Shown piece by piece: positions 1-64,000 of a DNA stretch of 64,000 nucleotides. The notes beneath the pieces are model-generated. The model searched no databases and was not told where the DNA came from. It was given only the letters and a program-made list of their open reading frames with translations. The stretch's first letter is position 1. Every line of letters begins with the position of its first letter. The stretch comes from Norana najaformis (taxonomy: Eukaryota; Annelida; Clitellata; Crassiclitellata; Hormogastridae), in the NCBI GenBank assembly GCA_964023275.1, contig OZ029914.1:48996530-49060529 (forward strand), written 5' to 3'. The position numbers and the translations under genes were made by a program.

Positions 1-672
1 TTTCATTTGGTCAAAATCCAGTTAAGCGTTTCAATAATTGCAGACAGTTCAGCAGAGTACACTGACGAGCTATTGACTAATCTAAAAGTTTTATGAATTT
101 TGAAGGATGGGATATAATAAGCTGCAGCCACCTTATCTTCAAGCTTTGATCCATCAGTATAGATAGGAATATAATCATTATATTTATTGATAATTTCTAA
201 GGATAAGTATTTCATATAATCTTGTAGATCAGTTTGTTTATTTATTTGTTTCTTTAACGAAATGTCTACTTTTATAATTTTATTAAGCCAAGGTGGTGTA
301 TTTGAATTATTGGGAGATTTAAAAGGCTGATGCAATGCAGAAAAGAATTCCTCTGTTCTTTTAAATAAAGACTGTTGTTCCCTATGCCATTTGCACTTTC
401 CATAATAATTTGCCCAGTGATCTTTCATGGTCTTCATTGCTGGGTGGTCTTCAGAACCGAGTATCTTAGACCCAACCTTGAGCGAGTTGTGCAGCCGACG
501 GAGGTGAAGGGGCATCTCACCACACTCGTTCTGTAGGGCCAAAATCGGTGTACCCTTGGCAGAACCACAGGCGATTCTTAAGGCCTCAGACTGAATATTT
601 TGTAATTTTTTAATTTGAGAATTACTAGCGATGGTATAAGCTACATCTCCATAGTCAAGTATAGGTGTTATA
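1..672 (-). mobile_element. I-clade-like LINE fragment (end of reverse transcriptase plus start of RNase H)
   Basis: The minus strand is open across this stretch and runs off the left edge of the window. The upstream part resembles the end of a LINE reverse transcriptase region (PILDYGDVAYTIAS, then LQNIQSEALRIACG and the LHLRRL region). The downstream part starts an RNase H domain (IYTDGSKLED, then VYSAELSAI). This RT to RNase H order is typical of I/Jockey-group LINEs. The first 50 or so codons of the same open frame, right of about 672, belong to a different LINE family. The element is therefore a 5'-truncated insertion into the neighbouring LINE. The join position is estimated from the change in similarity. 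Confidence 0.8.
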
Positions 673-2781
673 GGTAAGCGAAAGGACTTTATACTCGATG
701 CGTTCAGGCATGTGAGTGTTTTCGTGACAGCAAGAGCTGAAGCATTGTGGATTTTGTGGTCAGTTAATTTGAGTGGTATCAATATTGATGAAAAGTGAAT
801 TGCAGTAGTCTTGTTTTGCATGGACTATGGATGTGTTTAGAGTGGTTCTGGATTATAGTCAATTAGCAACTCTGATGAGATTATCATGAAGTGGCGCTTT
901 ATCAATTCACAATAACGATTACGATTGCGTGGCAATGGTAGATGCATTTTTAAAGTCAAGCAAAGGGCGGATTCTGCGAAGGTCATATATATATGCATAA
1001 AGCAAAAGCGGGAAAGATGGGTGATATGATCAGAAAGCTGTGGTTTAGGTCAAATGTTGCACCTAAATTGCGGACAGGGGAGTTAGTATTAAAGGTGTGG
1101 GTATAGGCAGAGTCCAGGCTGACGGAGATAGAAGGGTCAGGAATTTTTACTGAGCTGATCGCGTGGGTCATTAAGTATGAATTCGGTTTTAGATCGGTTC
1201 AGGCGCAAGAGATTAGATGTCTTCCAAGAGAAGATTTGTTTAAACACACGAAGAAGATGATCTATAGAGTCGTTGAAACGGGTTTCGTCAGCATACAGAT
1301 GGTGGTCAGCTGAGGATGCTTTAATGAGTAAACTGAGTGGGTAGTGGAGAGAATAAACAGAAGATGTCCAAGAACTGATCCTTGGGGAACTCCGCAAGTG
1401 AGAGGGCATGATTGGGAAGAGGCTTCCGGAGTTTTAAGGGTGAAGGAGCAGGAAGAGATATAAGACTATTTCAAGAGGAGAACAGCGACAGTAAAACGAA
1501 ACCAGGTCGAAAGTCTCTTGAACAAGATATTGTGATCAAAGGTGTCGAAGGCTGCTGAGATATCAAGGAGGCAGAGTCGAGACCTGTTATTGAGAGATGA
1601 CAGAAAGAAGTTTTTGTAGAGAGATGTGAATAGAGTTCCAGTTGAGTGACGTTTAGCAAAACCAGACTGGTGTGGGTTAAGGAGTGAGTTGGTAGCTAAA
1701 TAGTCATTGATCCCAGAGAGAACATTTATTCCGTTCAGTTAATTTGGAAATGAAAGTTCGGTAGTTCGAAAGGATTTCTTTGTCAAGCGATGATTTCTTG
1801 AGAAGAGGGTTAACAAGAGAGTGTTTTAAAAGGAGGGGAAAATTACCCGTAGAAAAGGAAATATGAACTATTTTGTAATGATTGGGACAAGGATCGATGC
1901 ACAGTCTCTCAGTATGGAGGTGGGTGTAAGGTGAAGTTTACCATATTTTTTGAAGAGATTTTAACAGATGTAATTCAGTCTCTGATGTGGGCTGAAATAT
2001 AGATATTGAAGATCGAGGTGGGGAGGGTTGGCACATCAATGGAAAAGTAAGTATCATGAGGTGGATAATTGATTGTTTTGCAGAAGATAGATTGTAGAGA
2101 AACATTTTGTAAGAAAAGAAAGAACAGAAGGAGTCAGCTACTGCAGAAGGTTGAAGAGAATTTTGTTGTGGGATGAATGAGTTGCGATGGAGGAGTTGGT
2201 TTATGATTTTCCAGAAAAGGCGGCGTAATGAAGAGTAAAATCTCACAAGCATTTGTGGCAGATTTAAGTGCAGGGAGAAGCTGAAGATCACGGGTACGTT
2301 TGTAAGCGCGTTCAAGGGGTCGCCGGAAAAATTTAAGGGCCTGGTAGGAATTGTACCAAGGATTGCTGAAGTGAGAGGAAGATTTGGTAATAATAGGAGC
2401 ATGTTTGCCGAGAATCGTGAAAAGCGTGATGGTGTAGAAACAGAGAAGGTCATCAAGGGAGAAAGATGGATTTAAGACAAAGGTCTAAGCAGATGATATC
2501 GTGTATGAAGGCTTCAATGTTTATTGAACTAATGCTACGAAAAGAATGATGAAAGACAGGATCAGGGTGTAGAGTCGGAAGAACAGCAACACGGGTAATG
2601 AAGGGGTAATGACCAGATGGTGTGTCAAAAGAAAGATGTTTAGGTGAAAGTCTGGAGAATGCTGATATATGATCAAGTGTTCGATTGTGAATGTGGGTGG
2701 GGAATTTGACATACTGGACCATTTAGTTGAAGGTAATAGGGTGCTTTTCTGTCTTATGCAAGGTTTGTAATACATAAACAT
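673..2781 (-). mobile_element. Degenerate CR1/L2-like LINE, interrupted by other insertions
   Basis: Minus-strand pieces in several frames match, in order, the endonuclease end (FPTHIHNRTLDHIS, then SGHYPFITRV, 2453-2722), the RT N-terminal region (1938-2456), RT core pieces (1137-1659) and the C-terminal region (983-1171 and 690-830). The better preserved copy at 58355-59800 is the same family (shared ISVSLDSAYTHTFNTN and SALAVTKT segments). Many stops and frameshifts show an old dead copy. A piece of about 100 bp at 838-935, absent from the other copy and ending in a CGATTACGATT tail, is a separate small insertion on the + strand. Confidence 0.8.
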
Positions 2782-3020
2782 TGTTTCTAAAGTGATTGTA
2801 GGATATTATAAAGAATTATAGAAACTGATGGGCCAGTAAACATGACATACAGCTGATGATTCATCATGTTTTAAAGAAGCCTGAGCGTGCCTTTATTACA
2901 TGCGGCGAAAACGGAAATTTTCATTAACGTAAAGTAGATGAATCATCTGGCTATTGACTGTCTTTGGACACGTCTAGGACCCAGCTTCTGATTGGTCGGC
3001 GGGCGCGCTGTCGCTGAAGC
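2782..3020. other. No gene seen; upstream flank of gene A promoter
   Basis: This is unique-looking AT-rich sequence that becomes GC-richer toward 3000, immediately before a CRE and TATA box. No coding frame or repeat was recognised. Confidence 0.4.
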
Positions 3021-3024
3021 GAGC

Positions 3025-3098
3025 TGACGTCAGCACTGATTTCTGCCCAAAACTTCTGTAATATGTGCTTGTGTTTGGTGGACGTTATCCTATATAAA
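3025..3098 (+). promoter_or_regulatory. Candidate core promoter of gene A: CRE palindrome plus TATA box
   Basis: A perfect CRE (TGACGTCA, 3025-3032) lies in the 12-bp palindrome GCTGACGTCAGC. A TATA box (TATATAAA, 3091-3098) follows about 60 bp later. An ATG that opens a signal-peptide-like frame lies about 75 bp further on, at 3171. Spacing and order fit a polymerase II promoter with a start site near 3120-3130. CRE sites bind CREB/ATF factors in animals; use here is inferred. Confidence 0.55.
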
Positions 3099-3170
3099 GA
3101 GGCAGCGAAGACAGTTTTTACCAGCATTTGAGAGTAAATTCTTGAGACAGTGTGTCATTTACTCAGTTTA

Positions 3171-3231
3171 ATGTTTGAGTGCAAATTCGGTTGGTTATTG
3201 CTGACACTAGCTATATTTGTATATTTCGTGC
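3171..3231 (+). CDS. Gene A exon 1: candidate signal-peptide exon
   Basis: ATG at 3171 starts MFECKFGWLLLTLAIFVYFV, a short charged start followed by a strong hydrophobic core. A phase-1 end at 3231 (C then GTGTAG) joins to the IgA exon and continues L-AASSIVEV, a plausible signal-peptidase region. The donor is weak, so the exact end is uncertain. The segment resembles the hydrophobic ORF at 19144 upstream of gene B. Confidence 0.45.
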
Positions 3232-6200
3232 GTGTAGAAGTTTTAATGTTATGAATATACGTCCTGTTGTGATCGAATTGTTGATCTGTAAAAGCGTATA
3301 TTCATATTAATACAGCTGGCCATTTGCTGAAACCATGAGCTCATGCAGAAAAATTTGCGTACAAATTGAAAACTGGATTTAAAAATTCATTTTATGGAAA
3401 CCAAAGCACCGTATTAAAATCCGAAGTCTGAAAGAAGATTAATGCAACTGCAAGGGTGGAGTCAGGTTTATTTGGAGTCAATTTTGACCTAGACAAGGCA
3501 ATTAACATGCAAAAGGGAGCAGAAAAATGTGACGTTAGAAGCAGAATGAGGATTAGGACAGATTGACGCACACGCAGAGAGTATATATATATATATACGA
3601 GATGTTTTGATACAAAAAAATGTTTTCAGCAAATGGCCAGCTGTATTAATATGCGCTTTTTAAAGTGGTTGCCTTTCGCTTGAGGTCTCGTATATCCTAC
3701 GAGACCGGAAACAGTAGAATGCCGTAATTGAAGTTCGAAAAGAAGTAAACAGTTAGTCGAAGCCTAAAGTGATTATCAAGTGAACTTTATTTTATGGCGA
3801 ATATTTTTATTTTTGCTAAGTGTTATGTAGTTGTGATGATTTGGAGCTTTATAATAGCAATCCAAAAATTTACGAAATGTATTGTATGAAAATTTTCCTC
3901 TGCTATTATTATCTCAGTTACTGTTGTATCAATCATTGCATCTGCATAATAGTACTTTGTTCTGAGATGTTGTCATACGCACGTCGACATACGTGAATAT
4001 TTGAAAGGAGATTCAGTTTATGATTAAAAATAGGCCGAAAATGATGTTTAATCGTCATCCTTCTGTAACTAGCAATAAGTTTAGCTTAACACAATCTGCT
4101 TTCACTGTTGAATTCCAATGAAACCCATGCATTAAAGCACATTTTAAGGAAAAAACGACAATTTTAGGCAGCTCAAAGTTATTTGTCAAAAGTGTTTTGC
4201 TGTAAAATATTTCTTTATTTCCACCAATATGCTGCATTTTCACCAATTTCTTTATGTCAGTGTATGCTTGTATGTATGTTTCTGAGCCCACATTTTAACA
4301 ACTTCGCAAAAGCGCTGAGGAACAGCTTTCTGACAGATCTAAAAGATGCACCTTAAGATACAGTAAGCTGAAATTTCTCTTGAGCTATTTGATGTGGTAA
4401 AGTTCTAGTTTTTAGTGGAAGGTTGTTTCGTGAGGATGCAAGAGAAGGAACGATATATCTGAATCGTTGTACGGAAGCGCGGAACCAACAGATCCACAGG
4501 TGCCGCAAAGCGCAGTGTTTGTCAACCCGGTTGGCTATATTCCGGAGCCGAACCAACTAACTTTCGATGCACTGTCGAATAGTAGGATCTTGACTGTGAT
4601 TTCATCCTAAACCAGGAGCCAGAATAGAGTCTGGCAGTAGTTTGAAGCATGCGAGAATGTTGGCATGTTGGCCACGACCCGGGCAGCACAGTTATGGAGG
4701 GACTAGAGCTGGCGATTAAGAAACTTTGGCAGGCCTGCATTTTCAATATTCCAGGCGTGTAATGTTGAAAGAATGAAAGAGGGTCGCAGTTACTTCGTGT
4801 GAAAAATTCCACCGAACGACCCTGTATGGGGCGTATGATGTATGATTATTAAATGGATTATTTGAAAAGGCGCATCATTTTTTTTATTAGACATCACACA
4901 TCGATTCATTTCTTTATCAGCATGTTATACCTATACCGCATGCAATACCCTGGTTGCCCATCGAACATAGAATCCATTTTATGATCTTTCTTATATCTCA
5001 AGAGTTATCACCGTTAAATCAGCAGACCTATCCCTGCTACTGGTTCATCCATTTACCGACATTTATTGCACTCTATCGTCTAACGCTGATTCTTGCTCTG
5101 CCTTGCACCAGGATGGTGTTGGGCTCTAGGGCGTTCTTGGTGGCTAGTCCATAGTTTTTGGAATTCACTGCCCAGTTCTATGCGTTCTGCCAGCTCTTTA
5201 ATGTCATTCAGATCTTACTTAAGACTATTCGTTTTCTGTGAAGGTTTGCACCCTTTAATGTTTCTCTAATGTTACTTCGGATGCTGTCGGTTATAGAGCA
5301 TCAATTTTCATTGATTTATTTGTTGAATTTCTCGATTTGATTTATTTTCGCTATGATTTGTTCTTTCTACAGTTTGGCCAAGCCTGCCGATTCAAAAAGG
5401 AACACGTTTTCATTGTTTTTGGTATACTTTGGTGGCATTAAGCCTACTTTCGGGTAAGTCTTTTTAATTGCATTGATACATATTTTCAAATAGTTTGCGC
5501 ATTGTTTAGAGCAAACTCTTAAGATTTTACTCTGAATTTAAAAAGTGAACTTCAAGATTAATGCTACATTGACACAATTAATATCGCAGTATTTTATATA
5601 TGTCTAGTTTTTGTGCAAAAGTTTTTGCACAAATATTTTATTTACATGCATTTGTTAACTCGTTGAAGTGTTGTAAACGTGGCAGAGCTGTAGTAATATC
5701 ATAGAGTTTGTCCCTTTGAACATATAGGTAGCACTTTTTACATGACAGCTATTTACATGTATTCCAAGCATCAAGAGATAGCTGTCTTTCACGAAAGCTG
5801 AAACTCGACTTTACAGTACATACGCACAAAACACGTCAATATACATACCCCTTGTGTAATACCTGTTGCTCATGTGCTCAATCTGCATCGTTGTGCCAAT
5901 TCCATACAACTGTAAAGTGCCCTTTCTTGTCTAAATTAAACATTTATCGCATCGGGTTCATTGAATGACATTTGTTCCAAGGAACATCGACTATAAATGT
6001 GCTAATGTAATACATATTTGAGCTTGCTTACTTTAATTCCAGTTTAGTTGTTACATAATTTAGATTGTGCAACCAAAGTGAGATTAAGCCTTGGTGTGAA
6101 CTTAGGTATATACATGATTGTATACTTGTATGTTTGCATGTATGTATCAAGACATTTAAAATAGCGTGTTTTAAGTACTTAAAAATGCGTTAGGCACTTG

Positions 6201-8316
6201 ACTATATAACATGAGAACGTGACTTTCAGATATACTGATCCAGCATGTTTAAGCGTGCATTTGAATTAGAAATTTCTGCTACGCAATACTGATGAGTCAA
6301 TGGGTTGCTGACTTGTTTCTGATGACTGGCGAGCGAACCGTGGATTCTTCCACAACATCGGTAGATGCATATTTAATCATGAGGCGCTTGCGCGAGAAAT
6401 GGACCGCTCTAGTCTAGTTTTAATTGGTTTGTTATCATGACGGAAAGAGCCTATAAAACAGTTGCAAATGCTTAATTGGGAGAGAGCGAAGAAAATTCCG
6501 TAGTATCAGTTTTTCGCGTATTCAGTTGGTAATTTGAGTAACAAATGTTGAAAGATTAGTTCGTTTAGAAACTGTGACTATTCAACAACTTTGTGAATTG
6601 AATTGTTCGTTTTATTATAATTTTGAAAATCAAAGACTCACTATTAACGCTGCGCTACAAATCGGGTGAGTCGACGGTTCGAAGCACAAAGATTGAAAAC
6701 TTCGGAAGATAATCGACATAACTGACCTAAGTGAATGCTTTTTAAGGCAGTTTTAAAATCTTTGCTGAACAGAGTCAAATTTGACAATTTATCTGCGCAG
6801 CGGAAGACCGTTCCCAAAAGAAAACTCAATGCAAGAGAAGACACAGAAGGCTCAAATTGATGTGCATAATCGTGGAACTTGCATATTGCCACAGTAGCAG
6901 AAGGCAACGATCGTCGACCGGATGACTGGAGACTAGAACACAGATTATTCTGATGCATGCCAGTCCAGAGGCGACCAGCAAGGCCAGTCACAGGAGGAGA
7001 ACCATAAACTTTATTTTCTCAGCAGGCAGCCAGTAAAGTGTGTCCTTCATATATTCCGATATATGACAATATTCTGAAGATTGCCTTGTAATGGGGAAGC
7101 GCAAATGAGGACACATTAAAGATAACGGATTATGAACTTCGGCAGACCTGCTAGATCAGAGTTGCAGTAGCCGAAGCGTGTTAGAATGAACGAAAACGAA
7201 TGTAGGCTACTAGAATCTCTGCGGCACTAAACGAAAGTCTTTGCCGAATGCCCCGTATCTCACTCATCTGTTACTGGCAGGATCCGCAAAGTGAGAGACA
7301 GAGATAGAGACAGCGACAGAGAGAAAGAGAGAGGAGAAAGGGAGAGAGAGAGAGAGTTATACGTACTCGTAACGTTTTAAAGGATGATCTAAATGTTTCA
7401 CTTTCAGTTGCAGCTTCATCAATTGTCGAAGTTCCTAACAATACGGTCCTCTTGAAATGGAACTCGTCCGAAGCGATTGAAATGGCGTGTAAATCAGATT
7501 GCCAGTGCAATTTGCTATGGTATGTGCGTAAGAATCGAGACTCGGAAATAGAAACGCTGTACAATGGATACTCTTTGCGTACAGATGCAAAATCCTATAG
7601 TACGGTAATATCGAATGAACCGGGAATGTATAACCTACGTCTCGGAAACAGAGCAGAAGCTGCACAAACCTACATTTGCTTAGAACCTGGAACCTTAGCT
7701 GAAGCCAGCGCAGAATTAATCTGGCTTGGTAAGTTCATATATTTTCTAAAACGGTCCTGATTTCTGCAGTATACGCCATATTCTGGATTTGTTTAGAATA
7801 ACTCAAACTGTTGATTAGATCGATTTTGATATGAATAGTTTAGCCAGTATTGTGGCCTGTTTAATTTTTATATAGGGTTGCATCGCCAAGTAACACGCCA
7901 AGCATGATTGGTAGGCCTAACGTTGTCTATGCAGGGAGAACTTCAGATAAGACTTAATTAGTCAGAAATAAACTGTTTGCTAGGCTATAAAAGAGCTGAA
8001 AGCAACACATTTTACATGCCCTTATAGAAACTCTTCAGAAGCGTTGGTCAAAAGATCTTTCGACTCAGTCGCAAAAAAGGATCACAGCAATTCAACAACG
8101 GGACTTCTTTCAAATGCTGAAGTCATTTATCTATATTGGAGGGATAGTGGGCTATACTATTCTGTTATTCCATGGGCGTTGACGCATCCAAATAAGCTAC
8201 TAACCAGGCTCGATATTGCTCATGTTCTTAAGCTTGCGAACTTTATATATTTGTGGATTTGTTAAACGCCTATGACTAACCTCTTATTGGCAGTACTGAG
8301 CGCCAAGCACGAAACC

Positions 8317-8350
<34 letters not shown>

Positions 8351-11300
8351 ATCAGCATCATCATCATCATCATTATCATCAATTGTTTTATCCCTCAGAG
8401 GCTTACCTAGGTGAATTTTCACCCCATTGTCAGTATTTGTGCTGCAATGTTTTACAGTTTTGGAGCTATGGCATGCGCTTTGGTGTATATGTTCCTATAT
8501 GAATTTTGCTTGATTTAATATTTTTGTCTTACTTATTTTTAATGCATGGTCACGTGACTGACGTCATATCTTGGCCATTTTTGTTGATAATTAGCGTGTA
8601 ACATGTCTTGAAGGTTATCTGCAGCTAATGCTAGTAAATTAATATCAGAATGGATTGAAAGAGACGAAAATGATGATGATAATGTAGAGTGTGATGACAG
8701 TAGCGATCTGTTGGAGCTAGATGATGTTGAAATCGATGATGATTGCGAGGACAGTGATACAGGCAACGATTTACCGAGCGACGCTTATGGAGGCCTTGCC
8801 ATTGATAACCAAGGCAGTATTTGTCTTATTTCTAAAGATGGTAATACAAAATGGTACACAGCGGAACCAAGATTGCAGAAGAAGCGAACACCTGCTGATA
8901 TTGTCAGAAAGCCTGGGGTAGAACCTGAGACACCAAGTGCGCTTTTCAGTTATTTTTTGACGATTCTGTATTAGACTGCATTTTAAAGGCTTCTATACGG
9001 AAAAGGGACAAACTGCGCAGCACATGGTATTTACCCTCCAGTAAGACTGAAGCGGGCGAGGAAACTCCGACGATGGATCTTCAGCCATCGGTGAAAAGAG
9101 CATTGTAATATGTAAAGGGATAGACGGTCAAAAAAGCAAAACGCGACACAGGAGACGGGCAGTTCCAAAGGTCGCTGTCTGCGGTAAGCATGCAACAAAG
9201 TGTTACTTGTGTCGATGACTGTAGCCTCGATGACTGTGCTGACAGAAGCGCTGAAGAATATAGATAACGGAGACAAGGTTGGGGGAATCTGGTGAATGCT
9301 AAAAGATTTGCAGATGCTCCGGCAATGGTAGCAGATACCATTGATGGACTAAGATAATGGATGCGCTGAACAAAAAACGGAAGAATATGATATGAAGGTA
9401 AATAGATAGAAAACAAAGGTGATGAGATTGAGTAAATTACAAAAGAAAAAGAAAAACTATTGTAGTCGATGGTGCAAAAAATTGAATTTGTCTTCCAGTT
9501 CTGTTATCTTGAAAATTTAATATCGGATAACTGCAGATGCAGTGATGATGTCAAGAATAGCAATGGAAAAAACTTTCTGGAAGAGAGGAGAACTTCTGAT
9601 AGGACGGCAACTTTCCTAATATTGAGCTAATATAGCAAGTAACTATACGACGGCCTCATCGAATCCTGTACAGACTGGCTGTCATATAAATCTGAGTTCT
9701 CAAAAACTTCATAAGACTTCTTTATGTCGGATGATGCGTCATTGTAACAGATTCATATAATAAAAGTTAAATAAAAATAATTAATTTTGCATTAAGCTGT
9801 TTTTAAACAAATTTTTATTTACATTAATTTTTTAAACAGACGACCTAATATGCAGCGACAGTTCGACTGAAGACCTTGTCAATCTGACGTGTAGCGTTGA
9901 ATTCCGAGGAAACTGGGCTCCTACGATGGAATGGAAGGAACACAGCAGCAATGGCGAGAAAGTCCTTTCAGTCGGAGTCAGCATTGTCACAGTTCTTAAT
10001 CAACGTGTCACCAATACATTGGCTATTGCAATGCAGGATGGTAGCAGAAGCTACACCTGCACAACAAAATTCAACATCAGTGGAAAGTCTCCTCATACAA
10101 CAGCAACAAACGTCCCTGACTGTAATCTAAAATGGACATCTTCAGTATTAACCAAGTCCGAAGGTCTGTTTGGTCAAATTATTCAACTACTTTGTTTGTT
10201 TCTTTCTATAAATAAAGTTATTTTTCCTGATAGTTGAGACGGTGTAATGTTATGCATTGCAATCAGACGTGTAATGATCCAATACAGTTGGAAGAAGTAC
10301 AGTATACTGTACGTGAACATGTATTATAGGGTTTGTTTAGCACAATTCAAGAACCTCTCAGAGGCGCTTGAAAGTAAATATTTAACATTTAATAGGCGCG
10401 TCCATGGATTCGCAACACGGGACACACATCAGACGAATCTCTTCTAATTCAAAGCAAAAGTTACGTATTCAAAAGGATGTGTGGCATCAACGTAAGAACC
10501 AATGAAAAAAGTATATTTCATGATTGTATATTATAGTGTATTGTTTAGCTTATGTAACACCCCTTGCATTGTACATTTTATTGCTTGTTACATATATCGC
10601 CCATTGAGAAAAATTACAGAGATTTTGTGAAGACAGACCTGGGCCAATTACTTAACAATCTTAGGGTCTGCATAGTTTAATGCCTGGGATATGTGAGTCA
10701 CAATTGAGTGTTTTTCCAAATCTCGTGGGAAAAATTACGTAAAAAACAAATTTTCGACAAAATAATAATCAGAAAACCCGGTCATTATTAATATTATAAT
10801 TGTCTAAAATGGTGTCCAAGCACCAGAAAGTGGAAGCTTAAAAATTAGCGCTAGATTTGTTGTTGATATGTTGTAGATGAACCGTTTTCAACACTGATCA
10901 TGGCTTCTGCAATTATAGCTTCGATATTAATCGCAGCAATTATAACTCTGCTTATAGTTTTATTCATTCGCAAGGAAAAGACGAAAGGTAGGGCTACGCA
11001 ACGTAACATAACTTAAGAACCATTTTGAATAGAAACGATTCATTTTCAGTCAATACTGCAAAATCAGTGGGACACGGGAGCCAATTGACTAGAGCGATCG
11101 GCTTATAATACGGAGAGTATGGGTTCTTGAACAATTATTTCACCGCAACTGCTTAGCGCCATCGATTGATACTTAGTCATCAGATAGTGGCGCTTAATAA
11201 ATGCAGAAGAAATGATGATAATGATGCTGTAATAATAATAATATTACTACTACTACTACTACTACTACTACTAATAATAATAATAATCATCATCATCATC

Positions 11301-12979
11301 AGCAGCAGCATCATAATCATATTCATAGTCAAACAATAATAGTAATAATAACTCATATTTCATCTTAAGTACGATACATCAAGTTTATTAGTGATCCCAA
11401 CGCTCTTATTTCTATTTCACAAATTTTACTTTTGCAATTATTTGCAAGTTACGGTTTTTTGCCTGTCTCTTTAGAAAAATAATCATTGATTTTATAGTGC
11501 CAGTAAATAGCATAAACAATAGGCCTATCTAAGACTTGTATTTCTATCTCTAGTCAATAACATAATAATATTATGTATATATGTGCTTCTGGAATCTCAT
11601 ACAATAAGACTGTAAAAAACATGTGCTCCGTTATCTGACCAGAATTATCTGCTTATAGTCTATTGGTATTAAACTATCTTTTATTCATTTGCTTGTTTTC
11701 GTGTTTTCACACAGTTTGCAATGATAAGACTAGGAAACAGTAAATATTAATGTAGCATAAATGATATTTTGCTTTATAATTCTCTAAACGCGAATACTCT
11801 CTACGGTAAATTATGAAATCAAATTTACCTTGTGCGTAGATTCATTAAATTTCATTTTTATATTATTTCTTCTTCAGATCGAAACCAAAAGGAAAAGCAA
11901 AGTAATGAAGAAAAGGCAAACTGTATGCTCATTCTGGTAAGTTAAAGCTTAGGTATCTGTAATTATGTCTGTAGGATTTGACTGTTATATGTAGATCTAA
12001 AAAGTAGGAAGGTCCTACTTTATTTCACTGAAACTTTTGATGGCCTTTTGCTCATTAGGATTTTTGACGACCTTTTTATTGCCAACATTTCTGATGGCTG
12101 CTTTAGCTATCTGCCGTTTACTAAGTCATTGCTTCACAATTTCTACTAGAGTGTAGTTATTGACTTTCTTTAGTCCCACCCATTAATTTAGTCAAATTTA
12201 GACACATACAAAATTTGATCTTCAGGGTAAGAAGTGGTGGACAAAAGTTTTAGGAATGACAGACCATGGTCTGTTCCCCCTCTTTGGCAATGACTAAGAA
12301 AATCTTGTGAAAGTAATAGAGAGATGTTAAAAGCTGTTCTATTATTGTCCAAACAATGGAACCTATTATCATAATTATTATTAATTAGAAACTTCTAGAG
12401 CGCTGGCGTCTAATGCACAAGGCATCAACCAATGGCACATCAAATTTAAGCCATATTCGGGCCAATATCCAGAAGATCGGTCCACTAAGACAGAGAGGCA
12501 CCCTACCGCGGATAAGGCAACTGAAGATTTATATATAAGCCCAACATGCAAGTAATGAAAGCAGCAGCAATCTGGATCTATGACTCTAAATGCTACAGGT
12601 CTCAAGGAAATAATCTATTTAAGTAAAATTTAATAGGCCTAACTGTACTCTTCTGCTGTTCTTCTGCAAAATTACTTTAAAACTAGAAATGTAACATAAC
12701 CTGAACTTTGATCTTAGAAGTTAACTTACTTATATTTCCCGTTTCCACTGACAACATAAACAATGATGTGCCAATATCTAGCTTTGAGTCCAGTAGATTG
12801 CATGCCATATGGTGTATAAGTTTAGAGAAATGGAAAAAGTATGCTGAAAGAGGTAAGTCATGTATTGATGCCATGATCGCGGTCAGATTGGGTTCTCTCC
12901 AAAACAAATGACTTGGGTCGGTGTTTCAAAGTTGGTCAACCAATAACTAAGAAAGAATTTTTCGCAAGTGTACAAACGG

Positions 12980-13036
<57 letters not shown>

Positions 13037-13251
13037 TCTGTCCTGCTCCTCCTTTCTTTTTCTAGATTTTTGCGACATCTGGTGACTGCTAGAACCGTTG
13101 AAGTAGATCTAACCTAACCTTGTCAATTTTACCATTCCCCTTATTATGATTAGTGCCAAGAAAAACTTTAACCGTGTTTTTTATATTATTTCAGCGATTT
13201 GATAAAAACACAACAGCTTCCAATTTCAACCCTGCATCCTACGCTATATGA
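3171..13251 (+). CDS. Gene A: two-Ig-domain single-pass receptor (six-exon model)
   Basis: The proposed exons are 3171-3231, 7408-7728, 9840-10163, 10877-10987, 11878-11936 and 13195-13251. They sum to 933 nt, giving 310 residues and a stop with no frame break. The order is signal peptide, V-like Ig domain, second Ig domain, TM helix of about 25 hydrophobic residues, and a short basic tail of about 40 residues ending PASYAI. The Ig and TM introns are phase 1 and the last is phase 0. The second Ig domain shares GNWxPxMEW with genes B and C, which shows common descent. The tail lacks YxxL/V pairs, so it may signal weakly or act as a decoy or ligand-type partner. The first exon is the least certain. 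Introns hold a piggyBac remnant and a LINE piece. Confidence 0.65.
3304..3652. repeat. Inverted repeat pair, MITE-like, in gene A intron 1
   Basis: Positions 3304-3332 and 3624-3652 are perfect reverse complements (29 bp, core ATACAGCTGGCCATTTGC), with imperfect pairing outside (AAAGCGTATA against AAAGCGCATA). About 290 bp separates the arms, and no transposase frame lies between them. This fits a small non-autonomous DNA transposon or a hairpin-forming element. Family unknown. Confidence 0.6.
3660..5370. other. Gene A intron 1, no gene seen; probable old repeat at 4300-4850
   Basis: The short open frames here look like noise. The 4300-4850 stretch is more GC-rich than its surroundings and has the texture of an old LINE 3' region, but no diagnostic motif was found. 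No splice-bounded Ig exon was recognised. Confidence 0.4.
5373..5453 (+). CDS. Candidate 81-nt symmetric exon in gene A intron 1
   Basis: It has a strong acceptor (TTCTTTCTACAG) and a consensus donor (GGTAAGTC). Read in phase 1 it is 2+78+1 nt, so it can be included or skipped without breaking the frame. It would encode WPSLPIQKGTRF and then a hydrophobic HCFWYTLVALSLLS. If spliced directly to the IgA exon, this stretch would itself make a good signal-peptide end. It may be an alternative or cryptic exon. No homologue was seen in genes B or C. Confidence 0.3.
5460..6440. other. Gene A intron 1, nothing recognised
   Basis: AT-rich sequence with no sustained frame and no recognised element. 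A TATAAAA at about 6452 precedes the conserved block at 6526 but has no associated start. Confidence 0.4.
6526..6740. repeat. Conserved intronic block shared with genes B and C
   Basis: The stretch containing GAACTGTTCGTTTTA-like and GAAAATCAAAGACT motifs and CGACGGTT matches 20775-21010 (and its copy near 34233-34468) with clear but diverged identity. In gene A it lies before the first Ig exon; in genes B and C it lies after the first Ig exon. It is either an old paralogous intron or promoter segment, or a dispersed repeat. Confidence 0.6.
6750..7360. other. Gene A intron 1 end; repeat-like, purine-rich tract 7288-7356
   Basis: 6940-7260 looks like the 3' region of an old retroelement but has no firm match. 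7288-7356 is a nearly pure GA tract on the + strand (GAGAGACAGAGATAGAGACA type), about 50 bp before the IgA acceptor. Confidence 0.4.
7408..7728 (+). CDS. Gene A exon: V-like Ig domain (IgA)
   Basis: The acceptor TTTCACTTTCAG and donor G|GTAAGT bound 321 nt with phase 1 at both ends, the usual form of an Ig-domain exon. The domain has the B-strand cysteine (IEMACKSDC), the core tryptophan (NLLWYVRKN) and the F-strand TYICLEP. It ends in SAELIWLG, much like SAQLVVLG at the end of the first Ig domain of gene B. One extra cysteine pair (KSDCQC) is unusual. NNT and NSS are possible N-glycosylation sites. Confidence 0.8.
8318..8385. repeat. (CAT)n/(TCA)n microsatellite
   Basis: A run of CAT triplets with short interruptions. 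It produces a spurious serine- and histidine-rich open frame. Confidence 0.9.
8603..8990 (+). mobile_element. piggyBac-like transposase, N-terminal remnant
   Basis: An ATG at 8603 is followed by an in-frame stop, then an open frame. It has a short lead (RLSAANASKLISEW), a long acidic stretch (DDVEIDDDCEDSD) and ISKDGNTKWYT, RTPADIV and ETPSALFSYF. That order (acidic leader, KDGxTKW, xPGVxxxxxTPxxxFxxFF) is typical of the start of piggyBac/PGBD transposases. The catalytic domain is absent. A dead remnant in gene A's intron between the two Ig exons. Confidence 0.65.
9230..9640 (+). mobile_element. LINE fragment, reverse transcriptase palm region (RTE/CFDP2-like)
   Basis: Across frames the + strand reads a decayed YADD region (FADAPAMVADTIDGL near 9306), then EEYDMKVN, KTKVMRLS, then ITADA and RIAMEKTFWKR. 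This matches the YADD to KTKVM to YLGSIIT order of RTE-like LINE reverse transcriptases. Stops and frameshifts are frequent. The fragment has no ends and lies in a gene A intron. Confidence 0.7.
9840..10163 (+). CDS. Gene A exon: second Ig domain
   Basis: The acceptor TTTTTTAAACAG opens 324 nt ending in phase 1 at AAG|GTCTGT, a weak donor chosen by phase and by alignment to gene B. The domain has cysteine LTCSVEF, tryptophan MEWKE and F-strand SYTCTTKF. RGNWAPTMEW matches SGNWIPVMEW of genes B and C, and TATNVP matches SATNVP near the end. NISG gives one N-glycosylation sequon. Confidence 0.75.
10180..10870. other. Gene A intron, nothing recognised
   Basis: AT-rich sequence with no repeat or exon supported. 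Confidence 0.4.
10877..10987 (+). CDS. Gene A exon: transmembrane segment
   Basis: A 111-nt exon, phase 1 at both ends, with acceptor TTGTAG and donor G|GTAGGG. It encodes EPFSTLIMASAIIASILI followed by AAIITLLIVLF and then IRKEKTK. This is a clean TM helix with a basic stop-transfer sequence, so the tail is cytoplasmic. No charged residue lies inside the helix. Confidence 0.75.
11225..11350. repeat. Trinucleotide repeats (ACT)n, (AAT)n, (CAT)n
   Basis: Consecutive triplet runs switch from TAA to ACT, back to TAA, then CAT and CAG. The preceding GTGGCGCTTAATAAAT resembles the tail region of the small insertion near 900, suggesting a retroposon tail. Confidence 0.8.
11878..11936 (+). CDS. Gene A exon: juxtamembrane tail
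   Basis: Acceptor TTCTTCTTCAG, donor G|GTAAGT. The 59 nt enter in phase 1 and leave in phase 0. It encodes RNQKEKQSNEEKANCMLIL, a highly charged juxtamembrane piece. Confidence 0.65.
12380..12605. repeat. Repeat-derived segment with ACTTCTAGAGCGC motif
   Basis: ATTAGAAACTTCTAGAGCGC is shared with the 5' junction of the LINE at 59767. The rest is denser in GC than the intron around it. Probably a retroposon fragment; family not named. Confidence 0.4.
12981..13034. repeat. (TA)n microsatellite
   Basis: More than 20 TA units in gene A's last intron. Confidence 0.95.
13195..13251 (+). CDS. Gene A last exon
   Basis: The acceptor TATTATTTCAG begins a phase-0 exon encoding RFDKNTTASNFNPASYAI and a TGA stop. 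It matches the phase-0 end of the previous exon. The single tyrosine is two residues from the end, so it cannot form a YxxL/V motif. Confidence 0.6.
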   Translation, partial: RFDKNTTASNFNPASYAI

Positions 13252-13295
13252 GGCGTGTAGGAGACGATGACAAAGAAATCTACCCATCACAGAAA

Positions 13296-13590
13296 CACGT
13301 TATGAAAGCCGAACTTGACGCTAACTTATAGAATACATAGAATTATCTTTTAACAAAAACAAAGTTTAGGCCCAACGCTGTTTTTTCCCATAATTTGAAA
13401 GTACAACATTTTGAAGTTGTAAATTTGCCAGTTTTAATATTTGAAATACTAAATTATGCTTAATTCGTATAAAGTCGGACATTAATTACCTGGTGACTAT
13501 TTGATCAGAAATTCGGCTATGGAAAAAATCAGTGAAAACGGTAGTGCATAATGAAATAATAGGCATTCGGAATGAAAGAAGTAACTGAGC
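13296..13590 (+). other. Gene A 3' UTR block, conserved in gene C intron
   Basis: This stretch (TGAAAGCCGAACTT, then GTTTAGGC, GAAAGTACA and GTTGTAAATTT) aligns with 43923-44215 inside the last intron of gene C. No close AATAAA was found; the nearest clear one is at 14264. Confidence 0.55.
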
Positions 13591-13599
13591 TTGACTCTA

Positions 13600-15620
13600 T
13601 TTTTCCTGCCTGTAGGCCTAATACTTCTGATTTTCATCATGTGCAAGAGTAAAACAAAAAAGGTAAACTCAATCATCACAATTCGCATATATGACCTTCA
13701 AAGGAATTGATTTTCTTGTGTCTTCATTATTCCTAGTACAGTTTATGTATTTCAAGAAGAAAGGATGAGTTAGAGTAATCAATAATTTATTACGCACCTT
13801 TATTGTCGATACTATCCATTGAAGTGCTAAGCTGGAAGTTTCGGTGGAATCTCAAACAAGACTACAGGAAGTATAGGTAAATTTTGGGATCGCTATTTTT
13901 TGTCCTTTTCAGTGATAATCTTAGGAAGTGTGATCCTGGGTTTCAAGGATACTTTGGTTAAAGTACAGACAAGACAATCAGCAACTGAAAAACTTTTCTT
14001 ACTGGGTATATGGATCGATAATAACATGTCAAATTTTGCAAAACACACAGTTTAAAACCGCGGACAGAGAGGTGCAAACGGAATCATGTCACTTAATTGC
14101 TGCTATGTAAGACATTAGTAAGTAAGACCATTCTTGACACGCCATGTGTCTATCGGCTGAGCGAGGAATCATAGGCTGCTATGTATTAGAAAAAGCATAT
14201 CTTTTCATGATGGATTTAGCTTGACACAAACTATACTGTTCAGCGAATTACCTGCACTCGAAAAATAAACCAGAAAATTATTGTTTTCCTGTGTTACATT
14301 TGAAGCGTGTGTGCAGCATTTGTGGTAAAAATGAACACAAACACGAAGTAAACAATGGTCTGATCCAAGAAACTCGGGTATTTAAAATTTCGGCTTCGTT
14401 ATTGTTTAAATTTCTATTTTGAATTACGTGAAAGTATATGGGCTCTTGTTCATTACATTCGTAAAAGAACTTCTTGACCATCATGTAATGTGTAATCGTC
14501 ATCATAGTCATCATTATAATTGTCATCGTAACTGTTTGTCTCAACTAAACATGCCGTTCTCGATATAGTCTGTACGATGTGCGATGGGTCTGTAATTTTA
14601 ACGATTGCTGGTGGCATCTACTGAGCGGACTCTTTAACGACTCTAGACAAGTTATTCGCGCATACTTGTCTCGCGCCTCAAATTCAATTTTACTGCCGTT
14701 GCTCAGTAAAAAATTATGATGAACTATTGTATAAATAAAGACTAAATAATTTCTTTCAATGAGTGACTCGATCACTCAGTCAATCCGTCAGCCAACCCGT
14801 GTATCAATTAATTAGTGCATCAGTGAATAAGTCATTCTAATCTAATGACTTCAATAGAATCGTTATCACAATGCCCAAGGCATCAATTGATGACCGCTTC
14901 ACGCGAAATCGTAATCAAATCATATTCGACTGAAGAAGCCAGGTCGAATTCCAATGGGTCAGCGAATCCAAAAGTTATGCTATGGTGGGTAAGAGAAAGA
15001 AGTGAGTCTTAAGTTTAGATACGAGTGACATCAAAGAACTGACGGAACAAAATTAGAACTTGGCTGCGAATTCTGTAACTGTGGACTAGCAACCGAGAAC
15101 ACTCTAGGACACTGACACTGTTCTGGTACGAGGTACAACAAGAATGACTGTCCATTGATCGAGTGCAACATATGTTGATATGACAAAAGAGCATGGATCC
15201 GTCAACAGTTCCGTCAATCAATCAGTCAGTCAATCAATGAAAGTGAACAGATTTAAAAAACGCTTAAATATGTTTTGAGAAGGATTTATTTAATCAAACA
15301 CAACGCCCAAAATTAAGTGAAAACCCCGAACGCCTAACAGCCGACTCACCCAAGTGAATTTAAGTAAATAAGTCGATCTGAGCGCTTAAATAAGCCCAAT
15401 GGAAAGATTTTGGTTTTGGACGGTTCTAAAGAATTTTTCTGACCGTCCCTCCATGCTTGTACAACTTCAGATCCATGCGAGAATTATTTGAAATAAGGGC
15501 CAGGACTATCGAAAGACCTCAAAAGCCGAGTTTCGTCTTCATATAGAACCATAGATTGTGGTTCTATGCTCTGCCAGCAAGAAATTCACCAAGCGGCGCA
15601 GTATAAAGGATGAAAAGAAC
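13600..15620. other. Intergenic, nothing recognised
   Basis: Between gene A's 3' end and the duplicated region. Short open frames on both strands look random, and no TE domain was seen. Confidence 0.4.
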
Positions 15621-15629
15621 ACGACTCAA

Positions 15630-16477
15630 TTTCTGTTATCATGTATTCAAGCAACAAACTAATACTAAACGCCTCAACTTGTTCTTTGTGACGCAGGTCT
15701 ATAAATTAGTTTCTTTATTGATTTCATTCATTAATCTATTCATGTATTCGTGTTTTCAGTCATTCATGCACTCATTCATTCTGAAAACGATTTCTCATTT
15801 TTTCAGAAAATGTGTATTTATGTTGGTTAAAAATTGTTATTTTAGAGTATAAATTAAATTATTAATCTCTTAAATATTATTATATATATATAAAGGTCTA
15901 CACTTTCCACTTGATGTTAAACTCCGTCACCGCCTTTAATCGTGTTGTGCCAGTTCCAACGCTGGATAAAGGAAGACGGCGACGCTAATCATCTTCGTTA
16001 TGACACAGCGTCGTTACACAGATACTACAAGTACTTGGCCCGAACTCCAAGCCTCTTGACTCGAATTTGATTCGATAATTCGTATTCCGTGTCACGATTA
16101 TTCAAAATGTTGCGTCGAAAATGTGACGAAAAATAACTCATATGCTTGCTTGCTAAAGCACCGTAATAGGGTGAACATTGTGAACTAAAGCAGTTGGATA
16201 GGGTTATCAGTGTTAATGTAATAAAACAACTTGATATCGTGTCTTTCGTACGCATAAGCCACATCTTTCGGATTTGATGCATAGACGTGTAATTTCAGTT
16301 ATAACAATTACGATTTCCTGAAATATCCACTCTAAACTCAACAATTTTGAAAGAAACAAAATTTTTCTTCTTATTCCAGCCAGAAGGCAAATTAACTAAA
16401 ATTACATGTCTGATGCATCAAAGCCAAAAGATGTGGCTTATGTGTACGATGACTACATTATTTTCCACGAAATAATG
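15630..16477. repeat. Older diverged duplicate flank (pairs with 29215-29936)
   Basis: Shares long segments such as AACTAATACTAAACGC, TTCTTTGTGACGCAGG, CACTTTCCACT and the TCTGATGCATCA region with 29215-29936, but with many substitutions and indels. Similarity jumps to near identity at 16478. Confidence 0.75.
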
Positions 16478-17224
16478 TTTGAAGTTTGAAATGTTCTATT
16501 ACACTGCAATGGTCATAATAACTTTCAAAATGTTCTTTTGTTTCGCATTACATAAAATGATTTTTTTAAAGATATGTATTATTATATTGGTTTGCTTATG
16601 ATCACTTTTGAATTGTTATGCTATTGTGTGTTTTGTTGACTAAATGCAATTGCATGTATTCTTGCTACTAAATTTTGAGCGTTTGTTTTGAAATAAAAAC
16701 GATTATTAACCTGCGTACATATCTTTTCGATTAAAATAATATACCTCTCTAAATCTCTAACCGACAGAAGAGAAATTCGGTACTCTCAGCTCTATATTAA
16801 ATGTTTTGCCAACTGTCTATTTCATTCCAACGACCTAGAACTCGCTTTCTATCCTGACCTTCATTCTTGTCTCTAGTACTCTCCAAAAGTCTTTTATTCA
16901 TGCTATTTAACCCTTTTGAGCGAATTACAAGAAACCACAGGTGTAAAGAGAAATAAAAACGCTAGAAACGTGATCTGTATGAAAATCTTTTTAAAAGCGT
17001 GATGGAAAACGTTGGTAGCTGAATGAGTAGAACAGGAAAGCCAAATTGGCATGGGTCGATGGCAATCGCGGTGACTTATAGAAGAAGGAAACACATCATG
17101 AAACATATAATGATGTTCAGTTTGGTAAGTATCCTGCAGTCTATTTGCAAATACTTTGACATTCATATAACGTCTTTTAAAGACGTCATGTGCCTTGTTT
17201 TGTCTTGTCTTTAATTTCCTCGAG

Positions 17225-17690
17225 CCGAGGGTTGGCCGCACCACGAACAATGCGATACCATCTGCGGCTGGTCCTCGTTTCTTGTAATTACTGGTCGAAC
17301 GATAATTCAGTCCACGACTTGATGTTGTCGATCCATGTCATCTATGGTTGTCCCTGAGCTCGAGATCCATACATTTTTCCTTGTATGACCTTTTTCCCAA
17401 AGCAGTCTCCAATCTTTCATAGCGTGAGACCGAAGTATGACAGGTTCCTCTATTTGATTAATCCTAGCCGACTCCTCTATATTCCTGCCGTCTCTAGGAC
17501 CCAATCGTTTGTCATCTTGGCTGTGCACGGTGCTTAACCATCCACCCCAGACACTTCATTTGAAATGCGTTGATTCTTGCCTCTTCATCTTTCTTTATGG
17601 TCCAGCACTCACAGTCATACTGTGCCACTGGCCATACAAGAGTTCTCAGAAGTTTTATGTTTTTTTGCAAGCGCTATGCCATGTGTGTTT
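17225..17690 (-). mobile_element. LINE 3' end (RTE/CFDP2-like), broken
   Basis: Minus-strand pieces include VWPVAQYDCE, INAFQMKC, LGPRD and the WIDNI-like region before the end, then RRWYRIVRGAANP. This is the same C-terminal order as the + strand fragment at 47350. It is repeated at 30683-31148 within the duplicated block. Confidence 0.65.
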
Positions 17691-18149
17691 CCGAGTTCTT
17701 AAATGCTGCCCAACACACTGTCCTTTTGCCAGTCTCCACCGAATCTCTCGACTGCACAGGCAGAGTCTTCGGTTATCAGTGAGCCAAGATTGGTATGCGG
17801 ACTGTTCATCAAAGGACGATTCATCAAAGGACTGTTCATCGAAAATGAGTTGAAACCTTTAACTTAGTGAATGGAATTTGTTTACTTTTGGCTTGAGTTG
17901 GGTTGCTTTATTTCATGTTAGATGAACTAAGTTTAAATTCTCTTGCATCCCCTCCGCCACCATCATTATCCATATATACCCCAGAGATTTTAAGTGGAAA
18001 CTTAAGCATAATCGTTACATGTCAATTGTAGTTCAGAACAGGCAGATTGCATTTCTTCAAGTTAGTTATTACGTCTAACGTATTACATTTCAATAGGAAA
18101 TAAATATGTTTTGATGAACAATCCTCTTGATGAACAGCCATGCTGAATC

Positions 18150-18500
18150 GTCTTCGCTTTGAGCGCTATCTTCGTCGGTCTTCGTCTATTGCTCTGTATT
18201 CGAGATCTCTGCCTGAGGCATGGTCTTCGCCTTGAGCGCTGTATTCAACGGTCTCCGCCCGAGGCGCCATCTTCGACGGTCTTACCCTGGGGCGCCCTTT
18301 CCGCTTGAGACACAATCCGACGGACGATCTCCGCCTAGGACCGTCCGCCGACGGAAATCGATCTCACAGCCGTAAAGTCCTGGACCACAAGGGTCCGGCC
18401 GAACCACCCCTCTCACACGAATTTTTGCGACATATTTTTGGCTGAGTTTTGCGTGAGTGCGATAGCCCAACAGTGGTGACTTTTCCAGCCATCTGCCCAT
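18150..18500. other. GC-rich block, unidentified
   Basis: Markedly richer in CG and CCG words than its surroundings. It has imperfect internal repetition of GTCTTCGC and TTGAGCGCT-type units at 18160-18280. A 72-codon minus-strand frame exists but matches nothing I recognise. An unidentified repeat or an upstream CpG-type region are both possible. Confidence 0.4.
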
Positions 18501-18584
18501 TACTGGTTTACAGATGAACTTGTTCTAATTAACTTTAACCTGCATAGGCTAGCGAGCGCAGCGTTAGGGAGAGGTGATTAAAAG

Positions 18585-18735
18585 ATGCTATGTGAAATGA
18601 TTTATTACGTGCATACATACATACATCCATGGGCCTACATACGTACACGGATGCATACAAACATTCATACGCACGTATATATGGATGAACGTACGTACAT
18701 ATGCACGTATATGCATAGGTCTACACACATGCATA
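18585..18735. repeat. Degenerate CATA-type simple repeat
   Basis: CATACATACATACAT grading into degenerate ACGTA/GCATA words. A second stretch lies at 19415-19550. Both produce spurious His/Thr/Tyr-rich frames. Confidence 0.8.
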
Positions 18736-18814
18736 CAATTTTTAGCTGCTGCAGCCTTGTCTCAATTTGAAACTTTTTAGCCAGTTAGAGGATTCATTTT
18801 CGCCTTGTCACAAA

Positions 18815-18826
18815 TGCGCATGCGCA
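18815..18826. promoter_or_regulatory. Candidate NRF1-type palindrome upstream of gene B
   Basis: TGCGCATGCGCA is a perfect palindrome matching the animal NRF1 consensus. It is about 320 bp upstream of the hydrophobic ORF at 19144. An identical site lies at 32273-32284 upstream of gene C. Function is inferred only. Confidence 0.35.
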
Positions 18827-19143
18827 GCATATTAGTCTATTTGTCGTGCAGGATTATCTCTTGCAGTGTAGTGGTTATTTGTTCTAACAGGGATGTCTGT
18901 CCCACGGCAACACTAGCTTTTATGCTTCTTGTAACGTCAGCCACTCTGCAGTAGGACTAAATATGGCTATTAGTTTCGAACGTTACGACATACGTATTTT
19001 TAAAACAACATTGCGAAGTATAAGCTCAGGTCACTAAGAACTGAACGTAAGCAAGCAGAGCTCTGGTCCGTGTTAGTAGTCTTACAATACAGCTTGCACA
19101 TCCCTCAGTTCACTTTAACGGATAACATCTGTTAACTGACTTC

Positions 19144-19218
19144 ATGATGTATCTATTGTTGTATGTTACAGCTATCTATTTTCTTTGTCAAGCAGTTTTC
19201 AATATATTATTGCGATGA
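19144..19218 (+). CDS. Candidate signal-peptide exon of gene B (boundary unresolved)
   Basis: The ATG opens MMYLLLYVTAIYFLCQAVF, a good hydrophobic leader, closed by a stop at 19216. The segment resembles gene A's signal exon at 3171 at DNA level (GCTATATTTG-like core). The possible donors are weak (T|GTCAAG in phase 1, A|GTTTTC in phase 0), so how it would join to the Ig1 exon is unclear. It may be an unused relic, with translation starting at 20215. Confidence 0.3.
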   Translation: MMYLLLYVTAIYFLCQAVFNILLR

Positions 19219-20182
19219 ATAGTTTACCAGCTACAAACCTCTTCCACGGTTAGTACGCTTTTCAATGGTAATTAATTACGATCAGAGCTTTACATTTTAT
19301 TATGGATCACTCTGACTCCGACCACGACCACCATAGTTTTACAACTGTTCCTCATTGTTTTCCAAATATTATGCACTCTAAGGATTTACCTTCTGTGTTC
19401 TTCGTCTATATACATACAATCATAATTTTATATACATAGGCACCTGTATACGTATTTACGCATATACATACAAGCATATGTATATGCATGCGTGTATGCA
19501 TACACATATACTTACCTGCATAATGCATACACATATGCATACATACAAAAGTCACAGTAGCTGTGAAATGCCTTCAACTGCCTATCTTTCACTCATACAA
19601 TTTGTATGTATGCTTCAGAAAAAGCAACACAAAGCTAGTCATTTTCTTAGTCATTTTCAGTGAATTTACTGTATGTCGGAAATCTGTTTGTATATAGACC
19701 ATAAATATAAATTAGCAGTAAAACAATCAACTATCCAATTGAAGTTTTACAAAATGAGCTGTATAAATGTTCATATGCATATATACCCTTGTTTTTAGCT
19801 TATGCGTCTTAGAAGGATTAAGTGTTGTAATTAAATTATTTTTCCCTGCGTTATAAATATGCTTCGGACCACAATTTTATTTAGCGCTTTTCAAGAATGT
19901 GTAAAAAGCCAAAATCAAACTGTTATTTCTCCCGATTTGTTCAGCTTTTCAGATGTTTCTCGTGTTTGCGATAGACTGCCAATTTGTCTCAGCTGATATA
20001 CAAAAAAGCTCAGAACTTAAGATTTATTGGTTAACACAATAATAACCACACAAGATAATATAACTACGGAGGATGTTATGTTTGAAGCTCTCACTGAAGT
20101 GTTGGCTAGTTTGTTTAGCCCGAACGTTTATAGGTAGAAGTACAGCGTAATTATTGGTGTATTCGTTACTTTTCTTGCACAG

Positions 20183-20572
20183 GTAGGCCCATCAGATCGA
20201 GATATGTGTTGATAATGGTTGCCTTGATCGTGCAGTATTACCACACGCTCACTGCACATTTAGCGAAACCGACGAATACAGTTTCCGTTGTGGGGAACAG
20301 AGCGAGAATGGAATGCAGTAGGAACCCGTCTGTGCTTCCGATTAATTGGGAATTTGCTTCAACCGGTTCCAATAATTTCTCCCGCATCTACACTAGTCGA
20401 CTTATAACAGCAAATCTCTCTTCGAGGTATAAGATCGGCACAGACGGCAAAACACGATACGATATCGTTATAGATTCTGTCGATTTGTCTCATGCTGGAA
20501 CATACAGATGCTCGCCTATTATCGAAGAATTTATAAAAGTGACATGGGATTCAGCCCAACTCGTGGTTCTAG
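20183..20572 (+). CDS. Gene B exon: leader plus V-like Ig domain (Ig1)
   Basis: Acceptor TTTCTTGCACAG, donor G|GTGAGA, phase 1 at both ends. The ATG at 20215 starts MVALIVQYYHTLTAHLA, a short hydrophobic leader ending in an AxxA-type site. The domain then has RMECSRN, PINWEF, a YKIGTDGKTRYDIVI D/E-strand region and DLSHAGTYRCSP (the classic DxGxYxC motif). The end is SAQLVVLG. NNFS and NLSS are glycosylation sequons. Confidence 0.8.
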
Positions 20573-23500
20573 GTGAGATAGTAAATACTTTTTTCAAATT
20601 ATCCATTTCTTGTTTCATACTTCAGTGCTGTTGATAGATTCGAAAGTGCTTTTTTAAATACTTTCATAAAATGCGGTATTGCATACCTAGGACCTACTGT
20701 AAGAGCCTGTACAAGCGGACGCAAATGCATTGTGAGAGAGCGCGAAGATTTTGTAGGAGTGGTCTGTTGTGGTTAACTTGAAAGTTTGAGTTGCAAATGT
20801 CGTTTATAGATGCATGCGCTTGGAAACTGTGATCATTCAAGTGCTGTTGTGATTGAACTGTTCGTTTTAATTAAAATTACGAAAATCAAAGACTTTACTC
20901 GGGTTAGCGTTTTGCTGCGAATCGGGCAATTCGACGGTTTCATGCCCGATTCTTGACAACTGCGAAACTCGTCGACGGTCACTTAGAACTGAATGTAAGC
21001 AAGCAGAGCTCAGATAACTAGAAAAGCCATCAGTGAAGGAGTCCCGCACAAACGCAGAGCCCAACCAACAAATTCATATCTACACTGTGTCCGGAAAAAT
21101 TCCAAGGCTCTAAAATATGAATGAAAAAACAATAGTAGATAATAATCAATTTAAAAACCTTTTTGATCCGTACATAATTACCAACAAAATTCTTTGTAAT
21201 TTATCAACGGCCTCCGTTTAAAATTACGTCACAGTGACGTATTTGAATTTTATATTTTGTAAAGAAAGTTGCTAGAAAAATGGCGTTCAGCGAGGAAGAC
21301 AAAATTGTTATAAAATTTTTACGCCAAAACAACAATTATAGTGCAAATAAGTTTCTGAAAGAATTTCCGGATAAAGGTTGGACATTAGGATTAAACTGTT
21401 TTTGGAATTTTAAAAATACAGTTTCCGTTGTGGGGAACAGAGCGAGAATGGAATGCAGTAGGAACCCGTCTGTGCTTCCGATTAATTGGGAATTTGCTTC
21501 AACCGGTTTCATATTTACCGTAAAGCCTTGGAATTTGTCCGGACACAGTGTAGAGTTGACAGATAACACCTCATTCAGAGTTCCTTGAGCGCGCTGTATA
21601 GAAGCCGATGAAGGCCGCAGCACACGATAACCTCGCTGTCCAGGAATCCTTCGCAGATGGTAGATGCCACAGCTGACACCAAGTTCATAGTTCCTGAACC
21701 GCGTTGTAGAGAAGAAGAGGAACAACAGCTGACAAAAAATAGCTGACGATGAAGTCCGCAGCAAACGATAGCCTCACCAGACAGCCGTCCCTCGCAGGTG
21801 GTAGACGCCACAGCGTCAGAATAGCTCTTGGATCACCACATTTGTGCAGGATAGACATACGTTACCATCCGGCCTGTTGATCGTAAAACCTCTCCATGAT
21901 TTATGGACAACACCACACCACACCAGAGGTTCTCCTCGTAGTTCCTTCACCATATCCAACATTTCCCTGTTGCAGACGGCCTGTAGATCTGAGGCTTGGC
22001 ACTGTCCAGCTAGGAACCTGTCAGCTTTCTGATTTTGTGAACTGGTCCAAATTTCGGAAAGAGTGCGATAACATGCGACGAAGCACAGTTGAAAAACTCA
22101 CGAATTCCACTCCAGAATCGACAAAACAATCTCGAAACGCAGATCAGTTACAGTAGAAGTCCAAACATTCAAGAACTATCGAGTAAATTCCCCATAGGAC
22201 CAAAAAATCAATCTGGATGGCGCCTCGATGCTGTTGATACGACGCTGGCAAGTACAGCTAAGCAACGACAAGCCCGACTTGTGCATGAAAGGGTGACCGC
22301 CCAGTGAATACTAGGCCACAATAGCCAATGCAACCCTCCTTCGTTTCGGGTATCCTGCTGTTGACTTGCTGTGGTCATGTTTTGCTCTTCAACCGAGACA
22401 TCCATCATAAGCTGAACCATCTACACCTTACTCACATAAAATGGTAAATATTGCGCCGACCTACTTATAATAGGGACTCGGTCTCCATTCTCTGGTTTGA
22501 TTTGTCACAGACCCCTCCACTTACAACAGCCAAGATGCTAAACTATCTATGTGGTAATAAGTACTTGGAACAGCACTATTTTCATTTATAAGCACTTAGA
22601 ATGCAAGAGTTAATGAAAATAGGTTTTCATCCTTGTTGATTCACAATTAGAGATGATATCAGCCTCATTATTGATCTGAAAATAATTGATCTCGAAAGAA
22701 CTTTAAAATAATTAAAGGTCTAAATATTTGCAGCCTCTGATCCTGTTTGCAAAACGAATGCAAGCGCTTTGAACGATATCTTCGTGGAAGGTGATTACAT
22801 TCGAATGTGGTGCACAGTCAACTTCAGTGGTAACTGGATTCCGGTCATGGAGTGGACCAAGAGTAACGGACAAACAGTTGATGCCAATATCTTTCATACT
22901 AGTACATCGACCACAGTAACATCGTCGTCGATAACACAGTTAAATTCAAATGACAATGGAGTTACGTTCACGTGCAAGACGACCATCAAACCAATGACCA
23001 CGTTTAACAGCACTACGAGACCAGGCGAAGCTTCTGCAACCAATGTTCCTCACTACCAGCACTTGTGGAATTTCAAGGCTAATGTATCATGTGAGTAATG
23101 AAATTTATGTTACAATTAACGCCTTTATGGTATGCGATGATTTTTCTAAGGTAGATACTTTGGAGATATCTGCACTATTGAGCATTTGTCAAAATTAAAG
23201 TCATATGCCCATTATAAAACTACTTAAACGTTCTTCGTAAATTTTAATGCAGTATCTCGATAAAATCTTTCATCGGACAATGTGTGACATTATTTTGTGC
23301 CAGCAAATAAGCCGCATATTGTTTCTTTAGTCCGAGTTTTGTTACCGTTTGGGTTGTGGCACAAATATGCGCGTTTACGTAATTACGAACAACATGACAT
23401 AAGATTTCCATTATTTCTATGCTTGTAATATTTTTGTATCCTCTTATTAACAAAGCACTGTATTCGATCATTGCTGAGCGCCGCTCCAGAACAGCGTTGG

Positions 23501-26115
23501 CTCTCGGTCGTTCTCGGTGGCTGATTAAAAAGTTAATTAAGAAGTCGCTGCTCGGTTCCTTAAAGTCATTTAAGTCTCAGCTTACTAAATCACTATTGCC
23601 TGGTTTTTGGTTTCTCTGATCCGTCAAATTACTACCGGATTTTGGTTGAAGATTACCATAAGTGGACCATCTACATGCTACTGTCGCTTGACATTTAATA
23701 TTGTTTGTGGGAACAGTTGTATCAATCGTTCCTTCTGTTTTTCGTGTCGATAAGTATTTTACATTTGGTTCTAACAAAGTCAATGACCTTGTTATAAAAT
23801 CATTACCATCCTGCTATTTATATGTCATTTTAGACCCATAATTATTTCCTTTTCTAGCTGCAATTATCTAAGACTTTGAATACTTTGCTAATCAGATGTA
23901 CCAAGAAATCTTACCATAATACCCTTGAAAAATACCAATGTGGTTGGTGATCGTCTAACGTGTTGGGCCAATGGAAACCCCACTCCAACCTATGAATGGA
24001 TGGAGATTGAAACACACAGAACCATTCCTGGATCCGTTCTAACAATCGACGACTACATGAGGTCGGATCAGAGTCACAGCTTCAACTGCACAGCATACAA
24101 CACTGTGGCTGGTCTTCGAAGACATGTTGCTCAAACGGCCACATTCACTGTAACAGGTAAATTCATTGCAATATTTTCATAAGGAAACATTTATTACTAC
24201 TGAACCTGAAAATAAAATGTAATACAAAAATACGAAGCTGTTTTAAACTTTCTTGCTGATGGGCCCAGAGGTAAAGCGAACATTTGATAGTTATCTAGAT
24301 CAGCTGCGATTTCTGCCAGAATCTAAGCTAAGCACATGACACCAGTTTATTGCTGAGCGTTGTGTCAAGTCGAAGGCGTTGATCAGAGATACTATTTTTA
24401 ATTGAAATCATAAGGAATAATAGATAGAGAGGCTTGAGGTTACTAATACGGGGTGGACAACAAGTGTGGTGGAGGGAACGAAGAATTAAAGAACTTCAGA
24501 CAGGATGTCATACTCCAATTATGATTTTATGCAGACTGAGTTGCACTTGAGGCACAGAACCTTATTGGATTGGTGATATTCTGTGCCCAAAATATGTCTC
24601 CACTCTACATCTAAAAATAGGGCATAAAACAAGCCCATAGATGGTTTGATTCTAACCTATACTTTTATATAGCCTACCAATATCAGTTTAAATCTGATAA
24701 ACAGTGGCCAACGCGCCAGATACATATTATAGGATTTTGTGACGGTGATAAATCTCTCTCAGCACAAACGAACATGTAAATAAAAGCGCACATTCACATT
24801 TTCTCGAAATAAGGTTTGAAGCTGGTTAATATCACTTGATAACCTGATGATAGGACCCACTGTGTTTTCTACACTTTGGTGATTATTGGAACAAATGGAA
24901 AATCCAATCTTAATCGTAAACTAGAGACTTGTACAGCGCCCATCGAAAACTGAGTCGCGAAACAAGCTTATTCACGGGCGCTCAGTCAAAACAAATTTGA
25001 TAGGCAAGAAGAGTTTCGTTCCAGGTCAAAATCCAAGGTTCGGGCAGGTAGGCAGCCAGAAGGATGCGGTGCGTGTGGTGTGGATTTTGTCCTGCAGGAT
25101 ATGTAAAGGAAGAACAGGAATCAGGATAGGATCTGCGGAAGAGGAGCGTTTTTAGTTAGGATTAGGGTTACTCCTGCTGAGAGATTGCAAAGAGTTAAGT
25201 GATGGTTAGTTCTTGTGATGGATCAGATAAGTGTTGTAATTCTTGTGGAAGTTTACTTCATCGCGTTGCTGTTGCTTTCCAGCGATTTCAGCATCGTCGA
25301 AAGCAGCTGCAGTGGTGTTAACCGTTGGTGGCGTGATGGCTGTCATCGCTCTACTTGTTCTTGGAATAGGAGTGGCGTTGACAGTTAAAGCATGCGCCAA
25401 AGGTTTGGTTTAAGTTTGACTTTTAAAATTTATTTATAGCTGTTTTACGTAAAATTTCTGGAAAATTACAGCAGTGATTGATGGAAATATTTGGAGGATT
25501 GGAACTCGTCATCTCGCTTTCTTGGGAAATAAGAAGTAGGACAATCGCCATCCGAAAGCCAATAAACAACCTAAATAAATCAGTTCATGCTCAATATTGA
25601 AACCTATTTTTGCATGAAATAGTTAGACCAATATCTGCGTAAAAACATAATCGGGATCTACGTGCGGGCATAACTTCCCAATTCAGACAATACAATAAGT
25701 TCGAGCATCAATCGCGTGCGAATGAACTTGTCCTTGACGAACACTGTCGTCATTCAGACTAAAGGTATTCAGGTAACTAGTTAAATTATATTACATTACA
25801 ATACGTTGTTTGCCATTTTTGGTGGGACTGGACCGTTTAGGAATTTCAGTGAATCCTAGAAGATCTCGTGAATCGTCTACTCAGCAACAAGACAATGAAA
25901 TGGTGAATGAATCCAATGTGCAGCCTGTAGACTCAGGCTATCCGCCTGTAGCCCCAAACACATCAAATGAAGTAGGCGTCAAAGATCAGTTGGCAGAAAA
26001 TATCGACTGTGAAGGTTACTGCTCACTGAAACGCAGCTCATCTGCCACTTTCGTACAACCAGCAGTATACGCTCAGTTACACCTATACGTAAACACTAAC
26101 TCCAACGACGACTAA
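20183..26115 (+). CDS. Gene B: three-Ig-domain receptor with tyrosine-motif tail
   Basis: The exons are 20183-20572, 22734-23090, 23896-24156, 25283-25402 and 25850-26115. From the ATG at 20215 they sum to 1362 nt (453 residues and stop) without a frame break. The order is leader, V-like Ig1, Ig2, C2/I-type Ig3, TM and an 88-residue tail. All introns are phase 1. The tail holds SGYPPV (fits the SxYxxV form of an ITIM), EGYCSL and AVYAQL, so it could recruit SH2-domain proteins once phosphorylated. The ectodomain is almost identical to gene C's while the TM and tail are not. It is the middle gene of a head-to-tail cluster. The start could instead be an upstream exon near 19144. Confidence 0.75.
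20775..21010. repeat. Conserved intronic block shared with gene A (6526-6740)
   Basis: Matches gene A's pre-Ig intron block: GAACTGTTCGTTTTA, AAAATCAAAGACT and ATTCGACGGTTTC-like words in order. A shorter related piece (AACTGAACGTAAGCAAGCAG) also occurs at 19040. Confidence 0.6.
21083..21550 (+). mobile_element. Mariner-like non-autonomous element carrying a captured Ig-exon fragment
   Basis: The ends are inverted repeats (CACTGTGTCCGG, then AAATTCCAAGGCT) flanked by TA on both sides (21081-21082, 21551-21552), the mariner target duplication. Inside, ATG at 21280 begins MAFSEEDKIVIKFL, then SANKFLKEFPDKGWTLG, the first helix-turn-helix of a common mariner transposase family. The frame then runs straight into about 94 bp (21415-21508) identical to 20275-20368 of the Ig1 exon (NTVSVVGNRARMECS to FASTG, in frame). 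The rest of the transposase is missing. The copy at 34541-35016 is 8 bp longer. Confidence 0.85.
21553..22440. repeat. Repeat-derived intron sequence with internal 75-bp repeats
   Basis: GATGAAGGCCGCAGCA (21607) and GATGAAGTCCGCAGCA (21748) start two related units of about 75 bp, 141 bp apart. At 22030-22160 a frame VNWSKFRKECDNM resembles the end of a LINE endonuclease region, but weakly. The higher GC content and many short frames suggest a decayed retroelement. Confidence 0.45.
22734..23090 (+). CDS. Gene B exon: second Ig domain
   Basis: Acceptor ATATTTGCAG, donor T|GTGAGT, 357 nt, phase 1 at both ends. Features are MWCTVNF (B cysteine), SGNWIPVMEW (core tryptophan; matches gene A), a Ser/Thr-rich middle and VTFTCKTT (F cysteine). 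An N-terminal extra cysteine (DPVCKTNAS) matches gene A's DLICSDSS. NAS, NFS, NST and NVS are possible sequons. Confidence 0.85.
23896..24156 (+). CDS. Gene B exon: third Ig domain (C2/I-like)
   Basis: 261 nt, phase 1 at both ends, donor G|GTAAAT. It starts VPRNLTIIPLKNTNVVGD, then RLTCWANGNPTPTYEW, DYMRSDQSHSFNCTAYNT and TATFTVT. This is a compact C2/I-type domain with the NGNPTPTYEW signature. It differs from gene C's copy at two residues: N in KNTNVV (Y in C) and H in ETHRT (N in C). Confidence 0.85.
24561..24790. repeat. Older diverged duplicate flank (pairs with about 38027-38400)
   Basis: After the near-identical block, words such as GGATTGGTGATATTCT, CATAGATGGTTTG, ATCAGTTTAAATCTGA and GAACATGTAAATAAA are still shared with gene C's intron. 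Many differences, and about 150 bp present only in C, separate the two. Confidence 0.75.
24915..25200 (-). mobile_element. LINE 3' end, CR1/L2-like, minus strand
   Basis: Reads from the 3' tail (AATCGTAAAC) through TACAGCGCCCAT, AGCTTATTCACG, GCGCTCAGTCAAAACAAA and CCAGGTCAAAATCCA. It matches the 3' end of the LINE at 58355-59800. It is 5'-truncated and sits just before gene B's TM exon. Confidence 0.75.
25283..25402 (+). CDS. Gene B exon: transmembrane segment
   Basis: Acceptor TTGCTTTCCAG, donor G|GTTTGG, 120 nt, phase 1 at both ends. Encodes ISASSKAAAVVLTVGG, then VMAVIALLVLGIGVALTV and KACAK. The long uncharged helix ends in a basic stop-transfer. Confidence 0.8.
25850..26115 (+). CDS. 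Gene B last exon: cytoplasmic tail with tyrosine motifs
   Basis: The acceptor GGAATTTCAG begins in phase 1, and the TAA is at 26113. The tail is Ser/Gln/Asn-rich with DSGYPPV, CEGYCSLKR and PAVYAQLHLYV. YCSL and YAQL are 13 residues apart, slightly longer than the usual ITAM spacing of 6-12. SGYPPV fits (S/I/V/L)xYxx(L/I/V). It ends NTNSNDD. Confidence 0.8.
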
Positions 26116-28030
26116 ACTACGTCAACTAACCAGCCACGGAATTGATATTGCTCAGAAGTCCTGCATCGTAAAGTCAGCCATTGAACTGTAGACTTCAGTT
26201 TAAGTGTAAGAAACACACAAGTGGACAACCTTTGGCTGTAATAATAACAGAAAATTACGAAAATTAAGATTTTTGGTTGTGTCGAAATGTTGCTAAATAT
26301 TTATTCGCATTGCGGACATCCGATATGAAAGAATTTTAAAAGAGACCATTAAATAGTTGTTTTATAGTTTAGATCTACGACATTACAACAGCGATGATGG
26401 TATTGAAGGCCAAAAGTACAGAATAGAAAAGCCAAAACAGAACAGTTTTTAATATGAGAAAATGAACAGGAAGTTGAAAAGAAGAAAACCCTATTTTCTC
26501 GTTCATTATGTTACATGAGTTGTTACTAAAATGGTACATACATATTCCAGATCAAGCTCACTGCAAAGTTACCAAACACACCCACGGTTAGTGTTTGGTC
26601 ACTGTTAGCATAACCTTCCTGCTTTTATGATTTTGTGTTAATGAGCCTTTATGATTTTAAATGTTTCATATTGGTGGATCACAACAGCTGGTGATTCACG
26701 ATATTGAAATGCATCTGCAAGTAGATCATATGCACCGATTCACTCACTAAAACATACAAATAGCGATATTAAAGACTAATGTGGCTGCTTATGGTAAAAA
26801 CTGTTGGAAATTGACCACAATTAGATGGTTCATCTAGTTGAAATAAAGCTAGTCAAACAACCTAGCCATAATATTTTAACTTCGATCGTCCGACCGCGGA
26901 ACCCTACATTTCTGTTGGTGACATGACTAAATCATTCTCGTCAGGATCCTGGAGTTTTTACTTTCATAAGTGAAATAATGGCAGTAATGAGCTTTGGCTA
27001 AAATGAAAGATGAATTTTTCATCAGCACTAGTCATGTTACCCTGCAAAAACAAAAACGTTGAAACAACGCTTATGAATACTTCTAACCAGAATCAGCTCG
27101 AAATGCAAAATTAACTCAGAGGCCCTAATGTTTGAGTGTATATCATCATTGAGCTGTTTTGCGATTTCGAAAGCTAAATATCGTTGCACTTTCCATCGTT
27201 GAGTATGACCGTCACTGTGAGTGGATTTAATGCATATAACTTCTACATAAGGCGTTTGGAGTTTCTAGGGACACTTGTATGCCGTATGCGGAAGGAAAAT
27301 CATGCAAACTATCAAGGAACGACGAGCCAGGCTTTTCAGAGCGGCATCGACCTCCAATACGGAGAGGTTTTGACAACCTCCCAGTCGGCTTTAAAGAATG
27401 CATAACGAATACTGACAGCATCATATTTAATTTCAATATGTCCTTCTTGGATCATATTAAAGCGATTTGCATTCTACTACCAGTGCACATTCGGCCACCC
27501 GCTTAAAGTACCAATCAGTGACCTTAGCTTTGTTACACTGTCGTCATTTCTCTTCCTTAGCGCAGCACCTGCTAGGAACCTGAACTATACATCGGGCAAT
27601 CATGGACTAGAGTCCGTTGCTTTCAGACTATGGGTATGCGAAAACTTGCTATTGGAGAAGCTCTCTGACTTTCATTAGCCTGAGGATGAACCAACTGTTC
27701 GCACTTGTCAAACAATTGCATTGTTTAGGTTAGCGAGTAAGACCTTCACGATGTTCTTAGAATGTGATGTGTGAATGTCCAGATGTATGCAAAGGAAGAC
27801 ATACGATTTCAGTGATTAGAAATTGCTCTATGCCTTAAATGCTGGCTTATTACTTTTGATTATTGAGTTGCTTAAAGCAAATAATTTTCCGAAAACTCAA
27901 GAGAATAGTTAGTGAGCTTTACGTTTGGCATAACTTAGGGCTACATCTGCATGCATCACGTCTGTAACAGTGGCTATTTTTTCAATTTCAGACAGGCCAG
28001 AAAATCACGGTGTTATTTGATGTGTGAACC
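26116..28030. other. Gene B 3' UTR and intergenic sequence
   Basis: AATAAA at 26842-26847 is a possible polyadenylation signal, about 730 bp after the stop. The short frames at 27184-27506 on both strands look like noise. Confidence 0.4.
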
Positions 28031-28040
28031 GGTATATTGA

Positions 28041-28100
28041 CGACTTCTTTTTCTTTGCATCGATAAAGAACGACTTCTTTTTCTTTGCATCGATAAAGAA
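28041..28100. repeat. Perfect 30-bp tandem duplication
   Basis: Two exact copies of a unit starting CGACTTCTTTTTCTTTG and ending CGATAAAGAA. Confidence 0.95.
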
Positions 28101-28374
28101 TTCATTTGATCTCGTCTTAGCACTTATTTTTAATGTCATGTTTAATTCTGTACGTCTGTTCAGCAAAATTAGATACACGACAAAACACGCTGCTTGAATA
28201 GCCTACAGACTATATATATCCTGAAGGCTTTACTGCAATGCATTTCAGCTTAATCGCCTTTGAAACATAACAAATTGTAAAAAAATCACATTTTTGTAAT
28301 TGGTTTTTTATATGCCGTTTCTACAGCAAAATGCCATTCAGCAGCATATTTGCTTGTGCTCTCACTGTGCATCA

Positions 28375-29214
28375 TCACTATATGCCTTCAAGAGTTTCAG
28401 TTATCGTGTGAACAAGGCTTGAACTAATACTAAACGCTTTTTCATAAAATATATGCATTAGGGTTTCACGGTAGAATAATTTACCAGTTTTCTCATAAAT
28501 TCGAGTACATTTAAGACATTTTATGTCGAGTATCTTGTGTCTTATATTTAGTTGTTGCATTCTTTTTGCTCTGACTGTTAATCTATATTGGTTCTATACA
28601 GAGATTTTCTATTAGATTTTCTTAGTTTTCAGTCAAAAAATTTAAGCTTATGTTTAAGTCACTTTATGTTGAGCATCCAGATATTATTTATTTTGCTTCG
28701 ATAGTACTTTTCTTTCTAGTTTTGTGTATATATATATATATATAATGTTCTAATAGACTCTCTTGAATCCGTTGTGTAAGTACATTAAACCACTGCTTAA
28801 ATTCGTTAAGAATCTAATATAGTAACGTGATTTTCAGAAGCCCATAATAAATGGCAGTTGGAAAATTATTGTCTCACATGGATAAACAATAGCAAGGATG
28901 TTAATTCCATTAACGTTTTTGGGAAGTGTTCAAAAGGGGTTATATTAAAGTTTTTTACACTACATTTCAGCTATCTCTTTCAGGCGAATCATTTATATGG
29001 CATGGTCTGTAAATTAGTTTCTGCATGTGATGCAATGGAGTCATTTATCCATTTGCATTTAGCTGAATTCGCCTCTATAACTGAAGGGAATCATATCCCT
29101 GCAATTGGTTTATTTTATGTATCGTTTTCACATCAAAGTGATACCTGAATCTATCAGCATGATGCTTATCTTTTCATATAGCCTCAAGATTTTCTGTTAT
29201 CGTGTATAGAAAGA
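28375..29214. repeat. Diverged partial copies of the pre-duplication flank
   Basis: GCCTTCAAGAGTTTCAG with AACTAATACTAAACGC at 28380-28440 and again near 29180-29240, both related to 15630-15680. It suggests several older local duplications upstream of gene C. Confidence 0.55.
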
Positions 29215-29936
29215 ACGAACTAATACTAAACGCTTCAACTTCTTCTTTGTGACGCAGGTCTATAAGTTATTTTCTTCATGTGATTTCATTCATTAATCTA
29301 TTCATGTATTCGTGTATTCAGTCATTCATGCATTCGTTCATTCTGTCAACGATTTCTCATGTGTTTAGAAAATGTGTATATGTTGGAAACAAATTGTTAT
29401 TTTAGAATATAATATATTTATAGCTTAAATTTTAGTATATATTTAGATAAAGGTCTACACTTTCCACTAGATGTTAAACTCCGCCACCGCCTTTAATCGT
29501 GTTGTACCAGTTCCAACGCTGGATAAAGGAAGAGGGCGACGCTAATCATCTTCGTTATGACACAGCGTCGTTACACAGATATTACACGTACTCGGCCCAA
29601 ACTCCAAGCCCCTTGACTCGTAATTGACTTCATAATTCGGAATCCGTGTCACGATTATTCAAAAACTTGTTGCGTCGAAATGTGACGAAAAATAGCTCAT
29701 ATGCTTGCGTGCTTACGCATCCAAATAGAGTGAACATCGTGAACTAAAGACATTGGATAGGGCAGTCAAAGTCATGGTAATAAGTAAGACAACTTGATTT
29801 CGTTTCTTTCAAAATTGTTGAGTTTAGAGCGCATATTTCAGGAAACCTTAAATGTTAAAATTTCATGTCTGATGCATCACAGCCAAAATATGTGGCTTAT
29901 ACGCACGAATACTACATTAATTTCCATGATAAAACA
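29215..29936. repeat. Older diverged duplicate flank (pairs with 15630-16477)
   Basis: Same order of shared segments as at 15630-16477 with clear divergence. A TA-rich piece and several indels differ. Confidence 0.75.
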
Positions 29937-30682
29937 TTTGAAGTTTGAAATGTTCTATTACACTGCAATGGTCATAATAACTTTCAAAATGTTCTTTTGT
30001 TTCGCATTACATAAAATGATTTTTTAAAGATATGTATTATTATATTGGTTTGCTTATGATCACTTTTGAATTGTTATGCTATTGTGTGTTTTGTTGACTA
30101 AATGCAATTGCATGTATTCTTGCTACTAAATTTTGAGCGTTTGTTTTGAAATAAAAACGATTATTAACCTGCGTACATATCTTTTCGATTAAAATAATAT
30201 ACCTCTCTTAATTTCTAACCGACAGAAGAGAAATTCGGTACTCTCAGCTCTATATTAAATGTTTTGCCAACTGTCTATTTCATTCCAACGACCTAGAACT
30301 CGCTTTCTATCCTGACCTTCATTCTTGTCTCTAGTACTCTCCAAAAGTCTTTTATTCATGCTATTTAACCCTTTTGAGCGAATTACAAGAAACCACAGGT
30401 GTAAAGAGAAATAAAAACGCTAGAAACGTGATCTGTATGAAAATCTTTTTAAAAGCGTGATGGAAAACGTTGGTAGCTGAATGAGTAGAGCAGGAAAGCC
30501 AAATTGGCATGGGTCGATGGCAATCGCGGTGACTTATAGAAGAAGGAAACACATCATGAAACATATAATGATGTTCAGTTTGGTAAGTATCCTGCAGTCT
30601 ATTTGCAAATACTTTGACATTCATATAACGTCTTTTAAAGACGTCATGTGCCTTGTTTTGTCTTGTCTTTAATTTCCTCGAG

Positions 30683-31148
30683 CCGAGGGTTGGCCGCACC
30701 ACGAACAATGCGATACCATCTGCGGCTGGTCCTCGTTTCTTGTAATTACTGGTCGAACGATAATTCAGTCCACGACTTGATGTTGTCGATCCATGTCATC
30801 TATGGTTGTCCCTGAGCTCGAGATCCATACATTTTTCCTTGTATGACCTTTTTCCCAAAGCAGTCTCCAATCTTTCATAGCGTGAGACCGAAGTATGACA
30901 GGTTCCTCTATTTGATTAATCCTAGCCGACTCCTCTATATTCCTGCCGTCTCTAGGACCCAATCGTTTGTCATCTTGGCTGTGCACGGTGCTTAACCATC
31001 CACCCCAGACACTTCATTTGAAATGCGTTGATTCTTGCCTCTTCATCTTTCTTTATGGTCCAGCACTCACAGTCATACTGTGCCACTGGCCATACAAGAG
31101 TTCTCAGAAGTTTTATGTTTTTTTGCAAGCGCTATGCCATGTGTGTTT
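30683..31148 (-). mobile_element. LINE 3' end (RTE/CFDP2-like), duplicated copy
   Basis: Same fragment as at 17225-17690, carried by the duplicated block. Confidence 0.65.
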
Positions 31149-32272
31149 CCGAGTTCTTAAATGCTGCCCAACACACTGTCCTTTTGCCAGTCTCCACCGA
31201 ATCTCTCGACTGCACAGGCAGAGTCTTCGGTTATCAGTGAGCCAAGATTGGTATGCGGACTGTTCATCAAAGGACGATTCATCAAAGGACTGTTCATCGA
31301 AAATGAGTTGAAACCTTTAACTTAGTGAATGGAATTTGTTTACTTTTGGCTTGAGTTGGGTTGCTTTATTTCATGTTAGATGAACTAAGTTTAAATTCTC
31401 TTGCATCCCCTCCGCCACCATCATTATCCATATATACCCCAGAGATTTTAAGTGGAAACTTAAGCATAATCGTTACATGTCAATTGTAGTTCAGAACAGG
31501 CAGATTGCATTTCTTCAAGTTAGTTATTACGTCTAACGTATTACATTTCAATAGGAAATAAATATGTTTTGATGAACAATCCTCTTGATGAACAGCCATG
31601 CTGAATCGTCTTCGCTTTGAGCGCTATCTTCGTCGGTCTTCGTCTATTGCTCTGTATTCGAGATCTCTGCCTGAGGCATGGTCTTCGCCTTGAGCGCTGT
31701 ATTCAACGGTCTCCGCCCGAGGCGCCATCTTCGACGGTCTTACCCTGGGGCGCCCTTTCCGCTTGAGACACAATCCGACGGACGATCTCCGCCTAGGACC
31801 GTCCGCCGACGGACGTCGATCTCACAGCCGTAAAGTCCTGGACCACAAGGGTCCGGCCGAACCACCCCTCTCACACGAATTTTTGCGACATATTTTTGGC
31901 TGAGTTTTGCGTGAGTGCGATAGCCCAACAGTGGTGACTTTTCCAGCCATCTGCCCATTACTGGTTTACAGATGAACTTGTTCTAATTAACTTTAACCTG
32001 CATAGGCTAGCGAGCGCAGCGTTAGGGAGAGGTGATTAAAAGATGCTATGTGAAATGATTTATTACGTGCATACATACATACATCCATGGGCCTACATAC
32101 GTACACGGATGCATACAAACATTCATACGCACGTATATATGGATGAACGTACGTACATATGCACGTATATGCATAGGTCTACACACATGCATACAATTTT
32201 TAGCTGCTGCAGCCTTGTCTCAATTTGAAACTTTTTAGCCAGTTAGAGGATTCATTTTCGCCTTGTCACAAA

Positions 32273-32284
32273 TGCGCATGCGCA
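32273..32284. promoter_or_regulatory. Candidate NRF1-type palindrome upstream of gene C
   Basis: TGCGCATGCGCA, identical to 18815-18826. Confidence 0.35.
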
Positions 32285-32601
32285 GCATATTAGTCTATTT
32301 GTCGTGCAGGATTATCTCTTGCAGTGTAGTGGTTATTTGTTCTAACAGGGATGTCTGTCCCACGGCAACACTAGCTTTTATGCTTCTTGTAACGTCAGCC
32401 ACTCTGCAGTAGGACTAAATATGGCTATTAGTTTCGAACGTTACGACATACGTATTTTTAAAACAACATTGCGAAGTATAAGCTCAGGTCACTAAGAACT
32501 GAACGTAAGCAAGCAGAGCTCTGGTCCGTGTTAGTAGTCTTACAATACAGCTTGCACATCCCTCAGTTCACTTTAACGGATAACATCTGTTAACTGACTT
32601 C

Positions 32602-32676
32602 ATGATGTATCTATTGTTGTATGTTACAGCTATCTATTTTCTTTGTCAAGCAGTTTTCAATATATTATTGCGATGA
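32602..32676 (+). CDS. Candidate signal-peptide exon of gene C
   Basis: Identical to 19144-19218 (MMYLLLYVTAIYFLCQ). The same unresolved splice question applies. Confidence 0.3.
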   Translation: MMYLLLYVTAIYFLCQAVFNILLR

Positions 32677-33640
32677 ATAGTTTACCAGCTACAAACCTCT
32701 TCCACGGTTAGTACGCTTTTCAATGGTAATTAATTACGATCAGAGCTTTACATTTTATTATGGATCACTCTGACTCCGACCACGACCACCATAGTTTTAC
32801 AACTGTTCCTCATTGTTTTCCAAATATTATGCACTCTAAGGATTTACCTTCTGTGTTCTTCGTCTATATACATACAATCATAATTTTATATACATAGGCA
32901 CCTGTATACGTATTTACGCATATACATACAAGCATATGTATATGCATGCGTGTATGCATACACATATACTTACCTGCATAATGCATACACATATGCATAC
33001 ATACAAAAGTCACAGTAGCTGTGAAATGCCTTCAACTGCCTATCTTTCACTCATACAATTTGTATGTATGCTTCAGAAAAAGCAACACAAAGCTAGTCAT
33101 TTTCTTAGTCATTTTCAGTGAATTTACTGTATGTCGGAAATCTGTTTGTATATAGACCATAAATATAAATTAGCAGTAAAACAATCAACTATCCAATTGA
33201 AGTTTTACAAAATGAGCTGTATAAATGTTCATATGCATATATACCCTTGTTTTTAGCTTATGCGTCTTAGAAGGATTAAGTGTTGTAATTAAATTATTTT
33301 TCCCTGCGTTATAAATATGCTTCGGACCACAATTTTATTTAGCGCTTTTCAAGAATGTGTAAAAAGCCAAAATCAAACTGTTATTTCTCCCGATTTGTTC
33401 AGCTTTTCAGATGTTTCTCGTGTTTGCGATAGACTGCCAATTTGTCTCAGCTGATATACAAAAAAGCTCAGAACTTAAGATTTATTGGTTAACACAATAA
33501 TAACCACACAAGATAATATAACTACGGAGGATGTTATGTTTGAAGCTCTCACTGAAGTGTTGGCTAGTTTGTTTAGCCCGAACGTTTATAGGTAGAAGTA
33601 CAGCGTAATTATTGGTGTATTCGTTACTTTTCTTGCACAG

Positions 33641-34030
33641 GTAGGCCCATCAGATCGAGATATGTGTTGATAATGGTTGCCTTGATCGTGCAGTATTACC
33701 ACACGCTCACTGCACATTTAGCGAAACCGACGAATACAGTTTCCGTTGTGGGGAACAGAGCGAGAATGGAATGCAGTAGGAACCCGTCTGTGCTTCCGAT
33801 TAATTGGGAATTTGCTTCAACCGGTTCCAATAATTTCTCCCGCATCTACACTAGTCGACTTATAACAGCAAATCTCTCTTCGAGGTATAAGATCGGCACA
33901 GACGGCAAAACACGATACGATATCGTTATAGATTCTGTCGATTTGTCTCATGCTGGAACATACAGATGCTCGCCTATTATCGAAGAATTTATAAAAGTGA
34001 CATGGGATTCAGCCCAACTCGTGGTTCTAG
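33641..34030 (+). CDS. Gene C exon: leader plus Ig1
   Basis: No difference from gene B's Ig1 exon was seen. ATG at 33673; same DLSHAGTYRC motif and phase-1 ends. Confidence 0.8.
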
Positions 34031-37000
34031 GTGAGATAGTAAATACTTTTTTCAAATTATCCATTTCTTGTTTCATACTTCAGTGCTGTTGATAGATTCG
34101 AAAGTGCTTTTTTAAATACTTTCATAAAATGCGGTATTGCATACCTAGGACCTACTGTAAGAGCCTGTACAAGCGGACGCAAATGCATTGTGAGAGAGCG
34201 CGAAGATTTTGTAGGAGTGGTCTGTTGTGGTTAACTTGAAAGTTTGAGTTGCAAATGTCGTTTATAGATGCATGCGCTTGGAAACTGTGATCATTCAAGT
34301 GCTGTTGTGATTGAACTGTTCGTTTTAATTAAAATTACGAAAATCAAAGACTTTACTCGGGTTAGCGTTTTGCTGCGAATCGGGCAATTCGACGGTTTCA
34401 TGCCCGATTCTTGACAACTGCGAAACTCGTCGACGGTCACTTAGAACTGAATGTAAGCAAGCAGAGCTCAGATAACTAGAAAAGCCATCAGTGAAGGAGT
34501 CCCGCACAAACGCAGAGCCCAACCAACAAATTCATATCTACACTGTGTCCGGAAAAATTCCAAGGCTCTAAAATATGAATGAAAAAACTATAGTAGATAA
34601 TAATCAATTTAAAAATTTAAAAACCTTTTTGATCCGTACATAATTACCAACAAAATTCTTTGTAATTTATCAACGGCCTCCGTTTAAAATTACGTCACAG
34701 TGACGTATTTGAATTTTATATTTTGTAAAGAAAGTTGCTAGAAAAATGGCGTTCAGCGAGGAAGACAAAATTGTTATAAAATTTTTACGCCAAAACAACA
34801 ATTATAGTGCAAATAAGTTTCTGAAAGAATTTCCGGATAAAGGTTGGACATTAGGATTAAACTGTTTTTGGAATTTTAAAAATACAGTTTCCGTTGTGGG
34901 GAACAGAGCGAGAATGGAATGCAGTAGGAACCCGTCTGTGCTTCCGATTAATTGGGAATTTGCTTCAACCGGTTTCATATTTACCGTAAAGCCTTGGAAT
35001 TTGTCCGGACACAGTGTAGAGTTGACAGATAACACCTCATTCAGAGTTCCTTGAGCGCGCTGTATAGAAGCCGATGAAGGCCGCAGCACACGATAACCTC
35101 GCTGTCCAGAAATCCTTCGCAGATGGTAGATGCCACAGCTGACACCAAGTTCATAGTTCCTGAACCGCGTTGTATAGAAGAAGAGGAACAACAGCTGACA
35201 AAAAATAGCTGACGATGAAGTCCGCAGCAAACGATAGCCTCACCAGACAGCCGTCCCTCGCAGGTGGTAGACGCCACAGCGTCAGAATAGCTCTTGGATC
35301 ACCACATTTGTGCAGGATAGACATACGTTACCATCCGGCCTGTTGATCGTAAAACCTCTCCATGATTTATGGACAACACCACACCACACCAGAGGTTCTC
35401 CTCGTAGTTCCTTCACCATATCCAACATTTCCCTGTTGCAGACGGCCTGTAGATCTGAGGCTTGGCACTGTCCAGCTAGGAACCTGTCAGCTTTCTGATT
35501 TTGTGAACTGGTCCAAATTTCGGAAAGAGTGCGATAACATGCGACGAAGCACAGTTGAAAAACTCACGAATTCCACTCCAGAATCGACAAAACAATCTCG
35601 AAACGCAGATCAGTTACAGTAGAAGTCCAAACATTCAAGAACTATCGAGTAAATTCCCCATAGGACCAAAAAATCAATCTGGATGGCGCCTCGATGCTGT
35701 TGATACGACGCTGGCAAGTACAGCTAAGCAACGACAAGCCCGACTTGTGCATGAAAGGGTGACCGCCCAGTGAATACTAGGCCACAATAGCCAATGCAAC
35801 CCTCCTTCGTTTCGGGTATCCTGCTGTTGACTTGCTGTGGTCATGTTTTGCTCTTCAACCGAGACATCCATCATAAGCTGAACCATCTACACCTTACTCA
35901 CATAAAATGGTAAATATTGCGCCGACCTACTTATAATAGGGACTCGGTCTCCATTCTCTGGTTTGATTTGTCACAGACCCCTCCACTTACAACAGCCAAG
36001 ATGCTAAACTATCTATGTGGTAATAAGTACTTGGAACAGCACTATTTTCATTTATAAGCACTTAGAATGCAAGAGTTAATGAAAATAGGTTTTCATCCTT
36101 GTTGATTCACAATTAGAGATGATATCAGCCTCATTATTGATCTGAAAATAATTGATCTCGAAAGAACTTTAAAATAATTAAAGGTCTAAATATTTGCAGC
36201 CTCTGATCCTGTTTGCAAAACGAATGCAAGCGCTTTGAACGATATCTTCGTGGAAGGTGATTACATTCGAATGTGGTGCACAGTCAACTTCAGTGGTAAC
36301 TGGATTCCGGTCATGGAGTGGACCAAGAGTAACGGACAAACAGTTGATGCCAATATCTTTCATACTAGTACATCGACCACAGTAACATCGTCGTCGATAA
36401 CACAGTTAAATTCAAATGACAATGGAGTTACGTTCACGTGCAAGACGACCATCAAACCAATGACCACGTTTAACAGCACTACGAGACCAGGCGAAGCTTC
36501 TGCAACCAATGTTCCTCACTACCAGCACTTGTGGAATTTCAAGGCTAATGTATCATGTGAGTAATGAAATTTATGTTACAATTAACGCCTTTATGGTATG
36601 CGATGATTTTTCTAAGGTAGATACTTTGGAGATATCTGCACTATTGAGCATTTGTCAAAATTAAAGTCATATGCCCATTATAAAACTACTTAAACGTTCT
36701 TCGTAAATTTTAATGCAGTATCTCGATAAAATCTTTCATCGGACAATGTGTGACATTATTTTGTGCCAGCAAATAAGCCGCATATTGTTTCTTTAGTCCG
36801 AGTTTTGTTACCGTTTGGGTTGTGGCACAAATATGCGCGTTTACGTAATTACGAACAACATGACATAAGATTTCCATTATTTCTATGCTTGTAATATTTT
36901 TGTATCCTCTTATTAACAAAGCACTGTATTCGATCATTGCTGAGCGCCGCTCCAGAACAGCGTTGGCTCTCGGTCGTTCTCGGTGGCTGATTAAAAAGTT

Positions 37001-40000
37001 AATTAAGAAGTCGCTGCTCGGTTCCTTAAAGTCATTTAAGTCTCAGCTTACTAAATCACTATTGCCTGGTTTTTGGTTTCTCTGATCCGTCAAATTACTA
37101 CCGGATTTTGGTTGAAGATTACCATAAGTGGACCATCTACATGCTACTGTCGCTTGACATTTAATATTGTTTGTGGGAACAGTTGTATCAATCGTTCCTT
37201 CTGTTTTTCGTGTCGATAAGTATTTTACATTTGGTTCTAACAAAGTCAATGACCTTGTTATAAAATCATTACCATCCTGCTATTTATATGTCATTTTAGA
37301 CCCATAATTATTTCCTTTTCTAGCTGCAATTATCTAAGACTTTGAATACTTTGCTAATCAGATGTACCAAGAAATCTTACCATAATACCCTTGAAAAATA
37401 CCTATGTGGTTGGTGATCGTCTAACGTGTTGGGCCAATGGAAACCCCACTCCAACCTATGAATGGATGGAGATTGAAACAAACAGAACCATTCCTGGATC
37501 CGTTCTAACAATCGACGACTACATGAGGTCGGATCAGAGTCACAGCTTCAACTGCACAGCATACAACACTGTGGCTGGTCTTCGAAGACATGTTGCTCAA
37601 ACGGCCACATTCACTGTAACAGGTAAATTCATTGCAATATTTTCATAAGGAAACATTTATTACTACTGAACCTGAAAATAAAATGTAATACAATAATACG
37701 AAGCTGTTTTAAACTTTCTTGCTGATGGGCCCAGAGGTAAAGCGAACATTTGATAGTTATCTAGATCAGCTGCAATTTCTGCCAGAATCTAAGCTAAGCA
37801 CATGACACCAGTTTATTGCTGAGCGTTGTGTCAAGTCGAAGGCGTTGATCAGAGATACTATTTTTAATTGAAATCATAAGGAATAATAGATAGAGAGGCT
37901 TGAGGTTACTAATACGGGGTGGACAACAAGTGTGGTGGAGGGAACGAAGAATTAAAGAACTTCAGACAGGATGTCATACTCCAATTATGATTTTATGCAG
38001 ACTGAGTTGCACTTGAGGCACAGAACATCACTGGATTGGTGATATTCTACGCTCAAAATATGCCTACGATCCCGTGCCTAAAACTGGGCGGTTTGAGATG
38101 TAGCTTACAGCTGCGAACGTCGTAATTATTCTTCAAGCAAATCCATAAATATTTCGAAAGTTGCTAATGGCACATGTCGGCCAATTTTTTATTTGCTAAT
38201 TATTATGTTGTGTTCGGCTGATGGTTAATATAGAGCACAAAAACAGATTCATAGATGGTTTGCTTGTAACCTAGACTTTAACCTTGCCTTCCAGTATCAG
38301 TTTAAATCTGAAAACAGTGGCCAGCTTGTCAGATGCATTTTATAAGATTTTGTGATGGCTATAAATCTCTCTCGTCACAAAGAACATGTAAATAAAGGAA
38401 CTCACATTCATAACTTTGCTAAACATCATCATTTACAGCCGAATAAAATCGTTTCAATCTAATCTTTACTGAAAAGAAACACATAATTAAGAACCTTTTC
38501 TTATTATAGTTTTAATTATATTTGTTTCGTATTCTTTTTCAATCATGATTCTGGCATAAAAGACGAATTTAATCGAGCTTCCTTTGTAATATCTTTTGAA
38601 TTGTGTCTTTTTTATCAATAAAGACTTTTGTGTATGGTTCTCTTTTGAGACTTTTCTGGAATTTTATGAAGAGTAAATTCTATTGCAAAATATTTATCTG
38701 ATACCACGAAAGTCTTACGAACGTGTTAAATAAACTGTTACATTCTATGTCAAATTACAGGGGAATCTCAAAATGCGACAGATCAGTACACCATGATCGC
38801 TGTAATAGTTGTTGGATCAGTCTGCTGCTTAGTATTAGGATTGTGTATTTGCAGTACCCGATGCCCTTTCATAAAAGGTAGGCGCTTTTTGTTTCCATAA
38901 CCAGGTATTTAATTAATTAGGCTATAAAATGTTAACCTATCCTCGTGTGTTCGGTCAATGTGTGTCCGAGACTCTATTTACGCTTTCTGAGGATGTTGTG
39001 CGCACTTGGACGATGTTTGGACATCTCCTATTGCCAGCATCGCCCTACACGATGATACATGGGTCCAGCTAATATGCACTATCTCCGATCGTAATCGTAT
39101 TAATAAACTCTAGATTTCTGCAGCGCCCAACAAAAGCCAAATCTCAAGAACCAGCTTATTCGGAGGCGCTCAGTCAAAACAAAATCGGTAGGCCGGAAGT
39201 GTTCAGTTCCAGGCTAAGATCCAAGAGTCACGCAAGGAGACAGTCGGTGGTGGTTGGAATTGGAGCGGAAAGAGAGACAAGGGGAAGAGGAAGAATCAGG
39301 ATAGCAGCTGTAGAAGAGGAATGTTTTCAATTTTGAATGAAAGACAAGCGCACAGATTTTGGATTCTGGGTGGATTCTGCACGTGTCATGCGCAGCTAAA
39401 CTCAGTTGGACAATGCTGTTCCTGATGTCATATGCCTATTGTAACGGGAAAATAATGGTTTTCATATGGTGAGCCTCATGAGGACATCGAGTTCCGCTTC
39501 GGTCGGCGCTCAACGATTTTCTTGTACATCAAAAAACAGAGGACATGATGCTTCAGGCGCATCTTTTAACTCTGGAATGATTGCTCGCATCTTCGAGCGC
39601 TTAGTTCAGTTCGGTGTAATTCTGTCTCCTCGCCGCAATCCGGACTTGGGACTCTGAATACGAGTCAGTTATCGACCGTGGATGGAATTCGTTGGCTGAC
39701 ATATGTCTGCGTGAGGAGTTTTCTAGAAACATGAATATCATTCTTCTCATCTTATACAAGCAAACTTTTTCTGCAACTCTACCGCCCGTTAGGCCAGTGT
39801 CAGGGGCTTTGGTGAGGGTATTAAAGGCGAAATCTAATTCCCGAGATACATAATGTACATACCAATACCTAGTCTCAATTATTGCATTGCATTACTGTGC
39901 ATCGCACAACGTCATATTGCTATCCCTCAAAGGCGAAATGTCTGGTTTTAGCTTGCTTCAACGAGAAATTGCTTCTTTACGACAAACTTTCAAAGCCATA

Positions 40001-43000
40001 AATTGTTGTAAGCATAAGTTGCAGCTTTAATTCGCGATTAATATGTTTCTGTATAACATGCACATTTTGTTTTCTTTCAATTGATAGCACGTGCTGGACC
40101 AGATATTCTTCGTGCAGCTCAAAGGAACTCTTATGGTAAGGACTCAATAACTTTCCTGTAAACGACTAAAGTTCGTTAAGTTTGGGAATTGGTCCACTAT
40201 TATGCATGGATGTTTTTTTCTGTATAGATTCTTAGAGTTAACATAAGTATTAAGATGTTAGCCAAAATGTTCACACTAACCTTGTGTTTTGTCTTAATTG
40301 ATTCAACTTGTTGATATAATTTGTCTGTCTGTCTTATGAAACATTTTTCACTATGGGTGTTTCTTCTAAAGTCGTTGCAGGATTTTATGAAGAGTTAATT
40401 AAACATAACTGACTTTACACAAATGCAGCAGAGTCATTCGAAGACCAGTCAGGAGGTCGAGTGCGCGCTGTGCAAGCGACGCAACCACTAGAAGCTGAAG
40501 GCAAGAACTGTTAAATTAATACGCGTTGATGATAGCAAAACGATTATTTTCACCCATAGTCAGTTAATGAAGACTATCGATTTGTTCACGTCTGAATCAC
40601 ATGTTAGGAATGACAACTGCAATCTGATAAAAGCGGGACTCATGATTAGCACTTCTGTGATCTTTAATGAAAGCCAGAGGAAAGCCAAAGATATAGTCAA
40701 TTAGAATATTTGAACCCTGTTTGGCTAAGCTCTATGACTGCAAAGGCTATTTGAAACAAGTTGTTTGTCTGCCCTATTTGGTCAGTGACAGATACAAATA
40801 TTGATTTATTTATTGATGGTTAACGAATTAATAACTATGAGCCAAACTGTCATAATAGGAATACAAATGGCATAATAGATTTTTCCATGAAAACACTATG
40901 CTTGTTATTTTCATTTTATCGGATATTTTCAGGCTACAGTTTGCAACAAAGACATCCATTTCCAGTTTACGCAGAAGTTCGAAGAAAAGTACATAGTAAG
41001 TATAATCCTGAATTAGCCTAGTTATCAAGAGAAAATTATTTTGTGGTAACACGTTATCTTTAGTTTTTGTTAAAACGAACGCAAAATTACAATATAGCTC
41101 TACATTTCATACTCTAACCATTTGTGTTATATTGTTGTATCATTCTCATCGATGCTTGATAAAATTTTGAGGAATTTTGCATATTGTCTAGGTAGGCCGA
41201 TGCCTCCTTCCATAAAGGGTTAGACAAACAAACCAAAATAAACACATTAACATTGAAATCTTTAAGATCACATTTGGGGCCATAATCTCACTCGATAATC
41301 TGCCCCTAGCGTTCCCTATGCCGACGCCAGTTTGTGTGCAATTGTTACAGAATGAGCAAATACTGAACATATTCTGTTACTAGCATCTATCGCCGATGGC
41401 TCCGATTGTCAGCCAATGAATCTGGGTTATGATGTTGTAAAACAAGAAACAAGCGGTTGGTTTTACTTTTACATTTCTAGTCAGGAATGACATCTTCAGC
41501 CAAACATGAATTTCATTATCTGCTCAACAATCACCCAAACACAATGCCAGAAGCTGATCCACTCTCTCTCTTTCTCTGTCTTTAAGTCTCTCTGTCAATC
41601 TCCCTCTCTCTCTTGCTTCTTTCTTTCAGTCTCTCTGTTTCTAGATGAAATAGATTGCGACGTATGACAGGTTCTTAAAACACGTCATTCAAATACCCAA
41701 ATGCATACATAGGTCTTATTTTGTTTCCAAGGCGAAGAACCGTGTTTAGTTCACGAGGAGGCAGTTGGCTGTCTACCAAAACAACAAGATTTACCAGTCT
41801 ACACGGAAGTTGTGAAAAATCGTACAGGTTAATGATGGAGTCGAGTCTAGGTCTTTTGCAATTTAGCATAAGGTAGCATCATTTCCAGCAGCTTTCTAAG
41901 GAGTTGCCCATCTGAATATTAAATGTCTTCACGCTGGATACTGTTTTATTTTCAACTACACTCGAATTCAGAACCGTCAGTTATTCACAACCTGTTCCTC
42001 CCATTAGCTTGCTTCCTTGATTTTATTGGTTCTCTGGCCTTATCCTGGCATTTGACCGAGCGTCATTAAGGAGTCTTCTTAGTTAAGTGTAGAAATATTT
42101 CATGAGCTGAATAAAAAATATCTCAGCTGATGTTTGTGATTTCGTACAACCTGCCAAAACACACCGGGTTGCACTGTTACACATCTATTTTGTATGGAAT
42201 TTGTGCCTACAGGGTCAAAGAATTCGGAAGAGTACCGCCAGACTGTTAAAGCCTCTGCAACTGAATATCATTCGCCAAAAAAGGTGCCATTTCTACTTGG
42301 ATTATTTCCCAATTTGTTTAATCGTTTTCATATTTGCCTAATGTAAACAGCAAAAACACACGTTACTGATCAATCCCTCTTTGTGCAGGGCTAGATCCCA
42401 AAGTCTTGACCACTACTTTTCTTCATACAATTAGCCAACGAAAAATGTCACATATTGCCCTAACGATTTTGCCGAATTAATATAATACCTTTTCATCAAG
42501 CATATATATTCTCAATTATGTACTAGTCTGGACTGCTACCAGGCCATGACTCCAGCAGCGGAATGCGCTTTTGCTTCAGCCAGAATTTGACGGCCTTTGT
42601 ACTATGACGTGATGCACCACGTCCTGTTGGAAGTGACTGATGTCATGGATGTTGATGAAGTTCGGCATTTCCATTTCAGGATGTTCAGATACACGGTTCC
42701 ATTTATTGTGGTGTTCTTGGACATTATGTACAGCCCCAGCCCGTCCAGCACCCCTTCGGTGCCTGCTTCAATGCCGATATGACATGCTTAGGATTATGCC
42801 TTTGGTTAATTGATCTCCTCAACATGCCTGCAGAAACAGTAATACTGTGTGAAAGTACTCTTATTCGAAAATATTACGCGCTGCCACTGTTCAGAACTCC
42901 GCCGTTTGTACTTATGAATGAAGGTCAGCCGATCCTTTACGTTCTTTTGTGACAGCTTTGGTTTTTGTGCCGGACGAAACGACTGCATACCAGCATCGAA

Positions 43001-45239
43001 TAGTCTTCTTTGAATTGTTCTGTTGCTGAGTTTCTTGTCTGGAGACCCAGGTAATCTGGATGTAATCACACTTGAAGATGCCTTGGGTGAAAACTTTGCA
43101 GTCTTCACAATCGCGATGTCAATCCGCATGGTAGTCACCTTCGGTCTCCTACAGCGATGCCGTGATTTCAAGTTGTGTTGTTCAGTCACCCTTTTCACTG
43201 TAGCAACAACAGTTGAATGAGCCACCTTCATCTTCTTAGCAATCTCTCTACTGGGCATCTTCTATTTGTATAATATGAATATTTGTGTGCGCTTTTCTGG
43301 GTGAGCTGTCTTCCACGGACAATGGTCATCTCTGCAATGCACACAAAGGCAGTTGAACTCAGAGGATCTCTCTCAAAAAGAGATAACTAATATGCATTAA
43401 TATTACACAGTAATTCAAATTTTACCTATTATCGCTAACACAGCACAAATTATGTAGTTCATTTACTTTAAAATTGAAATAAAATCCGTAAAACGGTAAG
43501 TATATTAGAATACCAACCTTCATACAGCTTCTTGCCGGAAACGACAGTAAACAGGGATAAAATGATCAAAATATGAATTTTAAAACTATTTTCCAACTAT
43601 TTAACATAGTAGCAATCCGTTGTGACAAAGCTTATAGCAAAAGAAGCACACTAACTAAGAAAAATAGCTCCGAAAGAGCCAAACACCACCAGAACATTGG
43701 AAAATGTGCCAAAAAGTGTATGGTTGCCAACTTTTGGCCATGACTGTATATATATATAATGTTTATAGATATATTCAAATGCACACATCTACACATGCAC
43801 ACATACATACATACATACATACATAAACCTATAAGCATACATACATCCAAGGGCTGACCTGTTACCTCACATAACCACGATAAGTGGGTTTAAGCACAAG
43901 TGACAGAATTGTAACCCAACATAGAAACATGAAAGCTGAACTTAGGGCTAGTATGTAGAATAACAGTTTAACAAAGGCATAGTTTAGGCTTCATGCTGTT
44001 TGTTTTACATATTCTGAAAGTACAGCCTTTTTAAGCTGTAAATTTCCAGGTGTTGATATTTTAAATACTAAAATATGCGCAGTTTCTGCAAGGCCAGTGC
44101 TTAGTTATTTGGTGAGATGATTAAACAAACATTCTGCTTTGGGAAAAACTCAGTAAAAACGATAGTGTTCAATTTTAAAACCGGCTTTCGGCCTCAAAGT
44201 AGAAGCTAACTTTTGAGTTGCAATTGCCCCTACAGCTGCTTTTTCATTAACTAATTGGCCAAAGATGAAGCTTCGTGATGTTTACGATTGAGCATCAAAT
44301 AAACAAAATAGAAAATGAAATCAAATCTCGTACTAAGCTAAAACACTAGTTGAAAATAAAAGTAAAAGCATCACGAAGCATTATAGGCAACAACGGCAAT
44401 AACATATCCAATACACATCCCTTTGCTTTCCTGTCAACACGAACACTCCTTCCCTCTCCCTCTCTCCTGCAGCTTTTCACTCAAAACCGAACTCTTCAGT
44501 CTATCCTATCCTGCTTCTGCTCATACACCATCTCATCACTACTATCACCAGCGATTTCCACCGTAGCACCATTCTGTCTGCCCAGCTTGGCCCTTCCCTC
44601 GGATACTGACCAGGTCACAAAATTGACCAATCAACCTGGCTCTTGTGGATTTGGTTTGATATAACGCCGGAGAATAAGCTTGTCTCTCTGAAGCGGCTTT
44701 TGTGGGGCGCTGAGAATTTCGGAAAGTTGCATTTACATTTACAATCCAGTGGATGGGCTTGGAATTTAATCTTTTCAGCGTAAGAGTTTACGTAACATAA
44801 TGCCTGATGGCATATTAGTGAAGCAGTTATGGATATGAAATGTTTGTTACCTTAATGAAAGGTAATCATGTTAACCTACAGTCAAACATTTGACTGACAT
44901 ATTCTAGCATCATGCAAGTAATGTCTGCCTTTAAATTACACTGATTTTGCTTTGCTTCTTAGCAGAGTTTGTCTTTGAACGTCTATATTATATGTAAAGG
45001 CCTCCTGACTGAGAGAGTTAGTGAGTTACCGAGCAATATCATTTCCAAAGAAATTAACCTTGCCTTTTTAGACTATCAATGGAGCTGATGGAACGCAGTA
45101 CTTGGATGTGACTTCGATACGTGGTCCGAACTCAAGAGCTCCGTTCAGACATCCTCCGATGTTCAGTGTAGTGGAGACTTACGCAAGCATCGATCACACA
45201 TTCGGTGATCCACCACCTCTTCCGCCTAAACAACACTGA
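33641..45239 (+). CDS. Gene C: three-Ig-domain receptor with long multi-motif signalling tail
   Basis: The exons are 33641-34030, 36200-36556, 37362-37622, 38761-38877, 40088-40135, 40429-40500, 40933-40995, 41732-41827, 42213-42283 and 45072-45239. From the ATG at 33673 they sum to 1611 nt (536 residues and stop) in one frame. The ectodomain is nearly identical to gene B's. The TM differs, and the tail of about 190 residues has GYSLQ, PVYAEV, PVYTEV, TQYLDV (exact TxYxxV ITSM form), ETYASI and a final PPPLPPK that fits a class II SH3 ligand (PxxPxK). Introns are phase 1 until the last, which is phase 0. One intron is GC-AG. Its signalling sense (activating or inhibitory) cannot be told from sequence. 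Confidence 0.75.
34541..35016 (+). mobile_element. Mariner-like element with captured Ig fragment, duplicated copy
   Basis: Same element as at 21083-21550 with TA at 34539-34540 and 35017-35018. An 8-bp tandem insertion makes it 476 bp. It shares its insertion site with copy 1, so it was duplicated or converted with the block and did not insert separately. Confidence 0.85.
36200..36556 (+). CDS. Gene C exon: Ig2
   Basis: No difference from gene B's Ig2 exon was seen. SGNWIPVMEW core; donor T|GTGAGT. Confidence 0.85.
37362..37622 (+). CDS. Gene C exon: Ig3
   Basis: Differs from gene B at two coding sites, both changing the residue: KNTYVV (KNTNVV in B) and ETNRT (ETHRT in B). The second creates an N-glycosylation sequon, NRT. 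Confidence 0.85.
38027..38755. other. Gene C intron between Ig3 and TM: diverged flank then unique sequence
   Basis: Up to about 38400 it aligns patchily with 24561-24790. After that there is AT-rich unique sequence with no recognised element. Confidence 0.5.
38761..38877 (+). CDS. Gene C exon: transmembrane segment
   Basis: Acceptor CAAATTACAG, donor G|GTAGGC, 117 nt, phase 1 at both ends. Encodes ESQNATDQYTM, then IAVIVVGSVCCLVLGLCI and CSTRCPFIK. The helix is cysteine-rich and unlike gene B's. NAT is a sequon just outside the membrane. Confidence 0.75.
39095..39350 (-). mobile_element. LINE 3' end, CR1/L2-like, minus strand
   Basis: TCGTAATCGTA tail, then TTTCTGCAGCGCCCAACA, CAGCTTATTCGG and GCTCAGTCAAAACAAAAT, the same family as 58355-59800. 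It lies after the TM exon, so it is independent of the fragment before gene B's TM exon. Confidence 0.75.
39360..40080. other. Gene C intron, nothing recognised
   Basis: No exon or repeat supported. A 63-codon frame at 39466-39657 is unremarkable. Confidence 0.4.
40088..40135 (+). CDS. Gene C cytoplasmic exon 1
   Basis: 48 nt, acceptor TCAATTGATAG, donor G|GTAAGG, phase 1 at both ends. Encodes RAGPDILRAAQRNSY; its tyrosine ends the exon. Confidence 0.6.
40429..40500 (+). CDS. Gene C cytoplasmic exon 2, followed by a GC-AG intron
   Basis: 72 nt, acceptor ACAAATGCAG, phase 1 at both ends. The donor is AAG|GCAAGA, a typical GC-type donor, and no GT fits the phase. Encodes ESFEDQSGGRVRAVQATQ then PLEAE. 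Confidence 0.55.
40933..40995 (+). CDS. Gene C cytoplasmic exon 3 (VYAEV motif)
   Basis: 63 nt, acceptor ATATTTTCAG, donor A|GTAAGT, phase 1 at both ends. Encodes YSLQQRHPFPVYAEVRRKVH. It contains YSLQ, a YxxQ form, and VYAEV. Confidence 0.7.
41732..41827 (+). CDS. Gene C cytoplasmic exon 4 (VYTEV motif)
   Basis: 96 nt, acceptor TGTTTCCAAG, donor G|GTTAAT, phase 1 at both ends. It ends QQDLPVYTEVVKNRT, parallel to FPVYAEVRRKVH of the previous exon, which suggests exon duplication. A pyrimidine-rich tract (41555-41640) lies upstream. Confidence 0.7.
42213..42283 (+). CDS. Gene C cytoplasmic exon 5
   Basis: 71 nt, acceptor TGCCTACAG, donor AAG|GTGCCA, phase 1 in and phase 0 out. Encodes SKNSEEYRQTVKASATEYH then SPKK. 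The donor is modest but its phase fits the last exon. The region is duplicated downstream at 46470. Confidence 0.6.
42530..43746 (-). mobile_element. Tc1-like DNA transposon, decayed and 3'-truncated
   Basis: The minus-strand frame 42806-43258 reads MPSREIAKKMKVAHSTVVAT (paired helix-turn-helix), KLSNRTIQRRL and WQRVIFSNKSTFT (first catalytic D changed to N, where the usual form is FSDE). Pieces further on (TTINGTVYLNIL, then decayed QQDGA and PLLEWPG-like parts) continue to about 42530. The 5' terminal repeat (GGCCATGACTGTA seen from the + strand, ending about 43746) abuts TATATA. It lies in gene C's last intron. Confidence 0.8.
43747..43850. repeat. TA/CATA simple repeat
   Basis: ATATATATAAT, then CACACATCTACACATGCAC and CATACATACATACAT. 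It has a counterpart at 46730-46790 in the downstream relic. Confidence 0.8.
43923..44215 (+). pseudogene. Relic of a gene-A-type 3' end inside gene C's last intron
   Basis: Aligns with gene A's 3' UTR at 13296-13590: ACATGAAAGCTGAACTT, AGTTTAGGCTTCATGCTG, CTGAAAGTACAGCC and GCTGTAAATTTCC. The matching last coding exon just upstream is not recognisable. It may mark an older end of the gene or an alternative polyadenylation region. Confidence 0.6.
44440..44745 (+). mobile_element. LINE 3' end, CR1/L2-like, plus strand
   Basis: GCTTTTCACTCAAAACC, then GAATAAGCTTGTC and GGCTTTTGTGGGGCGCTG match the reverse complement of the LINE 3' end at 58355. It is 5'-truncated. Confidence 0.65.
45072..45239 (+). 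CDS. Gene C last exon: ITSM-like motif and SH3 ligand
   Basis: Acceptor CTTTTTAG, phase 0, 55 codons and TGA. Encodes TINGADGTQYLDVTSI, then FSVVETYASIDHTF and GDPPPLPPKQH. TQYLDV matches the TxYxx(V/I) switch motif known from SLAM-family receptors. ETYASI is a YxxI site. PPLPPK fits PxxPxK. This is the most motif-dense exon in the window. Confidence 0.75.
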   Translation, partial: TINGADGTQYLDVTSIRGPNSRAPFRHPPMFSVVETYASIDHTFGDPPPLPPKQH

Positions 45240-45890
45240 GACCACTTAACCATGGACGGCTTAATTCTTAAGAATTGATTAATTCAAGAAATGTACGGCT
45301 GATGTTTTCTGCTCAAGGATAACTTCCGACTCACAAACAATTGATTAATTCAAGAAATGCACTTAATTATATATAAATGTTTAAATTAGTAAACGAAGTG
45401 TATTTGGGCTTTCTGACACAGTCCTACAGCAACACGTTTCTCTCAAGGGGCGCAAGACAGGTCCGCAGTAAATGTTAATGTACTTAGCACTTAATCGAAA
45501 CATATATTACTGGAATATACATAAACAAATTTATGTCTCTCAGAGACTTTTGTGATCTATGCTTAATTTTGAAATTTCTTAGTTGCTGCTTACTTTTGAC
45601 ACAGGAAACTGTGATTCGGACTCTACCATCATAAGTAATACTACTTACATTTATAATTGTATGCATCAATTCATACTGTACTTTGTTCTAGAATATGCAA
45701 GGTCTAATATCAGATATTATAACTTGGTGCATGTGTAGTCTTCCTTTCTGTCATGTTTTCCACTATCTCTGCTGTTCAGAATCTGTTATGGTATGTGGCT
45801 TATTTGTTTGACCATGGTTCCAGACATTGAATTTATTAATTATTTCCTCCTTCGTTATTTTGTTGAAATTCATTTCTTTGTTTTACAATT

Positions 45891-46248
45891 TCAACGTTTA
45901 AGTTTTGTTATAACCTATGTTACGCAAGCATTTATCAAGAACTATTTCGATGTTTTTAGATTTCAGCGACAGCTTGTATCAAAACTCTTCACAAGTAGGA
46001 CAATGAAATGCTTTGATACAAGCGTTTCAATGTCCTACTTTTGAAATTTCAAATACTAAAACTTTAAAGGGAACGAAAATTATGTTTTCAACGTTTAAGC
46101 TTTGTTGTAGCCTGTGTTACGCAAACATTTATCAAGAACTATTTCGATGTTTCTAGATTTCAGCGACAGCTTGTATCAAAGCATTTCAATGCCCTACTAT
46201 TGAAGTTTCAAATATTAAAACTTTAAAAGGAATGAAAATTACGTTAGT
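45891..46248. repeat. Two tandem imperfect repeats, the first with a local inverted insertion
   Basis: Both units start near CAACGTTTAAG, then TTACGCAA, CATTTATCAAGAACTATT and TTTCAGCGACAGCTTG. The first has about 40 extra bp that are the reverse complement of its own neighbourhood (AAGTAGGACAATGAAATG against CATTTCAATGTCCTACTT-type), giving a long palindrome. They lie in the probable 3' UTR of gene C. Confidence 0.8.
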
Positions 46249-46296
46249 TAATATGGTACGTAGCTGTTTCTTTTTAGATTTTATGTGATCCGAGCC

Positions 46297-46302
46297 AATA
46301 AA
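46297..46302 (+). terminator. Candidate polyadenylation signal of gene C
   Basis: AATAAA in GCCAATAAAGTTATT, about 1.06 kb after the stop codon. Confidence 0.4.
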
Positions 46303-46469
46303 GTTATTAAAATATAGCAATGTATTTTGAATGGACCCATGGAATGGATTATGAATTCTCACTGTTGTTTCACTTCGAAGCGACCACTGATTGATGTCTT
46401 GTGCGTTATTAAAAACCGCGTTATAAAAGTATCCCTAGTAAATCTGATTTCCTATGTTTACATCTTTCG

Positions 46470-46800
46470 CCAAAAAAGTTGCCATTTTTCGGATTACTGC
46501 CAATTTCTTTAGTTTTTTTTGTAGCTTGCCTAATGTAAAAAAACCTGATACACTTTAGTAATCAATCATTCTCAATTCAGGTCTAGATCCTAAAGTCTCG
46601 ACCATCACCTCTTTTCAAATATTTAGCCAACGAAATAGGACATAGTTTTCTTAACGATTGTACCGACTTAGCAGGCTGCTTTTGATCAGACACCAACACG
46701 TAGACCGATTTAAAAAGATACATAATGTGAATAGATATATCCAAATGCATACACCTACATATTCATACACATACATACACACATACACAGTTTTTTCCGA
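46470..46800 (+). pseudogene. Relic duplicate of gene C's penultimate exon region
   Basis: Aligns with 42273-42500 and then 43750-43850: TTCGCCAAAAAAG, GCCTAATGTAAA, CTAGATCCTAAAGTCTCGAC, TTAGCCAACGAAA and GATATATCCAAATGCA. The donor GT is changed to TT (AAG|TTGCC). The Tc1 element is absent here, so it inserted into gene C after this duplication. Only scraps of an exon remain. Confidence 0.65.
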
Positions 46801-47035
46801 GCTGTAGCATTTAAAACAGATTGATGTTGGCTAATACAAAACGAAAGAGATTTGCACAGATGGCTTTACCATAGTCGACCGTAGAACACATGAATGCGTG
46901 CATCAGAGTAGAACAGCCTTAGGAGAAAGCGAATGGCGCATAGTGCCTTCTGGCGCAGGTGATAAAAGCATGCTCTACATACTGTCTTCAAATGCTCAGA
47001 GAAAGTCAATTCTTGGTTTAAGTGACAAAGAAGAT
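46801..47035 (-). mobile_element. CR1-like LINE fragment
   Basis: Minus-strand pieces in shifting frames read SEHLKTVCRAC, FYHLRQ, YSDARIHVF and HQSVLNATA. This is the same order as the conserved post-RT region of CR1 LINEs (HLRQLR, ALVxSRxDYCN, LQxVLNAAAR). Confidence 0.55.
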
Positions 47036-47349
47036 GCAAGGTATATTGGTGGTAGAATATTATAATACATTTTGTTTAACTTCTATGGCATATCCATACC
47101 AGACTTGATGTCGTGCAACATGAAAGTCTTAACAGGCCAATACAGGAAAGTCAAACGGGTGACAACACATTCCTTTTGGCCTATAATCATAACATATGTC
47201 GAACTCACACAGAAGCAACCAGAGCAGCATAATACATTACCTGTGAAGTTATCAGAAGGCGGAGTATTCAAAACATTGCGACTCAGTTAATAATAACATG
47301 AATAAGCTGTCAATTACTTAGAAGCACATTATAGAATGTATGGAAAAGT

Positions 47350-47830
47350 CATGGCATATTGCTTGCAACAAAGATACGACTTTTGAAAGTTTTTATGTGG
47401 CCAGTGGCACAGTATGTCTCTGAGACCTGGCCCATAAAGATAGCTAAGGGGCAAAAATCAATGCATTTGAAATTAAGTGTTTGCGGCAGATTCTTAAGAG
47501 TACCGTGGACTGATAAGAAGACAAATGAGTGGGTCTTAGAGAGGGCAGCAGTAGAGAGGAGTCTGTTCGGCTTAATCAAAAAGAGGAAGCTTTCATACTT
47601 CTGGCCATGTGCTACAAAGAGCGGAGACTGCTCAGAGAAAGAGGTCATCCAAGGCACAATTCCTGGCTCCCGAGCTCGAGGAAGACTCAATATTACATCA
47701 TAGTCAACATAAAATCGTGAACTGAATTATGGTTCGACCAGTTATTACTGGAGACAAGGGACACATTCCACTAGGCAAATCCTAGGCTAGAGGACAGTTA
47801 AAGACAAGACAAGGAGCAAATTAAACACTG
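47350..47830 (+). mobile_element. LINE 3' end (RTE/CFDP2-like), long open frame
   Basis: The frame 47359-47703 reads LLKVFMWPVAQYVSETW, RVPWTDKKTNEWVLERA, LFGLIKKRKLSYFWP and EVIQGTIPGSRARGR. This is the standard C-terminal order of this LINE group (VWPVxLYGCESW to KRKLxYFGHV to GxxPGxRxRGRP). The 5' part is missing. Confidence 0.8.
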
Positions 47831-47839
47831 TGCTTAAAA

Positions 47840-49240
47840 GTAAAAAATACTACTAACAGATTTATTTGTACTGCTTTGGCTCTCAATTAAATGTAACTAA
47901 GATTCTGATTGTAATTTTAATTGCAATTGGAAATGTATATAGCACCTCTTCAATAGAAATCACTTTGTTCTTGTACGCACTGCCAGTGCTAGGTCAAATG
48001 ATGTTAAAGTTTTTTAAGGAACAAAACCAGCTTATTTGTAGTCAGTTAAAGCAAAATTAGCGAGACAGACTTAAACCGGTTCGGTTCAGACTCAAATTTT
48101 TAAAAAATCATGCATATCTTTGGGAAAACGCCTACGGCGGATGGGACTTAGAATAGCAGCGACAAAAAAGATAATGAGAAGATTTGGGAGATAAGTTTTC
48201 AAAATGCTGCTTTGAGCTTTTAATGATAGTGCTACAACAGGCGCTATATTCTGAGCTGTTACCTAAAACGCGGGAAACTTACCTGCTGGCCGGAAGACAG
48301 GAGGGACTGTTGTGCACGGTGTACGAGAACGAAGACGATTGTCTAGACGGTCTTTGGTCAGTCGCTAATGAGGGAGCGAACTCAAGGAGTCTTTGGTCGG
48401 AGGGACAGGAGCCAGCTGAAGAGGAATTTGGGGAGTTCAAGGCAGGTTTCCGTCGAACGAACTGAAAAAGCGAGGCCTTGCAACCGACAACACATACGAA
48501 TAATCGCCAATAAAGCTAGAACCTCGGAAGAATTGATGCGCTAAAGATTCTCCTCGCTCATTATATTTTCTGATTCGTGACACTGAATATATTATCAGTT
48601 ACTTTCTTGAGTGCAATAATTGCAGCAATAAGCTCTTCTTCAAATAAAAGTAGAATTTTGCACTAGCACCGCAAAAAAACAAAAAAATGTTGAAACAACG
48701 CTTAAGAATAGGCCTACTTCTAAGCAGAATTAGCTTGAAGTGCAAAATTAACTGATAATGTTTGAGTGTACATAATGTCTGAGTGTATAGGCTATAAAGA
48801 CTTTCTTCATGGGAAAGTTTATAGCATAATAGCATATATTCTAAACAATAAACTCTAAGCTAACTGTGCGAAGTTACCGACAAGCGTCAAACATTGGCCT
48901 ATTTTTCTCAAAATTTCTTTTTATTAAATCATGAATCCATTTTGAACCTCTAGTAATTTCATACAGGCTTAGCCAAATAATAAAATCGTATATTTATATT
49001 AATAAAATGATGATGTTCTTTTTCGAAGATGTCCTAAAGTCGTTTTGTCTTTTGCGCATAAAGTGTTTAATTGGGCACGAATGGCATTTCAAAAAGAATT
49101 GTTTAATTCTTAAAGACCATATTCCTCAAGTGGAATTTAAGTGTCTTATTTTAAAGCCAAATACTTTATTTCTAACACATAGTATTATTAAAACCCATAA
49201 ATTAGGTCAGTTTTGAATGAGCCAACTGATTAAGACCCAT
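47840..49240. other. No firm gene; 94-codon frame at 48184-48465 of unknown nature
   Basis: AT-rich apart from 48270-48470, where GC rises and a + strand frame starts MGDKFSKCCFELLMIV and becomes acidic (YENEDDCLDGLWS). No family was recognised. It may be a decayed repeat. The rest shows nothing. Confidence 0.35.
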
Positions 49241-49244
49241 ATGT

Positions 49245-50400
49245 CTAGAGCTATCTTTTGGCCTCCACGGTACTCCTCTTCACTGGTTTCATTCTTATCT
49301 TAGCGGTCGAACACAGATGGTTATTCTTGGGGACTCCCGTACATCCTGGGTTAAAGTTGATATTGGTGTTCCCCAGGGCTCGGTCCTTGGTACTCTTTTA
49401 TACATTTTGTATACTGCTGATATCTCTTCCCTCTTTACTAAACACTTGGCTGTTGGTCATTTGTAGGCTGATGATGTCCAGGCTTTTGTTCAGGGACCTC
49501 CATCTGCGCAACTTGCTCTTGTTGGTAAGATTGATGCCCTGACTCACGATATTCAACATTGGATGTCCTGCAATCGTCTTCGCCTTAATCCTGCTAAGAC
49601 TCAGTTGATCTGGTTTGGTTCTAAATATCGTCTCGCTCAGATTGACTACTCTTGTTTATCTGAAGCTTTCCCCTATTTTATGTTTTCGTCTAGTGTTCGT
49701 AACCTGGGCGTTATACTTGACTATAACCTTACCTTCGCAAACCATGTCTCTAGTTTGACTCGGTCTTGATACTACCAATTAAGGCGCTTAAGAGTTGTTC
49801 GTCGTTCTGTTTCTTCCTCTGTCTTTACTACTATGATTCCTGCCATGATATGCTGACGCATTGACTACTGTAACACTGTACTTGCTGGTTTGCCTAAGTA
49901 TCCACTGTCTTCCTTTCAATCAGTGCTAAATTCTGCGGCCAGATTAATTTCACGTCTTCCTCGTTTCTCTCTTATCTCAGATTACATCATTCAGCAACTT
50001 CATTGGCTCCGTATCCAATCTCGTATTCAGTTTAAACTATTATCACTGATAATAAGAGCTCGCATGGGCCAGGCTCCAAAAATATCTTTGCGATCTTATT
50101 CGGCCTCCACACTCTAGTACCTCATCCCGCCCTTAACGTTCTTTAGATCGTATGGATCTATTTGTTCCTTGCGTTAAGTCCTCTCTTGCTCAGCAGAGGG
50201 CTTTTGCTGTTGTTGGCCCATCTCTCTGGAATGAACTTCCGCTATCGCTTCGTGCAAGGGTCACTGTTGCTAATACAGCTCAGTCAGCCCGTTGTTTATA
50301 GACGTTCTTATTTCCCAGGGGCTCTCACGCTGGAAGCGCCTCTGAGTAGTTTGTTCTGTAAGAAGCGCTATATAAGTTATCAAATACAATACAATACAAT
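49245..50400 (+). mobile_element. CR1-clade LINE, 5'-truncated, with AATAC tail
   Basis: The + strand in shifting frames reads VDIGVPQGSVLGTLL, ILYTADISSLF, LNPAKTQLIWFGSKYRL, SSVRNLGVILDYNLTF, ARLISRLPRF and QQLHWLRIQSRIQFKL. This covers RT motifs and the conserved CR1 C-terminal region. It ends in GCGCTATATAAGTTATC and then AATACAATACAAT, a CR1-type short repeat tail. A few stops and frameshifts. Confidence 0.9.
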
Positions 50401-50409
50401 TAACGTTAA

Positions 50410-51650
50410 TCCTACGAGGATGCCAGTAGGCATAAATATAATAACTGCGAATATAGTTGGCTAGAGTTGTGTTGGATTAATTATCATGTGATATATTTTA
50501 CAGGTTAGTTTTGAAAATAAGTTGTGTATGAGTCAGTGCCTTGAAGAAAAGTTTATATTTTTTCAAACCAAAATCAGTTCATTTAATGTTCTCAACAGAT
50601 TCAGCTTCGCTTGTACCACTTGAAAGGTAGACTTTTAGGCGACATACGACATCAAGGTTTAGAAAACGTAAACAAATATCACAATTATCATAAAGAATAA
50701 TGACATCTTAGCAAAGAATAACAGAAGCTGTCCTTTCCAGGTTTAGCTCCAAGTTAAAACCCCCCGTTTAATTTTGCTGAAGAGATTTTTACAATCAAAA
50801 CATGGCAGACTCCATCTGTCGAAACGAAAGTCATCTGTCAGTCTATTACTTTAAGAACGAGCCAAACAGATACCTTGATAGTTGCTCTCAGTAATCAACG
50901 TCTCTAATAAAACCAAAGAGTTAATTATGGAGCTTTGATCATTTTTAACATGTTAAGCGTTTATTTATTTATTTATTTATTAAAACACTTATTACAGGCG
51001 CAATGTCAGTAGACCTGAATCTCAGGCGCGGATGTCTGTTCGCTGTGGGCCAAGATGGCATATTAGGAAAAAACTACTAAATTCAGAAATAGAGAAATCA
51101 GGCTTATTGCCTGCAAACAACAAGTAACACCAATACTTTCCAAGTCAACGATATCTTTGATGTCATAGTTTCGTAAACCCTTTCTGGAGCTACAGATAAT
51201 ACCTTTTTGAGAGCTTTCTCGGACATTTGTGTCACGTCCTTGCTTCCCCTCTGGTCTAGCAGGAACAATTCGTGATGGGTTCGCTCAGCGCGAAGCTATA
51301 TTTTTAAAACTTGTAGTAACAAAGTCACGATGTGGAAAGTTCTCCTCAGCTGGTGTTCACTGTTGTATTCTGCCTGATCTCTTCTTAATCTGTTCCTGAT
51401 CTTAATCTCTATAGAATCACCCTTGCTGCGACAAACAGCATTTATAAAATCGAGTCGGCCGAACATAAGACCTGGGGTGTATATTGATATCCTTTCGCCC
51501 TATAGCTAGACTCTGTATCTCATAAACGTGTTCATCGCTGTGGGAGACTAGGCGGTTAACGTCCTTGCCCGCAAGATACGCTGGCGGATGGCACAGCATG
51601 TTCTGCGATGTCATAGTGGTGACCTCAGCCTTCATGGTCGTGACAATTTG
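50410..51650. other. Nothing firmly recognised
   Basis: TTTATTTATT runs occur near 50960. The GC-richer piece at 51200-51640 has no recognisable coding motif. Confidence 0.4.
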
Positions 51651-51669
51651 TAAACATTTATTTCAATAA

Positions 51670-51850
51670 ATTAGTGTGATAATCGTCTCAACTGTAACCC
51701 TGCGAAGTTCCAAGAATCCAACACATAATATACTGATACCTTCATAAATCTATAAATTTAAGAGGGAAGAACGAAGGCCACATCGATGACTTTCATTCGG
51801 CATTTTATTAGCCACGTCTCCCAGTTTTTTAGTCTTTAAGGTTTGCGTCT
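51670..51850. repeat. Dispersed repeat, pairs with 63200-63360
   Basis: GAAGTTCCAAGAATC, CACATAA, ATACCTTCATAAATC and TAAATTTAAGAG are shared in order with 63200-63360. Unclassified. Confidence 0.65.
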
Positions 51851-52049
51851 TCTAGGTTCGGTTCTAAATATAGACCCAGCTTTTCTTCTCTGTCCTTCCT
51901 GAATGTCGCCATTTTTACTTATTAGGCCTACATTATAATGTAGGCTCCGTTAAAACGGTCACTTACAAAATATTATGTTATGTAATGTGAGCATTTTATA
52001 GTGCCTACTAAATTAGTAACTGGCTCTCCTCGCAAACCTAATTATCTTA

Positions 52050-52500
52050 ATGATGTTGGAGTTCATTTAGAACAACAGTTTCATCCGTGGGAAAATAATG
52101 CTGGAATAGTTCGGAAAAGTAGTCACTGGCGGAACTTCTCACAACCACAGAAACCAGCCAACTAGGTTTCTTGCGCCATCTGCTGAACGGCAAAGCAAAC
52201 TGTCTTAATATCGCCATCTGCTGAGAACGCACGAAGGCAGATTTTATCGTAGTCGGGGTTTTTAAAGTTCATTTTAACGTAAAGGTTCAGACAAAAGTAA
52301 ATAGTAAAAAATAACTACACAAATACGATTCGGACTGACATAATTATAATGATGAATAAAACACATACATTCCATTAGTCAGAAATAAGTTTAGTTCTAC
52401 CCCAAAACGACCGTCTTTATTAAGTCATTTTGTTCAAGCCAGTATTTTGCGTTCAGAACGTGACAATCGCCATCTGTCGAAAACAATCGGCATTAGTCTG
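52050..52500. repeat. Recurring CGCCATCTGCTGA motif
   Basis: GCGCCATCTGCTGAACGG (about 52170), CGCCATCTGCTGAGAACG (about 52210) and CGCCATCTGTCGAAAAC (about 52470) recur. Related CCATCTGTCGAAACG lies at 50810. Probably fragments of one repeat family. Confidence 0.45.
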
Positions 52501-52554
52501 TTTCTGTTACAACGCGTCAAAAATATTACTTTGGTAGTACAGTACCTTTCCTGT

Positions 52555-52665
52555 CTATCGACTTTGTTTTGACTGAGTGCGTATAAATAAGGTGGTTTCC
52601 GCGACTTAGTTTACTTTAGGCGCTATAGAAATCTCGAGTTTACGATTTCGATTATGATATCGACG
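52555..52665 (+). mobile_element. LINE 3' tail, plus strand
   Basis: TCGACTTTGTTTTGACTGAG, then CCGCGACTTAG, GGCGCTATAGAAATCTCGAG and TTTACGATTTCGATTA, the 3' end of the CR1/L2-like family. Confidence 0.7.
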
Positions 52666-53199
52666 TCTCTTGAATGCAAAGTTAAACATGCAGCTGTGAA
52701 CGCCTTTAAGCTTGGGATTTAATTTGACGTAACCCAGAGCTTTTAGATGGCGTTTATAAATTTACATTACATTTGGCGATGTTACATTCATATAGTGATT
52801 CCAGTTTTCATTGCTTTAGTCTTTGTTTCTTTAATTTCTTCATTTGATGATGTAACCATAACATTTCTTTATTTGCCCATCACATATATCTCTCGTCTGT
52901 TCTATATATTGGCATGTAGCTTTTCACCTTAAAAGATTGCAGAATAATGTTCTCCAATGCTGTTATTTGCACAGTACATTTCAAAATTATGTGCTCTATT
53001 GATCATTGATGATTGGAAATCCTGTTGTAGCATATAGCCACCTAGCGCTTAGAACAATATTTATAGACCCGCATAATTGTTCTGCGTGGTTGAATCATGT
53101 TACGCTATGTAGTGGCTCAGGCAGCTGACGTTAGGTCTGGTTAACCTTTCCAAGGTGACATGTAGGCCAAATCCAAACACCATCCACCGTAGCCGCCTG

Positions 53200-53355
53200 C
53201 CTCCCTGCCTGCTCTTGGATCTTGGCCTGGAACCTAAGCCTTCTTGCCTATCGATTTTGTCTTGACTGAGCGCCTGTTAATACGCTGATCCCCGCGACTT
53301 TGTTTTCGTTGGGCGCTGTAGAAATCTCGAGTTTGCGATTACGATTACAAATAGG
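53200..53355 (+). mobile_element. LINE 3' tail, plus strand
   Basis: TTGGATCTTGGCCTGGAAC, TTTGTCTTGACTGAGCGCC, TTGGGCGCTGTAGAAATC and GCGATTACGATTAC. Same family as 52555, with the intact hexamer-type tail. Confidence 0.75.
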
Positions 53356-53774
53356 TCTACGAATGCTTCCATAATAAAGTGGATGCTGGTGGTGACAGCA
53401 TGTGATCATCGCTATAGAAAAAGGCTGACACTGACTTTTTTGCTTAATGTCCTGTGCTTATGCATAGAAATGTAGGCCTAAGTCATCTGCGTTAAATAAG
53501 GTTTCGTTGGTAGATTAATCCTATTATGAATCCTCAGAAACCATGAAAGGAGTGTTTCAAAATAACTCTTCAAAATGTCTCTTTATTGCCTTAGAAAACA
53601 AGTTTTTATTTCATGAACATAATCCTGAAGCATAAGGGATTTGCATCGTGCAAATTACAATACGGAATTGATTATGTTGTTCTTGTAAGTTTTGCGTCAC
53701 AGTGTACATGGTCCGCACACGGGTGGGGGCTTCAAATCGCGTGGCGCCCATTCAAACGGGCAGTAGCGGTGAAG

Positions 53775-53990
53775 AATCTCGTAATCGTAATAGTAAATTC
53801 GAAATTCCTAAAGCGCTATTTAAAAGCTAAGCGCAGGGCACCAGCTTATTCTCCAGCGCTGCGTCAAGTCAGTGGGGTTGTCCAAAGATGCTATGTTAAG
53901 AAACAAGTATGGTTGCCAGAAGACCAGAGAAACAAGGGGGAAAGGATCTGTTAGGATGGGTTGTGTTTAAGGTGAGTGAAATGGGAAGGC
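53775..53990 (-). mobile_element. LINE 3' tail inserted into the left arm
   Basis: TCGTAATCGTAATAGTAAAT, then CTTATTCTCCAGCGCTGCG. Absent at the same point of copy 2, where GGATCTCACC runs straight on. Confidence 0.65.
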
Positions 53991-54321
53991 AGCTCAATCT
54001 AACACCTAAATTCATTGAAAAATGGGCAGGTTCGAGGCCAAACGGTCGCTATAGAAAATCTTGTACATTTACATTACTTAATTTTATGTAGGCTATATGT
54101 AATTTTCAAAAATTGGAGAATTGGGTCGCATTAACATATTCCGCATTGACTTTGGCCAGACTCCTCTAATCAACCACGATAACAACTGATAACCATGGAA
54201 TTTACAATGCTTCGGAAAACAGGCATGCCAGTCTATAAATATCAATCTGCAAGCGATGAATTGGCAGTTTGCCAGCAGCCTATCCTACTCGAAGCATAAT
54301 AACACATATGGATAATGTAGG

Positions 54322-54907
54322 CAGTGGCAGAAATCACAGGGGACAGAGGGGGACTATACCCCTCAAAGTTTTGACTAGGGCGGATTATTCCCCTAAAGCT
54401 AAAACTTATAATGAACCGGATATCAGAGGGAACAGTGCTAAACCAAGCATTGTCCCCATGCTTCAACTTTTATGCATTGTTCCATAAGATCCAATATGTT
54501 TGGTGCCAAATTTTAAAAAATGAATAATTTCATAGGCTACTCCCGATTTATGAAGTTTATGTTCACTGGCACTACCCCATCCACCAACGGTGAATAAAAA
54601 CCGTTCAAACGTTTTGACCGATTTATGCATAGAACAGTGTACATTAAACAGACAGTAAATCTTCTGTTTGTTGTCAATAACTAAAAGTCATTCGACTTAT
54701 TTAGCCTTTACTTAGAATCTAGATGTTTAATCCGTTATATGAACTCTGTAATCTGCATGCAGTTGATAAATTATGAATATTTGTGTAGTCTCTGTCTCCT
54801 CCATTTATGTTTACTGTCTCATCACATAACGAACCAAAAAAAAATAAAAAACAATTTCGGCGCTATCACGCCGTCCCCCCAAAGTTATGTAAAGATTTTC
54901 GCCTCTG
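54322..54907. mobile_element. hAT-like non-autonomous insertion
   Basis: Ends CAGTGGCAGAAATC and, inverted, CAGAGGCGAAAATC resemble CAGTGGCGGAT-type hAT termini. Flanks AATGTAGG and AATGAAGA look like an aged 8-bp target duplication. Copy 2 keeps the unoccupied site at about 61466-61474 (CAGTGTAGGCCTACTATT). Confidence 0.6.
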
Positions 54908-55377
54908 AATGAAGACCTACTATTTGGTCTTGTTCTAAAAGGTTCGATAGTGACTGATAATCACAAAAGAAATGACACCATATACAGAGTACAATTATCC
55001 TAAGGGCGGTAACAAATTATTAAATTTGAAGCAGTCTAATAATTCCTAGTAGCCTTTCCAGAAAAAGGTAATATTTTTCAACTGGACCTATATGTAGTCA
55101 AAATGCCATTGGACAAAGATAACTAGAGATGTTCGGTTGTCCGATATGCACTTCGGTGCGACTGTAATTGCTAACTTCAATAGTTATTTAGGAGGTTAAT
55201 TAGTTTAATAATAACAACAATAAATGTAAATGTGCACTTTTTCTATGGCGACCGTACGGCCTCGAACCCTGCTCATTTTTCAGTTAACTGATCGGTGAGA
55301 TCCTTCACCACCGCTGCCCGTTTGAATGGGTGCCCCGCCATTTAAGTGTCCATTTGGGGATCTGAAATGGTGCCTGA

Positions 55378-55430
55378 TCATCATCATCATCATCATCAGC
55401 ATCATCATCATCATCATCATCATCATCATT
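55378..55430. repeat. (CAT)n microsatellite
   Basis: At least 15 triplets. It encodes a spurious methionine run on the minus strand. Confidence 0.95.
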
Positions 55431-55629
55431 ACACTGGCCAACACATAATTTGTTGCCTCAAATGTTAGAACTGTTTCTGGGTATATTTGACCTGCTGATT
55501 CCAGAAAAGGCACCAGTTTTCTCCCAGCAGGTCTAGTTTTCGAGATATAGAACATTATGCCATATACCAGTCCTTGCCTCTGCTCGCCCATAAAACATAA
55601 GGCTATAGCTATAATTATGTAGTGCTCAA

Positions 55630-55635
55630 TTTATT
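55630..55635 (-). terminator. Candidate polyadenylation signal for the 569-residue gene
   Basis: TTTATT on the + strand is AATAAA on the minus strand, about 110 bp after the stop. Confidence 0.4.
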
Positions 55636-55747
55636 ATGTGATACAGTAAATAAACATAATAATACAAATACTTAAAAGAAAATGGTAGTACCTGAAACTG
55701 TACTTATATGATACCAAACAGAACAAGTTTGTTATAAAAATTTCAAG

Positions 55748-57457
55748 TCATTCGACACAGAAGAAGCTCCTTTTGTACGATTTCCGAGTGTGGCATCTGC
55801 CGGAACAATCGCGCAAAATATTCCAGCAATAGTCTGCCATCATGTGTGCATCCCATCTTCCTTGATATCGATTTTCCATTGTTTTGATGTCTTGGTGAAA
55901 TCTTTCACCTTGCTCTTCGCTGAAGTCACCAAGATTCTCTGGAAAGCGATCTAAGTGACTGTGGAGATAATGGACTTTAATGCTCATGTTGCAGCCAAGC
56001 TTGTTGAAATGAAGAAGCATATCCTCTACTAGTTGTGCATAATTGTCTGCCTTCTTGTTGCCAAGAAAATTTTTAGTTACAAGAACAAAGGAAGACCAGG
56101 CACAAGATTCGATTTCATTCATTGATGGTATGAAAAGTGGGTCATTCATAAGTTGCCTGATCTGTGGACCATCGAAGATTCCAGCCTTCAATTTTTCCAT
56201 TGTAATTCCTGGTAACTTGTGTACGAGTACTATGTATTCGAAGCATGAACCTTCTTTATTCAAAGCCCTGACAAATTGTTTCATCAGGCCTAGCTTTATA
56301 TGTAGTGGTGGCAGTATGATCCTATCTCGTGCCACCAAAGATTCCTTGATTACATTTTGAGCTCCAACCACCATGTCTTTCCTCGAAGGCCAATCTTTTC
56401 TTGTCCAATGTTCATGCTTGGCTCTACTGTCCCAAAGACACAAAAAGCAGGGATACTTTGTGTAGCCACTTTGTTGACCAAGGAGGAAATTTACCATCTT
56501 CAAGTCTACACAAATTACCCATTGATGTTCTTTGTATTTTATCTTTTCCAGTACTAAAGAGATGGCATTGTACTCTTCTTTCATCCTGGTGGAGTGACCG
56601 ATTGGAATAGAACCAAATTTGTTGCCGTTATTTAAAAGCACACATTTCAGACTACGTTTTGAACTGTCGATAAAAAGACGCCACTCATCTGGGTTGTAAT
56701 CCGACAGACCAATTTTCTTCAATAAGTTGCTGATGTCATTACAGAATACTAGGTTGTTGTCTTCGGTAAAGAATGGCAGCAAATCCTTTTCTCTGTTTCT
56801 ATAAATTGTAATTTTCGTTCCAGGCTGAAGTGCATTCTTTTCCTTTAGTCTGGACGCAAGCAATTCAGAGGACTCTTTGGAAAGATTTAAGTCCCTGATC
56901 AGATCACTCAACTCTTTTTGGTCAAAACGTTCACTGTGTGAAGTTGATTGGAAATCACTGTCACTGCCCCCACTTTCTTCACTTTCGTCATCTTGTCCGA
57001 TATTGGACATGCAAGTCTCATCGTCTGAGAGCTGAGGTAGTTCGCGAAAAGGTGGAACTGGTACAATATCCGAATGCGGAACAGGTCTCCTGGCTGAAGG
57101 TATATCAGGGTAAGACAACTTGTGACGATTATTTCGATTGATGCCTATGATATTAACCATACAAAAGTAACAGTCGTCGAAGTGGTTTATCTCTTCCCTC
57201 CAAACCATCGGTACACCCAATTTCAGGCAGCTTCTCTTTCCAGTTGTCCAGTGGTGCAATTGTTCAATACAAGTTTTGCATACTGTATGAGGAGCCCATT
57301 GCTTATCTTGATCTCCAAGTTTGACACCAAAATAACCTACATATGCTCTTTTTACAAACTCAGAAATCGGTTTCCTGTTTGCTTTTAGTGTGTATTCCCC
57401 ACAAATGTAGCAGAATATGTCTGGATGGTTAATGCAGCTCTGTCTGGAAGTAGCCAT
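55748..57457 (-). CDS. Intact 569-residue transposase-like protein of unknown function
   Basis: One uninterrupted intronless frame starting MATSRQSCINHPDIFCYICG. CxxC pairs at 16/19, 60/63 and 96/99 suggest an N-terminal zinc-binding domain. An acidic linker (about 143-170) follows. The core has RLFIDSSK (D264), WVICVDLKMVNFLLGQ (D318), YPCFLCLWDSR (C337/C340) and EEQGERFHQD (E518), the spacing and flanking motifs expected of a D-D-E RNase H-like transposase with a CxxC after the second D. I recall similar proteins, as large single-exon families, in many animals, usually unnamed. Whether this is a live transposase or a host gene is open. No terminal repeats were found next to it, although it lies between two copies of the long inverted-repeat element. 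Confidence 0.85.
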   Translation of the reverse strand: MATSRQSCINHPDIFCYICGEYTLKANRKPISEFVKRAYVGYFGVKLGDQDKQWAPHTVCKTCIEQLHHWTTGKRSCLKLGVPMVWREEINHFDDCYFCMVNIIGINRNNRHKLSYPDIPSARRPVPHSDIVPVPPFRELPQLSDDETCMSNIGQDDESEESGGSDSDFQSTSHSERFDQKELSDLIRDLNLSKESSELLASRLKEKNALQPGTKITIYRNREKDLLPFFTEDNNLVFCNDISNLLKKIGLSDYNPDEWRLFIDSSKRSLKCVLLNNGNKFGSIPIGHSTRMKEEYNAISLVLEKIKYKEHQWVICVDLKMVNFLLGQQSGYTKYPCFLCLWDSRAKHEHWTRKDWPSRKDMVVGAQNVIKESLVARDRIILPPLHIKLGLMKQFVRALNKEGSCFEYIVLVHKLPGITMEKLKAGIFDGPQIRQLMNDPLFIPSMNEIESCAWSSFVLVTKNFLGNKKADNYAQLVEDMLLHFNKLGCNMSIKVHYLHSHLDRFPENLGDFSEEQGERFHQDIKTMENRYQGRWDAHMMADYCWNILRDCSGRCHTRKSYKRSFFCVE

Positions 57458-57459
57458 AA

Positions 57460-57970
57460 CCTTAAGGATGTTCGCATCTGAGGAATTAAGTGACTAACCT
57501 AAAAAATAGTAAGAACATGTAGTTATTTAATGTTCACATTCACAGATTGTTCTTGCGACCAACTCTTAATATGCCCTAAGACGACTGCGGCTGCTCTAGC
57601 TTTCAGGAGGCGGTTTATATAGGCTATAAATGCTGACTTCAGCATAATCTATTTACATAGTTCGAAACCATGAAACGCTGTATAAGCACAAATAAATTCT
57701 AAATGAGGCCATGAATTTAGTGCTGAGTAAGCTGTAGGCTACGGAATAGTTATTTCGTTGAATCAGCAATATCTCAGCACGCGGCAAGATATGCTGATTT
57801 TACATTATAAGGATGTAGGCATTATATGAATCAGCAAGAATTATAATTAGCCATAAATAAAGCTTATTATGACATTTCAGTTTTGTCAAAGACATCGTTT
57901 AAAGAGTGGACTGGGTTTTCTTTACAAAATCGACGATATCTGAGAAACTAGACCTGATGCACTCAATCCA
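57460..57970. other. Upstream of the 569-residue gene; nothing recognised
   Basis: Possible minus-strand promoter region. No clear TATA box or repeat. Confidence 0.35.
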
Positions 57971-57974
57971 ATGA

Positions 57975-58330
57975 CATTTTCTGAATCAGCGCCCAAAATT
58001 ACCCCCAGAACAGGTCTAAAACCGAAGGCAACAAGAAAAAAAATTTTTTCTGTTGGCCAGTGTTATCAACTGTGGCATGCTCCTTTCTGGAGCGTTGCCG
58101 TTTCCAAAACGCGCAACCAGCTGGTCTACAGTCCGTATGTAACCCGGAGTTCAGTGGGCTCGGGTCACCCTCCACTGTTTTTGTCCATGTATGGCAAGGG
58201 CGTCCGACAGGTCTATTCTGGCCTCCTGGAGGGATGGGAAACACAGCTCTCAAGCTCCTGGAATGATCCTGGTCACCTTTCCAGCGCGTTATGTCCAAAT
58301 AGCCGGAGCCTCCTTGTTTGAATCATCTCC
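57975..58330 (-). mobile_element. LINE 3' end of the GHVAR-type family
   Basis: The minus-strand frame 57999-58298 reads KGDQDHSRSLRAVFPIPPGG, GRPCHTWTKTVEGD and PLNSGLHTDCRPA, the usual end of LINEs with a GRPRxTW...xLN...A motif series. Related to 62040-62470. The 5' part is missing. Confidence 0.75.
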
Positions 58331-58354
58331 GACGCAGTGATGTGTATTATTATT

Positions 58355-59800
58355 ATTAATCGTAATCGTAATCGTAATTCCAAGATTTCTACAGCGCCCA
58401 ACGAAAGCCACGTCGCGGGGACCAGCTTATTCACATGCGCTCAGTCAAAACAAAATCGACAGGCAAAAGGGTTCGGTTCCGGGTCAAGATCCAAGAGTCA
58501 GGCAGAGAGACAGTGTGGTAGCTACGGTGGGTGATGTTTGGGGTGGGAGAGGAGAGACAGATAAGAGGAAGAAGGGGTGTCAGGATAGGATCTGTGAAAG
58601 AGGAATGTTTTGAGTTTTGAGTGAAAGGCCGAAGCAAAAATTGCAAGCGGTGGAGCATCGGTGAGTTTGTATGATGGGTCAGAAAACTGTCGCAGTTCTG
58701 GGGGTAGTTTATTCCAGAGTGGTGGGGCAGCTATGGCTATGGAGCGATTTCCAAATTTTAAGGATGAGGTGACTGGAGGGCGGAGAAGTGTTAGGGCAGA
58801 AGAAGAGCGGGATGAGCGAAGCGGTTGTATTGTAAATAACAGACGAAGATAGGAGGATTGGGAAGATTGAAGTGTGTTGTAGGTAAGTGATAGGACTTTG
58901 TACTCGATTCGTTCAGGTATTTTAAGCCAGTGTAGTGATTTAAGAACAGGAGTATTGTGATAGTGTTTGGGGGTTTTGGTGACGGAACGAGCAAGAGCAT
59001 TCTGTATGGCTTGAAGGCGGCATATTTGGGTGGAGCCTATGTTCAGGAACAGTGAATTGCAATGTTTTAGTTTAACATGGACTATGGATGTGGCGATGTT
59101 TGATGCAGTTTTAAAGTCAGGCATAGGGCGGATTCTGCGAAGGTCGCGGATATGCATAAAGCAAGAGCGGGAAAGATGGGTGATATGATCAGAAAAAGTA
59201 AGGTTCTGGTCGAAAATAACACCTAAATTACGGACAGAAGAGTTAGTATTAAAGGTGTGGGTGGAGGCAGAGTCCAGGCTGAGGGAGATAGAGGGGTCAG
59301 AAATTTTCTTAAGTTGGTCACGTAGACCTATAAGTATGAATTCAGTTTTAGATGGGTTCAGGCATAAGAGATTAGATGTCATCCAAAAGGAAATTTGTTT
59401 AACCACACAAAGAAGATGATCTATAGACTTATTGAAACAGTTTGGAGAGAAAGAGATGAATATATTTGGGTGTCATCAGCAAAGAGGTGATGGTCAACGG
59501 AGGATGCTTTAATGAGTGAACTGAGTGGGGTAGTGTAGAGGATAAACAGAAGAGGTCCAAGAACGGAGCCTTGTGGAACTCCGCAAGTGAGAGGGCATGA
59601 CTTAGAAGAGGCTTCCGAAGTTTTAACAGGGAAAGAGCGGGAGGAGAGATAAGACTGTATCCACAGGAGAGCTGTGTCAACAAAACCAAACCAGGTTGAA
59701 AGTCGGTGGAGTAAGATATTGTGATCTATGGTGTCGAAGGCTGCAGAGGTATCAAGAAGACAGAAATTAGAAACTTCTAGAGCGCGCTGATGTATCATTC
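58355..59800 (-). mobile_element. CR1/L2-like LINE, best preserved copy, 5'-truncated
   Basis: RT motifs: LLDTSAAFDTIDH, CGVPQGSVLGPLLFILY and HHLFADDTQIYSS (59421-59798). After one frameshift comes a 294-codon frame with LCLNPSKTEFILIG, VRNLGVIFDQNLTFSDHI, FMHIRDLRRIRP, LKSLHWLKIPERIEYKVL and SIAIAAPPLWNKLP. The 3' end is GTAATCGTAATCGTAA (seen from + at 58363). The 5' truncation point is joined to AGAAACTTCTAGAGCGC at 59767-59785. It is the reference for the many 3' fragments in this window. Confidence 0.9.
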
Positions 59801-59804
59801 CTGG

Positions 59805-60245
59805 TTACCGATGTAAATATGACTTGTGGAGAAGAATTCATCATTGCTGGCTATTTTTGTCCACCTTAGGTCAATAATGTGATACCACAGGTAGATTTTC
59901 GCTTGATCAACACAAAAGAATGCTCTTCACTTTTTGTTGGGACAGATTAACATGACGAATAGGGTCGTCAACTGCGTAAACGCAACCGACAGCGCTTGTT
60001 AGGCCTATTGTTCATCTGAAGAGGAAAATAAAAATTCATTCTACATCTTATCAGTTCATGCTTGTTTTCTAACTGAAACTAATCAAAATTTCAATCTATG
60101 TTGTTAGCCATATTGCTACTAATAACGAATGAGTATCTTTGATTTTGCCAAGTGCGCTAGAGTGGGGCAGGACTAGGGAATTTTGCTTTGTAGTTTTACG
60201 ACATGAATACTCTCTGAGTGGCATCGAAAGCCATGGTCCACCAAT
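59805..60245. other. Nothing recognised
   Basis: AT-rich sequence between the LINE and the second long inverted-repeat element. Confidence 0.4.
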
Positions 60246-60249
60246 ATGC

Positions 60250-61930
60250 AAATAATGTTTCAAAATAAAGCATCAAAATGTCTGTCTGCTGTCTTTTAAA
60301 ACAAGTTCTTATTTCATGAACATAATTCTGAAGCATAAGGGCTTCGCATCTTGCAAATTACAATACGAAATTGATTATGTTGTTCTTTCAAATTTTGCGT
60401 CGCAATGTACGCGGTCCGTACACGGGGATTTCAAATGGCGTGGCGCCCATTCAAACGGACCGTAGGGGTGATGGATCTCACCCAATTAATTCGTTGAAAA
60501 ATTAGCAGGGTCAAGGCCATACGGTCGCTATAAGAAACGTACATACATTTACCTTTACATTATGCCTAATTTCATGTAGGCTATCTGTAATTTTCAACCA
60601 CTGGAGAATACCCTATATATATATATGCATATTTATATATATATATACATCAACTCCTAACTCTAAACATAATCTCGAGATTACGATTACGATTACATCG
60701 GAGTTAGCTAAGAAAATGCCCCGCATAGACTTTGGCCGGATTTCTCAAATTAACCACGACTACAACTTGATAACCATGGACTTTACAATGGTTTGGAAAA
60801 CGAGCATTTATAATCTATAAATAGCGTTGCTTCTCTCCCTCCCTCCCTCTCTCTCTATTAGAGATAACAATCTACTGCGACAAATTGGCATTTTGCCAAC
60901 AGCCCATCGTATTGCAGCACGGCGGTCTATCGGTAACGCGTTTTGTCAATGATAAATGTAAATAATTGTACACGGTTTTCAACAGCGACCGTCTGGCCTC
61001 TGCTCTGGTGAGATCCGTCACCACCGCTGCGCGTTTGAATGGGCGCCACGACATTTAATGTCCCCGTGCGCGGACCGTGCTAGCCCGAGATTCAGATCTG
61101 TGAAATAAACCACCTTTGGGTTGCGAATCTGGGATGGTCGTGCACAGAGGTTCGTTGGCGTACGCTTTTACCCATATAGCTAACTAGACTAGGTCGCGGG
61201 TTCGACTCCGTGTAACGACCCTGGACAAGTTGTTTGCGCACCGCGTGCCTCTGTCACCAAGCAGTAGAGTTTGGTACCGGCGTAAGTTGGGAATTACGTA
61301 AACGGCAAGTCCTGCGACGCACAGGCCCCATGTCGAGGACCTTGGGATTTGTCCATTGCCGGCTCAAGGGCCTAAAGAAAAGGTAATGAGCGCCTACCCT
61401 ACGTCTCACGTTTGGGATGTGGGATACTTTACTATCCTATTCGAAGCATAACTAACACACAAGGACAGTGTAGGCCTACTATTTTGCCTTGTTCTTAAAG
61501 GCTCAATAGTGACTAATATTCATAAAAGAAATGCCACAATACAGAGCGTACAATAATCCTAAGGGCCGTAACAACTGATTAAATTTGAAGCAGTCTAATA
61601 ATTCTTAGTACCCTTTACTGAAACTTTAGTATTATTCAATTAGACCTAGAGGCTATGTTGTCAAATTGCCAGTGAAGAAACATAAATGGAGACGTTCTGT
61701 TGTACAATAGATATATTCATGCTTGTGCTACTGTAACTGCTAAATTTAATAGTTAGTTAGTACGCCAGTTACTGTATTTTAATAATAAAAATAAATGTAA
61801 ATATACATGATTTTCTACAGCGATCATGGCTCGTTTTCATGAATGGGCGCCACGCCATTTCAGTGCTTTTGTGGGACCTGAAAGAACACCTCATCATCAT
61901 CGTCGTAGTCGTCGTCATCATCATCATCAT
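60250..61930. mobile_element. Long inverted-repeat element, copy 2, with nested insertion
   Basis: Aligns with 53540-55440: TTTCATGAACATAAT, GAAGCATAAGG, GTGGCGCCCATTCAAACGG, GATAACCATGGACTTTACAA, ATCCTAAGGGC and TTTGAAGCAGTCTAATAATT. About 515 bp (60915-61430) is extra and contains another right-arm fragment (60945-61085) and a SINE. It also ends in CAT/CGT triplets (61886-61930). Confidence 0.7.
61133..61425 (+). mobile_element. tRNA-derived SINE
   Basis: A-box-like TTGGCGTACGC (about 61155) and a B box GGGTTCGACTCC (61198-61209) lie about 40 bp apart, as in a tRNA promoter. A body follows with CCTCTGTCACCAAGCAGTAG and TTTGGTACCGG, reminiscent of the conserved central domain of CORE-type SINEs. 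The tail is not clear. Confidence 0.6.
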
Positions 61931-62039
61931 CTGTGGTATCATCTGTGGCATCATCTGTGGTATACTCCTCTATGGAGCTTTGCTTTTTCCATAAAGTGTT
62001 GCCAGCCGTCTTTTCTGTGGTTGTCTCCAGGCCGTATGT

Positions 62040-62470
62040 AACCCTAAGTTTAGTGGGTGCAGTTCATCTTCTACTGTTCTTGTTCTTGTATGGCGAGGGC
62101 GTCCGACAGGTAGAGACATGATTTCCAACCTCTCGGAGTGATGGAAATCATCGCTTGCAAGGCCCTGGCATGGTCCTGGTCGCCTTCGTAGCGCGCGACG
62201 TGTCCAAACAGACGGAACCTCCTTGTTTGAATCACCTCTGACACTGGGGTGTGCGTCCTGCAGCGATATATCTCAGCATTGGTGATTACCAATACCTGAT
62301 TACCGGCGCATTAGAAGTTGCTAATTATTATTATTGTTATCTCTTCCAACCTCTCGGTGGACGGGAAAACATCGCTCATAAGGCCCTGGCATGGTCTTGG
62401 TCACCTTCGTAGCGCATGATGTGTCCAAACAGCCGGAGCCTCCTTGTTTGAATCTTCTCCGACACAACAA
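62040..62470 (-). mobile_element. Two LINE 3' fragments of the GHVAR-type family
   Basis: The minus strand at 62071-62292 reads VITNAEIYRCRTHTPVSEVI, QTRRFRLFGHVARYEGDQDH and ARALQA. A second, shorter copy (62335-62470) repeats RRFKQGGSG-type and GPYERC pieces. Both are decayed. Confidence 0.7.
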
Positions 62471-62650
62471 ATATAATAACCTCTGATTTGATTGATAAGC
62501 ATCATCTATAAGCACAACAAAAACTAAGTTTATGTATGCCTTATAAGCTTGTCCTTATGCGACTCATATGGGATTCACGTTTTTATATTGCTATGCTGTA
62601 GTTTTTTGACTGTGCTTAATTTAAAAATGTTGTTTATAAATCAGATTAGA

Positions 62651-62655
<5 letters not shown>

Positions 62656-62700
<45 letters not shown>

Positions 62701-62742
62701 CACAAATATAATAACCTCTGATTATATATATATATATATCAC
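62656..62742. repeat. (TA)n tracts flanked by a 22-bp repeat
   Basis: Two TA runs (62656-62697, 62724-62739). ACAAATATAATAACCTCTG occurs at 62466 and 62702, and an inverted form (AATCAGATTAGAGG) at 62639. Confidence 0.85.
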
Positions 62743-62963
62743 CAAATGAGAGAATTTAATTCACTTTGTCGAACTGCTCAGTGTAAGGTTGGGTAAATTT
62801 TTATAACTACCCACCAATGCATTAGTGATTGTTTTCCCGTTTCGCTTCTACTTTCGCGGGTAATCGTTTGTGTGTGCAATGGTGATGGCGTACAGCCGTA
62901 AAGCGAGGTTAAAGTACATTTCTGATATCACAATTTCGTTTACACTTTCGGGAGCTACTGAAT

Positions 62964-63129
62964 CAGTGGCGGATTTAGCTATGGACGTGGGGGCGGTTGG
63001 CCCCTGCGCACTCTTGCTTATATGCCGGCGCCCCTCCGACCAGACCCGTGCATAGTGGACTGCCAGAATGTGGCGCCCCTCTGGAAATGCTCTTGCTCCC
63101 CCATGCATGCAATCCTGGAGCCGCCACTG
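62964..63129. mobile_element. Short hAT-type MITE with 8-bp target duplication
   Basis: Starts CAGTGGCGGATTTAG and ends CTGGAGCCGCCACTG, inverted repeats of the common hAT type. It is flanked by CTACTGAAT (62955-62963) and CTACTGAT (63130-63137), a target duplication with one base changed in length. 166 bp, GC-rich, no coding capacity. Confidence 0.8.
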
Positions 63130-63199
63130 CTACTGATATAACTGTATTGAAAACCTTTCTGGTTGCATATAAACAATTATCCAAAAAAATCTAGTCTTA

Positions 63200-63360
63200 T
63201 CTCGGATGTAGCCCGGTGAAGTTCCAAGAATCTACCACATAACATATCAATACCTCCATGAATCCATTAAATTAAGAGCGTAGGAGGAAGGTCGCCATTT
63301 TGTTGAGCTAAATTAGTGACTTTTATTTTGGCGTTTCATTTGCCCTATCTCTCATCTGTT
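63200..63360. repeat. Dispersed repeat, pairs with 51670-51850
   Basis: GTGAAGTTCCAAGAATC, ACATAACATATCAATACCTC and TTAAATTAAGAGCG match the copy at 51670. Confidence 0.65.
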
Positions 63361-63369
63361 TATTGCACA

Positions 63370-63665
63370 GAGATTATGGTATAGTATTGGGCATATTATT
63401 AGGATTAATACAAATTCATCTAGGTAACAGAATTCTTTCTCTTATTCATCTTATTTTGCCATAATTTATTTGTAGGCCAATATCCACACACTGCACGAGC
63501 TGTAACTGGTTGTTTTGTCTGGTTTCTTTGTGAGTCACAACCCGCTTCAGCTTGCCAGTGTAAGCGCAGGCTGGCCGGCGGGCTAAGATCCAGCTCGCTG
63601 CTTTTAAGTCGGTTGTCTGCATTTAATCTAAAAATAGCCTTTCGCGTAAACATCCTGCTTACACA
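63370..63665. other. Nothing firmly recognised
   Basis: A moderately GC-rich piece at 63480-63600 without a coding motif. Confidence 0.35.
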
Positions 63666-63669
63666 TTTA

Positions 63670-64000
63670 GCAATCGTAATCGTAAACTCGAGATTTCTAC
63701 AGCGCCAAACGAAAGCTAAGTCGCGGAGCTAGCTTATTCACAGTTCCTCAGTCAAAACAAAATCTATAGGCAAGAATGGTTCGGTTACAAGTCAAGATCC
63801 AAAAGTTAGGCAGGCATGCAGTCAGACGGCTGCTGTGGTTGCTGTTTGGAATTTGATCTGCAGGACAGATAAGGGGAAGAACAACAATCAGGAGAGGATC
63901 TGCGGAGGAGGAGTGTTTTACGGTTTGAGTGGAAGACCTGCGCAGAGATTGCAAGGGGTGAAATGATGGCGAGTTCGTATGATTGATCAGATAATTGTCT
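63670..64000 (-). mobile_element. LINE 3' end, CR1/L2-like, runs off the right edge
   Basis: GCAATCGTAATCGTAAAC tail, then GAGATTTCTACAGCGCC, CAGTCAAAACAAAATC and CAAGTCAAGATCCAAAAG. Same family as 58355-59800. Confidence 0.8.

Follow-up and report, generated by a model that had tools for sequence, protein, structure and literature searches.

We suggest, with roughly even chances of being right, that genes B and C are two tandem IgSF receptor genes in which one ectodomain is joined to two unrelated tails, that this arrangement has a history of duplication and gene conversion, and that the two receptors would signal in opposed ways from the same ligand. The genes are adjacent, in the same orientation and both on the + strand of the window, i.e. 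the whole stretch of 64,000 nucleotides analyzed. Their modeled exons are as follows:

20183-20572, + strand: gene B Ig1 exon (V-set), phase 1-1, in ORF 20134-20634
22734-23090, + strand: gene B Ig2 exon, in ORF 22724-23098
23896-24156, + strand: gene B Ig3 exon, in ORF 23892-24182
25292-25402, + strand: gene B TM exon, uncharged hydrophobic core, weak donor GTTTGG
25841-26115, + strand: gene B single tail exon with stop; SGYPPV (ITIM form), EGYCSL (hemITAM-like), VYAQL, YVN
33641-34030, + strand: gene C Ig1 exon, identical to B
36200-36556, + strand: gene C Ig2 exon, identical to B
37362-37622, + strand: gene C Ig3 exon, differs from B by two missense changes
38761-38877, + strand: gene C TM exon, uncharged hydrophobic core
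40088-40135, + strand: gene C tail exon 1, from the splice-phase model
40429-40500, + strand: gene C tail exon 2, tyrosine-free, with a GC donor
40933-40995, + strand: gene C tail exon 3, PVYAEV
41732-41827, + strand: gene C tail exon 4, PVYTEV
42213-42283, + strand: gene C tail exon 5, phase 0 at its 3' end, weak donor
45072-45239, + strand: gene C last (sixth tail) exon; TQYLDV (ITSM form), ETYASI, PPLPPK, stop

The splice-phase chain of these models is coherent: the junctions keep the frame, both coding chains are open and all modeled introns are in phase 1, except the last intron of gene C. The model of tail exon 2 in gene C requires its GC donor, the weak donors of the gene B TM exon and of tail exon 5 in gene C each match six of nine donor positions, and the acceptor of Ig2 in gene B is pyrimidine-poor (0.44). 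A preliminary description had counted seven tail-coding pieces in gene C; this number fits if the TM exon is added to the six tail exons found here. For the first coding exon, an ATG-to-donor search of 16479-20183 (donor at least 7/9) gave seven candidates, none of which was convincing; within the Ig1 exon itself, an in-frame ATG at 20215 precedes a run of moderate hydrophobicity. For the tail of gene A, no convincing YxxPhi exon was found when such exons were looked for, and neither RNA families (at the gathering threshold) nor tRNAs were found.

The ectodomains of the two genes are almost the same. The Ig1 and Ig2 exons differ at 0 of 747 bases and the Ig3 exons at 2 of 261 (2/1,008 aligned exon bases over Ig1 to Ig3), as the preliminary description had it when it saw no difference in the former and near identity in the latter. 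Both differences are missense (N>Y and H>N), and H>N creates an N-R-T sequon in gene C. A Pfam scan (E up to 1) covered the ORFs over Ig1, Ig2 and Ig3 of gene B and over Ig2 and Ig3 of gene C, with Ig1 of C being identical to that of B. In gene B it assigned Ig1 to V-set (E 3.4e-07, 30.9 bits, cut-off 26), Ig2 to Ig_2 under the cut-off of 27 (E 3.2e-05, 24.5 bits) and Ig3 to Ig_3 (E 1.1e-07, 32.7 bits, cut-off 30), and it also returned a weak match to the DSCAM FN3 model (E 0.1). In sequence searches of the PDB, the best 60 of 494 matches of Ig1 were mostly antibody light chains (best E 1.1e-05), which says no more than V-set, and Ig2 gave seven matches up to E 1, the best at 0.074. The mean pLDDT of AlphaFold2 was 41.2 for Ig1 alone and 42.7 for Ig2 aligned with the Ig2 of gene A.

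The identity extends well beyond the exons, to a near-identical block of 8.08 kb that is present twice and is surrounded by older homology:

16478-24560, + strand: copy B of the near-identical block; spans Ig1 to Ig3 with their introns, 3.7 kb of sequence before Ig1 and the start of intron 3
29937-38026, + strand: near-identical block, copy C, by alignment to copy B
15630-16477, + strand: left flank of copy B; old homology, collinear with 29191-29936, 626/736 identical (85.1%)
29191-29936, + strand: left flank of copy C, by blastn and alignment to the copy B flank
24561-24840, + strand: copy B right flank, 209/276 identical (75.7%) to the collinear 38027-38455
38027-38455, + strand: right flank of copy C; about 150 bp without counterpart in B
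16246-16449, unstranded: inverted repeat with 37-nt arms, 92% complementary, and a 130-nt loop, 28 bp left of the copy B identity edge

Over 8,082 aligned bases, 12 substitutions and 2 indels separate the two copies of the block (0.15% difference, 99.85% identity), and its left edge, 16478, is the position at which the preliminary description began. Identity drops sharply at both ends, where the flanks are still collinear at about 85% and 76% identity (110/736 bases differ on the left and 67/276 on the right versus 12/8,082 in the core); by blastn, 15630-16247 is 86.3% identical to copy C over 628 columns. Detectable old homology ends within the right flank of copy B, before the TM exon. The flanks also carry an old structural change: on the left a segment matches in inverted orientation (16245-16375 with 29909-29779 by blastn, including part of the inverted repeat), and the extra 150 bp or so on the right are present only in C. 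The search that detected the inverted repeat at copy B found none in 29150-30050 at copy C. Whole-window self-blastn (E 1e-10, rows of more than 60 columns) gave no third flank copy, in that the sole partner of 15630-16247 is 29191-29810 and that of 24614-24796 is 38227-38410; a further comparison added one weak 43-bp match.

Selection on the exons is ruled out as the cause of the identity because the introns are as identical as the exons, which are no less different than the rest (2/1,008 in exons and 10/7,074 in the remainder of the core). For the same reason, the common ectodomain is explicable without selection for a single recognition surface; recent homogenization or duplication accounts for it. 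An island of 99.85% identity inside flanks of 85.1% and 75.7% is what gene conversion leaves, and we infer conversion here from the sequence of one assembly. A tract of 8 kb is not excessive, given that a human conversion event has a mean length of 6.26 kb (PMC10172114). We suggest that (i) an older duplication, of at least 15630-24840 to 29191-38455, would have set the Ig1-Ig3 cassette before a different TM/tail module, and (ii) a recent interlocus gene conversion would have overwritten 8.08 kb of one copy with the sequence of the other, including the 3.7 kb upstream of Ig1. With a tract of this reach, B and C probably share most promoter sequence.

Beyond the block the two genes part. The TM exons align with a local score of 28, reached by 50/1000 shuffles, and this score, somewhat above shuffles, may reflect a very distant common origin; the tails score 27, with a shuffle mean of 28.9 and 644/1000 shuffles reaching that value. 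The tail is encoded by one exon in B (91 aa) and by six in C (172 aa). To judge from these comparisons, the TM/tail modules have no clear relationship, and the shuffle scores together with the motif content are consistent with the earlier claim that they are unrelated in sequence, exon number and motifs, including the three YxxL/V sites in the tail exon of B and the ITSM form TQYLDV and SH3 ligand in C. By common definitions of ITIM, ITSM, hemITAM and SH3 motifs, the tail of B carries a hemITAM-like EGYCSL, a formal ITIM (SGYPPV) and a YxN site, and the tail of C carries the ITSM form, three further YxxV/I sites and PPLPPK (SH3 class II form); the alike motifs PVYAEV and PVYTEV lie in neighboring exons. 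EGYCSL departs from the hemITAM consensus, given as DGYxxL in PMC3819593. Neither tail matches a classical ITAM (YxxL/I x6-12 YxxL/I). In B, where YCSL and YAQL are spaced by 13 residues, such a motif is ruled out. In both TM exons charged residues lie only at the edges, outside the hydrophobic core. YxxL/V/I sites are commoner in each tail than in most shuffles: YxxPhi accounts for 3/4 tyrosines in B and 4/8 in C, and 286 and 361 of 20,000 shuffles, respectively, attain these counts. At strict thresholds (acceptor 0.6, donor 7), the + strand of the C-tail region (6.4 kb) gave two [VIL]YxxPhi candidate exons and five control stretches none. The signal is weaker than this figure suggests, because at looser thresholds (acceptor 0.44, donor 6) the C-tail + strand gave four candidates, of which three are variants of a single exon, and the 18.7-kb 3' stretch gave four on one strand and three on the other.

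We suggest that both receptors would be displayed together by the same cells and would recognize a common ligand, that B may signal via its hemITAM-like/YxN tail in a Syk- or Grb2-type manner and would more likely be activating, and that C may signal via its ITSM and YxxV tail with SH3 ligand in a SHP-2- or SAP-type manner and would more likely be inhibitory or switching. Opposed signaling from a common ligand would be the outcome. Against opposed roles, the only strict ITIM (SGYPPV) is in B, the proposed activating receptor, and C has none; as read from their motifs, the tails appear to give no clean opposition. If the locus is real and lies outside the vertebrates, it would be a natural experiment in which nearly the same outer part, with two residue differences, one of which adds a glycosylation site, is placed on two different tails.

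Alternatively, B and C may serve in allorecognition or adhesion, like Hydractinia Alr proteins or Botryllus FcoRs (fester co-receptors), and bind a polymorphic self ligand instead of a common host or pathogen ligand, a function that we consider possible but on the unlikely side. It would suit the V-set first domain, the clustering of the genes and the ITIM and hemITAM-like tail motifs, which resemble those described for FcoRs and Alr candidates in PMC12065747. According to that paper, the FcoRs are clustered type I IgSF proteins whose long tails can carry ITIM, hemITAM or YxxI/L/V core motifs; however, they combine one V-type Ig domain with a sushi domain and two Ig domains of the C2 type, whereas the ectodomains of B and C are built from three Ig exons, in whose Pfam-scanned ORFs no sushi domain was matched. 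Alr genes are likewise clustered, with V-set and I-set domains and reported ITIM/ITAM motifs (PMC12065747 and PMC11999971), a likeness drawn from second-hand descriptions. This alternative concerns function and is compatible with the conversion history.

It is unlikely, in our estimate, that the cassette was recently duplicated or converted without any paired function, such that one of the genes is superfluous and set to diverge or decay, with the difference between the tails being incidental. The equal identity of introns and exons is as expected from such copying, and two missense differences, both in Ig3, are what relaxed constraint allows; yet both coding chains are open, the splice signals are usable and YxxPhi sites in each tail exceed those of most shuffles. 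We regard as improbable an assembly artefact in which the reads of one ectodomain block were placed twice or two haplotypes were joined in tandem. A difference of 0.15% is within ordinary heterozygosity, one of the two indels sits in a run of T and the sole source is one assembly, but the adjoining flanks diverge by 15% and 24% and are structurally different as well, the two tails are entirely different and the window contains no N. Finally, one complex transcription unit, in which read-through or alternative splicing joins either ectodomain to either tail to yield tail isoforms of one receptor, is highly improbable: the genes are tandem and co-oriented and their phase 1 introns (the last of C excepted) make the exons exchangeable in frame, but B ends in a terminal exon and stop of its own, 3.1 kb short of the left flank of C, and a second ectodomain copy would be unnecessary.

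Returning to two tandem receptors with one ectodomain and two tails, the likeness to vertebrate paired receptors (KIR, PIR and SIRP) that was proposed at the outset stands in part. As in those systems, the genes are adjacent, with near-identical Ig ectodomains and different cytoplasmic signaling modules; B and C are also co-oriented, their ectodomains are of three Ig domains and their TM/tail modules have no clear relationship. In pairs of the KIR/PIR/SIRP type, the activating receptor is short-tailed and binds an ITAM adaptor through a charged residue in its TM segment; here this usual activating partner is absent because neither TM core is charged, and the tails, of 91 and 172 aa, both carry tyrosines. 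The activating partner in Siglec-11/16 is also of the adaptor-coupled type, unlike B and C with tyrosines in both tails and no charged TM core. The identity profile of this primate pair is of the same kind as that of B and C, upstream region included: according to PMC5701461, gene conversion made the upstream region and first exons alike over about 2 kb (97-99% in all species studied there), similarity is lower across the remainder of the similar region, and the two are regarded as inhibitory/activating paired receptors. Trees across species demonstrate conversion in that pair; here it is inferred from one sequence with its 8.08-kb block. Likewise, the ectodomains of primate CD300A and CD300C are kept alike by gene conversion while their signaling is divergent, although the tail of CD300C is short and its TM segment contains a charged glutamate (PMC12447643), two features that B and C both lack. 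We propose, tentatively and as a doubtful generalization, that in a non-vertebrate animal a self-contained recognition cassette of upstream region and Ig1-Ig3 was moved before unrelated TM/tail modules and that its copies stayed similar through long tracts of conversion, which the palindrome next to the edge of the block may have initiated, such that one ligand would be read via hemITAM-like and ITSM/SH3 arms without an ITAM adaptor. If the locus is real and lies outside the vertebrates, it would show that outer parts kept alike by conversion with tails free to differ need no adaptor-coupled partners, and that the paired-receptor arrangement arose independently of the mammalian leukocyte receptors.

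Exons of the adjacent IgSF receptor genes B and C were placed from reading frames and splice contexts, giving the order Ig1, Ig2, Ig3, TM and a single tail exon in gene B and Ig1, Ig2, Ig3, TM and six tail exons in gene C, with all modelled introns in phase 1 except the last C intron, which is in phase 0. Pfam matches lie above curated cut-offs for Ig1 (V-set) and Ig3 (Ig_3) and are weaker, under the cut-offs, for Ig2. The modelled B ectodomain, counted from the Ig1 exon start, comprises 336 aa with 8 N-glycosylation sequons; gene C has one more because an H>N change creates N-R-T. The preliminary description held that B and C combine a common ectodomain with different tails. This was borne out, and alignment of 15630-24840 against 29191-38455 extends the likeness to a core (16478-24560 in B, 29937-38026 in C) in which 12 of 8,082 aligned bases are substituted and two indels occur, one of 1 base and one of 8 bases. 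The core exons (1,008 bases) hold two of the 12 differences, near their share of length; the shared ectodomain alone is therefore no sign of selection on exons.

On either side of the core, 110 of 736 aligned bases (left flank) and 67 of 276 (right flank) differ, counts that take in poorly alignable pieces; the corresponding blastn identities are 86.3% over 628 columns and 77% over 226 columns. As read from the sequence, a conversion tract with two exchanges would directly explain such an island inside older homologous flanks, and we prefer conversion because core identity stops, on both sides, within DNA that is still homologous and far older. A simple recent tandem duplication predicts that identity stops at unrelated DNA and so fits the homology of both flanks less well. 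One left-flank segment matches in inverted orientation, and copy C has extra DNA in the right flank. In copy B, 28 bp separate the left core edge from an inverted repeat with 37-nt arms, which, as a conjecture, may have triggered conversion; the window holds seven inverted-repeat pairs of at least 30 nt within 300 nt, and a single TA-rich tract accounts for four of the seven. Putative human conversion events have a mean of 6.26 kb in an excerpt of PMC10172114.

Old homology is detectable up to about 24840 in B and 38455 in C, ~450 and 305 bases short of the respective TM exons. An old duplication that extended into the tails would be expected to leave their coding exons no less similar than the intron flanks. 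Since they are less alike, either the cassette (upstream region and Ig1-Ig3) was fused to a different tail, or one of the two tails was exchanged for another, or the tails diverged unusually fast. A dispersed repeat (24906-25234, 39088-39358, 52544-53348, 58359-58691, 63671-63999; copies roughly 69-83% alike) lies 5' of the TM exon in gene B and 3' of it in gene C.

Within the core of copy B, 97 bp of Ig1 exon sequence (20275-20371) recur with 1 mismatch in the next intron, 1.1 kb downstream (21415-21511), and the copy C counterparts are 33733-33829 and 34881-34977; this repeat is probably older than homogenisation because it is identical in both block copies. The intronic copy sits inside an ORF (21247-21588) without a Pfam match, the start of which we take to resemble a transposase N-terminus. 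The 64-kb window contains zero N, and searches of it for tRNAs and, at the gathering threshold, for Rfam families gave no matches; with Ig domains split by introns and decayed transposons it looks like animal DNA. Further features are:

42806-43261 (-): Tc1/mariner-type transposase fragment (Pfam HTH_Tnp_Tc3_2, E 1.2e-14), within the last intron of gene C
55748-57493 (-): open frame of 581 codons
58522-59804 (-) and 929-1575: reverse transcriptase remnants, presumably LINE-like (929-1575 and 59090-59764 ~80% alike; no Pfam reverse transcriptase family match in 58522-59472)

The 91-aa B tail contains a strict ITIM, SGYPPV, and the further tyrosine motifs VYAQL and YVN, the latter presumably of Grb2 type. 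The 172-aa C tail has TQYLDV, which we take to fit the ITSM, followed by PVYAEV, PVYTEV and ETYASI, and a PPLPPK that has the form of a class II SH3 ligand. EGYCSL in the B tail is one residue off the hemITAM consensus, DGYxxL in an excerpt of PMC3819593. The YxxPhi count was reached by 286 of 20,000 shuffles of the B tail and 361 of 20,000 of the C tail. We lean towards B being activating and C inhibitory or switching, with low confidence because the sole strict ITIM is in B. Strict splice thresholds give two candidate exons with [VIL]YxxPhi on the C-tail + strand, namely tail exons 3 and 4, and zero in five control stretches; looser thresholds give four on the C-tail + strand, three being variants of one exon, 4 on one strand and 3 on the other of an 18.7-kb 3' stretch, and 0 in the remaining three control stretches. 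Most of the C-tail argument comes from tail exons 3 and 4 and the last one, and the candidate exons 1, 2 and 5 have phase and splice context as their support.

Upstream of B and C lies gene A (7371-13251), a third, more distant IgSF-like gene:

about 7371-7728: first exon, Ig-like by eye, no Pfam match
9840-10163: Ig2, 29% identity with B Ig2; the gene's only Pfam support, below cut-off
10877-10987: TM exon, in phase
11878-11936 and 13195-13251: candidate short tail of two exons, in phase

The single tyrosine of this candidate tail is within SYAI-stop, and YxxPhi is absent from the tail. Given this tail, the cluster would contain three different TM/tail modules.

The paired-receptor interpretation in the preliminary description is partly supported: the locus is paired-receptor-like in anatomy but lacks the adaptor coupling typical of vertebrates, neither TM core of B and C being charged, and paired function is putative. 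An ITAM was found in neither tail. In the titles and opening abstracts searched, with subscription journals mostly outside coverage, we met no description of an invertebrate with paired IgSF receptors linked to conversion. An excerpt of PMC12065747 describes clustered Botryllus receptors bearing ITIM and hemITAM tails and reports ITIM/ITAM motifs in Hydractinia candidates. B and C also resemble CD300A/C as portrayed in part of PMC12447643, and their identity profile matches that of Siglec-11/16, for which an excerpt of PMC5701461 describes a homogenised upstream region and first exons with a less similar remainder.
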